Origin: Flammulina velutipes
Taxonomy: Eukaryota; Basidiomycota; Agaricomycetes; Agaricales; Physalacriaceae
Assembly (NCBI GenBank): GCA_011800155.1
Contig: CM022376.1
Location: forward strand, 1 to 64,000
Direction of reading: 5' to 3'
DNA length: 64,000 nucleotides
Each line of letters begins with the position of its first letter. Positions within the stretch are counted from its first letter, which is position 1. Both the position numbers and the translations under genes were made by a program. Shown here one piece after another: positions 1 through 64,000 of the stretch. Under the pieces are notes generated by a model. The model made no database searches, was not told the origin of the DNA, and saw nothing but the letters and a program-made list of their open reading frames with translations.

Positions 1-198
1 CTAACCCTAACCCTAACCCTAACCCCCCCTAACCCTAACCCTAACCCCCTAACCCTAACCCCCCCTAACCCTAACCCCTAACCCTAACCCCTAACCCTAA
101 CCCCCCCTAACCCTAACCCCCTAACCCTAACCCTAACCCCCCTAACCCTAACCCCCCTAACCCTAACCCTAACCCCCCTAACCCTAACCCCCTAACCC
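1..198. repeat. telomeric repeat tract, left chromosome end
   Basis: CCCTAA repeats run from base 1 with the C-rich strand 5' to 3', as expected at a left chromosome end. The tract is heterogeneous: one to three perfect CCCTAA units alternate with units carrying an expanded C run (four to seven C), so the G-strand reads TTAGGG mixed with TTAGGGG to TTAGGGGGGG. Repeats stop at about 198 and pass directly into unique sequence. Confidence 0.97.
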
Positions 199-445
199 AA
201 CAATTATATGGTATCGGGCATGAATTTATACCTGGTGGCATTGGTTAGCACTCTGGCGAAGGTAAGATAGATTTACTTACTACTCTCCATCCTGTTTCCC
301 TCCCGGAAGATTGCTACTGCCGATTGGATTCCCGTTTCCTCGTGTGGTTGCTTGAACGCCTTATTCACGACGGAGCGCCTGTGATCTGTCTCGCGGTCTG
401 TCCTGCGTAGGGGATAACTCGGTATACAGATCCCTTACTGCAGAG

Positions 446-472
446 TCGTCCCCCCGTAAGCCGGGAGGACAA
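446..472 (-). promoter_or_regulatory. leader hairpin, class III (orphan copy 1)
   Basis: On the plus strand the outer arms are GTCC/GGAC, followed by an unpaired C/A position, the inner stem CCC/GGG and the loop GTAAGCC. The loop is the same as in the copies at 508, 2,343 and 2,473. Here the innermost pair is a full C-G, whereas the other three copies have a C/A on this strand (a U.G wobble in minus-strand RNA). Confidence 0.55.
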
Positions 473-507
473 GTCGATGCAGGATGGTAGAGAGCATACC
501 CTACGCA

Positions 508-540
508 GAGTCGTCCCCCCGTAAGCCAGGAGGACGATTC
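508..540 (-). promoter_or_regulatory. leader hairpin, class III (orphan copy 2)
   Basis: Outer stem of about nine pairs (GAGTCGTCC against GGACGATTC, one wobble), then an unpaired C/A position, a CCC/AGG inner stem and loop GTAAGCC. It is followed at 563-570 by GATGGTGG. No downstream gene body remains on the telomere side. Confidence 0.6.
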
Positions 541-959
541 AATGCGGGGGTCGATTGTTGCTGATGGTGGTTCGTGTCAGACCACGTTTCGGAATATTCC
601 GTATTCGGACTTGACTGTTTTCAGCAAGTTCATTGTTTACGTTATTGAAAATACTATTCGTTACGGAGGATAATAGAATTTGTTGCCTCAGGCGCTCCTA
701 GTTATCCAAAGGCGCGCCGACTTGCGAAATAAAAAGGTGTTGTGATGATATAGACATACACACAGCCAGGCTCGAACGCAAGACTCGGCGATCTCGACAG
801 ACGAGGCTGCCATTGAACCAGCTGGGCATAATCTTAACGCTCGTGTTCGAGTTACAGCAGGTTCTATTGACTACATTTACACGGTGCTAAGATGACTACG
901 TCACGGGTCAGAAAACCCTACTGAATCTATCGTCTCGGGGGCGCCTGAGTTGTTTCATG

Positions 960-2093
960 TTAAGTGGGTGCATTTATAAACGTAGGAAACTTACTCGATG
1001 GAAGAAATTGCGAGATCGCCCAAATAGTGCGTTGCTTGAATACTCTCGAGTCAGCCTTCTGGGCCGTCTGCTTCTTCTCCTTCGGAGCAGGGGCCTTGGT
1101 ATTTGCGTCTGGTACAGCTACCGTTTCCACGCCATTCCGTATTTCACTCGTAACCTGAAGACGTCTGGGTTTGGGGAATGGTCGACGAACAAGAAAGTCG
1201 AGCGGTTTGACGTTGGATTGGCGAGTGATTTTGCGGCGTCTTCGCTTAATGGGAGGTTCTGGAGAAGGAGGAAGGAATCCGGCTGGGAGGGTAAACGTGC
1301 GGTCTAGAATACTCGTCCATTTTCTTTTGGGTGTCTTTTTTTGGTCGTACGGGGGATTCAAGGGTTCAGGTACTACGTCGTATCGAGCGGGAGATTTATT
1401 ATCGGTCGTGATAGACGATGAGGACTGCCGGGACAAGTTGGCTGGGCGTGGCGAGCATAGATTCTGGAACTCGTCGAATCCTTCAGGAATGCAAAAGGTC
1501 ACTGTAGGCGGTGAAGCGAAGGGATATGGCTCGAATGGCGGGAATTGGTTCGGGGAGCAAGGAGGCGAGGAATATGTTACAACGTTTTCTTTCGGGCCTG
1601 GGATGCGATAGAGAGCGGGTTTGGAGGTCGATGCGTATGGCTGGCTGGAACGGATTGCGGAAATTTCAATTAGACATGCTTCCTTGTCTGGTTCGGGGGT
1701 TGGACTTTGACGACGCGTATCTTGCGTATATGCGTGGACTTCTTCTTCTTCTTCTCTTTCCTGGTGAGCCGGACTGCTCGTTGCCTCAACCCAGATGACC
1801 GTCTCAGAATCAGAGGCACCTTTCCTATCGTCAAGGAGGAGCGCAAGAGGCGGTACGGTGTGTCTCCTGCGTAAAATTGGGGTTCGGCGAGGCGTAGCTT
1901 CCACGATCGCCAAATCCTCTTTGGATGCCTTCACCCGGGCTTCTTCAGAGTCTGGTACAGGCGTGTGGAAACCCCTTCTCCTGATGTTGGCCTGCGCAAC
2001 TTCGTCGAGATATGATCTGCCATAGTAAAGAGCGTGAAATTTGGACAACGGCGAAGAAGGCTGCCATGACTCGTAGTCATCGTCTGAGGACAT
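960..2093 (-). CDS. hypothetical disordered basic/acidic protein, 377 aa
   Basis: Single-exon reading frame with ATG at 2,093; TATAATA-like sequence lies near 2,196-2,202. I recognise no domain. The protein begins with an acidic stretch (MSSDDDYES), has an EREEEEE run near residue 113, is rich in Pro and Ser, and carries strongly basic clusters: TPKRKW and IKRRRRKITR in the last third, followed by RRPFPKPRR. The basic clusters resemble nuclear localisation signals, so a nuclear location is an inference. It is the most telomere-proximal complete gene. Two class III hairpins and an initiator-like element lie 250-500 bp upstream of the ATG. The function is unknown; a multi-exon model cannot be excluded. 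Confidence 0.6.
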   Translation of the reverse strand: MSSDDDYESWQPSSPLSKFHALYYGRSYLDEVAQANIRRRGFHTPVPDSEEARVKASKEDLAIVEATPRRTPILRRRHTVPPLALLLDDRKGASDSETVIWVEATSSPAHQEREEEEEVHAYTQDTRRQSPTPEPDKEACLIEISAIRSSQPYASTSKPALYRIPGPKENVVTYSSPPCSPNQFPPFEPYPFASPPTVTFCIPEGFDEFQNLCSPRPANLSRQSSSSITTDNKSPARYDVVPEPLNPPYDQKKTPKRKWTSILDRTFTLPAGFLPPSPEPPIKRRRRKITRQSNVKPLDFLVRRPFPKPRRLQVTSEIRNGVETVAVPDANTKAPAPKEKKQTAQKADSRVFKQRTIWAISQFLPSSKFPTFINAPT

Positions 2094-2342
2094 GATAGCG
2101 AGCTGATGAGACTGAGTATTGGTTAGGCGGGCAAGCAGATTAGGATATTGCGACTACTCACAGATGGCGTACGTCCTGCGTTGAAATAAATAGTATTATA
2201 TGCGAGACTTTTCAAGACGTTCCACCGTGGATTCGTAGAAGGACTAGAATGAGCGTAGTAGCAGTGAAATGCCCAACAGGTTGGTCGTCGTCGCTGCCAG
2301 TGTCGGCGAGAAGGATTCGATGGTTATATGCGTCTACTCTCA

Positions 2343-2375
2343 GAGCCGTTCTTCCGTAAGCCAGATGAACGACTC
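2343..2375 (-). promoter_or_regulatory. leader hairpin, class III
   Basis: Outer arms CGTTC/GAACG with a further GAG/CTC closing pair beyond one mismatch, a T/T mismatch, inner stem TCC/AGA and loop GTAAGCC. The inner first pair is T-A here and C-G in the copies at 508 and 2,473, a compensatory change. It lies about 250 bp upstream of the ATG at 2,093. Confidence 0.65.
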
Positions 2376-2472
2376 AAATGAGTGTAGAGGCAACCAAATC
2401 GCCCTAGAGCTTCGTCGTCGTCGTCGTCGTTGGCGGTGCGGACTTGCACGTCTTGATATGCGTCAACTCTCA

Positions 2473-2505
2473 GAATCGTTCTCCCGTAAGCCAGGTGAAC
2501 GATTC
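2473..2505 (-). promoter_or_regulatory. leader hairpin, class III
   Basis: Nine uninterrupted outer pairs (GAATCGTTC against GAACGATTC), a T/T mismatch, inner CCC/AGG and loop GTAAGCC. Compared with the copy at 508-540, outer TCC/GGA is replaced by TTC/GAA, a double compensatory change. GATGGTGG follows at 2,595. Confidence 0.7.
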
Positions 2506-3023
2506 AAATGAGAGTGAAAGGGAGATAATCGTCCGGGAACGTCGTCGTCGTCGTCGTCGTCGTCTTCGTCGTCGTCTTCGTATTCGTCGGTACTGATGGT
2601 GGTTAGAAGACAAGAGTGTTGTGCGGAGTATTCAGCTGCAAGTCCTTTCGGCAAATGCCGGTGGCCAAAGGAAAACTCCAACGCAAGCTGCGTTGGCACT
2701 GAGTTGACTGTGCGACGGCGCTGGTGTAATCGTTGCTATTCTATACATAAAGGTTGCGATCCACGGTCTTTTCTACACGCATTTATGGGCTTCATTCTTC
2801 CTCTCCCTCCGCTCCTTCTTCTTCCTCTTATTATTCTTCTTGCCCATTCCTAGCATTCGATAATTTCCTATTCATGCTACGCTTTGACGTTGAATACAGC
2901 TATTCTATGGACCTATACATGCAATACAGAAGGTTATTCGAAGGATATGGGTATGATCTAAACTAGGTGTCGGCGGAGTGCGCTGAAGACCGATAAAAAA
3001 CGTACAACGTGTGGACGTTACTG

Positions 3024-3705
3024 TCATTCCATGTCCATCCACTCCTTGGCGTCCTCGATCTCAGAGGCAACGCAATCGCCGAATGCTGTAACGTCTGCAT
3101 CGTCAAAGATATCAGAGCTCCTACTGTTGTCGAACGCGGTTGTGTCGACGTCGTCGAAGATGTCGGAGCTATTTTCGCCCCCAAAGACACTCGCATCGAT
3201 GACACCCAACATCTCCCACTCCGGCTGGTCAACAGCACCACCCTCTGACGCCTCGAAGATCGCGCTATCCGTGATAGGTGCAAATTCCGAGGCATCCAAC
3301 TCTGCACCATGGGATGCGTTGAAGTCGATTGGTCCTAGATGCATGACTCGACGGAAAAGCGCTTTGGAAGGGCGTGGAATGGTGGGAAGATCGTCCTCTG
3401 TGTCCTGGTCAGAGCCGACGTAGAGTATGGTGGACGCCTTTTGGAAAGAACACGCATACATCTCTGCTTGAGACACCTGCTGAGTGGCGCTGGAAGATGT
3501 GGCGACAGACAAGGCAGAGTATGGAGACTGGTGAGGTAGGGATAGCCTCTCGTGCAATACATGACGACTCGAGGTCGACGGCTGGTCGACGGCGCTGGTG
3601 GTGAGGGAGCATGATCGTGCATACGGACGGTGGCGTCTGGCACGCCGGTTTTCCGCGACGGTACCGTTGACGGGAGCTTGGGACGCGTTATTGGCTTGAG
3701 GCATT
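3024..3705 (-). CDS. small acidic protein with duplicated SSDIFDD motif, about 226 aa
   Basis: The open frame extends to an ATG at 3,809, but a strong TATA box on the same strand (TATATAAG, 3,769-3,776) lies between that ATG and the next one at 3,705, 64 bp beyond the box. I therefore prefer the start at 3,705 (MPQANNASQ). The N-terminal third is basic and Ser/Ala rich. The C-terminal half is acidic, with two near-identical tandem motifs, SSDIFDDVDTTAF and SSDIFDDADVTAF, ending in KEWMDME. Alternating acidic and bulky hydrophobic residues are typical of acidic transactivation domains and also of generic short binding motifs. No DNA-binding domain is visible. Function unknown. Confidence 0.6.
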
Positions 3706-3768
3706 CGCTGCTGCGGACTGGATAAGGTGGGGGGGAAAGGAAGAAAGGCGATTGCGCTTTTGTGGGCG

Positions 3769-3776
3769 CTTATATA
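3769..3776 (-). promoter_or_regulatory. TATA box
   Basis: Minus-strand TATATAAG, 64 bp upstream of the ATG at 3,705. It argues against the more upstream ATG at 3,809. Confidence 0.6.
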
Positions 3777-3938
3777 CGTCTGGGATCCTCGATCAAGAAT
3801 TATCGACATCGCGTCATCGAAAACATATTACAATTTCCTAATAAAATTACATTGCTGGTTTTTCTAAACATTGTTCGTGTAGACCTGGCGTATTAAAGCG
3901 ACGTAGCGAAGGTATTTATGCAGGCTGCGCTACACGAG

Positions 3939-4643
3939 CTACACGGGCAGCTCGATGGGCTTGAAATTGCCCCAGCTGCTCTCATCTGCCCACGTCCACG
4001 ACTCTTGTCCATACGACCCGTCCGTGTTTGGTTCTTCAGTCCAGCCACGAACTCCTGTCCAGACGATCTCTGGTGCTGTCGGTGCGGTGGCATCTGCCTG
4101 AAGCGTGGATACTGAAGGGATGTCTGCCCAGAATTCAGTGTATGCGTCGTTGTCGTCGTCAAGAGCGACACATGTGTCGTGGGTAGGGGATGATGGATCG
4201 TGGAAGGGGGCAAATTCGTCGCTGTCTGCGGCCTGTTCGACTGCTGGCTGAGGAGACGATAGTTCTGGAAACGGAGAGAACTGAGCCCAAAGGGCGTCGT
4301 CAGAGTCCGTGTCGGGCTGCACTTTTTTGCCTGACGCGTCTGGGTCACTCATAGGCTGGGGAAGAGGGGGCGGGGGCGGGCGACGGGCAAGAAGGCGCGT
4401 CTTCTTGCGCTGGGGCGACTCGACCTCGGTAGAGAAACCGCCTGGAGCATCACTGCGAGTATCGCCTATATTGTTGTCCTCCTGCTCCCGATCCGATATA
4501 GTTCGCTTTGGATGCATGTCGTCTCCTGCTGGTTTGCGGCGGCTGGCGATAATCGAACCAATAACTCGTGAGCCGAGTGATTGGTCGAGTCTCGGATCGT
4601 GTAAATCGCGCGTATGTTCGCTTGTCGACGTCGTCTGCTGCAT
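3939..4643 (-). CDS. small acidic Trp/Phe-rich protein, up to 234 aa
   Basis: ATG at 4,643 lies only 5 bp from the initiator-like element at 4,648-4,655, and a hairpin (4,557-4,585) falls inside the first 30 codons. Initiation at the next ATG (4,517, MHPKRTISDR) is therefore a real alternative and would place the hairpin in the leader. A proline run and a basic patch (PQRKKTRLLARRPPPPP) precede a long acidic region with spaced aromatic residues (DDALWAQFSPF, DEFAPFHDP, DAYTEFWADIP, ESWTWADESSWGNF). The composition resembles the 226-aa neighbour and the 332-aa protein at 11,814. No known domain. The function is unknown; an acidic activator-like or binding-motif role is inference. Confidence 0.6.
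   Translation of the reverse strand: MQQTTSTSEHTRDLHDPRLDQSLGSRVIGSIIASRRKPAGDDMHPKRTISDREQEDNNIGDTRSDAPGGFSTEVESPQRKKTRLLARRPPPPPLPQPMSDPDASGKKVQPDTDSDDALWAQFSPFPELSSPQPAVEQAADSDEFAPFHDPSSPTHDTCVALDDDNDAYTEFWADIPSVSTLQADATAPTAPEIVWTGVRGWTEEPNTDGSYGQESWTWADESSWGNFKPIELPV
4557..4585 (-). promoter_or_regulatory. leader-type hairpin, separate loop class
   Basis: Plus strand: outer arms ACCAAT/ATTGGT, an A/G mismatch, inner arms ACTCG/CGAGT and loop TGAGC. The outer stem, single mismatch and inner stem design matches the other leader hairpins, but the loop differs. It lies 64-91 bp downstream of the initiator-like GATGGTGG (4,648), the same order as elsewhere. Confidence 0.5.
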
Positions 4644-4848
4644 TGGCGATGGTGGTGGTTTGAAGAGAAGAGTGGTGTGCGGTGAATATGACCGTTTTCG
4701 GTACGTTCCCTTTTGGGAGTGTCGATCATCCGCGCTTAGGGGCTAGTCAAGATATGTACATTTAGTAGTTACTATCATACATGGGTAATTCTACCGCTTT
4801 GTGAAATATGCTCGTGTGCAACCTGTTCCCGATTCTCATAAACCTCGC

Positions 4849-7721
4849 CTACTTACGCTCTGGGCCTTGGAGGAGCCAATGCCAGTTGTCTTCCACCTTC
4901 TGGATGCACTGGCGAAGACGTCGTTGGAATTTAATCTCATTCTCCCATTGAGATGGAGTAAACCAGGTGATGACGCCCAATTCCAACTGCGCTAGTCGAC
5001 GTTGATAGTATTCCTCAGCGTCTACACTCCAAAACGGGGTGTAGAGCCCGGAGACGTTTTTGACACCGTGGAGGTAGAACTTGTTCGCTCGTGGCCAGAA
5101 AGAATACTGGCTGAAGTGTGATTCCGCGCTTCTCTCTGCGTTACATTAGTTTGTTAACCCTGTAAGCCAAAATGAATTACTTACGGACAACATTAAAAGC
5201 GCCACACATAATTCCTTCCTCCTCCTGAGATAGGCATATCTGGAAGAATTTCTCGCCAGTGTCGACATGGAACGAGACGTCGTTGTCGTTTGGCTGGATT
5301 GGTGGTCCATCAAGGGTTATATCTCCCATGACGAAACGCCTCGCAACTCTGGCCACAAACCCCCCGTAAATAAGTGCTAGCGCGCCGCGGGGAGTCTCAA
5401 TGAAGCTGGACACTTTGTCCTCGTAGTCCTTCCAATCCACCTTTTCTGGTTTATACTGTTTCGGCCTCTTCCCAATTGCTGTTCGATAGGTGATATCCCT
5501 TCTCGGGCGCTTCGTTCTTGGCATGCGTCGAACTGGCACTGTCGCAGCTGTGGAGCGTTTCTTTTCCTCTTTCACATCTGGACGCCTGTCGAGAACAAAC
5601 CACGAAAATGTTATCCCGACCATCGCAAGATTTCGTGCGAGATCAGCTATGCTGGGGCCCCATTGATCTCCATGCTGGAGGGCTGCAACGAGACCCAGGG
5701 TGCTATCCAGCGCAATTTCGAACGGAACCTCATAGGGCTGGGAGTATTTTGGCCGAAGAAGCGCCCAAGAGCGTAGCGAGCCTTTGACGAATCGATACTC
5801 GAAAACGTTGCTGTAACGAAAGTCGACGTACGCCAGCATCATATCAGCAGCTTCGTGGTGGAAAAATGCGGAAAGTCGTTGTTTGAAGCCATCGGAAATG
5901 AGACTGGCGTCGTGTAGATAGTTGGTGTATCCAAGAGCGGTCAGAATACGATGGATGGGGATGCATTGTCCGCGAGGATTAGGGAGAATCAAGGTTGTGT
6001 CGTCAAAGTACCCATAGAACATGAGCGCGATTTGACGTAAGGCGTCCTCGTCAAGGCTGGTGACGGGTACATGTGCCTCCGTGGTGAGGCCCAAGTTGAC
6101 GTCGTCTAAGAAGTGTATGGCTTCCTTCCCCAGAGACTCGTTGTTGCCTACGTCTGGAAGAAGACCTTGGCCTCCTTCCAGCCCCATGTCCGACTCAAAG
6201 ACAGGTCGCGGATCTTCGCCTAGAGCGCGGTCAAGATCTTGAGGAGTGGGATTGGTGGGAAGCGGATGGAAGGGGTTATAGATGTCCCATTCGTCTCTAA
6301 ATCCATCGTAGTGGACGAATTTTCGAGGCCAGTGGGTACATTCTTGGTACTGCGCCTTAGTTAGACGCCTACGGGTGTAGCATCCGGTGTGGTACTCGTA
6401 ATCCCACTCGTAAACTTTGACGTTGCTACGCTTCGGCGGATACCCTTTCTCCTGAGCGTTCTTCTCTTTCTGCATCCTGATACCTCGTTGTTTTGTCGTC
6501 TCGTCTTTCTCCCATTGTAAAGCTTGATGCTTCCTCCTCATCTTGAATTCCTCGAAAGTTTCCCCTGGTTTCTGCCCGCTCTTTTCCTCGGGAATATGGT
6601 CCTGTAACTGTGGTGTCGCTGGGCGTTCGGGTTGTTGGATGGCAGTAGAGCCCACGGATGCACTTGACGCAGAATTGGAAACGCCCAGGTCCAATCGTAT
6701 AGCGTGGGTACCAGTGGGAGGGTGGACAGAGGATGAATCGGATTCGTTAATTTGTGCGCGGTGCCATTTCCGGAGTGTCAAGAGGTCCTGTAAGCTTGCA
6801 TAGAAATGGCGGTAAGGCCCGTGGATTCTGGGTTCGTACGAGACGACCTGCTGGATGTCTCCCCATGCGACATGTACGGTCACGTCAAAGTGCGCCATAA
6901 TGAAGTCCAGCATCGGTAACGATTCCGGTGCCCAGGTCTGTGCTTCTGCTACGCCGCCAACCATCCTGACTTCCTCGTCGCAGACGTCGCTATATTGTAT
7001 ACGGGATAGCCAGGAAGGGTGCAGGTCTGTTGTCTGTGTCACCATCTCCACCCAATCCCAGTCTGCGAGCACTTCCGCCCGTGCGATATGATATGTTACG
7101 AGCGCAATTAGCGGCAAGAACGCGTTCCTTGCCAGCAGCAATTGTTCCTGCGCCACGTCGAAGCTTGCGAAATGCCCGGTGTAGCAATATTGGCTTGGCC
7201 ATGGCCATGTACATAGAGACGCCGGTGGATCTCCATCTAACCCTTTCAACAAATCCTCCAGCTTTTTCCAGAGGGTCCGTAGATTGGCCTCCAGTGTCTG
7301 CCAGGAGTATTTTTTTCCGTAGTCTAGTTGCCAGACCACACGGGAAGAGCAGTCCGACCTCGACTTGTAGACGCGTATTCCTTCCACGGGGAATTTGCCT
7401 GGCGAGTGGTTGAGCGTTTGGAACGGTTGTTGGTCGAAATTAGGTTGGAAAGGGACGAGGAAAAGGTAGAAATTCGAGGGGTTGATGACACGCTGCATCT
7501 GTAGAGATTTCAGGATGGTATTGTCGTGTAGATCCAGCACGCCAGAGACCGGGATTGCGGAGATTACATCGTCGCGTGGTGAGATGAAGACATCTCGGTT
7601 TACAATGGAGACGGAGTGTATATCGTGTTCGATTGTGCGCTATCAGAAGGCGTTAGTGAAATCTTTGACCGAAATTAAGATGATCTACCTTGACGAGCTT
7701 CCAGCTTTGGATGGAGGACAT
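4849..7721 (-). CDS. large subtelomeric family protein, 924 aa (intact member)
   Basis: I infer three exons: 7,689-7,721 (MSSIQSWKLVK), 5,185-7,639 and 4,849-5,135. The introns are 49 bp each with GT..AG ends, and the joined frame is exactly 925 codons including the stop. A GTAAGT at the stop codon could instead be a further donor site. No known domain is recognised. Landmarks: WPWPSQY near residue 157, a long helical N-terminal block with DFIMAHFDVTVHVAWGD, a Pro/Ser linker, PGETFEEFKMRR near 369 starting a charged helix, KVYEW near 420 and a C-terminal GIMCGAF block. These landmarks and both intron positions recur in the gene at 22,170-25,056, so this is a real family and not a chance frame. 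Function unknown; no catalytic motif is seen. Confidence 0.82.
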
Positions 7722-7764
7722 TCTCCGACGCGATTCAGGACGCGTTCTTAACCGTGCACGGGCG

Positions 7765-7799
7765 TTTATGAATTCCTCAAAACCGAGAGATTCTATAAA
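7765..7799 (-). promoter_or_regulatory. leader hairpin, class II
   Basis: Plus strand: loop AAAACC, inner stem CTC/GAG, an imperfect pair of positions, then GAAT/ATTC-type pairs and, beyond one bulged T, TTTAT/ATAAA. The loop and inner stem are identical to those at 7,826 and 8,849, while the outer stems are different. Confidence 0.6.
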
Positions 7800-7825
7800 T
7801 GCGCGAGACTGACAACAGGATGCAG

Positions 7826-7849
7826 TGTCACCTCAAAACCGAGGTGACA
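7826..7849 (-). promoter_or_regulatory. leader hairpin, class II
   Basis: Plus strand: outer TGTCA/TGACA, a paired C-G middle position, inner CTC/GAG and loop AAAACC. Nine uninterrupted pairs. Same 5+1+3+6+3+1+5 geometry as the class I hairpins. It lies 105 bp upstream of the ATG at 7,721. Confidence 0.7.
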
Positions 7850-8048
7850 GTGTCGATGCTGATGTTGGTTGAAGGCTGAAGTGATCGCTCGGATGAAAAT
7901 AACGGACCGAAACGAACCGACTTGCCGCACGTTTACGAACACTAAAGTTGTTGTACATATACACTTTTAAAATACAATTGATTATGACCCTACGTCTTTT
8001 CTAATACTAAGCGACAGTCCCTTCCGAGTTGAATTATGCGATTACTAT

Positions 8049-8684
8049 CTACGTGCTGTCGTTGCTGTTGTTATGCGCCTCCTCCTCGCCCTGCTCCTCC
8101 TCAGATGAGACCGATGTATCTCCATTGTACTGATCTTCGTCGCTCTCGTAGGCATAGGCGGGATAGTAGTACCCGTTGTTGGGAAAACTCTTCCATATTC
8201 TCCTGGCGTTTTGGCGGTCCTCAGCCTCTGCGAGTATATTGCCGATAGATTCCTCATCAGAGGGGTACCCCTCACTGGCGAGCATCATGAGCCTGTAAGC
8301 CCTTTCCATTTGTTCGCACTCGAGGTCCGACATCTCTTGAGGTGGCTCTGGCGCGTTGAGTTCGTTATCGCGGAGCGCCTGCTGGTCGGCTTCCACTTCC
8401 CGAAGGAAGAGTTCTTCATAGTCTACCGGGCGCTGGGGGAGCATCTGGAGTTGGGAGGAGTTACGGTGGATCCACTGTCCAGAGTACGGAACTGTGTTTA
8501 TGATTTGCCTGCGTAACTCCTCCGGATGCAGGCAGAGTGGTGGACATTGCCATTCCTGCTGCTTGATGGGAGGGCCATTGATGGAGATGTCGTCTAAGAG
8601 AATCCATTCCCCCGTCCGACTGCATTTCCCATACACCTGCCCCTGCTTCGCGATGTCCTTGAAGATTTCTGACGGTCTAGCCAT
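8049..8684 (-). CDS. hypothetical acidic protein, 211 aa
   Basis: Start chosen at the ATG at 8,684 (MARPSEIFKDIAKQG). The open frame continues upstream through a simple 17-20-bp repeat and a class II hairpin, which look like leader and not coding sequence. The N-terminal third is compact (GEWILLDDISINGPPIKQ, CPPLCLHPEELRRQI). The C-terminal half is Glu-rich, ending in an SSEEEQGEEEAH stretch. The DDISINGPPI segment resembles a C-terminal segment of the large family (GDITLDGPPI at 4,849-7,721 and ADVLIQGPP at 22,170-25,056), so a distant link is possible but weak. No catalytic motif. Function unknown. Confidence 0.6.
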   Translation of the reverse strand: MARPSEIFKDIAKQGQVYGKCSRTGEWILLDDISINGPPIKQQEWQCPPLCLHPEELRRQIINTVPYSGQWIHRNSSQLQMLPQRPVDYEELFLREVEADQQALRDNELNAPEPPQEMSDLECEQMERAYRLMMLASEGYPSDEESIGNILAEAEDRQNARRIWKSFPNNGYYYPAYAYESDEDQYNGDTSVSSEEEQGEEEAHNNSNDST

Positions 8685-8704
8685 ATCAGTTGAGAAGAGA
8701 ATGT

Positions 8705-8830
8705 TTGCTGGCGAGACGACGAGTGGTGAGACGCGACAACGGGTGGTGAGACACGACGAGTGGTGAGACACGACGAGTAGTGAAACACGACGACGAGTTT
8801 GTAAGACGCGACGACGGTGAACGCGATAAG
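8705..8830. repeat. short tandem repeat in leader, 17-20-bp units
   Basis: Five to six imperfect copies of a GTGGTGAGACACGACGA-like unit precede the ATG at 8,684. The copies closest to the gene are the most alike and the distal ones decay. Confidence 0.7.
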
Positions 8831-8848
8831 ATACGACCGTGGCGCAGA

Positions 8849-8876
8849 GTGAATCTCTCAAAACCGAGATATTCAC
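8849..8876 (-). promoter_or_regulatory. leader hairpin, class II
   Basis: Plus strand: outer GTGAAT/ATTCAC, one C/T mismatch, then TCTC/GAGA and loop AAAACC. Loop as at 7,765 and 7,826 with an unrelated outer stem. Followed by an initiator-like GATCGTGGTGG at 8,903. Confidence 0.68.
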
Positions 8877-9154
8877 AGGGCGGGGGCAATTGTTGAAGGA
8901 GCGATCGTGGTGGTAAGACGACAACCAGTGACGGAAGCGATCATGAGGTAGCGTAAGTTTCTTCGTTCCAAAAGCGGACGAGTACAAAAAGGAACATATA
9001 AGTATGGCCATACTTGGTAAGATTACACGTCTGGGGGGCTATTTGGCCGTTTGACCAACGACTATGCGTGTAAAGGAAATGTATTTGGGAGTACAACGAA
9101 AACTACGATATATAGAATTGCGGAGCGTCCATTTTCGCTTTTTTCGCTAGGCGA

Positions 9155-10153
9155 CTACTCTTCGTCGTAGTGGTAGTCGTAATTGTACGGGTTGTTGGGT
9201 GGGAATGCGTATGGTCCATTGTCATCGTCCTCATCCTCGTCGTCTCCGTGTGCAGTGCCACTCGTTTCACCAGCCTGATCTTCAGGAAGGCCACTGTCGT
9301 CGATGAGCCAATCCGTCCAACGATGACGATGGGCACGTAGGGGGTAACGGCTGGGATATTGAGACGTCGAGCGGACCCTTTCCTCGTTGCCGCGACCTTC
9401 GCCTTGTCCTTCCTCTTGCTCCTGAGCACCTGTCGAAAGGACGGCGCCCTGAGGTGGCATGTCGCCGCTCGCCGGCTCGTCGCGAGAGGTCTCGCCTTCG
9501 GAGGACTCGCGGTCTTCCTCTTCGTCGCTGGGGACGTGGGTACTTTCATCTTCAAAGAAGATTCTCCTCGTCAGTTCACCCAAGCGGGCAGATTGGTGGA
9601 GGATGGACTGCTCGAATGGACCGGTGTGTTTAGCGATAGCGTCGAGTTGAGACTTGATGCTGTTCGCAACTTCCAGTTGGCCGATAGAAGCTGTTCAGAG
9701 TTAGGTAGGAATATGGCCTGAATAGACGTTTTGCTTACCATCTTGCCGTCTGGCTCGAGCTCTGTATTTCTGAATTGAGGAGGGCCCGACGAGTCGTCTT
9801 CGTCCGCTGAAGATGTGCTTCTTTTCCAATCGCTCCGCCACTCGTTGCTGGTACGCTGCCTCCCGCTCGTCCCTCTTGCGATCGCGACGTTGGTCTCGAA
9901 AGTGGTCACGATGCTCGTCCCTATCCCAGTCTCTATCGACGTCTCGCCCCTGGTCTCGGGCATCGTCGCGTTCGTCGTCGCGTTCGCAGTCGCGTTTTCC
10001 ATCCCTCATAATGTCTCTACGTTTGTCACGGTGGTCGTCTCGGTATCCATCTCGAACAGCATCACGGAGTGCGTCGCGTTCAATTTGAAGTTGCATTTCG
10101 AACGTGAGGGCGTGCCTGCTGGTGTTCTGCGTCAAGGCAGGTTTCGAGGCCAT
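9155..10153 (-). CDS. mixed-charge Arg-Asp repeat protein, about 316 aa
   Basis: Two exons, 9,739-10,153 and 9,155-9,690, joined across a 48-bp intron (GTAAGC donor, CCTAAC branch-like site, CAG acceptor). The sum is exactly 317 codons. I chose the ATG at 10,153 for its ACCATGG context; an in-frame ATG at 10,228 would add 25 residues. From about residue 20 to 95 the protein is an Arg-Asp repeat with an RD every three to four residues (RDALRDAVRDGYRDDHRDKR and so on). The C-terminal half is acidic and ends in Asn/Tyr/Asp-rich sequence (NNPYNYDYHYDEE). RD repeats occur in some nuclear RNA-associated proteins and favour condensate or speckle partition; applying that here is inference. No folded domain recognised. 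Confidence 0.7.
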
Positions 10154-10251
10154 GGTTGTAAGATGCAAGTACGTTAGAGGTCCGTGCGCTCTGTGTGGCG
10201 TTGTTGTGGCGTCTATTGCCGGCGGCATATCGTGTGGCGTATCTGTAGCCA

Positions 10252-10268
10252 AATGAGCTTAACTCATT
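10252..10268 (-). promoter_or_regulatory. possible leader hairpin
   Basis: Perfect AATGAG/CTCATT arms around CTTAA, about 100 bp upstream of the ATG at 10,153. It has no internal mismatch and a different loop, so membership in the leader-hairpin set is uncertain. Confidence 0.3.
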
Positions 10269-10458
10269 CATGGGTGTAGAAGTGTTGACTCACCTTGGTT
10301 TTATTTCTGTACATCTGTAATAAAGCTACAAGTAGAGTATTCTATGCTGGGAAGAGTCCTTGCGCCGGGCAAGCAAAGTCCACGGTCGCTCTGTAACATA
10401 AACATAAATAATAATGGTCTTTTATACGTGCGTTTCGTTTCTATCGTAATATGGCGCC

Positions 10459-11441
10459 TCAGAGGCTCAACACTCTCCGAAACCCCTGCATCGACTTGCC
10501 TGAGCGCATGCGATGGGAAGGCGCATGAAGTGGCGTAGGCGGAATCACTCGAAGAATGGGTGTAGGCACAACGGCAAAGTTCGTAACGTCTTGAAGTGGG
10601 TGAGCTACTCCAGGCTGCTTTTTGCTTACAAGAATCCTTTCCTCGATGATACCGACCACCTTCGCAGGCTTTGCATTCCGATGCTCTGCAAAAGGGTTAG
10701 ACCAGCCACAGGATATGTTTGAGTAGAAAACTTACTCGCTCTCTGGGCAGGAGTCATAGATGGACCTGCGTCTGCAAAGGATGCCCGCTGCTTGGGACGG
10801 AAAGTGACAGCATGCCCAGAGGGCGCTTGAGGCAAGAACGTCAGCTTGCTCTGAGTGGGGGCCTTCAACGGCTTGGTGGCTGCGACCTTTGGAGGCGCCT
10901 TAGACGTCGGTGGCTTAATCACAGGAGCGAAGACAGTGCCCACGTCAACATGAACGTGCGGGAGAGGGCGCTTGTAACGCCTGGGCAGAGGTCGAGCGGG
11001 CTGTATGCGTTGGGTCGGAACGACGAGACATTCGGGCGAAGGCGCGCCTATTGAGGACGAACGTGGGCGTCTTGGAGAGGCCTCCTGCGAGGAAAGGGGA
11101 ATACGTCTCTGCGCGAATTGAATCGGTGGCGATGCGGGGAGATGGGGACTAGATTCGACCGAGGACTTGCGAGGCGATCTACTGGGCGATTTCGTTGCCA
11201 ATGGCCTAGGTGACCTACCAGGAGACGCGCGAGGCGATGGCGTCCACGGCCATACGATGGGCTCTTCAAGAAAGCTCATAACGATGGGCGGTGTACACAT
11301 CGCATAGGGATGAGGATGCCGAGCGTGGCGCTGCTCAGATACTCGTTGTTCCCACCGTGTCTTGTGCCACGGGTGAGTTAGAGGTCGCCTGGGCGGGGCA
11401 GAGTCGTAGTCGTCGTAGTCGTCGTCGTCGTCGTCCGTCAT
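10459..11441 (-). CDS. disordered Pro/Ser/Arg-rich protein, 310 aa
   Basis: Two exons, 10,736-11,441 and 10,459-10,685, separated by a 50-bp intron (GTAAGT donor, TCTAAC branch-like site, TTGCAG acceptor). The joined frame is 311 codons with the stop. The start is an ATG followed by a poly-Asp/Tyr stretch encoded by a GAC microsatellite (MTDDDDDDYDDYD). The centre carries repeated S-P-R/S-P motifs (SPRASPGRSPRPLATKSPSR), typical of proline-directed phosphorylation targets, and the C-terminal exon is basic. No domain recognised. It is divergent from the 332-aa gene at 11,814, with a 372-bp shared upstream region holding one class I hairpin facing each way. Confidence 0.7.
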
Positions 11442-11522
11442 CGAGACGGCGATAAGGGCTTAAATGAGCGTAAGGGTTCGTTGAAGAGTATGAATGCGAC
11501 CACCGTTAACGTCGTCGACGAA

Positions 11523-11546
11523 CTCACGCCCGGAGACGGGGGTGAG
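11523..11546 (-). promoter_or_regulatory. leader hairpin, class I
   Basis: Gene sense (minus): outer CTCAC/GTGAG, C/C mismatch, inner CCC/GGG, loop GTCTCC. 24 nt, 82 bp upstream of the ATG at 11,441. Confidence 0.7.
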
Positions 11547-11730
11547 AACGAAGGCGAGCGAAGGGCGGGGCGCGTGGGGATTGTGGTGGCGGTAAGTGGG
11601 AAAGACCCCTTAACCAAACATGCAAACATTTGGCATTGTTTGCTCAACAGCACCAAACACCCACAACGTTCAGCCACAAGCGCGTCTGCCCTGTCTTTCT
11701 CCTCATCCCTTCATCGTCGTCGTCGTCGTT

Positions 11731-11754
11731 CTCACCCCCGTGTCCGGGCTTGAG
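11731..11754 (+). promoter_or_regulatory. leader hairpin, class I
   Basis: Plus sense: outer CTCA/TGAG plus one C/T mismatch, C/C mismatch, inner CCC/GGG, loop GTGTCC. 60 bp upstream of the ATG at 11,814; this is the only clear copy serving a complete plus-strand gene. Confidence 0.7.
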
Positions 11755-11813
11755 TTTGGCTTCGCAGTTCTACGGGTATTACGATATCTTCTCCAATCGC
11801 CTGCACGTCGAAT

Positions 11814-12812
11814 ATGCCAGTCGCGTCCGTCACGGCGCTCTCGAAAAAGCGCAGTGCGCCCTGCTCTCCTGGCCCAAGTGTTCGCCCCTCGACGCCCAAG
11901 AAGCTTTGCCTGGAGCCTCCCCCGCTTCCCGTGTCTCCCTCATCGCAGGCTATGACATGCGAGGAGAGCCTTGCCATGTTATACGACTACAGTCTGGAAC
12001 TGACGGCTTATTGGGTCGCTAAAGGGGATCTGACTACGCCCACCGTGGAGGAAATTGAAAAGTCCTGGGAAGAGTTGTGTCCCTGCTCGCCTGTGCCTGT
12101 CCAGACTATGGAAGAGTTCTGGGCAGAGGTTGAGGCCAACCCCGCAACTAACCCCGCAGTTGCTGGTCCTGTTTGGGAAGGCGATGCTGCTCATGTCGCT
12201 GCTGCTCGGGCTAAGCTTGCCTTAAACCCTCCCGTCGCTATTCCTGCGCCCGCCAGCGACGACTTATTCAGCGACGACGCTACCTGGGATAACGATGCAC
12301 TATGGGATAGCGTCGCTCCCATCAAGCAGGCTAGTCCTGCTCGTATCCCCGCTGCCGAAAAGGGAAAGCAGAAAGCAGCGTCCAAGCCCTATCCTCCCGC
12401 CATCATTCCTGCGCCCGCCAGCGACGACTTGTTCAGCGACGACGCTACCTGGAATAACGATGCCCTATGGAATAGCGTCGCTCCCATCAAGCAGGCTAGT
12501 CCTGCTCGTATCCCCACTGCTGACAAGGGAAAGCAGAAAGCAGCGTCCAAACCCTATCCTCCGGCCATCATCGCTGCCAATGGCCCCACTACCATTGTCC
12601 CTCCCGTCGCTGTTCCTGCTCCCGCCAGCGATGACCTATTCAGCGACGACGCTGCCTGGGATAACGAGGCCCTATGGAATAGCGTCGCTCCCGTCAAGCA
12701 GGCTAGTCCTGCTCGTATCCCCGCTGCCGATAAGGGAAAGCAAAAGGCAGACGACCCATACGATGAGTTCGAGGGCGAGTTCGACGACTACGCCGACTTG
12801 GATGAAGTTTAA
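11814..12812 (+). CDS. acidic-aromatic repeat protein, 332 aa
   Basis: Single-exon frame from ATG at 11,814, the only clear plus-strand gene in the cluster. An N-terminal basic SP-rich segment (ALSKKRSAPCSPGPS) is followed by an acidic helical stretch (EEIEKSWEELCP, MEEFWAEVEAN). Three tandem repeats of about 50 residues follow, each with the core PAPASDDLFSDDATW then ALWxSVAP(I/V)KQASPARIP and KGKQKA. The C-terminus is acidic (FEGEFDDYADLDEV). Repeats 1 and 2 are almost identical at the DNA level, indicating recent duplication. DDLFSDD-type motifs resemble acidic activation or adaptor-binding motifs; no DNA-binding or enzymatic domain is present. Function unknown. Confidence 0.75.
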   Translation: MPVASVTALSKKRSAPCSPGPSVRPSTPKKLCLEPPPLPVSPSSQAMTCEESLAMLYDYSLELTAYWVAKGDLTTPTVEEIEKSWEELCPCSPVPVQTMEEFWAEVEANPATNPAVAGPVWEGDAAHVAAARAKLALNPPVAIPAPASDDLFSDDATWDNDALWDSVAPIKQASPARIPAAEKGKQKAASKPYPPAIIPAPASDDLFSDDATWNNDALWNSVAPIKQASPARIPTADKGKQKAASKPYPPAIIAANGPTTIVPPVAVPAPASDDLFSDDAAWDNEALWNSVAPVKQASPARIPAADKGKQKADDPYDEFEGEFDDYADLDEV

Positions 12813-13279
12813 TCCTGTATCAAATAGAATAGCACGGAAGACTGTATAGATTAGCACGACAAGGACCGTATATATTAGCACAAGAACCGTATGAATTAGG
12901 TTAAGGACTGTATGAATTAGCTTACCGACTGTATGAATTAGCATAACGCGTAGACTGTAATACGTTGACTGGATTTGGAGTGGATTACACACGTTACATT
13001 AAATAGTACGCGTCTGTTGCCTTAATTACGATACGAATGGAACGAACAACTTGCCATCTGTGTGACCTTGCCCCGAGAACGTTGAAGTTTACTCACGGAC
13101 CAGCATTTATCACGCCACGAATACCAAATCACAACCTTTGTTTGTACAGTAATTAGAGTAGATTTTCGGGTAGCGTCCATATTCGCTATTTTACCGTATC
13201 GCGAGTGTCCATCTACACATTCCATGGTACCTTTGCAATTGAATGTCCATCTTCACTTTCCATCACGAGGCAGACGGGC
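12813..13279. other. 3' flank between convergent genes
   Basis: Apart from the short tandem repeat at 12,831-12,958 I see no gene or recognisable element. The convergent neighbours end at 12,812 and 13,280. Confidence 0.6.
12831..12958. repeat. short tandem repeat, 21-24-bp units
   Basis: Five to six imperfect copies of an AGCACxxxGACTGTATGAATT-like unit lie directly 3' of the 332-aa gene. Confidence 0.75.
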
Positions 13280-13984
13280 CTAACTCTCCTCCTCATCGTC
13301 CGCTTCGTTGCCACTACTTGGAACTTCTGCCATCTCCGAGTCCCACTCAACGATATCAGACGAGTGCGCGCCAACATCAGACGAATACGCGTCTTCATTC
13401 CCCATGTCGTAGTCGTCGGGGTTCAGTAGGATGTAGTCGAGGCGTTTGGAGAGAACGCGAGTTCGCTCTCCAAGTTCAAAGAGCTCCTCGCGAGTGGCCC
13501 CGCCTTCGTTTGCTAGGCGAAATAGATTGAACGATATTTGGGCGGCTTCATACGTTACAGATCTCGTGGCTACTCGGTATTTAGACTTTAACTACTACTT
13601 TCGTTACTTAGATTTACCTTGAACGTCGTTCTCTGTCTGTTCTCCTCCATGGTCGGACGACTCTGCTATTTGACGTGTGGCGTTGCCTGTGTTGGCTGCC
13701 TGCCCCGCCTGGACGATGTTGGGGATTGGGGTGGCAAAAGGGTACCCAGCGCCGTGGGCAGCCTGCGCATCCTTCGACGCCCTCGCGATGTTAGGGATTG
13801 GGGTGTCAAAAGGGTAACGAGGGCCGTGGGAGGCCTGCTCATCCCTCGACGCCCTCGCGGTGTTGGGGTTCGGCATACCCGATGGGACACCAGCAACGGG
13901 GGCGGACTGGGTCGAAGTGAACGACGTGAACGAGTAGAGCTGAATGGTGGAAGGAACTGGTTCGGTGTTTTGTTCGGGGGCCAT
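13280..13984 (-). CDS. hypothetical protein with three tandem 24-residue repeats, 218 aa
   Basis: Two exons, 13,618-13,984 and 13,280-13,569, with a 48-bp intron (GTAAAT donor, TCTAAAT branch-like site, GTAG acceptor). The joined frame is 219 codons with the stop. The first exon has three degenerate repeats built on TPIPNIARASKDAQAAHG and YPF. The second exon encodes a helical segment (EAAQISFNLFRLANEGG, ELFELGERTRVLSKRLDYI) followed by an acidic Ser/Asp-rich tail with two SSD motifs (AYSSDVGAHSSDIVEWDSEM). The SSD motifs and acidic tail recall the protein at 3,024-3,705. Function unknown. Confidence 0.7.
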
Positions 13985-14069
13985 GATAGCTCAGGATTCA
14001 AAGGCTTGATGATAGCTGTGGAAGAAGGATTTAGAGTTCGCTCCCGTGCATTACGAGAAGTTTGGCCGT

Positions 14070-14103
14070 GTTTACTACCCGAAGTGTGGCCAAAAATTGT
14101 ATT
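14070..14103. promoter_or_regulatory. inverted repeat in leader of the 218-aa gene
   Basis: TTTGGCC and GGCCAAA arms enclose about 20 nt, 85-120 bp upstream of the ATG at 13,984. The position fits a leader hairpin but the loop is much longer than in classes I-III. Coordinates approximate. Confidence 0.3.
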
Positions 14104-14180
14104 CACGCAGGACTTTAATTGCCAAACTTGGTCATGGTTTCGTTACTTTGTTAATCTATTCTATTACTACACAGTACTGG

Positions 14181-14475
14181 CGCCAGGGTGTAGCATTTGT
14201 ACCCCGGTCGCAATATAAGCACAACAACTAATCCTACAAGTATCTGGTGCGCTGACTCTGAAAACATGGGCGCCGGGGTGTAGCAATTGTACCCCGGTCG
14301 CAAAATAAGCACTACAATGAATCCTGTAAGTATCCAGTCCGTGAACGAGCATTATCCCGGGGTGTAGCAATTGTACCCCAGTCGCAAAATAAGCAGTACA
14401 ATCAATCCCTGTAAGTATCCAGTCCGTAAACGAGCATTAGCACCGGGGTGTAGCAATTGTACCCCGTCGCGCAGT
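14181..14475. repeat. tandem repeat, 84-90-bp units, four copies
   Basis: Four copies of a unit centred on GGGGTGTAGCAATTGTACCCC-like sequence (GGGGT and ACCCC arms around an AATTGT centre), followed by a GCAAAATAAGCA segment and TGTAAGTATCCAGTCCGT. Unit starts are near 14,185, 14,275, 14,359 and 14,445. The array fills the gap between the 3' end of the 566-aa gene (14,491) and the leader of the 218-aa gene. Confidence 0.85.
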
Positions 14476-14490
14476 AAGCATAGCAGTCCA

Positions 14491-16237
14491 TTAATATAAA
14501 TAATTTAGAGGTTCCCCAATGAACGCCCCGTTTTCCCAATAGTGTATAAAGGCCATGGCGATGATATGGATGCGCCCAAATTCTCCGTCCCCCGACTCAC
14601 AGTACTTGCCAAAGTCTGCGGGTCCAGTGAACACTTCGTCTGGAAGGCCCAGTGGTCGGAGAACGTACTGTCGACCCTCCTCAGTGGCGTGCGCTAACCA
14701 AGCGGCATATTCGATGACAAGACGCATGTGGCTGGCGTCGCATGGACCGTAGGGGTCCCCATCCTCGTGCCCCGAATAGTTGAACGGGAGGCCACAACGG
14801 AAGCAGATTATTAAAGGTTCAAAATGCATGCTCCCCGTAAAACGACGAAACACCTGATCATTCTGCTGCATCGGACATACCTCTCCCCGAGAATGCCCAA
14901 TATATTCTGCATCCCCAGACGAAAAGGTGCACAATGGGCACGCTTCTGCGTTTACGACGTCGCGCACGGCTCTGATAAATTTGTCCACCAACTGAAAGTG
15001 TCCAACTCCTGGTGTGCGAAGGATATTGGTACAGAAAATTTTGCCCAGGAAATGCGTCGGATGTGCCAGCTTTCGCAGGTCTTGGGCTGTCGGGAGGGGA
15101 GCAGGGAGAGGGCGACTTTGAGAAGAACCCGAACTCGGCGAGCTAGAATCAGAATTTGCCTGCGTACGCAGCATCGCAGGAGTTCTTCGCCCAGGTAGGG
15201 GGTTTGCTTGGGGATTGGATGCCCGACTCGGAGTCAGTGTACCAGTCAACCGAGATTGTCCAGGTTGACGGTATATCGCAGGAGTCCTACGAGCAGATCC
15301 CTGTTGGGAACGCATCGCAAGTTGGGTAGAGGAGGAGGTGCTGGTTTGGCGGGTAGAGGACGATGTTCGATTCGCCGAAGCAGGGGTTACTGGTTGTCGG
15401 ACTTCGCCCGCTTTGCGGGACGGGAAGACGCCCGGCTTGTACACAACACCTGCAACGTGTTGGACACCTCCGATATTGGCGTGGTTGGGCAATGGCTCGC
15501 CAAAAGAGTTGTAAACGGGCTTTATAGGAGCCTTGAATTTCATGGGAGGCTTGCGTACGACGTTCTCTTTCGAGGCAAACTTGTTCGGCCAGCTATCCGG
15601 CAGGGCGGGAGGTTGAATATCGGGGAGTTCGATGGAGGAATGCACTGTATGGAGTTAGTCCAGCCGACGTGAGAGATTGTAAAGACTTACGACGTGTACC
15701 ATTCACCCGTTGGCTAAGTTCGCCTCTGCGGCTCGTTCCTGCAGTCTTGGGCGTGTCCTGACACGGAGCATTGACATCCAAAGAAGGTACACACAAGGCA
15801 CTGCGAGCCAGAGCTTGCAGCAGAGCAGACTTGCGGACTGGATCCCGCCTGGAAGCTGTGATCTCCGCCTCCATGGGGAGCTGCTTCCTAGCTTTCTTGC
15901 GCGCCTCCTTGCGCTGCTCGCGCTCCTGGCGAAATGTTGCCAGTTCCTGTTTCCACTCGTCCGAAGACTTGCGACCCCGCTCGTCAGGGCAAGGAGTATT
16001 CGGCACAGAATCATATCGAGGGCGTTTGGATACCGCTCGCATGGTATCTGGTCCTCGTTTGGTAGGACGGATGGGTTGGGTGAGGTTACCAGCATCGCGC
16101 CGTTGACTTGCTTGGGACGAATCGCTGCGCCCGTCGCATTCTGTCCTGGCGTCGTAGACACCTTCTCCTACGCAATGACGACCGGACACGGTGGTCAAAG
16201 CGATGGGAGAGGCAGACGGACGCGACTGAGTCGACAT
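14491..16237 (-). CDS. helicase-neighbour protein with C-terminal Cys module, 566 aa
   Basis: Two exons, 15,691-16,237 and 14,491-15,644, with a 46-bp intron (GTAAGT, ACTAAC, ACAG); the joined frame is exactly 567 codons. Residues 1-410 are disordered, basic and Ser/Thr/Pro rich, with a Lys/Arg/Glu helix near 95-115. The C-terminal 150 residues hold a probable zinc module: CPLC at 418-421, C439, CFRCGLPF from 463 and C484. The same CxxC then CxxCxxPF then C order occurs in the last exon of the helicase at 16,362-21,793, immediately upstream on the same strand. Common origin by duplication of the helicase tail is inferred. A class I hairpin lies within the first codons, so the start could be further downstream. 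A CATATAAG TATA-like box lies at 16,290-16,297. Function unknown. Confidence 0.75.
16176..16197 (-). promoter_or_regulatory. leader-type hairpin, class I
   Basis: Gene sense: outer TGAC/GTCA, C/C mismatch, inner ACC/GGT, loop GTGTCC. The inner ACC/GGT pairs replace CCC/GGG and TCC/GGA of other copies, which is compensatory. It lies just inside the ATG chosen for the 566-aa gene and 50-80 bp from the initiator-like GATGGTGG at 16,248-16,255. Confidence 0.68.
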
Positions 16238-16247
16238 GCGGGGCGGA

Positions 16248-16255
16248 GATGGTGG
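16248..16255 (-). promoter_or_regulatory. initiator-like CTTACCACCATC element
   Basis: Representative copy of a recurring element (gene sense CTTACCACCATC). Here it lies about 35 bp downstream of a CATATAAG TATA-like box (16,290-16,297), a spacing that fits a transcription start. Other copies: 563, 2,595, 4,648, 7,861 (one mismatch), 8,903 (variant), 11,581 (variant), 21,962 and 25,204. Confidence 0.5.
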
Positions 16256-16361
16256 TAAGAGGGCAAGATTGATCCCCCCGCTTTCGTCACTTATATGATC
16301 GCTTATCTGAATATATGCGTCAATTTGTTTATTGAATTAAATTTATAATATTAATGTACTG

Positions 16362-19300
16362 CTATCGCTGAGGGTATATCGTATCGAATGCGAGAATGAA
16401 TCTAAACACATTGGGTATTTGAGAAGCGTTCTGGCAAGGCGTAGAGAGCCATTTGCGAAAGCCAGCGATCGAGTCCCACATGTTATCCGCATCTCCTAGT
16501 TCCTGGGCGAGTACGTAGTGAAATGATGTTGTCGAGTCGCCAGCACCGTAGATGAGCGCAACGATATGTGGTAGGATGATATTCTCGACGCATCGTTCCT
16601 TGAAGACCGCCGGCCCTCGCTGATACCGAGGATGGTTGCAAGGTTCGTCGAAGGGAACCCAGCACTTGTAACAGAAGGGCCAATGAACGTAGGTCGGGAA
16701 TTTTAGTTCGCGTAGTGCCTTTTGGGTGGGGGGGACGCGAGGATGAGTCGTGTGCTCACTCATTTCGTGCGGAGGAGGCGTCTGAAAGTTAGGATTGGTT
16801 CGCGAGGCCATCCAGCAAACAGCGCATGCATGTTTCCCAACCTCCTGGATAATGTCTTCGATACGTTGAATCTCCCTAGTTCCTGCCTTTGTTTGAGCCA
16901 ATAACCTCTCTCCGTGTGTTTCAATCGTTAGTGGTTGGTTTCCTACGATTGCGATGTTCGTACTCATGGGTTGGACCATTCGAATCGACGTTTCCTGAAA
17001 TGTAGTTAGTAGCAATAATGTGATCGTATAACGTTACGTACCCCCGTTCGGCGTTCACAGTTATCGCAGAAGGATACCGATGGTATGGCGCCACATGAGT
17101 GCTTTTCTGTGTCAAAGACGCCCAAATGGAGACGGCGACACCTGTCCGTCTTGATATACCCCGCAGCTTGTTCCCTCGCCATGTATTTATCTTCCTCCGA
17201 GGCAGGAAACGCGTATCGTTTGAAGTCTAGGACGAATGACACTGAGGGACATCCATTGCGTCCCATGCGACCTGACTCTTGAACGAATCGTAGGAGCGAA
17301 GGCATGCCTACGTGGATGCAGAATCGGACTCGTGGATGATCAATACCCAACCCGAATGCTAGCGTACACACCATCCATTGATGTTCCTTTGCTTCAGAGT
17401 GTTGCCAGACCTGGTGCGACGACTCCTTCAACATCTTGTTTCTTGCTTCGCTGATGGGATCGAGCTTTGCGTGGTACTTGAGTGTGCCGTATTGCGTCGC
17501 TATAGCATCAACCTCTGCAACTGTCTGGCAATAGATGAGCCCCTTCTCCCCCTTTGCCAACGCATTTTCTCTCATAATCTCGCCTGCGCGAGCACTTCCT
17601 GCACTGGGATCTGTCACCGTCTCGACACGATACGATATATTCGGCCTGTATGTGGGCAGACGGAAGACACGTAGCATCCGCGGATCAATTTCCAACATCT
17701 CGCAGATCCGAATTTCCGTTGCGGGGAGGACAGTAGCTGACAAGAAGAGGAAGGGTTTCTTCAGGCGAGTAAGATGAGGGAAGAATTCATATGTTCCGCG
17801 GTATGATGATATCGGTATTTCGTGTGCTTCATCTATGGCGATAGCAAGTATCCTGTCGCCTAGACATTCGAGGTAGGCGCGGAATTCTGTGGAGTTGACG
17901 AGATGAGCTGATATGACGACCATGGAACAATTCGGATCGATGCCTCGCTCAAATTTCTCCCCCCAATTACAAACGTTGACGCCGTTCGCTAGTACTCGTT
18001 GGTAGAGGTCTTGAGTAGTTGCTACAAGTGGGGTAATGGCAATAAGAACTTTTGCTGGACATATTTTGGCGCCTGTGACAAGTATCGAGGTCTTTCCGGA
18101 ACCGGTTGGACATGTCAGAAGGATATGGTAGGTCATCCCGTCGACGAGCAACTGCAATACTTCCCCCTGTGCTACGGAATTCCACTGCAGATCAGGAAGT
18201 TCAGGATGGAGTCCTTGCAGCTTTTTCAGGAGGTTGGGGTGGACCTCGACAGGCGGAAAGGCAACATCTTCCAATTTTCCTCCTTCCTTTTCTCTTTCAT
18301 AGGCCATCCACGACTCGGCAAGCTCCCTCATGACCTGTCGTGCTTCCTTTCGTAGGCCCTGTCCGAACGTGACATAAGCTTCGTTCATCGAGTGCTTGAA
18401 CACCGGTAGCACTTGCTCTACTAACACGAGCATTGAGGCGTTCGGATTGACCTGAATAGAATGTTAGATTATGATTTTAGATATATCTAGCAAACTCACG
18501 TCACTGGATTTGGCAATGTCAGTGCTGATATGTGTCGGTGCAAGATCCAGGACACAATGCCAACGCAGACTGACGCGCTGGTGCATTAGAATGACAGTAT
18601 GCGCGAGATCATTGAGAGCTCCATAGTCGATAGAATAGTGTTTCTGCGCGATGGATGTCGAGTGGTTCGTTTGCGAGTCAATGTCGGAGATATGCCTCGA
18701 TTCATCATCTCCATCTCCGTAGTTCTTTCCTGTCGTGACCTTGAGCACTGAATCCATTAGTTGCCTCATATCACGATGCCCCATCTTCAGCTTCAGCCGA
18801 GTGAGACTGTGCAGAGACAACGCCTCGCCCAATGCCTTGCTGTTCATCACCCTTCCTGAAGCTACATACATGTATGACAAGTAGTTCTCCGCGTCGTCGC
18901 TCTCTGGCCTGGCCATATGCATTAAATGCGCTGCACATGGATAAACGACGCTCCAGAGGAAGACGAGCAGACGGCCTAATGCGGAAGGCGGGCATCGCAA
19001 TATTGCAGAAGCGTGCCCACTCCTTCCTTGCGTTTTTGAATAACTGGTGACGACACCCAGCATCCCGTTAAAGAAGAGAACGTGCCGATTTCCGAGACTA
19101 TTGTTGGCGAATCGTAAACCTTCACACTCAGTCCCACGGGGAGTGCCTCCACTGGATGTTGTCATCAAAAAGAATACGAGTCGGACAATTTCGTCCAGCT
19201 CTTGGATCCACGTCTGGATTTTATCTGTGCAGATTCATGAGTTACTTTGCAGCATGGAATGAAGGTTATTTATTACCTGGCTTCGGATAAATACCTCCAT

Positions 19301-21793
19301 CTTTGAGAAAGAAAAAGTCTTGCGTGTTGGTAAAGTGGTTTAGGAGGATGAGTTCGTATTGCTTTAATTCGTTCTTGGGATCCTCTATAAATGAGTATCT
19401 GTTCTTCCTTTCTCGCGGATCGTCTCTGAACCACTGGTCCGACTTTTCTGGGGAGCTGTCTATCCGACGTGTGATGAAGCTCAAAACGTCGGTCATATCG
19501 AATCCTCGTAGAAGCTTTTTTAACATCGCCTCCAATTCGGCTATCCCGTCTTTGACTGAGTGCAACAAACGCGATAATGGGATGGGGTTGCCATCAATAC
19601 TAACAATGGTTTCACCATAATTCCACCAGAGGCGCGGGATACCCGGTTGTAATAGCGAGAGGGACGAGAAGTATTTCATTCTTTGTCGTAGTACTGTAAA
19701 TAGCCCCGGCCTGCCATCTATGATAAATGCTTTGACCTCGCACTCGTATGCTTCGAAATCCTGATCATCATACTTGCCCCGTAGAAGGATTACTTGTTCC
19801 ACCGTGGTCGCACGGAAACACCATTGCAGCTTGGATATATCCGGTGGGATCCTCTGAACCGACGAGAAGTGCCCTTCATCGTCTATGATGTGCGACGCGA
19901 GCAAGAAAAGGTTGAAGAGGTCGAGCTTTTCGTTGCGTTTGGCCTCAGGGCTCGTCTTTTGAAGAATACACCAAACGGTCTTGTGGATGGCATCGAGAAT
20001 TAATTCCTTTTCGATGTCTTCCCCCGATATCAGTGCGAGCAGGCGGTCGAGAAGATCGGAAAGGTCATCGTGCAGTGGGACATGGAACCCCCTGATAGGC
20101 GATGTACAATGACGAAGTAGGAAGCAGACAAAGTACGACATATAGTTGCCGTCCTGGTCGATCGTTTCCTTTTCCTGGGGACGATGAAAGGGAATGTTCT
20201 TCATTTCTGGTCTGTAATGTTTGTTAGTGTGGAGTTTGTGCAATATTTTGATGAACTTGCCCTTGCGAGTGAATTGCCCGTAACGTCAGCGTCGATAACT
20301 GTGAGATTGTCCCTGCTATACCGTGATAGTACTCCCGAAAGAGTGGAGGCAGCTTGAACAAGTCGCCTTCCTGGGCAATGGGCGCAACGGCACTTGCTCG
20401 AAGTTCCCCAATACTGACGTCCGCCACTAGTTCGAGCCATTTGCCTTGCGCAAGAAGCGGATCCAGGTATCGTACATTCTCCGCACTCTGGAACTGCATG
20501 GACACGACGCCGAGTCCTCTTGCTTTCGCTTGGGCAACTACAAATGCAAGAGTGTCCGATGGTTCCCCTGCTGCAGAAAGAACCTCGACATATCCTTCCT
20601 CCTTGCCATCCAGCCGGACAACTCGATGAATGGGCACATCACGTTCCTTGGGACGCTGGGTGGCTTCTGGGTGCTTTTTAACAAAATGTTTGTCTATCCC
20701 GCGCTTCGATAATGCAACCGTTTGACAACCTGGAATCATGCATCGTATTCCATCGAGGTATATACGTACACCATCTATACGTGGGATTGGTCCTCTCGGA
20801 AAGCGAACTGGCCTGTCTCCACCCAACACGGCGATGTGTTGTTCCATCTCCTCTTTTGGGGGGAGCCTTGCCCCGTGTTTTGTCCGGTGGTTGTACTGCG
20901 ACTTGTGCTTGTCGTGGCAGTGCTTGTGGCACAAGACGTGACTGACGATGATGCCACAGCTTGTGCAAACGATGCGTCGGTGATGACGCTCAACATATAA
21001 GCCGTGTTTGAGAAGGAATACGCGGGACGCCTCGAGTGATTCCTTATCCTCCTCACCAGTATCCATGCGCGTGTCTTCCTCGAAGAATTCTTCCTCGGTT
21101 TCGTCTGAGTCCGTTTCAACTGCGAGGTCTTGTTCCACACCCTCCGATGCGGGAAGAGGACTGGGTTCTTCGGTATTCCCATCGGGAGCGTCCTCTGGGA
21201 ATCCGAAATCTGGGGAAACGAAGGCTGGGAGAGGGTCGTCTGCGGGTTCCTGCTCGATATCCGAATCTGCGCCGTCTCCTTCCCCTTCTTCGTCGTCCAT
21301 GTCCTCTCCTTCCCCATCCATATTGACGCTTGCATCAGCTGTAAGTCCAGGACCCCTGATTTGGGGGGGAGGGAATGGTGGAGGCAACCGTGACTGATCC
21401 CCCGGATAATCGCTGCGCTGTTTATCAGGGTGTGGATTATTCGTTGGATGGGTATGGTGACCCAGGAGTTTCTTGAATTGGCCTCGGTGAGATCGCGAAT
21501 GCTCGCTTCGTCCGCACGGACAGTCGTACAGTCCCGTTAGCGAATTGCGTAGTATATATTGTGTTTGTCCTTGGTAGGGTTAGTATATTGCGGTTTGCTG
21601 CGTGTGCGCTCACCTTCTTTGGACACAAACGCTACGGGCGCTGGTTGACGGTGACATTCCTTGTCGTGAGTTGCCTTGTGATGCGCATACCAGCCTGTGT
21701 AACAATACGGTTGCAAGCAGCTGTTCAATCGTCAGATAAAGATTGCGCGTTGGTGTTTTCGACTTACGGCTGGACTTTGTTGGGTGGAGGCAT
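16362..21793 (-). CDS. telomere-linked RecQ-family helicase with OrsD-like N-terminus, about 1,700 aa
   Basis: I infer seven exons: 21,768-21,793, 21,614-21,720, about 20,285-21,569, 19,277-20,211, 18,500-19,224, 17,042-18,451 and 16,362-16,994. Six introns of 44-73 bp keep one frame; only the donor of the third (near 20,284) is uncertain. Start MPPPNKVQ. A Cys/His finger spans exons 1-2 (CLQPYC..HHKATHDKECH) and another opens exon 3 (CPCGRSEH..H). An acidic stretch follows, then two fingers typical of OrsD-like regions (CTSCG.. near 246, CMIPGC..H..H near 321-344). The RecQ core carries CPTGSGKT near 1,140, DEAH near 1,233, SAT, AFGLGID and QESGRMGRNG near 1,417 (RecQ usually has GRAGRDG). 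The tail has CAVC and CYKCWVPFDEPC. Known for the family: subtelomeric helicase copies in many fungi, presumed ATP-dependent 3'-5' unwinding. A role in telomere recombination is inference. Confidence 0.92.
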
Positions 21794-22169
21794 TTTTTTT
21801 GAACGATAGCACTACCAGAACCCTGTCCGATATGCAAGTTCCACTTGCTCAAGTCGCACTGGGCGACCGCGCTCAGCGCTCAAATAAATAAACAGTTGTC
21901 CAGTCGTAGACCCAAAGCCAAATCACGTCCAGACACGGAGGTGAAATGAGCAGTGGCTACTGATGGTGGTAAGGAAGAGTGCTCTAGAGGACCGGGGTTG
22001 ACGCCTGTAATTCACGTCACGTGCAGAATTAATGTCCGCGCGAACCTCAAAATATATTATCGCGTACGCTACCTATCTACAACGAATACGTCTACATGAG
22101 GGGATTGATGGAGTGCAAAACTACGAGTCAAAGTGTCCAAGAAACTGTCTACGAATGTTCTGCGTGTAG
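21794..22169. other. leader of helicase and 3' flank of the family copy
   Basis: No gene. It contains the class I hairpin at 21,923-21,944 and the initiator-like element GATGGTGGTAAGGAAGAG from 21,962. The remaining 200 bp are AT-rich and unremarkable. Confidence 0.6.
21923..21944 (-). promoter_or_regulatory. leader hairpin, class I (helicase gene)
   Basis: Gene sense: outer TCAC/GTGA, C/C mismatch, inner TCC/GGA, loop GTGTCT. Compared with the copy at 25,120 the inner stem changes CCC/GGG to TCC/GGA on both sides. 130 bp upstream of the helicase ATG. Confidence 0.7.
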
Positions 22170-25056
22170 TCAGTCCTGATCCCCAAATTCAAGCCTTTCG
22201 TCCAGCACGGCACCCCAATCCTTCGCCAACTCGTTGATCACCTTGCCCGGTAACGACGTGAACCGCCACTTGGTGTTCCACTGTTTGCGCATCAACAGCT
22301 TGTATTGACCACGCTCGTACGTCTCCCGAACCTCCCGGTAGTTCTTCTCAGCAAGAGGTGTCCACTGCGGAAGAGCAAGCGTCGTGCTCCAAAAGACTGG
22401 GGTCGTGGGCCACCACGAAGTGTATTTGAATTGGTCTTTGTACCCGCCTTTATTGCGGTTAGCTTTTTGTGAGATCTTCTATTTGGAAACACTTACTGTG
22501 AACCTTGTACGTTCCACACATCAGGCCATCCTCGTCCTCGGTTAGTTGGATCACATGAAGGTGCTCGCCGTTCTCCGTCTCGACGATCCGGCTGCCAATT
22601 TTTGCTCCATCAGGTGGGCCTTGAATCAGGACATCCGCCGCAATGTAACGACGAGCTTCGCGAGCAACAACTCCTCCTTGGCAAAGCGCGAGTGGACCCC
22701 GGGGAGAGTGAGCGAACGACGAGACCCTATTGTTGTAGTCAGACCAGTCATACTCGTCGGGGAGGTAATCGTTCGGTCGTTCGCCGAGGAACTTGACGTT
22801 CGGACGGGTAAAGACCTTCCTTGTGTCGGCATTCGCCCTCATAACCCAATTAAATCGTACGCCTTTGGATCCAAAGTCAGCAGCCAGCTCCCCAAGTGAG
22901 GTCGCCTCTGTTTGTTCGCACGAGTATAGAGCGCCCCATATTTGGTAGAGTGAGATCTCGTACGCTGTTTCGGATGAGGGGACATTGTAGGGTCTCGCCA
23001 AAAGCATTCGTTTTCCATCCTTCAAGGTGGCCACACGATAGGAGAAATGTCGCGGATTAGTGAGCTGAGCGTACAAGGGGAACGTCACTGTTTGCGATCT
23101 GGTGAAGAATGCTAGTAGGCGGAGCGCCAACTGTTGGGAAAGATCGGGGATCTCATCGACACCCAGAATTAGAGGTAACTGTCCCTCCTCCAATTGGATA
23201 TCGACCGTGTGGCTATCAGTTGCTGGGGGCGGAGGAGGGATGACAAACGTGGGATCATCCACGTAGCCATACATTGCATACGCGATTTTGAGGGCCTCAG
23301 CCTGGCTAATGATGCAGCTGGGAACTGCGGAGCTTTCCAGCATTTGGGGCATAGAAAGAGTATCCAAGAATCGAGTGGCTTTCCCAGCCGCTGAATCGTC
23401 GGGGGGTGGTGGAGGGAGTATCTCGTCTATCGTGCCGGACAATTCTTGGCCCTCTTCCTCGTCGTCGTCTTCGTCCTCGTACAAGCTGGTGATGTGAGTG
23501 GGATCCTTGATAAAATGAGGGACATATATGTCCCAGTCATTCGAATACTCGTCATAGTAGACAAAGTCCGCCCGCAACTCCCAAACCTCCCCAAATAGAG
23601 ACTTGGGAACGTATGTTCGTGTGACGTTCCCCTTCCCGTCCGATCACCATTCATAGACCTTCTGCCCACCCCGCTTGCTAGGCTGCCCGTTCTTCAGCGC
23701 ATACTCCTTCCGACTTGCTCGAGACGTTCGCAATGTCTTGAGCGCCGCTGGATGCAACTTCCGTTCCTCTTCCCTGTCAATACGAGCGTTTCTTTCCGCC
23801 CTCCTCTGCATAAATTGTTCAAAGGTCTCTCCGGGGTGTTGGTTGGCACCTAGCTCCACGACGTGCTCATCCTGTGGTTGTTGCTCCGCGGCTGGGCCTT
23901 TGTCCTTCTGTACTGCTGGGGGGAGATTGACCCAAGTCGCCGTGGGCGCAGTAACTTCCCTCGACGGGGCCTGACCGGATCCTGGTATTATGATCCTATA
24001 TCGTTTGTCGACTGGGGGTCGCCCAGGCGCGCCCTGCTCGTTGAACCAGGCCTTGATCTTTCGATGCGCTTGTTGCTGAACGTAGAACCGAGTTGGAACC
24101 TCCTGCTTCAACTGGTATGTGGCATGAGCCCGCTTGCGACCGGACTCGATGATTCTGTCAGCGTAGACGTCCAGGTCGCGAACGTCCCCCCAGCGGACGT
24201 GGATAGTTAGCGAGAAATGGTGTTCCAGAAAGTCTAGCAGCCTCATGTACTGTGGCGCCCAGACGGAGGCATCGACAGCTCCACCCATACGGGGAGAGTA
24301 CCTGTTACAGTAGACAGAAAGCGCGACTCTCTCAACCCACACAGGGTGCAAGCCCTTTGAATCTTTTATGCGCTGAATCCAATCCCATTTGACGTACTTC
24401 TCTGCGCGGCGTACATAGAAGGCGACGAGTCCCAGCAGCGGGAGGAAAGCCAGTCGTGCGTGTCTCGCAGCTCCAGTGGCGTCGTTGTAGCTTTGGAATT
24501 TCCGGCCATAACCATATTGGCTGGGCCAGGGCCATGGCTTCATTGTGGTGGGTGCCTCTCCCATTTCTCCCCGCGTCATTTCCTCCAAGCCCATCCAGAG
24601 AGACCGTAGATTGTTCTCCATTATGTTCCATTCTTCAGCTATAGTTTGCCTGAGGAACCATTGATTACGCTCCGCCCCGTTCTTGTCCTTGATTCTGCGC
24701 TTGTGAATGGGCAGTGGTTCAGCAAGACAACTGAACGGCTGCTCGTGACTGAAACTATGAAGGTGGGGTATAAGGAGGAGGTAGAAGTATTGGGGGCTGA
24801 TGAAGCAGAATTCGGTTATCGTATGGAGCGCTGCGAATTTGTCGTTGTACTGCAGCGCAGGCGAGGGTGCTGCAGAGATGATCTCGCGCGAAGGAGAGAC
24901 GTATAATTCCCTGTCGATCAGCGTGATTGCTTGTTCACCTGTAATGTAGGTTGCCTTTAAATTTTGTTAGAGTGGATGTAGGGGGAAGGCGACTGAAGTC
25001 CGTACGACAGTGGGCCCCTGGCTACGAGCAGAAGCAGACGACGTGTTGGCAGACAT
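22170..25056 (-). pseudogene. second member of the 924-aa family, interrupted by in-frame TGA
   Basis: Three exons are inferred: 25,006-25,056 (MSANTSSASARSQGPTV), 22,497-24,954 and 22,170-22,447, with 51- and 49-bp introns at the same places as in the gene at 4,849-7,721. The total is 929 codons, close to the 925 of the paralogue. Shared landmarks: WPWPSQYGYG, LDFLEHHFSLTIHVRWGD, PGETFEQFMQRR, KVYEW, GLMCGTY and an aromatic C-terminal block. Codon 454, directly after KVYEW, is TGA (23,644-23,646). Both flanking frames are otherwise open and in register, so a single nonsense change is the simplest reading. Skipping it as an intron fails because the only plausible GT..AG pair (46 bp) breaks the frame. 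Recent loss, read-through or a sequencing error remain possible. Function unknown. Confidence 0.8.
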
Positions 25057-25119
25057 TGTAGACGGAGAACGTGAGAAGGCCTTTGGCGCTGAGGTCTCGT
25101 TGTCGAGCACTGTGCAGAA

Positions 25120-25143
25120 CTCACGCCCAGACACGGGGGTGAG
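25120..25143 (-). promoter_or_regulatory. leader hairpin, class I
   Basis: Gene sense: outer CTCAC/GTGAG, C/C mismatch, inner CCC/GGG, loop GTGTCT. 64 bp upstream of the ATG at 25,056. An initiator-like AATGGTGG is at 25,204-25,211. Confidence 0.7.
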
Positions 25144-26150
25144 AACGGTATCAGCGGACGCGTGGACACTGCAGATGGACGCGATACGCGTCGCGCGATT
25201 GCCAATGGTGGTGGAAAACGGAACGGTTTGGCTGTGTTTGGTTGGAATGGAACAGAGCACGTTCTCCCGGCGAATGCCGCTTGACCGGAACATCGGCAAA
25301 ACCCGGCCCCTGCTGCTTTCAACCACCACCATGGCGTCCATTCTGACTCCCGTTCCCGGGAGTCAGTTTGTTTGTCCTGTCGGAGCGCCGTTGTATTGGA
25401 TTTTGTATGAGAGGGTGACTGTTTGGGATGTTGTTGGGCCTGATGTGGGTGGTGCGCCACACATGCGCCACACATGCGCGCATCGTTGTCGCTCGGGGAG
25501 TTTTGGTGCCAAGCATTAGCGGGAGGGGCCCCGTTTTAGGTGAGTGTACTGCGCACGTTGTGGGGACCACAGATAACGATTTAGTGAAGGCGAGGCCGAG
25601 CGACATCCTATACCGAACTGTGGCGCTGAAAAAGTACGTCTTATACCTACTGAGACGAACCACTGACCTGCGCCGTGGGTAAATAAGGTCTTTTATTGCT
25701 GTCTTTCGTTCGCTCGCCAAGGCTCGCGACGACGCCTGTCTTGTCCCTAGAACCGCACTGCTGCCCCAATCCTTGGGTCTGTCGCTCTGGAATGTGTGCC
25801 GCGAGGACATGGCAGAACCAGCGAAAACCATCTTCAGCACCCTACATTCGATTTTGGGCCCTTGCCGCTTTCGATTTGGACCCATGGAGCCGGTCTGCGG
25901 CCAGAAGTTTATTGTGGCGCAGCGTAAACGCGTCCCTACCGGTCGTGGTGTGCGCGCGCACTGTCGGATGACTGTACTATACATTCTGTCGGTCCGTAGT
26001 ACATACTAGGAGGTATTCCGGGACCACCTGAGGAGTTTTTGGTACCAGTGTCCAACGTCCTCCCCCTCCCCCCCGCTGCAAGCACCGTCGGTGCCCTAGT
26101 CCTAGTAACGCATAGTAGAACCGAACACTCACTAGGAAAATGACTAATTG
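25144..26150. other. gene-poor transition with a possible truncated plus-strand gene start
   Basis: A plus-strand CCACCACCATGG at about 25,322-25,333 followed by the hairpin at 25,343-25,366 mirrors the leader arrangement in the plus orientation, but the frame from ATG 25,332 closes after 62 codons. Short plus-strand frames further on (for example near 25,600-25,680, ending VLYLLRRTTDLRRG, and 25,770-26,009, MGLSLWNVCREDMAEP) may be exons of a decayed gene. I cannot link them with confidence. A long minus-strand frame (25,319-25,984) has no convincing protein character. Confidence 0.35.
25343..25366 (+). promoter_or_regulatory. leader-type hairpin, class I geometry, plus orientation
   Basis: Outer CTGAC/GTCAG, a paired T-A at the middle position, inner CCC/GGG, loop GTTCCC: nine uninterrupted pairs in the same 24-nt geometry as class I. 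It sits just inside an ATG (25,332) preceded by CCACCACC. Confidence 0.6.
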
Positions 26151-26234
26151 TTCCTGATTTCAACGGTCAAAGCGATCCTTTGAGTATTCATTGCGCGACA
26201 ATGTCCTGAACTTTGGCAGGGGTTTATTTTGGGC

Positions 26235-26253
26235 CCGAGCCCTTCGGGCTCGG
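26235..26253. other. perfect 8-bp inverted repeat
   Basis: CCGAGCCC, TTC, GGGCTCGG: a GC-rich hairpin at the boundary between the gene cluster and the repeat-rich half. It could act in transcription or just be structural; nothing nearby decides this. Confidence 0.6.
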
Positions 26254-26289
26254 CGGGATAAAGATAGGCAACATATAGAGATCGTCTCT

Positions 26290-27560
26290 CTTTGACCTCT
26301 GTACAAGAGTCGAATACGCTTCGGAAGGTGATCGTATCTTCCAGATTGTCAATAGACAAATCGGAAGATCAAATCGAGTAGAATATGAGCTTCAAACAAG
26401 ATGTACATGGGTTTCGAATGAGATCGTCTCTCTTTGACCTTCAAAATAGGTGTTCGAGAGTCGAATATGCCTTGTCGAGGCCAGGGAGCGTACATCTATA
26501 TTGGAGTACCTATCCTTCCGTTTTGCTGCTATACAAATCGGAAGATCGAAATAGCTACAATATGAGCTTCAAACAAGATGTACATGGGTTTTGAATGAGA
26601 TTCAGTCCTTCGGGCCTTTAAAATAGGTGTACGAGAGTCGAATACACTCTGTTGAGGCCAATGAGCGTACATCTATTTCGCAGTGCCTATCCTTCCGTTT
26701 TGCTACTATACAAATCGGAAGATTGAAATAGCTACAATATGAGCTTCAAACAAGATGTACGTGGGTTTCGAATGAGATTCAGTCGTTTGGGCCTTTAAAA
26801 TAGGTGTTCGAGAGTCGAATATGCCTTGTCGAGGCCAGAGAGCGTACATCTATATTGGAGTGCCTATCCTTCCGTTTTGCTGCTATACAAATCGGAAGAT
26901 CGAAATAGCTACAATATGAGCTTCAAACAAGATGTACGTGAGTTTTGAATGAGATTCAGTCCTTCGGGCCTTTAAAATAGGTGTACAAGAGTCGAATACG
27001 CTCTGTCGAGGCCAACGAGCGTACATCTATTTTGCAGAGCCTATCCTTCCGTTTTGTCACTCAACAATTTGGAAGGTGAGCGTGTATCAGAAGATCGAAA
27101 TGACTGGAATATGAGCTTCAAACAAGATGTACGTCGGTTTTGAATGAGATTCAGTCGTTTGAGCCTTTAAAATAGGTGTACGAGAGTCGAATATGCTCTG
27201 CTGAGGCCAGGGAGCGTACATCTATTTGAGAGGTCATCGTCTTCCATTTTGTCAGTCCACCATTTGGAAGGACAGTGTGCCTTTCGGATGGTGAATCGAC
27301 AGTTTGGAAGGTCGAAATGATGGAAATGTGTGCCTTTCGGATGGTGAATCGTCACTCTGGAAGGTCGAAATGACCACAATATGGGCTTCAAACAAGATGT
27401 ACGTGGGTTTTGGGTGACATTCGGCCTTTTGGACCCTCAAAATAGATGTACGAGGGTGGAATATGATCAATATGGCCCAGTGAGCGTACATCTATTTGAG
27501 AGGTGATATTCTTCCATTTTGTCGATCTACAAAGTGGAAAGACAGGCTCTTCTCAGGTGA
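26290..27560. repeat. degenerate tandem repeat, 177-bp period
   Basis: The segment ATGAGCTTCAAACAAGATGT recurs at 26,385, 26,562, 26,739 and 26,916 (exactly 177 bp apart), then at 27,111 and, diverged, 27,381 (195 and 270 bp). Each unit also contains GAGAGTCGAATA, GAGCGTACATCTAT and opposed CCTTCCGTTTTG and CAAATCGGAAG segments. The regular copies are in the middle and the array decays toward the satellite, with several CTTCCATTTTGT/CAATTTGGAAG inversions. No gene. Confidence 0.85.
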
Positions 27561-27678
27561 AATGAGGCCTTCCGATCTGTCAATTGACAATTTGGAAGGG
27601 TCCGAGGTCTTCCGTTTTGTTGATGTTCAATTTGGAAAGGTACAAAAAAGTCGCCATAACGGCGAAATGAGAAAAAAA

Positions 27679-27704
27679 CCGTACATCTTTGCAAAGGTGT
27701 ACGG
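27679..27704. other. 26-bp palindrome at the satellite boundary
   Basis: Arms CCGTACA and TGTACGG enclose CTTTG/CAAAG with one mismatched pair between them. It ends about 8 bp before the first base that matches the satellite unit. Confidence 0.7.
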
Positions 27705-30700
27705 CTGAGCTAGTTAGCACTCACATTTCCCGTTGACGTCTCTGGGAATGGGCCGGCATTTTTACGCTCACAAACAACATGTTCGCGGGACACTAAGCAG
27801 TTCCGTTCAACACGAACCTCAATACAAAAATACATACAAGACTCCGGACCATTACCCAGCAGTTCAGTTAACTTCAAACAGCACCTGTCTCTACCGCGCA
27901 CACTCTCTATGACTCTCGGTCATAATGACCCTCTACACGTAGATAATTGCTTGGTTTGATAGAGAGTTTGGTTGACTAAATGCAGGATCCTTGCACTCGT
28001 CAGAGTTGAATAATCATCTACGATACTTGTATGATAGCGCACTCTGCAGAGTCAGAGAGAGGCTGGCAACGCTGAGTCAATAAGATCGTAGCACACACAT
28101 TTCCCGTTGACGTCTCTGGGAATGGGCCGGCATTTTTACGCTCACCGTCTGACAGCAGACAGCTTCGAGTACATACAAGATCAGTCAGCACTCAATCTTC
28201 TCACTCTCGGAATAGGGCACTCTCGCTACGATGAATATTAAGCACACCCTTCCTCCTACGATCAAGAGTTTCGGGATCAAATAATTGAACACGGCTCAGT
28301 ACACTGCTCTACGGTTGGTTACTACCATACGACAACCACGCACCTCCCATAGACATCTCTAGCGATTGCTGCTTGACAAGAGTTTCAAAGAACACACAGC
28401 GTCAGTAAATACCTCACATCCTCCTCGTTAAACGGATGCAGGATCCTCGCGCTCGTCCATCTCCACAGTGGGAAATAGCCCGATAGTTGAATAATACAAC
28501 ATGGCCCCACCGCGCTAGCTCACTCTCCAGAGTCAGAGAACGCACATCGTAGCACTCACATTTCCCGTTGACGTCTCTGGGAATGGGCCGGCATTTTTAC
28601 GCTCACAAACAACATGTTCGCGGGACACTAAGCAGTTCCGTTCAACACGAACCTCAATACAAAAAATACATACAAGACTCCGGACCATTACACAGCAGTT
28701 CGGTTAACTTCAAACAGCACCCGTCTCTACCGCGCACACTCTCTATGACTCTCGGTCATAATGACCCTCTACACGTAGATAATTGCTTGGTTTGATAGAG
28801 AGTTTGGTTGACTAAATGCAGGATCCTTGCACTCGTCAGAGTTGAATAATCATCTACGATACTTGTATGATAGCGCACTCTGCAGAGTCAGAGAGAGGCT
28901 GGCAACGCACATCAACTTTGAGTCAATAAGATCGTAGCACACACATTTCCCGTTGACGTCTCTGGGAATGGGCCGGCATTTTTACGCTCACCGTCTGACA
29001 GCAGACAGCTTCGAGTACATACAAGATCAGTCAGCACTCAATCTTCCTTACGCGCTCTCACTCTCGGAATAGGGCACTCTTGCTACGATGAATATTAAGC
29101 ACACCCTTCCTCCTACAATCAAGAGTTTCGGGATCAAATAATTGAACACGGCTCAGTACACTGCTCTACGGTTGGTTACTACCATACGACAACCACGCAC
29201 CTCCCATAGACATCTCTAGTGATTGCTGCTTGACAAGAGTTTCAAAGAACGCACAGCGGCAGTAAATACCTCACATCCTCCTCGTTAAACGGATGCAGGA
29301 TCCTCGCGCTCGTCCATCTCCACAGTGGGAAATAGCCCGATAGTTGAATAATACAACACGGCCCCACCGCGCTAGCTCACTCTCCAGAGTCAGAGAACGC
29401 ACATCGTAGCACTCACATTTCCCGTTGACGTCTCTGGGAATGGGCCGGCATTTTTACGCTCACAAACAACATGTTCGCGGGACACTAAGCAGTTCCGTTC
29501 AACACGAACCTCAATACAAAAAATACATACAAGACTCCGGACCATTACACAGCAGTTCGGTTAACTTCAAACAGCACCCGTCTCTACCGCGCACACTCTC
29601 TATGACTCTCGGTCATAATGACCCTCTACACGTAGATAATTGCTTGGTTTGATAGAGAGTTTGGTTGACTAAATGCAGGATCCTTGCACTCGTCAGAGTT
29701 GAATAATCATCTACGATACTTGTATGATAGCGCACTCTGCAGAGTCAGAGAGAGGCTGGCAACGCACATCAACTTTGAGTCAATAAGATCGTAGCACACA
29801 CATTTCCCGTTGACGTCTCTGGGAATGGGCCGGCATTTTTACGCTCACCGTCTGACAGCAGACAGCTTCGAGTACATACAAGATCAGTCAGCACTCAATC
29901 TTCCTTACGCGCTCTCACTCTCGGAATAGGGCACTCTTGCTACGATGAATATTAAGCACACCCTTCCTCCTACAATCAAGAGTTTCGGGATCAAATAATT
30001 GAACACGGCTCAGTACACTGCTCTACGGTTGGTTACTACCATACGACAACCACGCACCTCCCATAGACATCTCTAGTGATTGCTGCTTGACAAGAGTTTC
30101 AAAGAACGCACAGCGGCAGTAAATACCTCACATCCTCCTCGTTAAACGGATGCAGGATCCTCGCGCTCGTCCATCTCCACAGTGGGAAATAGCCCGATAG
30201 TTGAATAATACAACACGGCCCCACCGCGCTAGCTCACTCTCCAGAGTCAGAGAACGCACATCGTAGCACTCACATTTCCCGTTGACGTCTCTGGGAATGG
30301 GCCGGCATTTTTACGCTCACAAACAACATGTTCGCGGGACACTAAGCAGTTCCGTTCAACACGAACCTCAATACAAAAATACATACAAGACTCCGGACCA
30401 TTACCCAGCAGTTCAGTTAACTTCAAACAGCACCTGTCTCTACCGCGCACACTCTCTATGACTCTCGGTCATAATGACCCTCTACACGTAGATAATTGCT
30501 TGGTTTGATAGAGAGTTTGGTTGACTAAATGCAGGATCCTTGCACTCGTCAGAGTTGAATAATCATCTACGATACTTGTATGATAGCGCACTCTGCAGAG
30601 TCAGAGAGAGGCTGGCAACGCTGAGTCAATAAGATCGTAGCACACACATTTCCCGTTGACGTCTCTGGGAATGGGCCGGCATTTTTACGCTCACCGTCTG

Positions 30701-33700
30701 ACAGCAGACAGCTTCGAGTACATACAAGATCAGTCAGCACTCAATCTTCTCACTCTCGGAATAGGGCACTCTCGCTACGATGAATATTAAGCACACCCTT
30801 CCTCCTACGATCAAGAGTTTCGGGATCAAATAATTGAACACGGCTCAGTACACTGCTCTACGGTTGGTTACTACCATACGACAACCACGCACCTCCCATA
30901 GACATCTCTAGCGATTGCTGCTTGACAAGAGTTTCAAAGAACACACAGCGGCAGTAAATACCTCACATCCTCCTCGTTAAACGGATGCAGGATCCTCGCG
31001 CTCGTCCATCTCCACAGTGGGAAATAGCCCGATAGTTGAATAATACAACACGGCCCCACCGCGCTAGCTCACTCTCCAGAGTCAGAGAACGCACATCGTA
31101 GCACTCACATTTCCCGTTGACGTCTCTGGGAATGGGCCGGCATTTTTACGCTCACAAACAACATGTTCGCGGGACACTAAGCAGTTCCGTTCAACACGAA
31201 CCTCAATACAAAAAATACATACAAGACTCCGGACCATTACACAGCAGTTCGGTTAACTTCAAACAGCACCCGTCTCTACCGCGCACACTCTCTATGACTC
31301 TCGGTCATAATGACCCTCTACACGTAGATAATTGCTTGGTTTGATAGAGAGTTTGGTTGACTAAATGCAGGATCCTTGCACTCGTCAGAGTTGAATAATC
31401 ATCTACGATACTTGTATGATAGCGCACTCTGCAGAGTCAGAGAGAGGCTGGCAACGCACATCAACTTTGAGTCAATAAGATCGTAGCACACACATTTCCC
31501 GTTGACGTCTCTGGGAATGGGCCGGCATTTTTACGCTCACCGTCTGACAGCAGACAGCTTCGAGTACATACAAGATCAGTCAGCACTCAATCTTCCTTAC
31601 GCGCTCTCACTCTCGGAATAGGGCACTCTTGCTACGATGAATATTAAGCACACCCTTCCTCCTACAATCAAGAGTTTCGGGATCAAATAATTGAACACGG
31701 CTCAGTACACTGCTCTACGGTTGGTTACTACCATACGACAACCACGCACCTCCCATAGACATCTCTAGTGATTGCTGCTTGACAAGAGTTTCAAAGAACG
31801 CACAGCGGCAGTAAATACCTCACATCCTCCTCGTTAAACGGATGCAGGATCCTCGCGCTCGTCCATCTCCACAGTGGGAAATAGCCCGATAGTTGAATAA
31901 TACAACACGGCCCCACCGCGCTAGCTCACTCTCCAGAGTCAGAGAACGCACATCGTAGCACTCACATTTCCCGTTGACGTCTCTGGGAATGGGCCGGCAT
32001 TTTTACGCTCACAAACAACATGTTCGCGGGACACTAAGCAGTTCCGTTCAACACGAACCTCAATACAAAAATACATACAAGACTCCGGACCATTACCAGC
32101 AGTTCAGTTAACTTCAAACAGCACCTGTCTCTACCGCGCACACTCTCTATGACTCTCGGTCATAATGACCCTCTACACGTAGATAATTGCTTGGTTTGAT
32201 AGAGAGTTTGGTTGACTAAATGCAGGATCCTTGCACTCGTCAGAGTTGAATAATCATCTACGATACTTGTATGATAGCGCACTCTGCAGAGTCAGAGAGA
32301 GGCTGGCAACGCTGAGTCAATAAGATCGTAGCACACACATTTCCCGTTGACGTCTCTGGGAATGGGCCGGCATTTTTACGCTCACCGTCTGACAGCAGAC
32401 AGCTTCGAGTACATACAAGATCAGTCAGCACTCAATCTTCTCACTCTCGGAATAGGGCACTCTCGCTACGATGAATATTAAGCACACCCTTCCTCCTACG
32501 ATCAAGAGTTTCGGGATCAAATAATTGAACACGGCTCAGTACACTGCTCTACGGTTGGTTACTACCATACGACAACCACGCACCTCCCATAGACATCTCT
32601 AGCGATTGCTGCTTGACAAGAGTTTCAAAGAACACACAGCGTCAGTAAATACCTCACATCCTCCTCGTTAAACGGATGCAGGATCCTCGCGCTCGTCCAT
32701 CTCCACAGTGGGAAATAGCCCGATAGTTGAATAATACAACATGGCCCCACCGCGCTAGCTCACTCTCCAGAGTCAGAGAACGCACATCGTAGCACTCACA
32801 TTTCCCGTTGACGTCTCTGGGAATGGGCCGGCATTTTTACGCTCACAAACAACATGTTCGCGGGACACTAAGCAGTTCCGTTCAACACGAACCTCAATAC
32901 AAAAATACATACAAGACTCCGGACCATTACACAGCAGTTCGGTTAACTTCAAACAGCACCCGTCTCTACCGCGCACACTCTCTATGACTCTCGGTCATAA
33001 TGACCCTCTACACGTAGATAATTGCTTGGTTTGATAGAGAGTTTGGTTGACTAAATGCAGGATCCTTGCACTCGTCAGAGTTGAATAATCATCTACGATA
33101 CTTGTATGATAGCGCACTCTGCAGAGTCAGAGAGAGGCTGGCAACGCACATCAACTTTGAGTCAATAAGATCGTAGCACACACATTTCCCGTTGACGTCT
33201 CTGGGAATGGGCCGGCATTTTTACGCTCACCGTCTGACAGCAGACAGCTTCGAGTACATACAAGATCAGTCAGCACTCAATCTTCCTTACGCGCTCTCAC
33301 TCTCGGAATAGGGCACTCTCGCTACGATGAATATTAAGCACACCCTTCCTCCTACGATCAAGAGTTTCGGGATCAAATAATTGAACACGGCTCAGTACAC
33401 TGCTCTACGGTTGGTTACTACCATACGACAACCACGCACCTCCCATAGACATCTCTAGCGATTGCTGCTTGACAAGAGTTTCAAAGAACACACAGCGTCA
33501 GTAAATACCTCACATCCTCCTCGTTAAACGGATGCAGGATCCTCGCGCTCGTCCATCTCCACAGTGGGAAATAGCCCGATAGTTGAATAATACAACACGG
33601 CCCCACCGCGCTAGCTCACTCTCCAGAGTCAGAGAACGCACATCGTAGCACTCACATTTCCCGTTGACGTCTCTGGGAATGGGCCGGCATTTTTACGCTC

Positions 33701-35869
33701 ACAAACAACATGTTCGCGGGACACTAAGCAGTTCCGTTCAACACGAACCTCAATACAAAAATACATACAAGACTCCGGACCATTACACAGCAGTTCGGTT
33801 AACTTCAAACAGCACCTGTCTCTACCGCGCACACTCTCTATGACTCTCGGTCATAATGACCCTCTACACGTAGATAATTGCTTGGTTTGATAGAGAGTTT
33901 GGTTGACTAAATGCAGGATCCTTGCACTCGTCAGAGTTGAATAATCATCTACGATACTTGTATGATAGCGCACTCTGCAGAGTCAGAGAGAGGCTGGCAA
34001 CACACATCAACTTTGAGTCAATAAGATCGTAGCACACACATTTCCCGTTGACGTCTCTGGGAATGGGCCGGCATTTTTACGCTCACCGTCTGACAGCAGA
34101 CAGCTTCGAGTACATACAAGATCAGTCAGCACTCAATCTTCCTTACGCGCTCTCACTCTCGGAATAGGGCACTCTCGCTACAATGAATATTAAGCACACC
34201 CTTCCTCCTACAATCAAGAGTTTCGGGATCAAATAATTGAACACGGCTCAGTACACTGCTCTACGGTTGGTTACTACCATACGACAACCACGCACCTCCC
34301 ATAGACATCTCTAGCGATTGCTGCTTGACAAGAGTTTCAAAGAACGCACAGCGGCAGTAAATACCTCACATCCTCCTCGTTAAACGGATGCAGGATCCTC
34401 GCGCTCGTCCATCTCCACAGTGGGAAATAGCCCGATAGTTGAATAATACAACACGGCCCCACCGCGCTAGCTCACTCTCCAGAGTCAGAGAACGCACATC
34501 GTAGCACTCACATTTCCCGTTGACGTCTCTGGGAATGGGCCGGCATTTTTACGCTCACAAACAACATGTTCGCGGGACACTAAGCAGTTCCGTTCAACAC
34601 GAACCTCAATACAAAAATACATACAAGACTCCGGACCATTACACAGCAGTTCGGTTAACTTCAAACAGCACCTGTCTCTACCGCGCACACTCTCTATGAC
34701 TCTCGGTCATAATGACCCTCTACACGTAGATAATTGCTTGGTTTGATAGAGAGTTTGGTTGACTAAATGCAGGATCCTTGCACTCGTCAGAGTTGAATAA
34801 TCATCTACGATACTTGTATGATAGCGCACTCTGCAGAGTCAGAGAGAGGCTGGCAACGCACATCAACTTTGAGTCAATAAGATCGTAGCACACACATTTC
34901 CCGTTGACGTCTCTGGGAATGGGCCGGCATTTTTACGCTCACCGTCTGACAGCAGACAGCTTCGAGTACATACAAGATCAGTCAGCACTCAATCTTCCTT
35001 ACGCGCTCTCACTCTCGGAATAGGGCACTCTCGCTACGATGAATATTAAGCACACCCTTCCTCCTACAATCAAGAGTTTCGGGATCAAATAATTGAACAC
35101 GGCTCAGTACACTGCTCTACGGTTGGTTACTACCATACGACAACCACGCACCTCCCATAGACATCTCTAGCGATTGCTGCTTGACAAGAGTTTCAAAGAA
35201 CGCACAGCGGCAGTAAATACCTCACATCCTCCTCGTTAAACGGATGCAGGATCCTCGCGCTCGTCCATCTCCACAGTGGGAAATAGCCCGATAGTTGAAT
35301 AATACAACACGGCCCCACCGCGCTAGCTCACTCTCCAGAGTCAGAGAACGCACATCGTAGCACTCACATTTCCCGTTGACGTCTCTGGGAATGGGCCGGC
35401 ATTTTTACGCTCACAAACAACATGTTCGCGGGACACTAAGCAGTTCCGTTCAACACGAACCTCAATACAAAAATACATACAAGACTCCGGACCATTACAC
35501 AGCAGTTCGGTTAACTTCAAACAGCACCTGTCTCTACCGCGCACACTCTCTATGACTCTCGGTCATAATGACCCTCTACACGTAGATAATTGCTTGGTTT
35601 GATAGAGAGTTTGGTTGACTAAATGCAGGATCCTTGCACTCGTCAGAGTTGAATAATCATCTACGATACTTGTATGATAGCGCACTCTGCAGAGTCAGAG
35701 AGAGGCTGGCAACGCACATCAACTTTGAGTCAATAAGATCGTAGCACACACATTTCCCGTTGACGTCTCTGGAAATGGGCCGGCATTTTTACGCTCACCG
35801 TCTGACAGCAGACAGCTTCGAGTACATACAAGATCAGTCAGCACTCAATCTTCCTTACGCGCTCTCACT

Positions 35870-35876
35870 CTCGCTA
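35870..35876. repeat. satellite unit with 16-bp internal deletion
   Basis: The unit starting at 35,365 is 841 bp. It lacks the GGAATAGGGCACTCTC segment found in the others, with CTCTCG on both sides of the lost piece, consistent with slippage between short direct repeats. Confidence 0.8.
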
Positions 35877-38800
35877 CGATGAATATTAAGCACACCCTTC
35901 CTCCTACGATCAAGAGTTTCGGGATCAAATAATTGAACACGGCTCAGTACACCGCTCTACGGTTGGTTACTACCATACGACAACCACGCACCTCCCATAG
36001 ACATCTCTAGCGATTGCTGCTTGACAAGAGTTTCAAAGAACGCACAGCGTCAGTAAATACCTCACATCCTCCTCGTTAAACGGATGCAGGATCCTCGCGC
36101 TCGTCCATCTCCCACAGTGGGAAATAGCCCGATAGTTGAATAATACAACACGGCCCCACCGCGCTAGCTCACTCTCCAGAGTCAGAGAACGCACATCGTA
36201 GCACTCACATTTCCCGTTGACGTCTCTGGGAATGGGCCGGCATTTTTACGCTCACAAACAACATGTTCGCGGGACACTAAGCAGTTCCGTTCAACACGAA
36301 CCTCAATACAAAAATACATACAAGACTCCGGACCATTACACAGCAGTTCGGTTAACTTCAAACAGCACCTGTCTCTACCGCGCACACTCTCTATGACTCT
36401 CGGTCATAATGACCCTCTACACGTAGATAATTGCTTGGTTTGATAGAGAGTTTGGTTGACTAAATGCAGGATCCTTGCACTCGTCAGAGTTGAATAATCA
36501 TCTACGATACTTGTATGATAGCGCACTCTGCAGAGTCAGAGAGAGGCTGGCAACGCACATCAACTTTGAGTCAATAAGATCGTAGCACACACATTTCCCG
36601 TTGACGTCTCTGGGAATGGGCCGGCATTTTTACGCTCACCGTCTGACAGCAGACAGCTTCGAGTACATACAAGATCAGTCAGCACTCAATCTTCCTTACG
36701 CGCTCTCACTCTCGGAATAGGGCACTCTCGCTACAATGAATATTAAGCACACCCTTCCTCCTACAATCAAGAGTTTCGGGATCAAATAATTGAACACGGC
36801 TCAGTACACTGCTCTACGGTTGGTTACTACCATACGACAACCACGCACCTCCCATAGACATCTCTAGCGATTGCTGCTTGACAAGAGTTTCAAAGAACAC
36901 ACAGCGTCAGTAAATACCTCACATCCTCCTCGTTAAACGGATGCAGGATCCTCGCGCTCGTCCATCTCCACAGTGGGAAATAGCCCGATAGTTGAATAAT
37001 ACAACATGGCCCCACCGCGCTAGCTCACTCTCCAGAGTCAGAGAACGCACATCGTAGCACTCACATTTCCCGTTGACGTCTCTGGGAATGGGCCGGCATT
37101 TTTACGCTCACAAACAACATGTTCGCGGGACACTAAGCAGTTCCGTTCAACACGAACCTCAATACAAAAAATACATACAAGACTCCGGACCATTACACAG
37201 CAGTTCGGTTAACTTCAAACAGCACCCGTCTCTACCGCGCACACTCTCTATGACTCTCGGTCATAATGACCCTCTACACGTAGATAATTGCTTGGTTTGA
37301 TAGAGAGTTCGGTTGACTAAATGCAGGATCCTTGCACTCGTCAGAGTTGAATAATCATCTACGATACTTGTATGATAGCGCACTCTGCAGAGTCAGAGAG
37401 AGGCTGGCAACGCTGAGTCAATAAGATCGTAGCACACACATTTCCCGTTGACGTCTCTGGGAATGGGCCGGCATTTTTACGCTCACCGTCTGACAGCAGA
37501 CAGCTTCGAGTACATACAAGATCAGTCAGCACTCAATCTTCCTTACGCGCTCTCACTCTCGGAATAGGGCACTCTTGCTACGATGAATATTAAGCACACC
37601 CTTCCTCCTACAATCAAGAGTTTCGGGATCAAATAATTGAACACGGCTCAGTACACTGCTCTACGGTTGGTTACTACCATACGACAACCACGCACCTCCC
37701 ATAGACATCTCTAGTGATTGCTGCTTGACAAGAGTTTCAAAGAACGCACAGCGGCAGTAAATACCTCACATCCTCCTCGTTAAACGGATGCAGGATCCTC
37801 GCGCTCGTCCATCTCCACAGTGGGAAATAGCCCGATAGTTGAATAATACAACACGGCCCCACCGCGCTAGCTCACTCTCCAGAGTCAGAGAACGCACATC
37901 GTAGCACTCACATTTCCCGTTGACGTCTCTGGGAATGGGCCGGCATTTTTACGCTCACAAACAACATGTTCGCGGGACACTAAGCAGTTCCGTTCAACAC
38001 GAACCTCAATACAAAAATACATACAAGACTCCGGACCATTACACAGCAGTTCGGTTAACTTCAAACAGCACCTGTCTCTACCGCGCACACTCTCTATGAC
38101 TCTCGGTCATAATGACCCTCTACACGTAGATAATTGCTTGGTTTGATAGAGAGTTTGGTTGACTAAATGCAGGATCCTTGCACTCGTCAGAGTTGAATAA
38201 TCATCTACGATACTTGTATGATAGCGCACTCTGCAGAGTCAGAGAGAGGCTGGCAACGCTGAGTCAATAAGATCGTAGCACACACATTTCCCGTTGACGT
38301 CTCTGGGAATGGGCCGGCATTTTTACGCTCACCGTCTGACAGCAGACAGCTTCGAGTACATACAAGATCAGTCAGCACTCAATCTTCTCACTCTCGGAAT
38401 AGGGCACTCTCGCTACGATGAATATTAAGCACACCCTTCCTCCTACGATCAAGAGTTTCGGGATCAAATAATTGAACACGGCTCAGTACACTGCTCTACG
38501 GTTGGTTACTACCATACGACAACCACGCACCTCCCATAGACATCTCTAGCGATTGCTGCTTGACAAGAGTTTCAAAGAACGCACAGCGTCAGTAAATACC
38601 TCACATCCTCCTCGTTAAACGGATGCAGGATCCTCGCGCTCGTCCATCTCCACAGTGGGAAATAGCCCGATAGTTGAATAATACAACACGGCCCCACCGC
38701 GCTAGCTCACTCTCCAGAGTCAGAGAACGCACATCGTAGCACTCACATTTCCCGTTGACGTCTCTGGGAATGGGCCGGCATTTTTACGCTCACAAACAAC

Positions 38801-41800
38801 ATGTTCGCGGGACACTAAGCAGTTCCGTTCAACACGAACCTCAATACAAAAATACATACAAGACTCCGGACCATTACACAGCAGTTCGGTTAACTTCAAA
38901 CAGCACCTGTCTCTACCGCGCACACTCTCTATGACTCTCGGTCATAATGACCCTCTACACGTAGATAATTGCTTGGTTTGATAGAGAGTTTGGTTGACTA
39001 AATGCAGGATCCTTGCACTCGTCAGAGTTGAATAATCATCTACGATACTTGTATGATAGCGCACTCTGCAGAGTCAGAGAGAGGCTGGCAACGCTGAGTC
39101 AATAAGATCGTAGCACACACATTTCCCGTTGACGTCTCTGGGAATGGGCCGGCATTTTTACGCTCACCGTCTGACAGCAGACAGCTTCGAGTACATACAA
39201 GATCAGTCAGCACTCAATCTTCTCACTCTCGGAATAGGGCACTCTCGCTACGATGAATATTAAGCACACCCTTCCTCCTACGATCAAGAGTTTCGGGATC
39301 AAATAATTGAACACGGCTCAGTACACTGCTCTACGGTTGGTTACTACCATACGACAACCACGCACCTCCCATAGACATCTCTAGCGATTGCTGCTTGACA
39401 AGAGTTTCAAAGAACACACAGCGTCAGTAAATACCTCACATCCTCCTCGTTAAACGGATGCAGGATCCTCGCGCTCGTCCATCTCCACAGTGGGAAATAG
39501 CCCGATAGTTGAATAATACAACATGGCCCCACCGCGCTAGCTCACTCTCCAGAGTCAGAGAACGCACATCGTAGCACTCACATTTCCCGTTGACGTCTCT
39601 GGGAATGGGCCGGCATTTTTACGCTCACAAACAACATGTTCGCGGGACACTAAGCAGTTCCGTTCAACACGAACCTCAATACAAAAAATACATACAAGAC
39701 TCCGGACCATTACACAGCAGTTCGGTTAACTTCAAACAGCACCCGTCTCTACCGCGCACACTCTCTATGACTCTCGGTCATAATGACCCTCTACACGTAG
39801 ATAATTGCTTGGTTTGATAGAGAGTTCGGTTGACTAAATGCAGGATCCTTGCACTCGTCAGAGTTGAATAATCATCTACGATACTTGTATGATAGCGCAC
39901 TCTGCAGAGTCAGAGAGAGGCTGGCAACGCTGAGTCAATAAGATCGTAGCACACACATTTCCCGTTGACGTCTCTGGGAATGGGCCGGCATTTTTACGCT
40001 CACCGTCTGACAGCAGACAGCTTCGAGTACATACAAGATCAGTCAGCACTCAATCTTCTCACTCTCGGAATAGGGCACTCTCGCTACGATGAATATTAAG
40101 CACACCCTTCCTCCTACGATCAAGAGTTTCGGGATCAAATAATTGAACACGGCTCAGTACACTGCTCTACGGTTGGTTACTACCATACGACAACCACGCA
40201 CCTCCCATAGACATCTCTAGCGATTGCTGCTTGACAAGAGTTTCAAAGAACACACAGCGTCAGTAAATACCTCACATCCTCCTCGTTAAACGGATGCAGG
40301 ATCCTCGCGCTCGTCCATCTCCACAGTGGGAAATAGCCCGATAGTTGAATAATACAACATGGCCCCACCGCGCTAGCTCACTCTCCAGAGTCAGAGAACG
40401 CACATCGTAGCACTCACATTTCCCGTTGACGTCTCTGGGAATGGGCCGGCATTTTTACGCTCACAAACAACATGTTCGCGGGACACTAAGCAGTTCCGTT
40501 CAACACGAACCTCAATACAAAAAATACATACAAGACTCCGGACCATTACACAGCAGTTCGGTTAACTTCAAACAGCACCCGTCTCTACCGCGCACACTCT
40601 CTATGACTCTCGGTCATAATGACCCTCTACACGTAGATAATTGCTTGGTTTGATAGAGAGTTTGGTTGACTAAATGCAGGATCCTTGCACTCGTCAGAGT
40701 TGAATAATCATCTACGATACTTGTATGATAGCGCACTCTGCAGAGTCAGAGAGAGGCTGGCAACGCACATCAACTTTGAGTCAATAAGATCGTAGCACAC
40801 ACATTTCCCGTTGACGTCTCTGGGAATGGGCCGGCATTTTTACGCTCACCGTCTGACAGCAGACAGCTTCGAGTACATACAAGATCAGTCAGCACTCAAT
40901 CTTCCTTACGCGCTCTCACTCTCGGAATAGGGCACTCTTGCTACGATGAATATTAAGCACACCCTTCCTCCTACAATCAAGAGTTTCGGGATCAAATAAT
41001 TGAACACGGCTCAGTACACTGCTCTACGGTTGGTTACTACCATACGACAACCACGCACCTCCCATAGACATCTCTAGTGATTGCTGCTTGACAAGAGTTT
41101 CAAAGAACGCACAGCGGCAGTAAATACCTCACATCCTCCTCGTTAAACGGATGCAGGATCCTCGCGCTCGTCCATCTCCACAGTGGGAAATAGCCCGATA
41201 GTTGAATAATACAACACGGCCCCACCGCGCTAGCTCACTCTCCAGAGTCAGAGAACGCACATCGTAGCACTCACATTTCCCGTTGACGTCTCTGGGAATG
41301 GGCCGGCATTTTTACGCTCACAAACAACATGTTCGCGGGACACTAAGCAGTTCCGTTCAACACGAACCTCAATACAAAAATACATACAAGACTCCGGACC
41401 ATTACACAGCAGTTCGGTTAACTTCAAACAGCACCTGTCTCTACCGCGCACACTCTCTATGACTCTCGGTCATAATGACCCTCTACACGTAGATAATTGC
41501 TTGGTTTGATAGAGAGTTCGGTTGACTAAATGCAGGATCCTTGCACTCGTCAGAGTTGAATAATCATCTACGATACTTGTATGATAGCGCACTCTGCAGA
41601 GTCAGAGAGAGGCTGGCAACGCTGAGTCAATAAGATCGTAGCACACACATTTCCCGTTGACGTCTCTGGGAATGGGCCGGCATTTTTACGCTCACCGTCT
41701 GACAGCAGACAGCTTCGAGTACATACAAGATCAGTCAGCACTCAATCTTCTCACTCTCGGAATAGGGCACTCTCGCTACGATGAATATTAAGCACACCCT

Positions 41801-44800
41801 TCCTCCTACGATCAAGAGTTTCGGGATCAAATAATTGAACACGGCTCAGTACACTGCTCTACGGTTGGTTACTACCATACGACAACCACGCACCTCCCAT
41901 AGACATCTCTAGCGATTGCTGCTTGACAAGAGTTTCAAAGAACACACAGCGTCAGTAAATACCTCACATCCTCCTCGTTAAACGGATGCAGGATCCTCGC
42001 GCTCGTCCATCTCCACAGTGGGAAATAGCCCGATAGTTGAATAATACAACATGGCCCCACCGCGCTAGCTCACTCTCCAGAGTCAGAGAACGCACATCGT
42101 AGCACTCACATTTCCCGTTGACGTCTCTGGGAATGGGCCGGCATTTTTACGCTCACAAACAACATGTTCGCGGGACACTAAGCAGTTCCGTTCAACACGA
42201 ACCTCAATACAAAAAATACATACAAGACTCCGGACCATTACACAGCAGTTCGGTTAACTTCAAACAGCACCCGTCTCTACCGCGCACACTCTCTATGACT
42301 CTCGGTCATAATGACCCTCTACACGTAGATAATTGCTTGGTTTGATAGAGAGTTTGGTTGACTAAATGCAGGATCCTTGCACTCGTCAGAGTTGAATAAT
42401 CATCTACGATACTTGTATGATAGCGCACTCTGCAGAGTCAGAGAGAGGCTGGCAACGCACATCAACTTTGAGTCAATAAGATCGTAGCACACACATTTCC
42501 CGTTGACGTCTCTGGGAATGGGCCGGCATTTTTACGCTCACCGTCTGACAGCAGACAGCTTCGAGTACATACAAGATCAGTCAGCACTCAATCTTCCTTA
42601 CGCGCTCTCACTCTCGGAATAGGGCACTCTTGCTACGATGAATATTAAGCACACCCTTCCTCCTACAATCAAGAGTTTCGGGATCAAATAATTGAACACG
42701 GCTCAGTACACTGCTCTACGGTTGGTTACTACCATACGACAACCACGCACCTCCCATAGACATCTCTAGCGATTGCTGCTTGACAAGAGTTTCAAAGAAC
42801 GCACAGCGGCAGTAAATACCTCACATCCTCCTCGTTAAACGGATGCAGGATCCTCGCGCTCGTCCATCTCCACAGTGGGAAATAGCCCGATAGTTGAATA
42901 ATACAACACGGCCCCACCGCGCTAGCTCACTCTCCAGAGTCAGAGAACGCACATCGTAGCACTCACATTTCCCGTTGACGTCTCTGGGAATGGGCCGGCA
43001 TTTTTACGCTCACAAACAACATGTTCGCGGGACACTAAGCAGTTCCGTTCAACACGAACCTCAATACAAAAATACATACAAGACTCCGGACCATTACACA
43101 GCAGTTCGGTTAACTTCAAACAGCACCTGTCTCTACCGCGCACACTCTCTATGACTCTCGGTCATAATGACCCTCTACACGTAGATAATTGCTTGGTTTG
43201 ATAGAGAGTTCGGTTGACTAAATGCAGGATCCTTGCACTCGTCAGAGTTGAATAATCATCTACGATACTTGTATGATAGCGCACTCTGCAGAGTCAGAGA
43301 GAGGCTGGCAACGCTGAGTCAATAAGATCGTAGCACACACATTTCCCGTTGACGTCTCTGGGAATGGGCCGGCATTTTTACGCTCACCGTCTGACAGCAG
43401 ACAGCTTCGAGTACATACAAGATCAGTCAGCACTCAATCTTCTCACTCTCGGAATAGGGCACTCTCGCTACGATGAATATTAAGCACACCCTTCCTCCTA
43501 CGATCAAGAGTTTCGGGATCAAATAATTGAACACGGCTCAGTACACTGCTCTACGGTTGGTTACTACCATACGACAACCACGCACCTCCCATAGACATCT
43601 CTAGCGATTGCTGCTTGACAAGAGTTTCAAAGAACACACAGCGTCAGTAAATACCTCACATCCTCCTCGTTAAACGGATGCAGGATCCTCGCGCTCGTCC
43701 ATCTCCACAGTGGGAAATAGCCCGATAGTTGAATAATACAACATGGCCCCACCGCGCTAGCTCACTCTCCAGAGTCAGAGAACGCACATCGTAGCACTCA
43801 CATTTCCCGTTGACGTCTCTGGGAATGGGCCGGCATTTTTACGCTCACAAACAACATGTTCGCGGGACACTAAGCAGTTCCGTTCAACACGAACCTCAAT
43901 ACAAAAATATACATACAAGACTCCGGACCATTACACAGCAGTTCGGTTAACTTCAAACAGCACCCGTCTCTACCGCGCACACTCTCTATGACTCTCGGTC
44001 ATAATGACCCTCTACACGTAGATAATTGCTTGGTTTGATAGAGAGTTTGGTTGACTAAATGCAGGATCCTTGCACTCGTCAGAGTTGAATAATCATCTAC
44101 GATACTTGTATGATAGCGCACTCTGCAGAGTCAGAGAGAGGCTGGCAACGCACATCAACTTTGAGTCAATAAGATCGTAGCACACACATTTCCCGTTGAC
44201 GTCTCTGGGAATGGGCCGGCATTTTTACGCTCACCGTCTGACAGCAGACAGCTTCGAGTACATACAAGATCAGTCAGCACTCAATCTTCCTTACGCGCTC
44301 TCACTCTCGGAATAGGGCACTCTTGCTACGATGAATATTAAGCACACCCTTCCTCCTACAATCAAGAGTTTCGGGATCAAATAATTGAACACGGCTCAGT
44401 ACACTGCTCTACGGTTGGTTACTACCATACGACAACCACGCACCTCCCATAGACATCTCTAGCGATTGCTGCTTGACAAGAGTTTCAAAGAACGCACAGC
44501 GTCAGTAAATACCTCACATCCTCCTCGTTAAACGGATGCAGGATCCTCGCGCTCGTCCATCTCCACAGTGGGAAATAGCCCGATAGTTGAATAATACAAC
44601 ACGGCCCCACCGCGCTAGCTCACTCTCCAGAGTCAGAGAACGCACATCGTAGCACTCACATTTCCCGTTGACGTCTCTGGGAATGGGCCGGCATTTTTAC
44701 GCTCACAAACAACATGTTCGCGGGACACTAAGCAGTTCCGTTCAACACGAACCTCAATACAAAAATACATACAAGACTCCGGACCATTACACAGCAGTTC

Positions 44801-47800
44801 GGTTAACTTCAAACAGCACCTGTCTCTACCGCGCACACTCTCTATGACTCTCGGTCATAATGACCCTCTACACGTAGATAATTGCTTGGTTTGATAGAGA
44901 GTTCGGTTGACTAAATGCAGGATCCTTGCACTCGTCAGAGTTGAATAATCATCTACGATACTTGTATGATAGCGCACTCTGCAGAGTCAGAGAGAGGCTG
45001 GCAACGCTGAGTCAATAAGATCGTAGCACACACATTTCCCGTTGACGTCTCTGGGAATGGGCCGGCATTTTTACGCTCACCGTCTGACAGCAGACAGCTT
45101 CGAGTACATACAAGATCAGTCAGCACTCAATCTTCTCACTCTCGGAATAGGGCACTCTCGCTACGATGAATATTAAGCACACCCTTCCTCCTACGATCAA
45201 GAGTTTCGGGATCAAATAATTGAACACGGCTCAGTACACTGCTCTACGGTTGGTTACTACCATACGACAACCACGCACCTCCCATAGACATCTCTAGCGA
45301 TTGCTGCTTGACAAGAGTTTCAAAGAACACACAGCGTCAGTAAATACCTCACATCCTCCTCGTTAAACGGATGCAGGATCCTCGCGCTCGTCCATCTCCA
45401 CAGTGGGAAATAGCCCGATAGTTGAATAATACAACATGGCCCCACCGCGCTAGCTCACTCTCCAGAGTCAGAGAACGCACATCGTAGCACTCACATTTCC
45501 CGTTGACGTCTCTGGGAATGGGCCGGCATTTTTACGCTCACAAACAACATGTTCGCGGGACACTAAGCAGTTCCGTTCAACACGAACCTCAATACAAAAA
45601 ATACATACAAGACTCCGGACCATTACACAGCAGTTCGGTTAACTTCAAACAGCACCCGTCTCTACCGCGCACACTCTCTATGACTCTCGGTCATAATGAC
45701 CCTCTACACGTAGATAATTGCTTGGTTTGATAGAGAGTTTGGTTGACTAAATGCAGGATCCTTGCACTCGTCAGAGTTGAATAATCATCTACGATACTTG
45801 TATGATAGCGCACTCTGCAGAGTCAGAGAGAGGCTGGCAACGCACATCAACTTTGAGTCAATAAGATCGTAGCACACACATTTCCCGTTGACGTCTCTGG
45901 GAATGGGCCGGCATTTTTACGCTCACCGTCTGACAGCAGACAGCTTCGAGTACATACAAGATCAGTCAGCACTCAATCTTCCTTACGCGCTCTCACTCTC
46001 GGAATAGGGCACTCTTGCTACGATGAATATTAAGCACACCCTTCCTCCTACAATCAAGAGTTTCGGGATCAAATAATTGAACACGGCTCAGTACACTGCT
46101 CTACGGTTGGTTACTACCATACGACAACCACGCACCTCCCATAGACATCTCTAGCGATTGCTGCTTGACAAGAGTTTCAAAGAACACACAGCGTCAGTAA
46201 ATACCTCACATCCTCCTCGTTAAACGGATGCAGGATCCTCGCGCTCGTCCATCTCCACAGTGGGAAATAGCCCGATAGTTGAATAATACAACACGGCCCC
46301 ACCGCGCTAGCTCACTCTCCAGAGTCAGAGAACGCACATCGTAGCACTCACATTTCCCGTTGACGTCTCTGGGAATGGGCCGGCATTTTTACGCTCACAA
46401 ACAACATGTTCGCGGGACACTAAGCAGTTCCGTTCAACACGAACCTCAATACAAAAAATACATACAAGACTCCGGACCATTACACAGCAGTTCGGTTAAC
46501 TTCAAACAGCACCTGTCTCTACCGCGCACACTCTCTATGACTCTCGGTCATAATGACCCTCTACACGTAGATAATTGCTTGGTTTGATAGAGAGTTCGGT
46601 TGACTAAATGCAGGATCCTTGCACTCGTCAGAGTTGAATAATCATCTACGATACTTGTATGATAGCGCACTCTGCAGAGTCAGAGAGAGGCTGGCAACGC
46701 TGAGTCAATAAGATCGTAGCACACACATTTCCCGTTGACGTCTCTGGGAATGGGCCGGCATTTTTACGCTCACCGTCTGACAGCAGACAGCTTCGAGTAC
46801 ATACAAGATCAGTCAGCACTCAATCTTCTCACTCTCGGAATAGGGCACTCTCGCTACGATGAATATTAAGCACACCCTTCCTCCTACGATCAAGAGTTTC
46901 GGGATCAAATAATTGAACACGGCTCAGTACACTGCTCTACGGTTGGTTACTACCATACGACAACCACGCACCTCCCATAGACATCTCTAGCGATTGCTGC
47001 TTGACAAGAGTTTCAAAGAACACACAGCGTCAGTAAATACCTCACATCCTCCTCGTTAAACGGATGCAGGATCCTCGCGCTCGTCCATCTCCACAGTGGG
47101 AAATAGCCCGATAGTTGAATAATACAACACGGCCCCACCGCGCTAGCTCACTCTCCAGAGTCAGAGAACGCACATCGTAGCACTCACATTTCCCGTTGAC
47201 GTCTCTGGGAATGGGCCGGCATTTTTACGCTCACAAACAACATGTTCGCGGGACACTAAGCAGTTCCGTTCAACACGAACCTCAATACAAAAAATACATA
47301 CAAGACTCCGGACCATTACACAGCAGTTCGGTTAACTTCAAACAGCACCTGTCTCTACCGCGCACACTCTCTATGACTCTCGGTCATAATGACCCTCTAC
47401 ACGTAGATAATTGCTTGGTTTGATAGAGAGTTTGGTTGACTAAATGCAGGATCCTTGCACTCGTCAGAGTTGAATAATCATCTACGATACTTGTATGATA
47501 GCGCACTCTGCAGAGTCAGAGAGAGGCTGGCAACGCACATCAACTTTGAGTCAATAAGATCGTAGCACACACATTTCCCGTTGACGTCTCTGGGAATGGG
47601 CCGGCATTTTTACGCTCACCGTCTGACAGCAGACAGCTTCGAGTACATACAAGATCAGTCAGCACTCAATCTTCCTTACGCGCTCTCACTCTCGGAATAG
47701 GGCACTCTTGCTACGATGAATATTAAGCACACCCTTCCTCCTACAATCAAGAGTTTCGGGATCAAATAATTGAACACGGCTCAGTACACTGCTCTACGGT

Positions 47801-48041
47801 TGGTTACTACCATACGACAACCACGCACCTCCCATAGACATCTCTAGCGATTGCTGCTTGACAAGAGTTTCAAAGAACACACAGCGTCAGTAAATACCTC
47901 ACATCCTCCTCGTTAAACGGATGCAGGATCCTCGCGCTCGTCCATCTCCACAGTGGGAAATAGCCCGATAGTTGAATAATACAACACGGCCCCACCGCGC
48001 TAGCTCACTCTCCAGAGTCAGAGAACGCACATCGTAGCACT

Positions 48042-48477
48042 CACATTTCCCGTTGACGTCTCTGGGAATGGGCCGGCATTTTTACGCTCACAAACAACAT
48101 GTTCGCGGGACACTAAGCAGTTCCGTTCAACACGAACCTCAATACAAAAAATACATACAAGACTCCGGACCATTACACAGCAGTTCGGTTAACTTCAAAC
48201 AGCACCCGTCTCTACCGCGCACACTCTCTATGACTCTCGGTCATAATGACCCTCTACACGTAGATAATTGCTTGGTTTGATAGAGAGTTCGGTTGACTAA
48301 ATGCAGGATCCTTGCACTCGTCAGAGTTGAATAATCATCTACGATACTTGTATGATAGCGCACTCTGCAGAGTCAGAGAGAGGCTGGCAACGCTGAGTCA
48401 ATAAGATCGTAGCACACACATTTCCCGTTGACGTCTCTGGGAATGGGCCGGCATTTTTACGCTCACAAACAACATGT
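48042..48477. repeat. satellite exchange unit lacking the B half
   Basis: The A core at 48,042 is followed 375 bp later by another A continuation at 48,417. The flank before the second core is B-type (GCACACACATTT) and the sequence after it is A-type, so the switch happened inside the core. Confidence 0.9.
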
Positions 48478-51400
48478 TCGCGGGACACTAAGCAGTTCCG
48501 TTCAACACGAACCTCAATACAAAAAATACATACAAGACTCCGGACCATTACACAGCAGTTCGGTTAACTTCAAACAGCACCCGTCTCTACCGCGCACACT
48601 CTCTATGACTCTCGGTCATAATGACCCTCTACACGTAGATAATTGCTTGGTTTGATAGAGAGTTCGGTTGACTAAATGCAGGATCCTTGCACTCGTCAGA
48701 GTTGAATAATCATCTACGATACTTGTATGATAGCGCACTCTGCAGAGTCAGAGAGAGGCTGGCAACGCTGAGTCAATAAGATCGTAGCACACACATTTCC
48801 CGTTGACGTCTCTGGGAATGGGCCGGCATTTTTACGCTCACCGTCTGACAGCAGACAGCTTCGAGTACATACAAGATCAGTCAGCACTCAATCTTCTCAC
48901 TCTCGGAATAGGGCACTCTTGCTACGATGAATATTAAGCACACCCTTCCTCCTACGATCAAGAGTTTCGGGATCAAATAATTGAACACGGCTCAGTACAC
49001 TGCTCTACGGTTGGTTACTACCATACGACAACCACGCACCTCCCATAGACATCTCTAGCGATTGCTGCTTGACAAGAGTTTCAAAGAACACACAGCGTCA
49101 GTAAATACCTCACATCCTCCTCGTTAAACGGATGCAGGATCCTCGCGCTCGTCCATCTCCACAGTGGGAAATAGCCCGATAGTTGAATAATACAACACGG
49201 CCCCACCGCGCTAGCTCACTCTCCAGAGTCAGAGAACGCACATCGTAGCACTCACATTTCCCGTTGACGTCTCTGGGAATGGGCCGGCATTTTTACGCTC
49301 ACAAACAACATGTTCGCGGGACACTAAGCAGTTCCGTTCAACACGAACCTCAATACAAAAAATACATACAAGACTCCGGACCATTACACAGCAGTTCGGT
49401 TAACTTCAAACAGCACCCGTCTCTACCGCGCACACTCTCTATGACTCTCGGTCATAATGACCCTCTACACGTAGATAATTGCTTGGTTTGATAGAGAGTT
49501 TGGTTGACTAAATGCAGGATCCTTGCACTCGTCAGAGTTGAATAATCATCTACGATACTTGTATGATAGCGCACTCTGCAGAGTCAGAGAGAGGCTGGCA
49601 ACGCACATCAACTTTGAGTCAATAAGATCGTAGCACACACATTTCCCGTTGACGTCTCTGGGAATGGGCCGGCATTTTTACGCTCACCGTCTGACAGCAG
49701 ACAGCTTCGAGTACATACAAGATCAGTCAGCACTCAATCTTCCTTACGCGCTCTCACTCTCGGAATAGGGCACTCTTGCTACGATGAATATTAAGCACAC
49801 CCTTCCTCCTACAATCAAGAGTTTCGGGATCAAATAATTGAACACGGCTCAGTACACTGCTCTACGGTTGGTTACTACCATACGACAACCACGCACCTCC
49901 CATAGACATCTCTAGTGATTGCTGCTTGACAAGAGTTTCAAAGAACGCACAGCGGCAGTAAATACCTCACATCCTCCTCGTTAAACGGATGCAGGATCCT
50001 CGCGCTCGTCCATCTCCACAGTGGGAAATAGCCCGATAGTTGAATAATACAACACGGCCCCACCGCGCTAGCTCACTCTCCAGAGTCAGAGAACGCACAT
50101 CGTAGCACTCACATTTCCCGTTGACGTCTCTGGGAATGGGCCGGCATTTTTACGCTCACAAACAACATGTTCGCGGGACACTAAGCAGTTCCGTTCAACA
50201 CGAACCTCAATACAAAAATACATACAAGACTCCGGACCATTACACAGCAGTTCGGTTAACTTCAAACAGCACCTGTCTCTACCGCGCACACTCTCTATGA
50301 CTCTCGGTCATAATGACCCTCTACACGTAGATAATTGCTTGGTTTGATAGAGAGTTCGGTTGACTAAATGCAGGATCCTTGCACTCGTCAGAGTTGAATA
50401 ATCATCTACGATACTTGTATGATAGCGCACTCTGCAGAGTCAGAGAGAGGCTGGCAACGCTGAGTCAATAAGATCGTAGCACACACATTTCCCGTTGACG
50501 TCTCTGGAATGGGCCGGCATTTTTACGCTCACCGTCTGACAGCAGACAGCTTCGAGTACATACAAGATCAGTCAGCACTCAATCTTCTCACTCTCGGAAT
50601 AGGGCACTCTCGCTACGATGAATATTAAGCACACCCTTCCTCCTACGATCAAGAGTTTCGGGATCAAATAATTGAACACGGCTCAGTACACTGCTCTACG
50701 GTTGGTTACTACCATACGACAACCACGCACCTCCCATAGACATCTCTAGCGATTGCTGCTTGACAAGAGTTTCAAAGAACACACAGCGTCAGTAAATACC
50801 TCACATCCTCCTCGTTAAACGGATGCAGGATCCTCGCGCTCGTCCATCTCCACAGTGGGAAATAGCCCGATAGTTGAATAATACAACATGGCCCCACCGC
50901 GCTAGCTCACTCTCCAGAGTCAGAGAACGCACATCGTAGCACTCACATTTCCCGTTGACGTCTCTGGGAATGGGCCGGCATTTTTACGCTCACAAACAAC
51001 ATGTTCGCGGGACACTAAGCAGTTCCGTTCAACACGAACCTCAATACAAAAAATACATACAAGACTCCGGACCATTACACAGCAGTTCGGTTAACTTCAA
51101 ACAGCACCCGTCTCTACCGCGCACACTCTCTATGACTCTCGGTCATAATGACCCTCTACACGTAGATAATTGCTTGGTTTGATAGAGAGTTCGGTTGACT
51201 AAATGCAGGATCCTTGCACTCGTCAGAGTTGAATAATCATCTACGATACTTGTATGATAGCGCACTCTGCAGAGTCAGAGAGAGGCTGGCAACGCACATC
51301 AACTTTGAGTCAATAAGATCGTAGCACACACATTTCCCGTTGACGTCTCTGGGAATGGGCCGGCATTTTTACGCTCACCGTCTGACAGCAGACAGCTTCG

Positions 51401-54400
51401 AGTACATACAAGATCAGTCAGCACTCAATCTTCTCACTCTCGGAATAGGGCACTCTCGCTACGATGAATATTAAGCACACCCTTCCTCCTACGATCAAGA
51501 GTTTCGGGATCAAATAATTGAACACGGCTCAGTACACTGCTCTACGGTTGGTTACTACCATACGACAACCACGCACCTCCCATAGACATCTCTAGCGATT
51601 GCTGCTTGACAAGAGTTTCAAAGAACACACAGCGTCAGTAAATACCTCACATCCTCCTCGTTAAACGGATGCAGGATCCTCGCGCTCGTCCATCTCCACA
51701 GTGGGAAATAGCCCGATAGTTGAATAATACAACACGGCCCCACCGCGCTAGCTCACTCTCCAGAGTCAGAGAACGCACATCGTAGCACTCACATTTCCCG
51801 TTGACGTCTCTGGGAATGGGCCGGCATTTTTACGCTCACAAACAACATGTTCGCGGGACACTAAGCAGTTCCGTTCAACACGAACCTCAATACAAAAAAT
51901 ACATACAAGACTCCGGACCATTACACAGCAGTTCGGTTAACTTCAAACAGCACCTGTCTCTACCGCGCACACTCTCTATGACTCTCGGTCATAATGACCC
52001 TCTACACGTAGATAATTGCTTGGTTTGATAGAGAGTTTGGTTGACTAAATGCAGGATCCTTGCACTCGTCAGAGTTGAATAATCATCTACGATACTTGTA
52101 TGATAGCGCACTCTGCAGAGTCAGAGAGAGGCTGGCAACGCACATCAACTTTGAGTCAATAAGATCGTAGCACACACATTTCCCGTTGACGTCTCTGGGA
52201 ATGGGCCGGCATTTTTACGCTCACCGTCTGACAGCAGACAGCTTCGAGTACATACAAGATCAGTCAGCACTCAATCTTCCTTACGCGCTCTCACTCTCGG
52301 AATAGGGCACTCTTGCTACGATGAATATTAAGCACACCCTTCCTCCTACAATCAAGAGTTTCGGGATCAAATAATTGAACACGGCTCAGTACACTGCTCT
52401 ACGGTTGGTTACTACCATACGACAACCACGCACCTCCCATAGACATCTCTAGTGATTGCTGCTTGACAAGAGTTTCAAAGAACGCACAGCGGCAGTAAAT
52501 ACCTCACATCCTCCTCGTTAAACGGATGCAGGATCCTCGCGCTCGTCCATCTCCACAGTGGGAAATAGCCCGATAGTTGAATAATACAACACGGCCCCAC
52601 CGCGCTAGCTCACTCTCCAGAGTCAGAGAACGCACATCGTAGCACTCACATTTCCCGTTGACGTCTCTGGGAATGGGCCGGCATTTTTACGCTCACAAAC
52701 AACATGTTCGCGGGACACTAAGCAGTTCCGTTCAACACGAACCTCAATACAAAATACATACAAGACTCCGGACCATTACACAGCAGTTCGGTTAACTTCA
52801 AACAGCACCTGTCTCTACCGCGCACACTCTCTATGACTCTCGGTCATAATGACCCTCTACACGTAGATAATTGCTTGGTTTGATAGAGAGTTTGGTTGAC
52901 TAAATGCAGGATCCTTGCACTCGTCAGAGTTGAATAATCATCTACGATACTTGTATGATAGCGCACTCTGCAGAGTCAGAGAGAGGCTGGCAACGCTGAG
53001 TCAATAAGATCGTAGCACACACATTTCCCGTTGACGTCTCTGGGAATGGGCCGGCATTTTTACGCTCACCGTCTGACAGCAGACAGCTTCGAGTACATAC
53101 AAGATCAGTCAGCACTCAATCTTCTCACTCTCGGAATAGGGCACTCTCGCTACGATGAATATTAAGCACACCCTTCCTCCTACGATCAAGAGTTTCGGGA
53201 TCAAATAATTGAACACGGCTCAGTACACTGCTCTACGGTTGGTTACTACCATACGACAACCACGCACCTCCCATAGACATCTCTAGCGATTGCTGCTTGA
53301 CAAGAGTTTCAAAGAACACCCAGCGTCAGTAAATACCTCACATCCTCCTCGTTAAACGGATGCAGGATCCTCGCGCTCGTCCATCTCCACAGTGGGAAAT
53401 AGCCCGATAGTTGAATAATACAACACGGCCCCACCGCGCTAGCTCACTCTCCAGAGTCAGAGAACGCACATCGTAGCACTCACATTTCCCGTTGACGTCT
53501 CTGGGAATGGGCCGGCATTTTTACGCTCACAAACAACATGTTCGCGGGACACTAAGCAGTTCCGTTCAACACGAACCTCAATACAAAAATACATACAAGA
53601 CTCCGGACCATTACACAGCAGTTCGGTTAACTTCAAACAGCACCTGTCTCTACCGCGCACACTCTCTATGACTCTCGGTCATAATGACCCTCTACACGTA
53701 GATAATTGCTTGGTTTGATAGAGAGTTTGGTTGACTAAATGCAGGATCCTTGCACTCGTCAGAGTTGAATAATCATCTACGATACTTGTATGATAGCGCA
53801 CTCTGCAGAGTCAGAGAGAGGCTGGCAACGCACATCAACTTTGAGTCAATAAGATCGTAGCACACACATTTCCCGTTGACGTCTCTGGGAATGGGCCGGC
53901 ATTTTTACGCTCACCGTCTGACAGCAGACAGCTTCGAGTACATACAAGATCAGTCAGCACTCAATCTTCTCACTCTCGGAATAGGGCACTCTCGCTACAA
54001 TGAATATTAAGCACACCCTTCCTCCTACGATCAAGAGTTTCGGGATCAAATAATTGAACACGGCTCAGTACACTGCTCTACGGTTGGTTACTACCATACG
54101 ACAACCACGCACCTCCCATAGACATCTCTAGCGATTGCTGCTTGACAAGAGTTTCAAAGAACACACAGCGTCAGTAAATACCTCACATCCTCCTCGTTAA
54201 ACGGATGCAGGATCCTCGCGCTCGTCCATCTCCACAGTGGGAAATAGCCCGATAGTTGAATAATACAACATGGCCCCACCGCGCTAGCTCACTCTCCAGA
54301 GTCAGAGAACGCACATCGTAGCACTCACATTTCCCGTTGACGTCTCTGGGAATGGGCCGGCATTTTTACGCTCACAAACAACATGTTCGCGGACACTAAG

Positions 54401-56410
54401 CAGTTCCGTTCAACACGAACCTCAATACAAAAAATACATACAAGACTCCGGACCATTACACAGCAGTTCGGTTAACTTCAAACAGCACCCGTCTCTACCG
54501 CGCACACTCTCTATGACTCTCGGTCATAATGACCCTCTACACGTAGATAATTGCTTGGTTTGATAGAGAGTTTGGTTGACTAAATGCAGGATCCTTGCAC
54601 TCGTCAGAGTTGAATAATCATCTACGATACTTGTATGATAGCGCACTCTGCAGAGTCAGAGAGAGGCTGGCAACGCACATCAACTTTGAGTCAATAAGAT
54701 CGTAGCACACACATTTCCCGTTGACGTCTCTGGGAATGGGCCGGCATTTTTACGCTCACCGTCTGACAGCAGACAGCTTCGAGTACATACAAGATCAGTC
54801 AGCACTCAATCTTCCTTACGCGCTCTCACTCTCGGAATAGGGCACTCTTGCTACGATGAATATTAAGCACACCCTTCCTCCTACAATCAAGAGTTTCGGG
54901 ATCAAATAATTGAACACGGCTCAGTACACTGCTCTACGGTTGGTTACTACCATACGACAACCACGCACCTCCCATAGACATCTCTAGTGATTGCTGCTTG
55001 ACAAGAGTTTCAAAGAACGCACAGCGGCAGTAAATACCTCACATCCTCCTCGTTAAACGGATGCAGGATCCTCGCGCTCGTCCATCTCCACAGTGGGAAA
55101 TAGCCCGATAGTTGAATAATACAACACGGCCCCACCGCGCTAGCTCACTCTCCAGAGTCAGAGAACGCACATCGTAGCACTCACATTTCCCGTTGACGTC
55201 TCTGGGAATGGGCCGGCATTTTTACGCTCACAAACAACATGTTCGCGGGACACTAAGCAGTTCCGTTCAACACGAACCTCAATACAAAAATACATACAAG
55301 ACTCCGGACCATTACACAGCAGTTCGGTTAACTTCAAACAGCACCTGTCTCTACCGCGCACACTCTCTATGACTCTCGGTCATAATGACCCTCTACACGT
55401 AGATAATTGCTTGGTTTGATAGAGAGTTCGGTTGACTAAATGCAGGATCCTTGCACTCGTCAGAGTTGAATAATCATCTACGATACTTGTATGATAGCGC
55501 ACTCTGCAGAGTCAGAGAGAGGCTGGCAACGCACATCAACTTTGAGTCAATAAGATCGTAGCACACACATTTCCCGTTGACGTCTCTGGGAATGGGCCGG
55601 CATTTTTACGCTCACCGTCTGACAGCAGACAGCTTCGAGTACATACAAGATCAGTCAGCACTCAATCTTCTCACTCTCGGAATAGGGCACTCTTGCTACG
55701 ATGAATATTAAGCACACCCTTCCTCCTACGATCAAGAGTTTCGGGATCAAATAATTGAACACGGCTCAGTACACTGCTCTACGGTTGGTTACTACCATAC
55801 GACAACCACGCACCTCCCATAGACATCTCTAGTGATTGCTGCTTGACAAGAGTTTCAAAGAACGCACAGCGGCAGTAAATACCTCACATCCTCCTCGTTA
55901 AACGGATGCAGGATCCTCGCGCTCGTCCATCTCCACAGTGGGAAATAGCCCGATAGTTGAATAATACAACATGGCCCCACCGCGCTAGCTCACTCTCCAG
56001 AGTCAGAGAACGCACATCGTAGCACTCACATTTCCCGTTGACGTCTCTGGGAATGGGCCGGCATTTTTACGCTCACAAACAACATGTTCGCGGGACACTA
56101 AGCAGTTCCGTTCAACACGAACCTCAATACAAAAAGACATACAAGACTCCGGACCATTACACAGCAGTTCAGTTAACTTCAAACAGCACCCGTCTCTACC
56201 GCGCACACTCTCTATGACTCTCGGTCATAATGACCCTCTACACGTAGATAATTGCTTGGTTTGATAGAGAGTTCGGTTGACTAAATGCAGGATCCTTGCA
56301 CTCGTCAGAGTTGAATAATCATCTACGATACTTGTATGATAGCGCACTCTGCAGAGTCAGAGAGAGGCTGGCAACGCACATCAACTTTGAGTCAATAAGA
56401 TCGTAGCACA

Positions 56411-57343
56411 CACATTTCCCGTTGACGTCTCTGGGAATGGGCCGGCATTTTTACGCTCACCGTCTGACAGCAGACAGCTTCGAGTACATACAAGATCAGT
56501 CAGCACTCAATCTTCTCACTCTCGGAATAGGGCACTCTCGCTACGATGAATATTAAGCACACCCTTCCTCCTACGATCAAGAGTTTCGGGATCAAATAAT
56601 TGAACACGGCTCAGTACACTGCTCTACGGTTGGTTACTACCATACGACAACCACGCACCTCCCATAGACATCTCTAGCGATTGCTGCTTGACAAGAGTTT
56701 CAAAGAACGCACAGCGTCAGTAAATACCTCACATCCTCCTCGTTAAACGGATGCAGGATCCTCGCGCTCGTCCATCTCCACAGTGGGAAATAGCCTGATA
56801 GTTGAATAATACAACACGGCCCCACCGCGCTAGCTCACTCTCCAGAGTCAGAGAACGCACATCGTAGCACTCACATTTCCCGTTGACGTCTCTGGGAATG
56901 GGCCGGCATTTTTACGCTCACCGTCTGACAGCAGACAGCTTCGAGTACATACAAGATCAGTCAGCACTCAATCTTCCTTACGCGCTCTCACTCTCGGAAT
57001 AGGGCACTCTCGCTACAATGAATATTAAGCACACCCTTCCTCCTACGATCAAGAGTTTCGGGATCAAATAATTGAACACGGCTCAGTACACTGCTCTACG
57101 GTTGGTTACTACCATACGACAACCACGCACCTCCCATAGACATCTCTAGCGATTGCTGCTTGACAAGAGTTTCAAAGAACACCCAGCGTCAGTAAATACC
57201 TCACATCCTCCTCGTTAAACGGATGCAGGATCCTCGCGCTCGTCCATCTCCGCAGTGGGAAATAGCCCGATAGTTGAATAATACAACATGGCCCCACCGC
57301 GCTAGCTCACTCTCCAGAGTCAGAGAACGCACATCGTAGCACT
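56411..57343. repeat. satellite exchange unit lacking the A half (1)
   Basis: Two B halves in a row, cores at 56,411 and 56,872 (461 bp apart). The second core has the A-type left flank (GCACTCACATTT) but the B-type continuation CGTCTGACAG. Confidence 0.9.
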
Positions 57344-59422
57344 CACATTTCCCGTTGACGTCTCTGGGAATGGGCCGGCATTTTTACGCTCACAAACAAC
57401 ATGTTCGCGGGACACTAAGCAGTTCCGTTCAACACGAACCTCAATACAAAAAATACATACAAGACTCCGGACCATTACACAGCAGTTCGGTTAACTTCAA
57501 ACAGCACCTGTCTCTACCGCGCACACTCTCTATGACTCTCGGTCATAATGACCCTCTACACGTAGATAATTGCTTGGTTTGATAGAGAGTTTGGTTGACT
57601 AAATGCAGGATCCTTGCACTCGTCAGAGTTGAATAATCATCTACGATACTTGTATGATAGCGCACTCTGCAGAGTCAGAGAGAGGCTGGCAACGCACATC
57701 AACTTTGAGTCAATAAGATCGTAGCACACACATTTCCCGTTGACGTCTCTGGGAATGGGCCGGCATTTTTACGCTCACCGTCTGACAGCAGACAGCTTCG
57801 AGTACATACAAGATCAGTCAGCACTCAATCTTCCTTACGCGCTCTCACTCTCGGAATAGGGCACTCTTGCTACGATGAATATTAAGCACACCCTTCCTCC
57901 TACGATCAAGAGTTTCGGGATCAAATAATTGAACACGGCTCAGTACACTGCTCTACGGTTGGTTACTACCATACGACAACCACGCACCTCCCATAGACAT
58001 CTCTAGCGATTGCTGCTTGACAAGAGTTTCAAAGAACACACAGCGTCAGTAAATACCTCACATCCTCCTCGTTAAACGGATGCAGGATCCTCGCGCTCGT
58101 CCATCTCCACAGTGGGAAATAGCCCGATAGTTGAATAATACAACACGGCCCCACCGCGCTAGCTCACTCTCCAGAGTCAGAGAACGCACATCGTAGCACT
58201 CACATTTCCCGTTGACGTCTCTGGGAATGGGCCGGCATTTTTACGCTCACAAACAACATGTTCGCGGGACACTAAGCAGTTCCGTTCAACACGAACCTCA
58301 ATACAAAAAATACATACAAGACTCCGGACCATTACACAGCAGTTCGGTTAACTTCAAACAGCACCTGTCTCTACCGCGCACACTCTCTATGACTCTCGGT
58401 CATAATGACCCTCTACACGTAGATAATTGCTTGGTTTGATAGAGAGTTCGGTTGACTAAATGCAGGATCCTTGCACTCGTCAGAGTTGAATAATCATCTA
58501 CGATACTTGTATGATAGCGCACTCTGCAGAGTCAGAGAGAGGCTGGCAACGCTGAGTCAATAAGATCGTAGCACACACATTTCCCGTTGACGTCTCTGGG
58601 AATGGGCCGGCATTTTTACGCTCACCGTCTGACAGCAGACAGCTTCGAGTACATACAAGATCAGTCAGCACTCAATCTTCCTTACGCGCTCTCACTCTCG
58701 GAATAGGGCACTCTTGCTACGATGAATATTAAGCACACCCTTCCTCCTACGATCAAGAGTTTCGGGATCAAATAATTGAACACGGCTCAGTACACTGCTC
58801 TACGGTTGGTTACTACCATACGACAACCACGCACCTCCCATAGACATCTCTAGCGATTGCTGCTTGACAAGAGTTTCAAAGAACACACAGCGTCAGTAAA
58901 TACCTCACATCCTCCTCGTTAAACGGATGCAGGATCCTCGCGCTCGTCCATCTCCACAGTGGGAAATAGCCCGATAGTTGAATAATACAACACGGCCCCA
59001 CCGCGCTAGCTCACTCTCCAGAGTCAGAGAACGCACATCGTAGCACTCACATTTCCCGTTGACGTCTCTGGGAATGGGCCGGCATTTTTACGCTCACAAA
59101 CAACATGTTCGCGGGACACTAAGCAGTTCCGTTCAACACGAACCTCAATACAAAAAATACATACAAGACTCCGGACCATTACACAGCAGTTCGGTTAACT
59201 TCAAACAGCACCTGTCTCTACCGCGCACACTCTCTATGACTCTCGGTCATAATGACCCTCTACACGTAGATAATTGCTTGGTTTGATAGAGAGTTCGGTT
59301 GACTAAATGCAGGATCCTTGCACTCGTCAGAGTTGAATAATCATCTACGATACTTGTATGATAGCGCACTCTGCAGAGTCAGAGAGAGGCTGGCAACGCT
59401 GAGTCAATAAGATCGTAGCACA

Positions 59423-60258
59423 CACATTTCCCGTTGACGTCTCTGAGAATGGGCCGGCATTTTTACGCTCACCGTCTGACAGCAGACAGCTTCGAGTACA
59501 TACAAGATCAGTCAGCACTCAATCTTCTCACTCTCGGAATAGGGCACTCTTGCTACGATGAATATTAAGCACACCCTTCCTCCTACGATCAAGAGTTTCG
59601 GGATCAAATAATTGAACACGGCTCAGTACACTGCTCTACGGTTGGTTACTACCATACGACAACCACGCACCTCCCATAGACATCTCTAGCGATTGCTGCT
59701 TGACAAGAGTTTCAAAGAACACACAGCGTCAGTAAATACCTCACATCCTCCTCGTTAAACGGATGCAGGATCCTCGCGCTCGTCCATCTCCACAGTGGGA
59801 AATAGCCCGATAGTTGAATAATACAACACGGCCCCACCGCGCTAGCTCACTCTCCAGAGTCAGAGAACGCACATCGTAGCACTCACATTTCCCGTTGACG
59901 TCTCTGGGAATGGGCCGGCATTTTTACGCTCACCGTCTGACAGCAGACAGCTTCGAGTACATACAAGATCAGTCAGCACTCAATCTTCCTTACGCGCTCT
60001 CACTCTCGGAATAGGGCACTCTCGCTACAATGAATATTAAGCACACCCTTCCTCCTACGATCAAGAGTTTCGGGATCAAATAATTGAACACGGCTCAGTA
60101 CACTGCTCTACGGTTGGTTACTACCATACGACAACCACGCACCTCCCATAGACATCTCTAGCGATTGCTGCTTGTCAAGAGTTTCAAAGAACGTACAGCG
60201 TCAGTAAATACCTCACATCCTCCTCGTTAAACGGATGCAGGATCCTCGCGCTCGTCCA
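59423..60258. repeat. satellite exchange unit lacking the A half (2), array end
   Basis: B cores at 59,423 and 59,884, again 461 bp apart with an A-type left flank at the second. The array stops inside this last B half after CTCGTCCA at about 60,258. Confidence 0.9.
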
Positions 60259-60589
60259 CACTAATCACTTGGTTTGCAGTTCCATTCAACATTCACACAC
60301 CACCCACTCCCAGGTGTCTCATCATCTTGACTTGCAATCATTGTAGCGGGTCATTATGACCAAGTAAAACATTGGCCAACTGTTACAACACATTAAATAA
60401 CCTGCTTGCCCAAATAATCCAGACAGTCAGAGGTCATTTCACCCAAGTATGGCACACCCAGACAACAAAATCAGCCTCTGGACATGTCGAGACATATACA
60501 TATATTGTCTAAACAAGCTACAGCAGAGATGATCTGACCATGTGACACACCAGTAATAAGTGGAAAGCAAGTCTAATCCCACAAAGAGG
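60259..60589. other. unique spacer
   Basis: AT-rich unique sequence between two tandem arrays. I see no gene, hairpin or repeat in it. Confidence 0.6.
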
Positions 60590-62000
60590 GGACTGGTGTG
60601 TGCGGAGAACAGGGAAAGTGCAGGCTGTAATGGAGCAATATAAATGGTCTATTAAGTGTATATAGACAGTGGTAAAAGTTCTGGGAGGATCCAAGTCACG
60701 TAGCGTAAGATATGAGTGAGCAACGAAATTAAATGCGCCACACTAACACACCTCCTGTGCAATCAGCGCAAGCGCGATCGTCTCCATCTTTTGGGGCACA
60801 CATAAGACATCCATTCGGCACCATGCGAAGCTAGAACGACGAGTGTAGCACGAATACTCCGGCCTTCCGCACAAAATCGCGAAAATTAGCGAAAATGGAT
60901 GTGCGCACGAAGCGAGGGAAGCGCAGGCTATAATAGAGCAGCGGACAAGGTCGATTGGGTGTCCATAAGACGTGGTAGAAGTCCTGGGACGATCCGAGTC
61001 ACGTAGCATAAGATATAGGTCAGCAACGAAATTAAATGCGCCACAATAACGCACCTCCTGTGCAAGCAGCGTAAGCGCGATCGTCTCCATCCTTTGGGGA
61101 ACATATACGACATCCATTCGGCACTATGCGGAGCTGGAACGACGGGTGTAGCACGAAGACTCCGGCTTTCCGCACAAAATCGCGAAAATTACCGAAAATG
61201 GATGTGTGTACAAAGCGAGGGAAGCGCAGGCTATGATAGAGCAGGGTACATAGTCGATTGGATGTCCATAAGATGTGGTAGAAGTCCTGGGACGATCCGA
61301 GTCACGTAGCATAAGATATAGGTCAGCAACGAAATTAAATGCGCCACAATAACGCACCTCCTGTGCAAGCAGCGTAAGCGCGATCGTCTCCATCCTTTGG
61401 GGAACATATACGACATCCATTCGGCACTATGCGGAGCTGGAACGACGGGTGTAGCACGAAGACTCCGGCTTTCCGCACAAAATCGCGAAAATTACCGAAA
61501 ATGGATGTGTGTACAAAGCGAGGGAAGCGCAGGCTATAATAGAGCAGCGTACAAGGTCGATTGGGTGTCCATAAGACGTGGTAGAAGTCCTGGGACGATC
61601 CGAGTCACGTAGCATAAGATATAGGTCAGCAACGAAATTAAATGCGCCACAATAACGCACCTCCTGTGCAAGCAGCGTAAGTGCGATCGTCTCCATCCTT
61701 TGGGGAACATATACGACATCCATTCGGCACTATGCGGAGCTGGAACGACGAATGTAGCACGAATACTCCGGCCTTCCGCACAAAATCGCAGAAATTAGCG
61801 AAAATGGATGTGCGCACGAAGCGAGGGAAGCGCAGGCTATGATAGGGCAGCGTACATAGTCGATTAGGTGTCCATAAGATGTGGTAGAAGTCCTGGGACG
61901 ATCCGAGTAACGTAGCATAAGATATGGGTCAGCAACGAAATTAAATGCGCCACAATAACGCACCTCTAGCACTATAACCGCCCCAGCTATCACTCCCATA
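60590..62000. repeat. 303-bp tandem repeat, about five copies
   Basis: CAACGAAATTAAATGCGCCA recurs at 60,721, 61,024, 61,327, 61,630 and 61,933, exactly 303 bp apart each time. The first copy is clearly diverged, the middle three nearly identical, and a further strongly diverged half-copy (GCGGAATAAAGGCGTCGTGG region) extends to about 62,150. Because 303 is a multiple of three, chance frames recur in every copy (61-124 codons, both strands); I do not regard them as genes. Confidence 0.93.
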
Positions 62001-62271
62001 CTCAAGGGCCTTTATATTCCATCCATTCGGCATCGTGCACGCCAAAAACGATAGCTGTAGCGGCCATATTTCGTTCCGCTGTATGGAAATGGCCAAAAAT
62101 GGCGGAATATCGTCTGCGCGCGGAATAAAGGCGTCGTGGGCTGTTCCGTGGAAGCGAATGGACTCAATTACATGTGAGGATGATGTCCTCAAAGTCTCGT
62201 GGTGATCCGATAAGTGGGTAAAAAGATAGAGCATTGATCTTGATGAGTGGAGGACAAGTTAAGGCAATACC

Positions 62272-62361
62272 TAGGGTTAGGGCAAAGTCACACGTTTTGG
62301 CTGCGTTTACAGTCTGTAAACGCAGCCAAAACGCATGACGTCTGTGCGCAACCCTAACCCT
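62272..62361. other. palindrome flanked by inverted telomere-like repeats
   Basis: TAGGGTTAGGG (62,272-62,282) and AACCCTAACCCT (62,350-62,361) face each other around a perfect palindrome at 62,293-62,333, whose 20-bp arms begin CGTTTTGGCTGCG and end CGCAGCCAAAACG around a single central T. The order TTAGGG then CCCTAA is that of a head-to-head telomere junction, but only about two repeats remain per side. Confidence 0.8.
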
Positions 62362-62685
62362 GTGTGTCACATGACACAAATGACTCAACAGACTAAAATC
62401 CAAATGACGAATGCATGGTTCGTGCATCGGTCTATTGACTAATTATATGATATATATAAGCAATACTATAGATGAATCTGCATATATCTGGTACTGATAC
62501 AGACAATACATAGTGTATGAGCTTGACAAGATGGACGCGGTGATCCTGCACCCATCTTGGTGCACGTGACAGATAGGTGCAGCAATCCTACACTTGTTTA
62601 TACACACCTCACACACTGTGTCTTATATAGTGAGTATATATGATGGCCCATTGAGGATTGCACTGTATTCAAGAAGCTATCATAG

Positions 62686-63680
62686 AAAATGGCACGCACG
62701 CTCCATCGTGAGAATTCTGCCATTTTCAAAACACGCTCTAACAAAATGACACGCGCGCTCTATCGTGAGGATTCTGCCATTTTGAAAACTCAAATGGCAC
62801 GCGCTCTTCATCGTCAGATTTTTGCCATTTCAAAACTGCACTGTAAAAAAATGGCACACACTCCCCATCGTCAGATTTTTGCCATTTTGAAAATGCACTG
62901 TAAAAAATGGCACGCGCTCTCCATCGTCAGATTTTTGCCATTTTGAAACTGCACTGCAAAAAAATGGCACGCGCTCCCCATCGTCAGAATTTTGCCATTT
63001 GAAAAATCACGTGATAGTAGAGTGCACTCTAAAAAATTGGCGCGCGCTCTCCACCATCAGAATTTTGCCATTTCAAAAATACACTCTAAAAAATGGCATG
63101 CACTCCTCATCGTCAGATTTTTGCCATTTTCAAAACGCACTCTAACAAAATGGCACGCGCTCTCCATCGTCAGAATTTTGCCATTTTGAAAACTCAAATG
63201 GCACGTGCTCTCCATCGTCAGAATTTTGCCATTTTGAAAACTCAAATGGCACGCGCTCTCCATCGTCAGATTTTTGCCATTTTGAAAATGCTCTGTAAAA
63301 AAATGGCACGCACTCCCCATCGTCAGATTTTTGCCATTTTCAAAATGCACTCTAAAAAATGGCACGCGCTCTCCATCGTCAGAATTTTGCCATTTTGAAA
63401 ACTCAAATGGCACGCACTCCCCATCGTCAGATTTTTGCCATTTTGAAAATGCTCTGTAAAAAAATGGCACGCGCTCTCCATCGTCAGATTTTTGCCATTT
63501 CAAAAATACACTCTAAAAAATGGCACGCGCTCCCCATCGTCAGAATTTTGCCATTTTGAAAACTCAAATGGCACGCGCTCCCTATCGTCAGATTTTTGCC
63601 ATTTTGAAAATCCTTTTTTTTGGGGTCAGTAAAATGGCACGGACTCCTCATCGTCAGATTTTTGCCATTTGAAAAAATAA
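62686..63680. repeat. minisatellite of 48-58-bp units with inverted half-sites
   Basis: About 18 copies of AAAATGGCACGCGCTCTCCA followed by TCGTCAGAATTTTGCCATTT. Each copy carries AAAATGGC and GCCATTTT, so every unit is an imperfect inverted repeat about 40 bp across. Spacers are of two kinds: a short GAAAACTC type and a longer GAAAATGCACTGTAAAA type. Frames through it are repeat artefacts. Confidence 0.93.
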
Positions 63681-64000
63681 TCAACAAAATTCTGCCATTC
63701 GGGCAGATTGAATAAAACAAAACCTGCTTTTTGAGAGAATTTGTTTTTATAGTTTTCAAAAGTTGGCCTTTTGGACCTCAGGGTCCAAACCCCGAGTAAA
63801 TTAATATGGGGGTATATTAAACACTGTAGGTAAAGTGTTGAACTGTACTAATATGGTGTCTCAGTTTACGTCCCTACATGCTCTAGCAGTGTGTATTACA
63901 TTATTATGGGACCCTAGCCCCTTCAAAGACATGACCCTACTGACCCCTAACGTATCTCTATATAACACAGAATGTGTGTATCGGCCCCTTTCCATGGGCG
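63681..64000. other. unique sequence at right edge
   Basis: AT-rich, no gene seen. A small hairpin (TTTGGACC, TCAG, GGTCCAAA) lies at about 63,770-63,789. Confidence 0.5.

What the first reader, a model, noticed from the sequence alone, without database searches (positions are those of the whole stretch)
446..25366. A family of leader hairpins with conserved loops and covarying stems upstream of most subtelomeric genes
Thirteen short hairpins lie about 50-500 bp from gene starts of unrelated products. All share one design: variable outer stem, one free position, 3-bp inner stem, class-specific loop. Class I (11,523; 11,731; 16,176; 21,923; 25,120; variant 25,343) has loop GTGTCY and a C/C mismatch. 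Class II (7,765; 7,826; 8,849) has AAAACC (GGTTTT in gene sense). Class III (446; 508; 2,343; 2,473) has GTAAGCC. Inner stems in class I read CCC/GGG, TCC/GGA and ACC/GGT, and outer stems CTCAC/GTGAG, TCAC/GTGA and TGAC/GTCA: both arms change together while the loop stays. That is the signature of a selected structure. It may be an RNA element binding a loop-specific protein, or a set of inverted-repeat DNA sites. I know of no described family like this.
Basis: partly seen in the sequence, partly recalled or inferred. Interest (0 to 1): 0.88.

Follow-up and report, generated by a model that had tools for sequence, protein, structure and literature searches.

The report
Element-specific RNA hairpins before transposon genes
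In a mushroom-type fungus, blocks of neighbouring genes, at least one of them holding a jumping-gene enzyme, carry just ahead of their start codons a small hairpin whose loop letters are shared within the block and differ between blocks while the stem letters change freely, which looks like an RNA recognition tag of a sort I found no description of.

Summary
A hairpin before a paralogous gene on another contig revealed a fourth class: loop GATAAC, three unrelated stems. An unbiased scan for loops shared by hairpins with dissimilar stems picks out class II and this class as its only three-member clusters. Swapping stem arms within classes destroys pairing (6 of 200,000 re-pairings match the real ones). 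Class I and III patterns hit nowhere else in the 38-Mb genome; the class II core occurs at five other places, all with weaker flanking stems. The set is not really subtelomeric: each local gene block has its own loop. The contig-13 block holds a Plavaka transposase gene, and its hairpins precede the transposase, the 820-aa gene and a third gene. Twelve hairpins lie 39-249 nt before a plausible start codon, mostly behind a pyrimidine tract with ACCACCAYCA, so probably in 5' leaders. G.U outnumbers A.C 12 to 3 in sense-strand stems, pointing to RNA. Best reading: element-specific 5'-leader RNA tags read by a loop-binding protein not yet identified. Transcription and binding are untested; more distant members of the 820-aa gene family showed no such classes.

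The parts
444..475 (-). class III hairpin, loop GGCTTAC; no clear ORF behind it
508..540 (-). class III hairpin, loop GGCTTAC; motif ACCACCATCA 21 nt upstream; no clear ORF behind it
2343..2375 (-). class III hairpin, 249 nt before the ATG of ORF 963-2093
2473..2505 (-). class III hairpin (tandem copy of 2343); motif ACCACCATCA 88 nt upstream
4557..4585 (-). further hairpin, not in the finding (ACCAATcACTCG-GCTCA-CGAGTtATTGGT), 39 nt before ATG of MHPKRTISD..; motif about 61 nt upstream
7765..7799 (-). class II hairpin, loop GGTTTT, 43 nt before MSSIQSWKLVK (assumed first exon of the 820-aa gene)
7826..7849 (-). class II hairpin, loop GGTTTT; motif 10 nt upstream
8849..8876 (-). class II hairpin, loop GGTTTT, 164 nt before a 211-aa ORF (MARPSEIF..); motif 28 nt upstream
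11523..11546 (-). class I hairpin, loop GTCTCC, 81 nt before a 271-aa ORF; divergent with 11731
11731..11754 (+). class I hairpin, loop GTGTCC, 59 nt before a 332-aa ORF (11814-12812); lacks the motif at one mismatch
16176..16197 (-). class I hairpin, loop GTGTCC, 133 nt before MRAVSKRPRYDSV.. (two earlier ATGs at 36 and 80 nt)
21923..21944 (-). class I hairpin, loop GTGTCT, 129 nt before MPPPNKVQP and a likely GTAAGT splice donor; ORFs with OrsD and helicase domains follow
25120..25143 (-). class I hairpin, loop GTGTCT, 63 nt before MSANTSSASARS.. (assumed first exon of the 820-family paralogue)
25343..25366 (+). class I variant, loop GTTCCC; no clear ORF behind it
5180..7639 (-). ORF of the 820-aa family, no Pfam match, paralogues elsewhere in the genome
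22462..24966 (-). second 820-family copy, frame interrupted by one TGA
17009..18463 (-). helicase-domain ORF of block C
20227..21579 (-). OrsD-domain ORF of block C

Best explanation
Each hairpin is an RNA stem-loop in the 5' leader of the mRNA of the gene behind it. Genes of one mobile-element-like block carry the same loop; a related block uses another. A protein, most likely encoded by the element, reads the loop and the helix shape but not the stem letters, so the element can tell its own mRNAs from others and control their translation, stability or export together. Shown: conserved loops with interchangeable paired stems, local loop classes, place before plausible start codons, sense-strand G.U bias, and a fourth class in a block with a Plavaka transposase gene. 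Inferred: that the leader is transcribed, that blocks A-C are mobile elements, that a protein binds the loop, which protein, and what the binding does.
For: Arm-swap test 6 of 200,000; covariation in class I; three-member shared hexaloops at 1 of 200 and 0 of 400 in Markov controls; class II core has strong outer stems only in the window; fourth class GATAAC with unrelated stems, cognate stem scores 15.0-17.6 against 0-4.9 swapped; Plavaka ORFs in that block; 12 hairpins 39-249 nt before a plausible start, the first ATG in 10 of 12 (5 of these 10 assume an intron), and a divergent pair with a gene on either side both in the window and in L046; 9 of 10 motif loci in 0.2-26 kb lie 10-88 nt before listed hairpins and the tenth led to a further one; G.U 12, A.C 3.
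Against: No transcript data. Class II and III contribute little to the arm-swap test on their own (2 of 6, 2 of 24). Seven of the 12 G.U come from class III, whose copies are related. The motif was read off these sequences and also occurs elsewhere without strong hairpins, and 3 of its 6 loci in L046 are not at hairpins. Other 820-family loci (C4:3.64 Mb, C5/C12/C3, C13:1.49 Mb, C4:1.48 Mb) show no loop class in the stretches held. Block C's 820-family copy is interrupted. Element ends were not found.
Confidence: 0.58

Rival explanations
1. DNA-level control sites: hairpins extruded from, or inverted repeats in, the promoters, bound by an element-encoded DNA-binding protein, much as plant VANDAL elements use VANC proteins with element-specific DNA motifs.
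For: Element-specific short motifs in noncoding DNA beside genes are known for VANDAL/VANC (passages); two hairpins of the window form divergent promoter-like pairs; the 11508-11557/11720-11769 stretch is itself an imperfect inverted repeat.
Against: Stems change on both sides while pairing stays, which a duplex-binding protein would not need; G.U exceeds A.C on the sense strand; the hairpins lie between the putative start-site motif and the ATG.
Confidence: 0.25
2. The hairpins are remnants of short inserted repeats (miniature elements) that landed before genes and then decayed.
For: Classes II, III and the C5 element show tandem copies.
Against: Flanks are not homologous outside the tandem copies (one search finds 31-nt class I and 25-nt class II repeats only); decay would break the stems, not re-pair them; loops, not ends, are conserved.
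Confidence: 0.1
3. Class I is a coding motif: all six members can be read in one frame as a peptide like LTPVSGRE.
For: Common frame in the six members.
Against: In 11523 and 21923 that frame has no ATG between the upstream stop and the motif; neighbouring residues are not alike; paired changes give E, H, D or Q, not synonymous codons; it would not explain classes II-IV.
Confidence: 0.02

Closest known systems
Iron-responsive element and similar 5'-UTR protein-binding hairpins (features recalled, not from a call)
   Same: Short hairpin in the leader of several mRNAs, conserved loop, variable lower stem, unpaired position beneath a short upper stem
   Different: Loops here are GTGTCY, GGTTTT, GGCTTAC, GATAAC, not CAGUGN; 3-bp upper stem; loop changes from block to block; found in element-like gene blocks
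VANC targets of Arabidopsis VANDAL transposons (PMC5735166, passages)
   Same: Short motif repeated in the noncoding parts of an element, different between related elements, thought to let an element act on itself only
   Different: VANC binds a short double-stranded DNA motif; here the paired stem is kept while its letters change
Plavaka DNA transposons (PMC12730594, passages; Pfam PF18759)
   Same: Block D holds Plavaka transposase ORFs
   Different: No 'hairpin' occurs in the main text of that paper; the ends of block D were not reached, so element structure is untested
Helitron 3'-terminal hairpin (recalled)
   Same: A hairpin belonging to a eukaryotic transposon
   Different: One hairpin at the element's 3' end, against one or two before each gene here

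Membership tests
Iron-responsive element | Hexaloop CAGUGN (recalled) | tested here: not met
   Loops GTGTCY/GTCTCC/GTTCCC, GGTTTT, GGCTTAC, GATAAC; no Rfam match at gathering for the window or at E 0.5 for window 200-26300 and L046
Iron-responsive element | Lies in an mRNA untranslated region | tested here: inconclusive
   Place before plausible start codons; no transcript data
Smaug/Vts1 recognition element | Loop of the CNGG type (recalled) | tested here: not met
   None of the loops reads CNGG
VANC target system of VANDAL elements | Short element-specific motif repeated in noncoding parts of one element | tested here: met
   One loop class per block; class I and III patterns nowhere else in the genome
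VANC target system of VANDAL elements | Motif is read as double-stranded DNA | tested here: inconclusive
   Re-paired stems and G.U bias argue against it; no binding data
VANC target system of VANDAL elements | Cognate VANC protein encoded by the element | not tested
   No comparison with VANC sequences was made
Plavaka transposon (block D, L046) | Plavaka transposase domain PF18759 | tested here: met
   L046:1555-2109(-) 7.4e-9, above cut-off; L046:2144-3547(-) 8e-5, below cut-off
Plavaka transposon (block D, L046) | Terminal inverted repeats and target-site duplication | not tested
Helitron | A single hairpin close to the 3' end of the element (recalled) | tested here: not met
   Several hairpins, placed before genes

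The most novel reading that the evidence does not exclude
Fungal DNA transposons label the mRNA of each of their genes with an element-specific hairpin loop, an RNA 'password' read by the element's own protein (candidate: the 820-aa family) that changes as elements diverge, so that a multi-gene element regulates only itself.
Probability: 0.35. Interest if true: 0.92.

Novelty: new variant of a known kind. Interest (0 to 1): 0.77.

Why it matters
If true, this is a cis-regulatory RNA class that ordinary family searches would miss: the loop changes with each element and the stem letters are free, so neither sequence similarity nor one covariance model would gather it. A screen for structured RNAs in fungi held only Ascomycota genomes and steered away from transposable elements (PMC8216456, passages). 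It would be RNA-level self-recognition by a transposon, with a rule (one loop per element, any paired stem) simple enough to test and to use for finding multi-gene elements and their regulators.

Tried and rejected
Coding explanation of class I: rejected. Rfam: no match. Loop-sharing hairpins in other loci (C3 at 10.4-11.0 kb, C7, C1) have alike flanks (a tandem repeat region, a long identical direct repeat, an inverted pair with similar flanks): not the same thing. A weak class I model hit at L055:9767 (12.1 bits, E 1.9) lies inside an open frame; the other three hits of that search (13.0 bits, E 1.1) are one site in the three copies of the C5-type element: dropped. The tandem 63-nt repeats (92% alike) before the 770-aa gene of the C5/C12/C3 element are near-identical copies, so they say nothing on covariation: not counted. 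The hairpin 5021-5045 has a loop close to class II but no motif and no clear start: not counted. Model R1 and the pair count used a structure one column off and are not used. The model of the 820-aa protein is poor (mean pLDDT 45.3); Foldseek gave 0 matches at E 0.001 or better, and there was no Pfam match in 7 of 7 members and no PDB sequence match. ACCACCAYCA is not specific to hairpin genes: with a tract-plus-motif rule, 25 hits in other loci had a hairpin above the null's 95% point in 1 of 25, against 5 of 14 in window and L046; two of the 11 window hits (region positions 23220 and 3412, add 190 for window positions) show only null-level hairpins. A laxer loop scan adds some two-member clusters in the window, C4, C5, C3 and one three-member cluster in CGT-rich repeats of the window, of no clear kind. 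Paper searches 74 (start-site signals) gave listings only and nothing used.
Full report
What was checked. The window is the telomeric end of contig 9 of a 38.1-Mb, 23-contig genome. Relatives of its 820-aa protein in the protein database are from Mycena, Rickenella and Favolaschia. All 13 hairpins are at the stated places. In gene sense the loops are GTGTCY (class I), GGTTTT (II) and GGCTTAC (III).

Structure. Class I on six rows: pairs at columns 8-12/27-31 and 14-16/23-25, and two more beyond a TT/TT internal loop. 93.3% of 60 cells pair; covariation score 0.387 against a shuffled mean of 0.138, reached by 0 of 500 shuffles; three pairs change on both sides (43 of 500 shuffles do as well) and there are seven further pair types (31 of 500); slid registers pair in at most 42% of cells. 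Related sequences can beat shuffles, so I used a second test: left and right arms were re-dealt within each class and scored by one rule. Cognate against the mean of permutations: class I 82.7 against 57.8 (6 of 720 as high, with ties from alike arms), II 48.3 against 37.1 (2 of 6), III 73.5 against 64.6 (2 of 24), IV 48.6 against 20.0 (1 of 6); together 6 of 200,000.

Chance and locality. A scan for any hexaloop used by two or more hairpins with dissimilar stems returned, at three members, AAAACC/GGTTTT in the window and GATAAC in L046; the window also gave one two-member cluster, and seven other regions of about 137 kb together, including window 26-64 kb, gave none. Class I is split by its variable loop and is not seen as one cluster there; an earlier scan that allowed a mismatch returned classes I, II and III and nothing else in the window. 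With second-order Markov sequences three members appeared in 1 of 200 (window) and 0 of 400 (L046). The class I pattern with up to 2 mismatches and the class III pattern with up to 3 hit only the window in the whole genome, controls 0; as these patterns were made from the copies, that shows locality. The class II core is a fairer control: eight places, stem scores 15.3, 19.0 and 16.1 for the three in the window and 6.8, 11.1, 7.6, 5.6 and 7.6 for the five others.

A fourth class. The window ORF 5180-7639(-) (820 aa stop to stop, no Pfam match) has a paralogue at 22.5-24.9 kb and others on contigs 13, 4, 5, 12 and 3. A hairpin before the contig-13 paralogue suggested the loop GATAAC; a search of L046 (C13:391001-400000) with that loop, beside five other loop strings, gave three hairpins with unrelated stems, at 3793(-), 3929(+) and 7168(+), and the unbiased scan found the same three. 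They precede a gene opening MGKDDIDRMPCSMCGKLVD.., with ORFs behind it that match Plavaka transposase (8e-5, below the curated cut-off, and 7.4e-9, above it); the 820-aa paralogue; and a basic, proline-rich ORF MGKRPIVRSPPES. A hairpin with the loop GATTAT lies beside 7168. The feature is therefore not tied to the telomere. By position the window splits into blocks with one loop each: A 0.4-2.5 kb (III), B about 5-9 kb (II), C 10.6-25.4 kb (I). That A-C are separate mobile elements is inference; no ends were found (one search shows no clear terminal repeats).

Position. Taking the hairpin nearest each gene, 12 precede a plausible start codon by 39-249 nt: window 11523 (81), 11731 (59), 16176 (133), 21923 (129), 25120 (63), 7765 (43), 8849 (164), 4557 (39), 2343 (249); L046 3793 (61), 3929 (85), 7168 (66). 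In 10 of 12 that is the first ATG; 16176 has two earlier ones and 7168 one with a 3-codon ORF. Five of the ten (21923, 25120, 7765, 3793, 3929) assume an intron after a short first exon; the exons after 25120 (MSANTSSASARS) and L046 3929 (MSSYTSSSARPR) look alike by eye. 25343 and 446/508 have no clear ORF. Orientation: classes II and III sit on one strand with their genes, so they are not informative; class I follows the gene in 5 of 5 with a gene, on both strands, and class IV in 3 of 3 once its sense is chosen. Upstream, on the same strand, lies a pyrimidine tract with ACCACCAYCA. In 0.2-26 kb the motif (one mismatch) has 10 distinct loci: nine are 10-88 nt before listed hairpins, and the tenth led to the hairpin at 4557-4585; 11731 lacks it at that stringency, one further window hit is at 63050, and in L046 three of six loci are at hairpins. 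The motif was read off these sequences and also occurs in other loci, where 1 of 25 hits is followed by a strong hairpin. I take it for a general start-site signal of this fungus, which would put the hairpins in the leader; that is inference.

RNA or DNA. With G.T and A.C scored alike, the sense-strand stems of 18 hairpins (the 13 listed, 4557, three of class IV and the GATTAT variant) hold 12 G.T and 3 A.C. RNA folding of the sense strand predicts that direction. Class III supplies 7 of the 12, so it is support, not proof.

What reads the loops. By tblastn at E 1e-3 with ORFs of 120 aa or more, the window blocks and L046 share only the 820-aa gene, and blocks B, C and D each have their own loop, so this protein is my first candidate; the interrupted copy in block C is a caution. 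Its model was poor (mean pLDDT 45.3) and no profile, sequence or fold match was found. More distant 820-family loci show no loop class in the stretches held.

Known systems. As a device it resembles the iron-responsive element (recalled) and, in element specificity, the VANC targets of VANDAL transposons (passages of PMC5735166). It fails the loop test for the first; re-paired stems argue against plain DNA recognition for the second. Paper searches (listings with starts of abstracts) showed no description of such hairpins; PMC12730594 on Plavaka and related transposons has no 'hairpin' in its main text (passages); the structured-RNA screen PMC8216456 was limited to Ascomycota and avoided transposable elements (passages). 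The library holds open-licence papers only.

Verdict. Real and selected, organised by local gene block, most likely RNA in 5' leaders; reader and mode of action unknown, with a testable candidate.

Noticed in passing
window 28000-60000: Strongly skewed stretch (GC skew about -0.17 throughout) with repeat units at 48031 and 56400, about 8.4 kb apart; no Rfam match in the window at gathering, so no sign of rDNA.
   Followed up: no
G000 C5:3026722-3043976 (L047, L043, L048), also C12 and C3: An element of about 17 kb in near-identical copies, with a PF24764 integrase-domain ORF, a 770-aa member of the 820-aa family and two tandem hairpin-bearing repeats before it.
   Followed up: partly
L046 about 7218-7246: A further hairpin with loop GATTAT next to the class IV hairpin at 7168, as if a tandem pair had diverged.
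   Followed up: partly
window 62293-62333: Perfect 19-bp inverted repeat with a 3-nt loop (CGTTTTGGCTGCGTTTACA), the strongest hairpin of the window.
   Followed up: no
window 963-2093 (-): Residues 316-354 of this ORF match (49-51%) nine places near the ends of contigs 4, 9, 13 and 17, several of them in pairs about 4.1 kb apart.
   Followed up: no
L057 2389-3030 (C3:10.4-11.0 kb): Tandem repeat region built around the palindrome TGCCAGAANNTTTCTGGCA with changing outer stems.
   Followed up: no
window 11814-12812 (+), 3942-4742 (-), L046 7240-7581 (+): Three hairpin-led ORFs with basic, proline-rich starts and acidic D/W stretches (e.g. SDDATWDNDALW), perhaps one fast-changing accessory gene type.
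   Followed up: no
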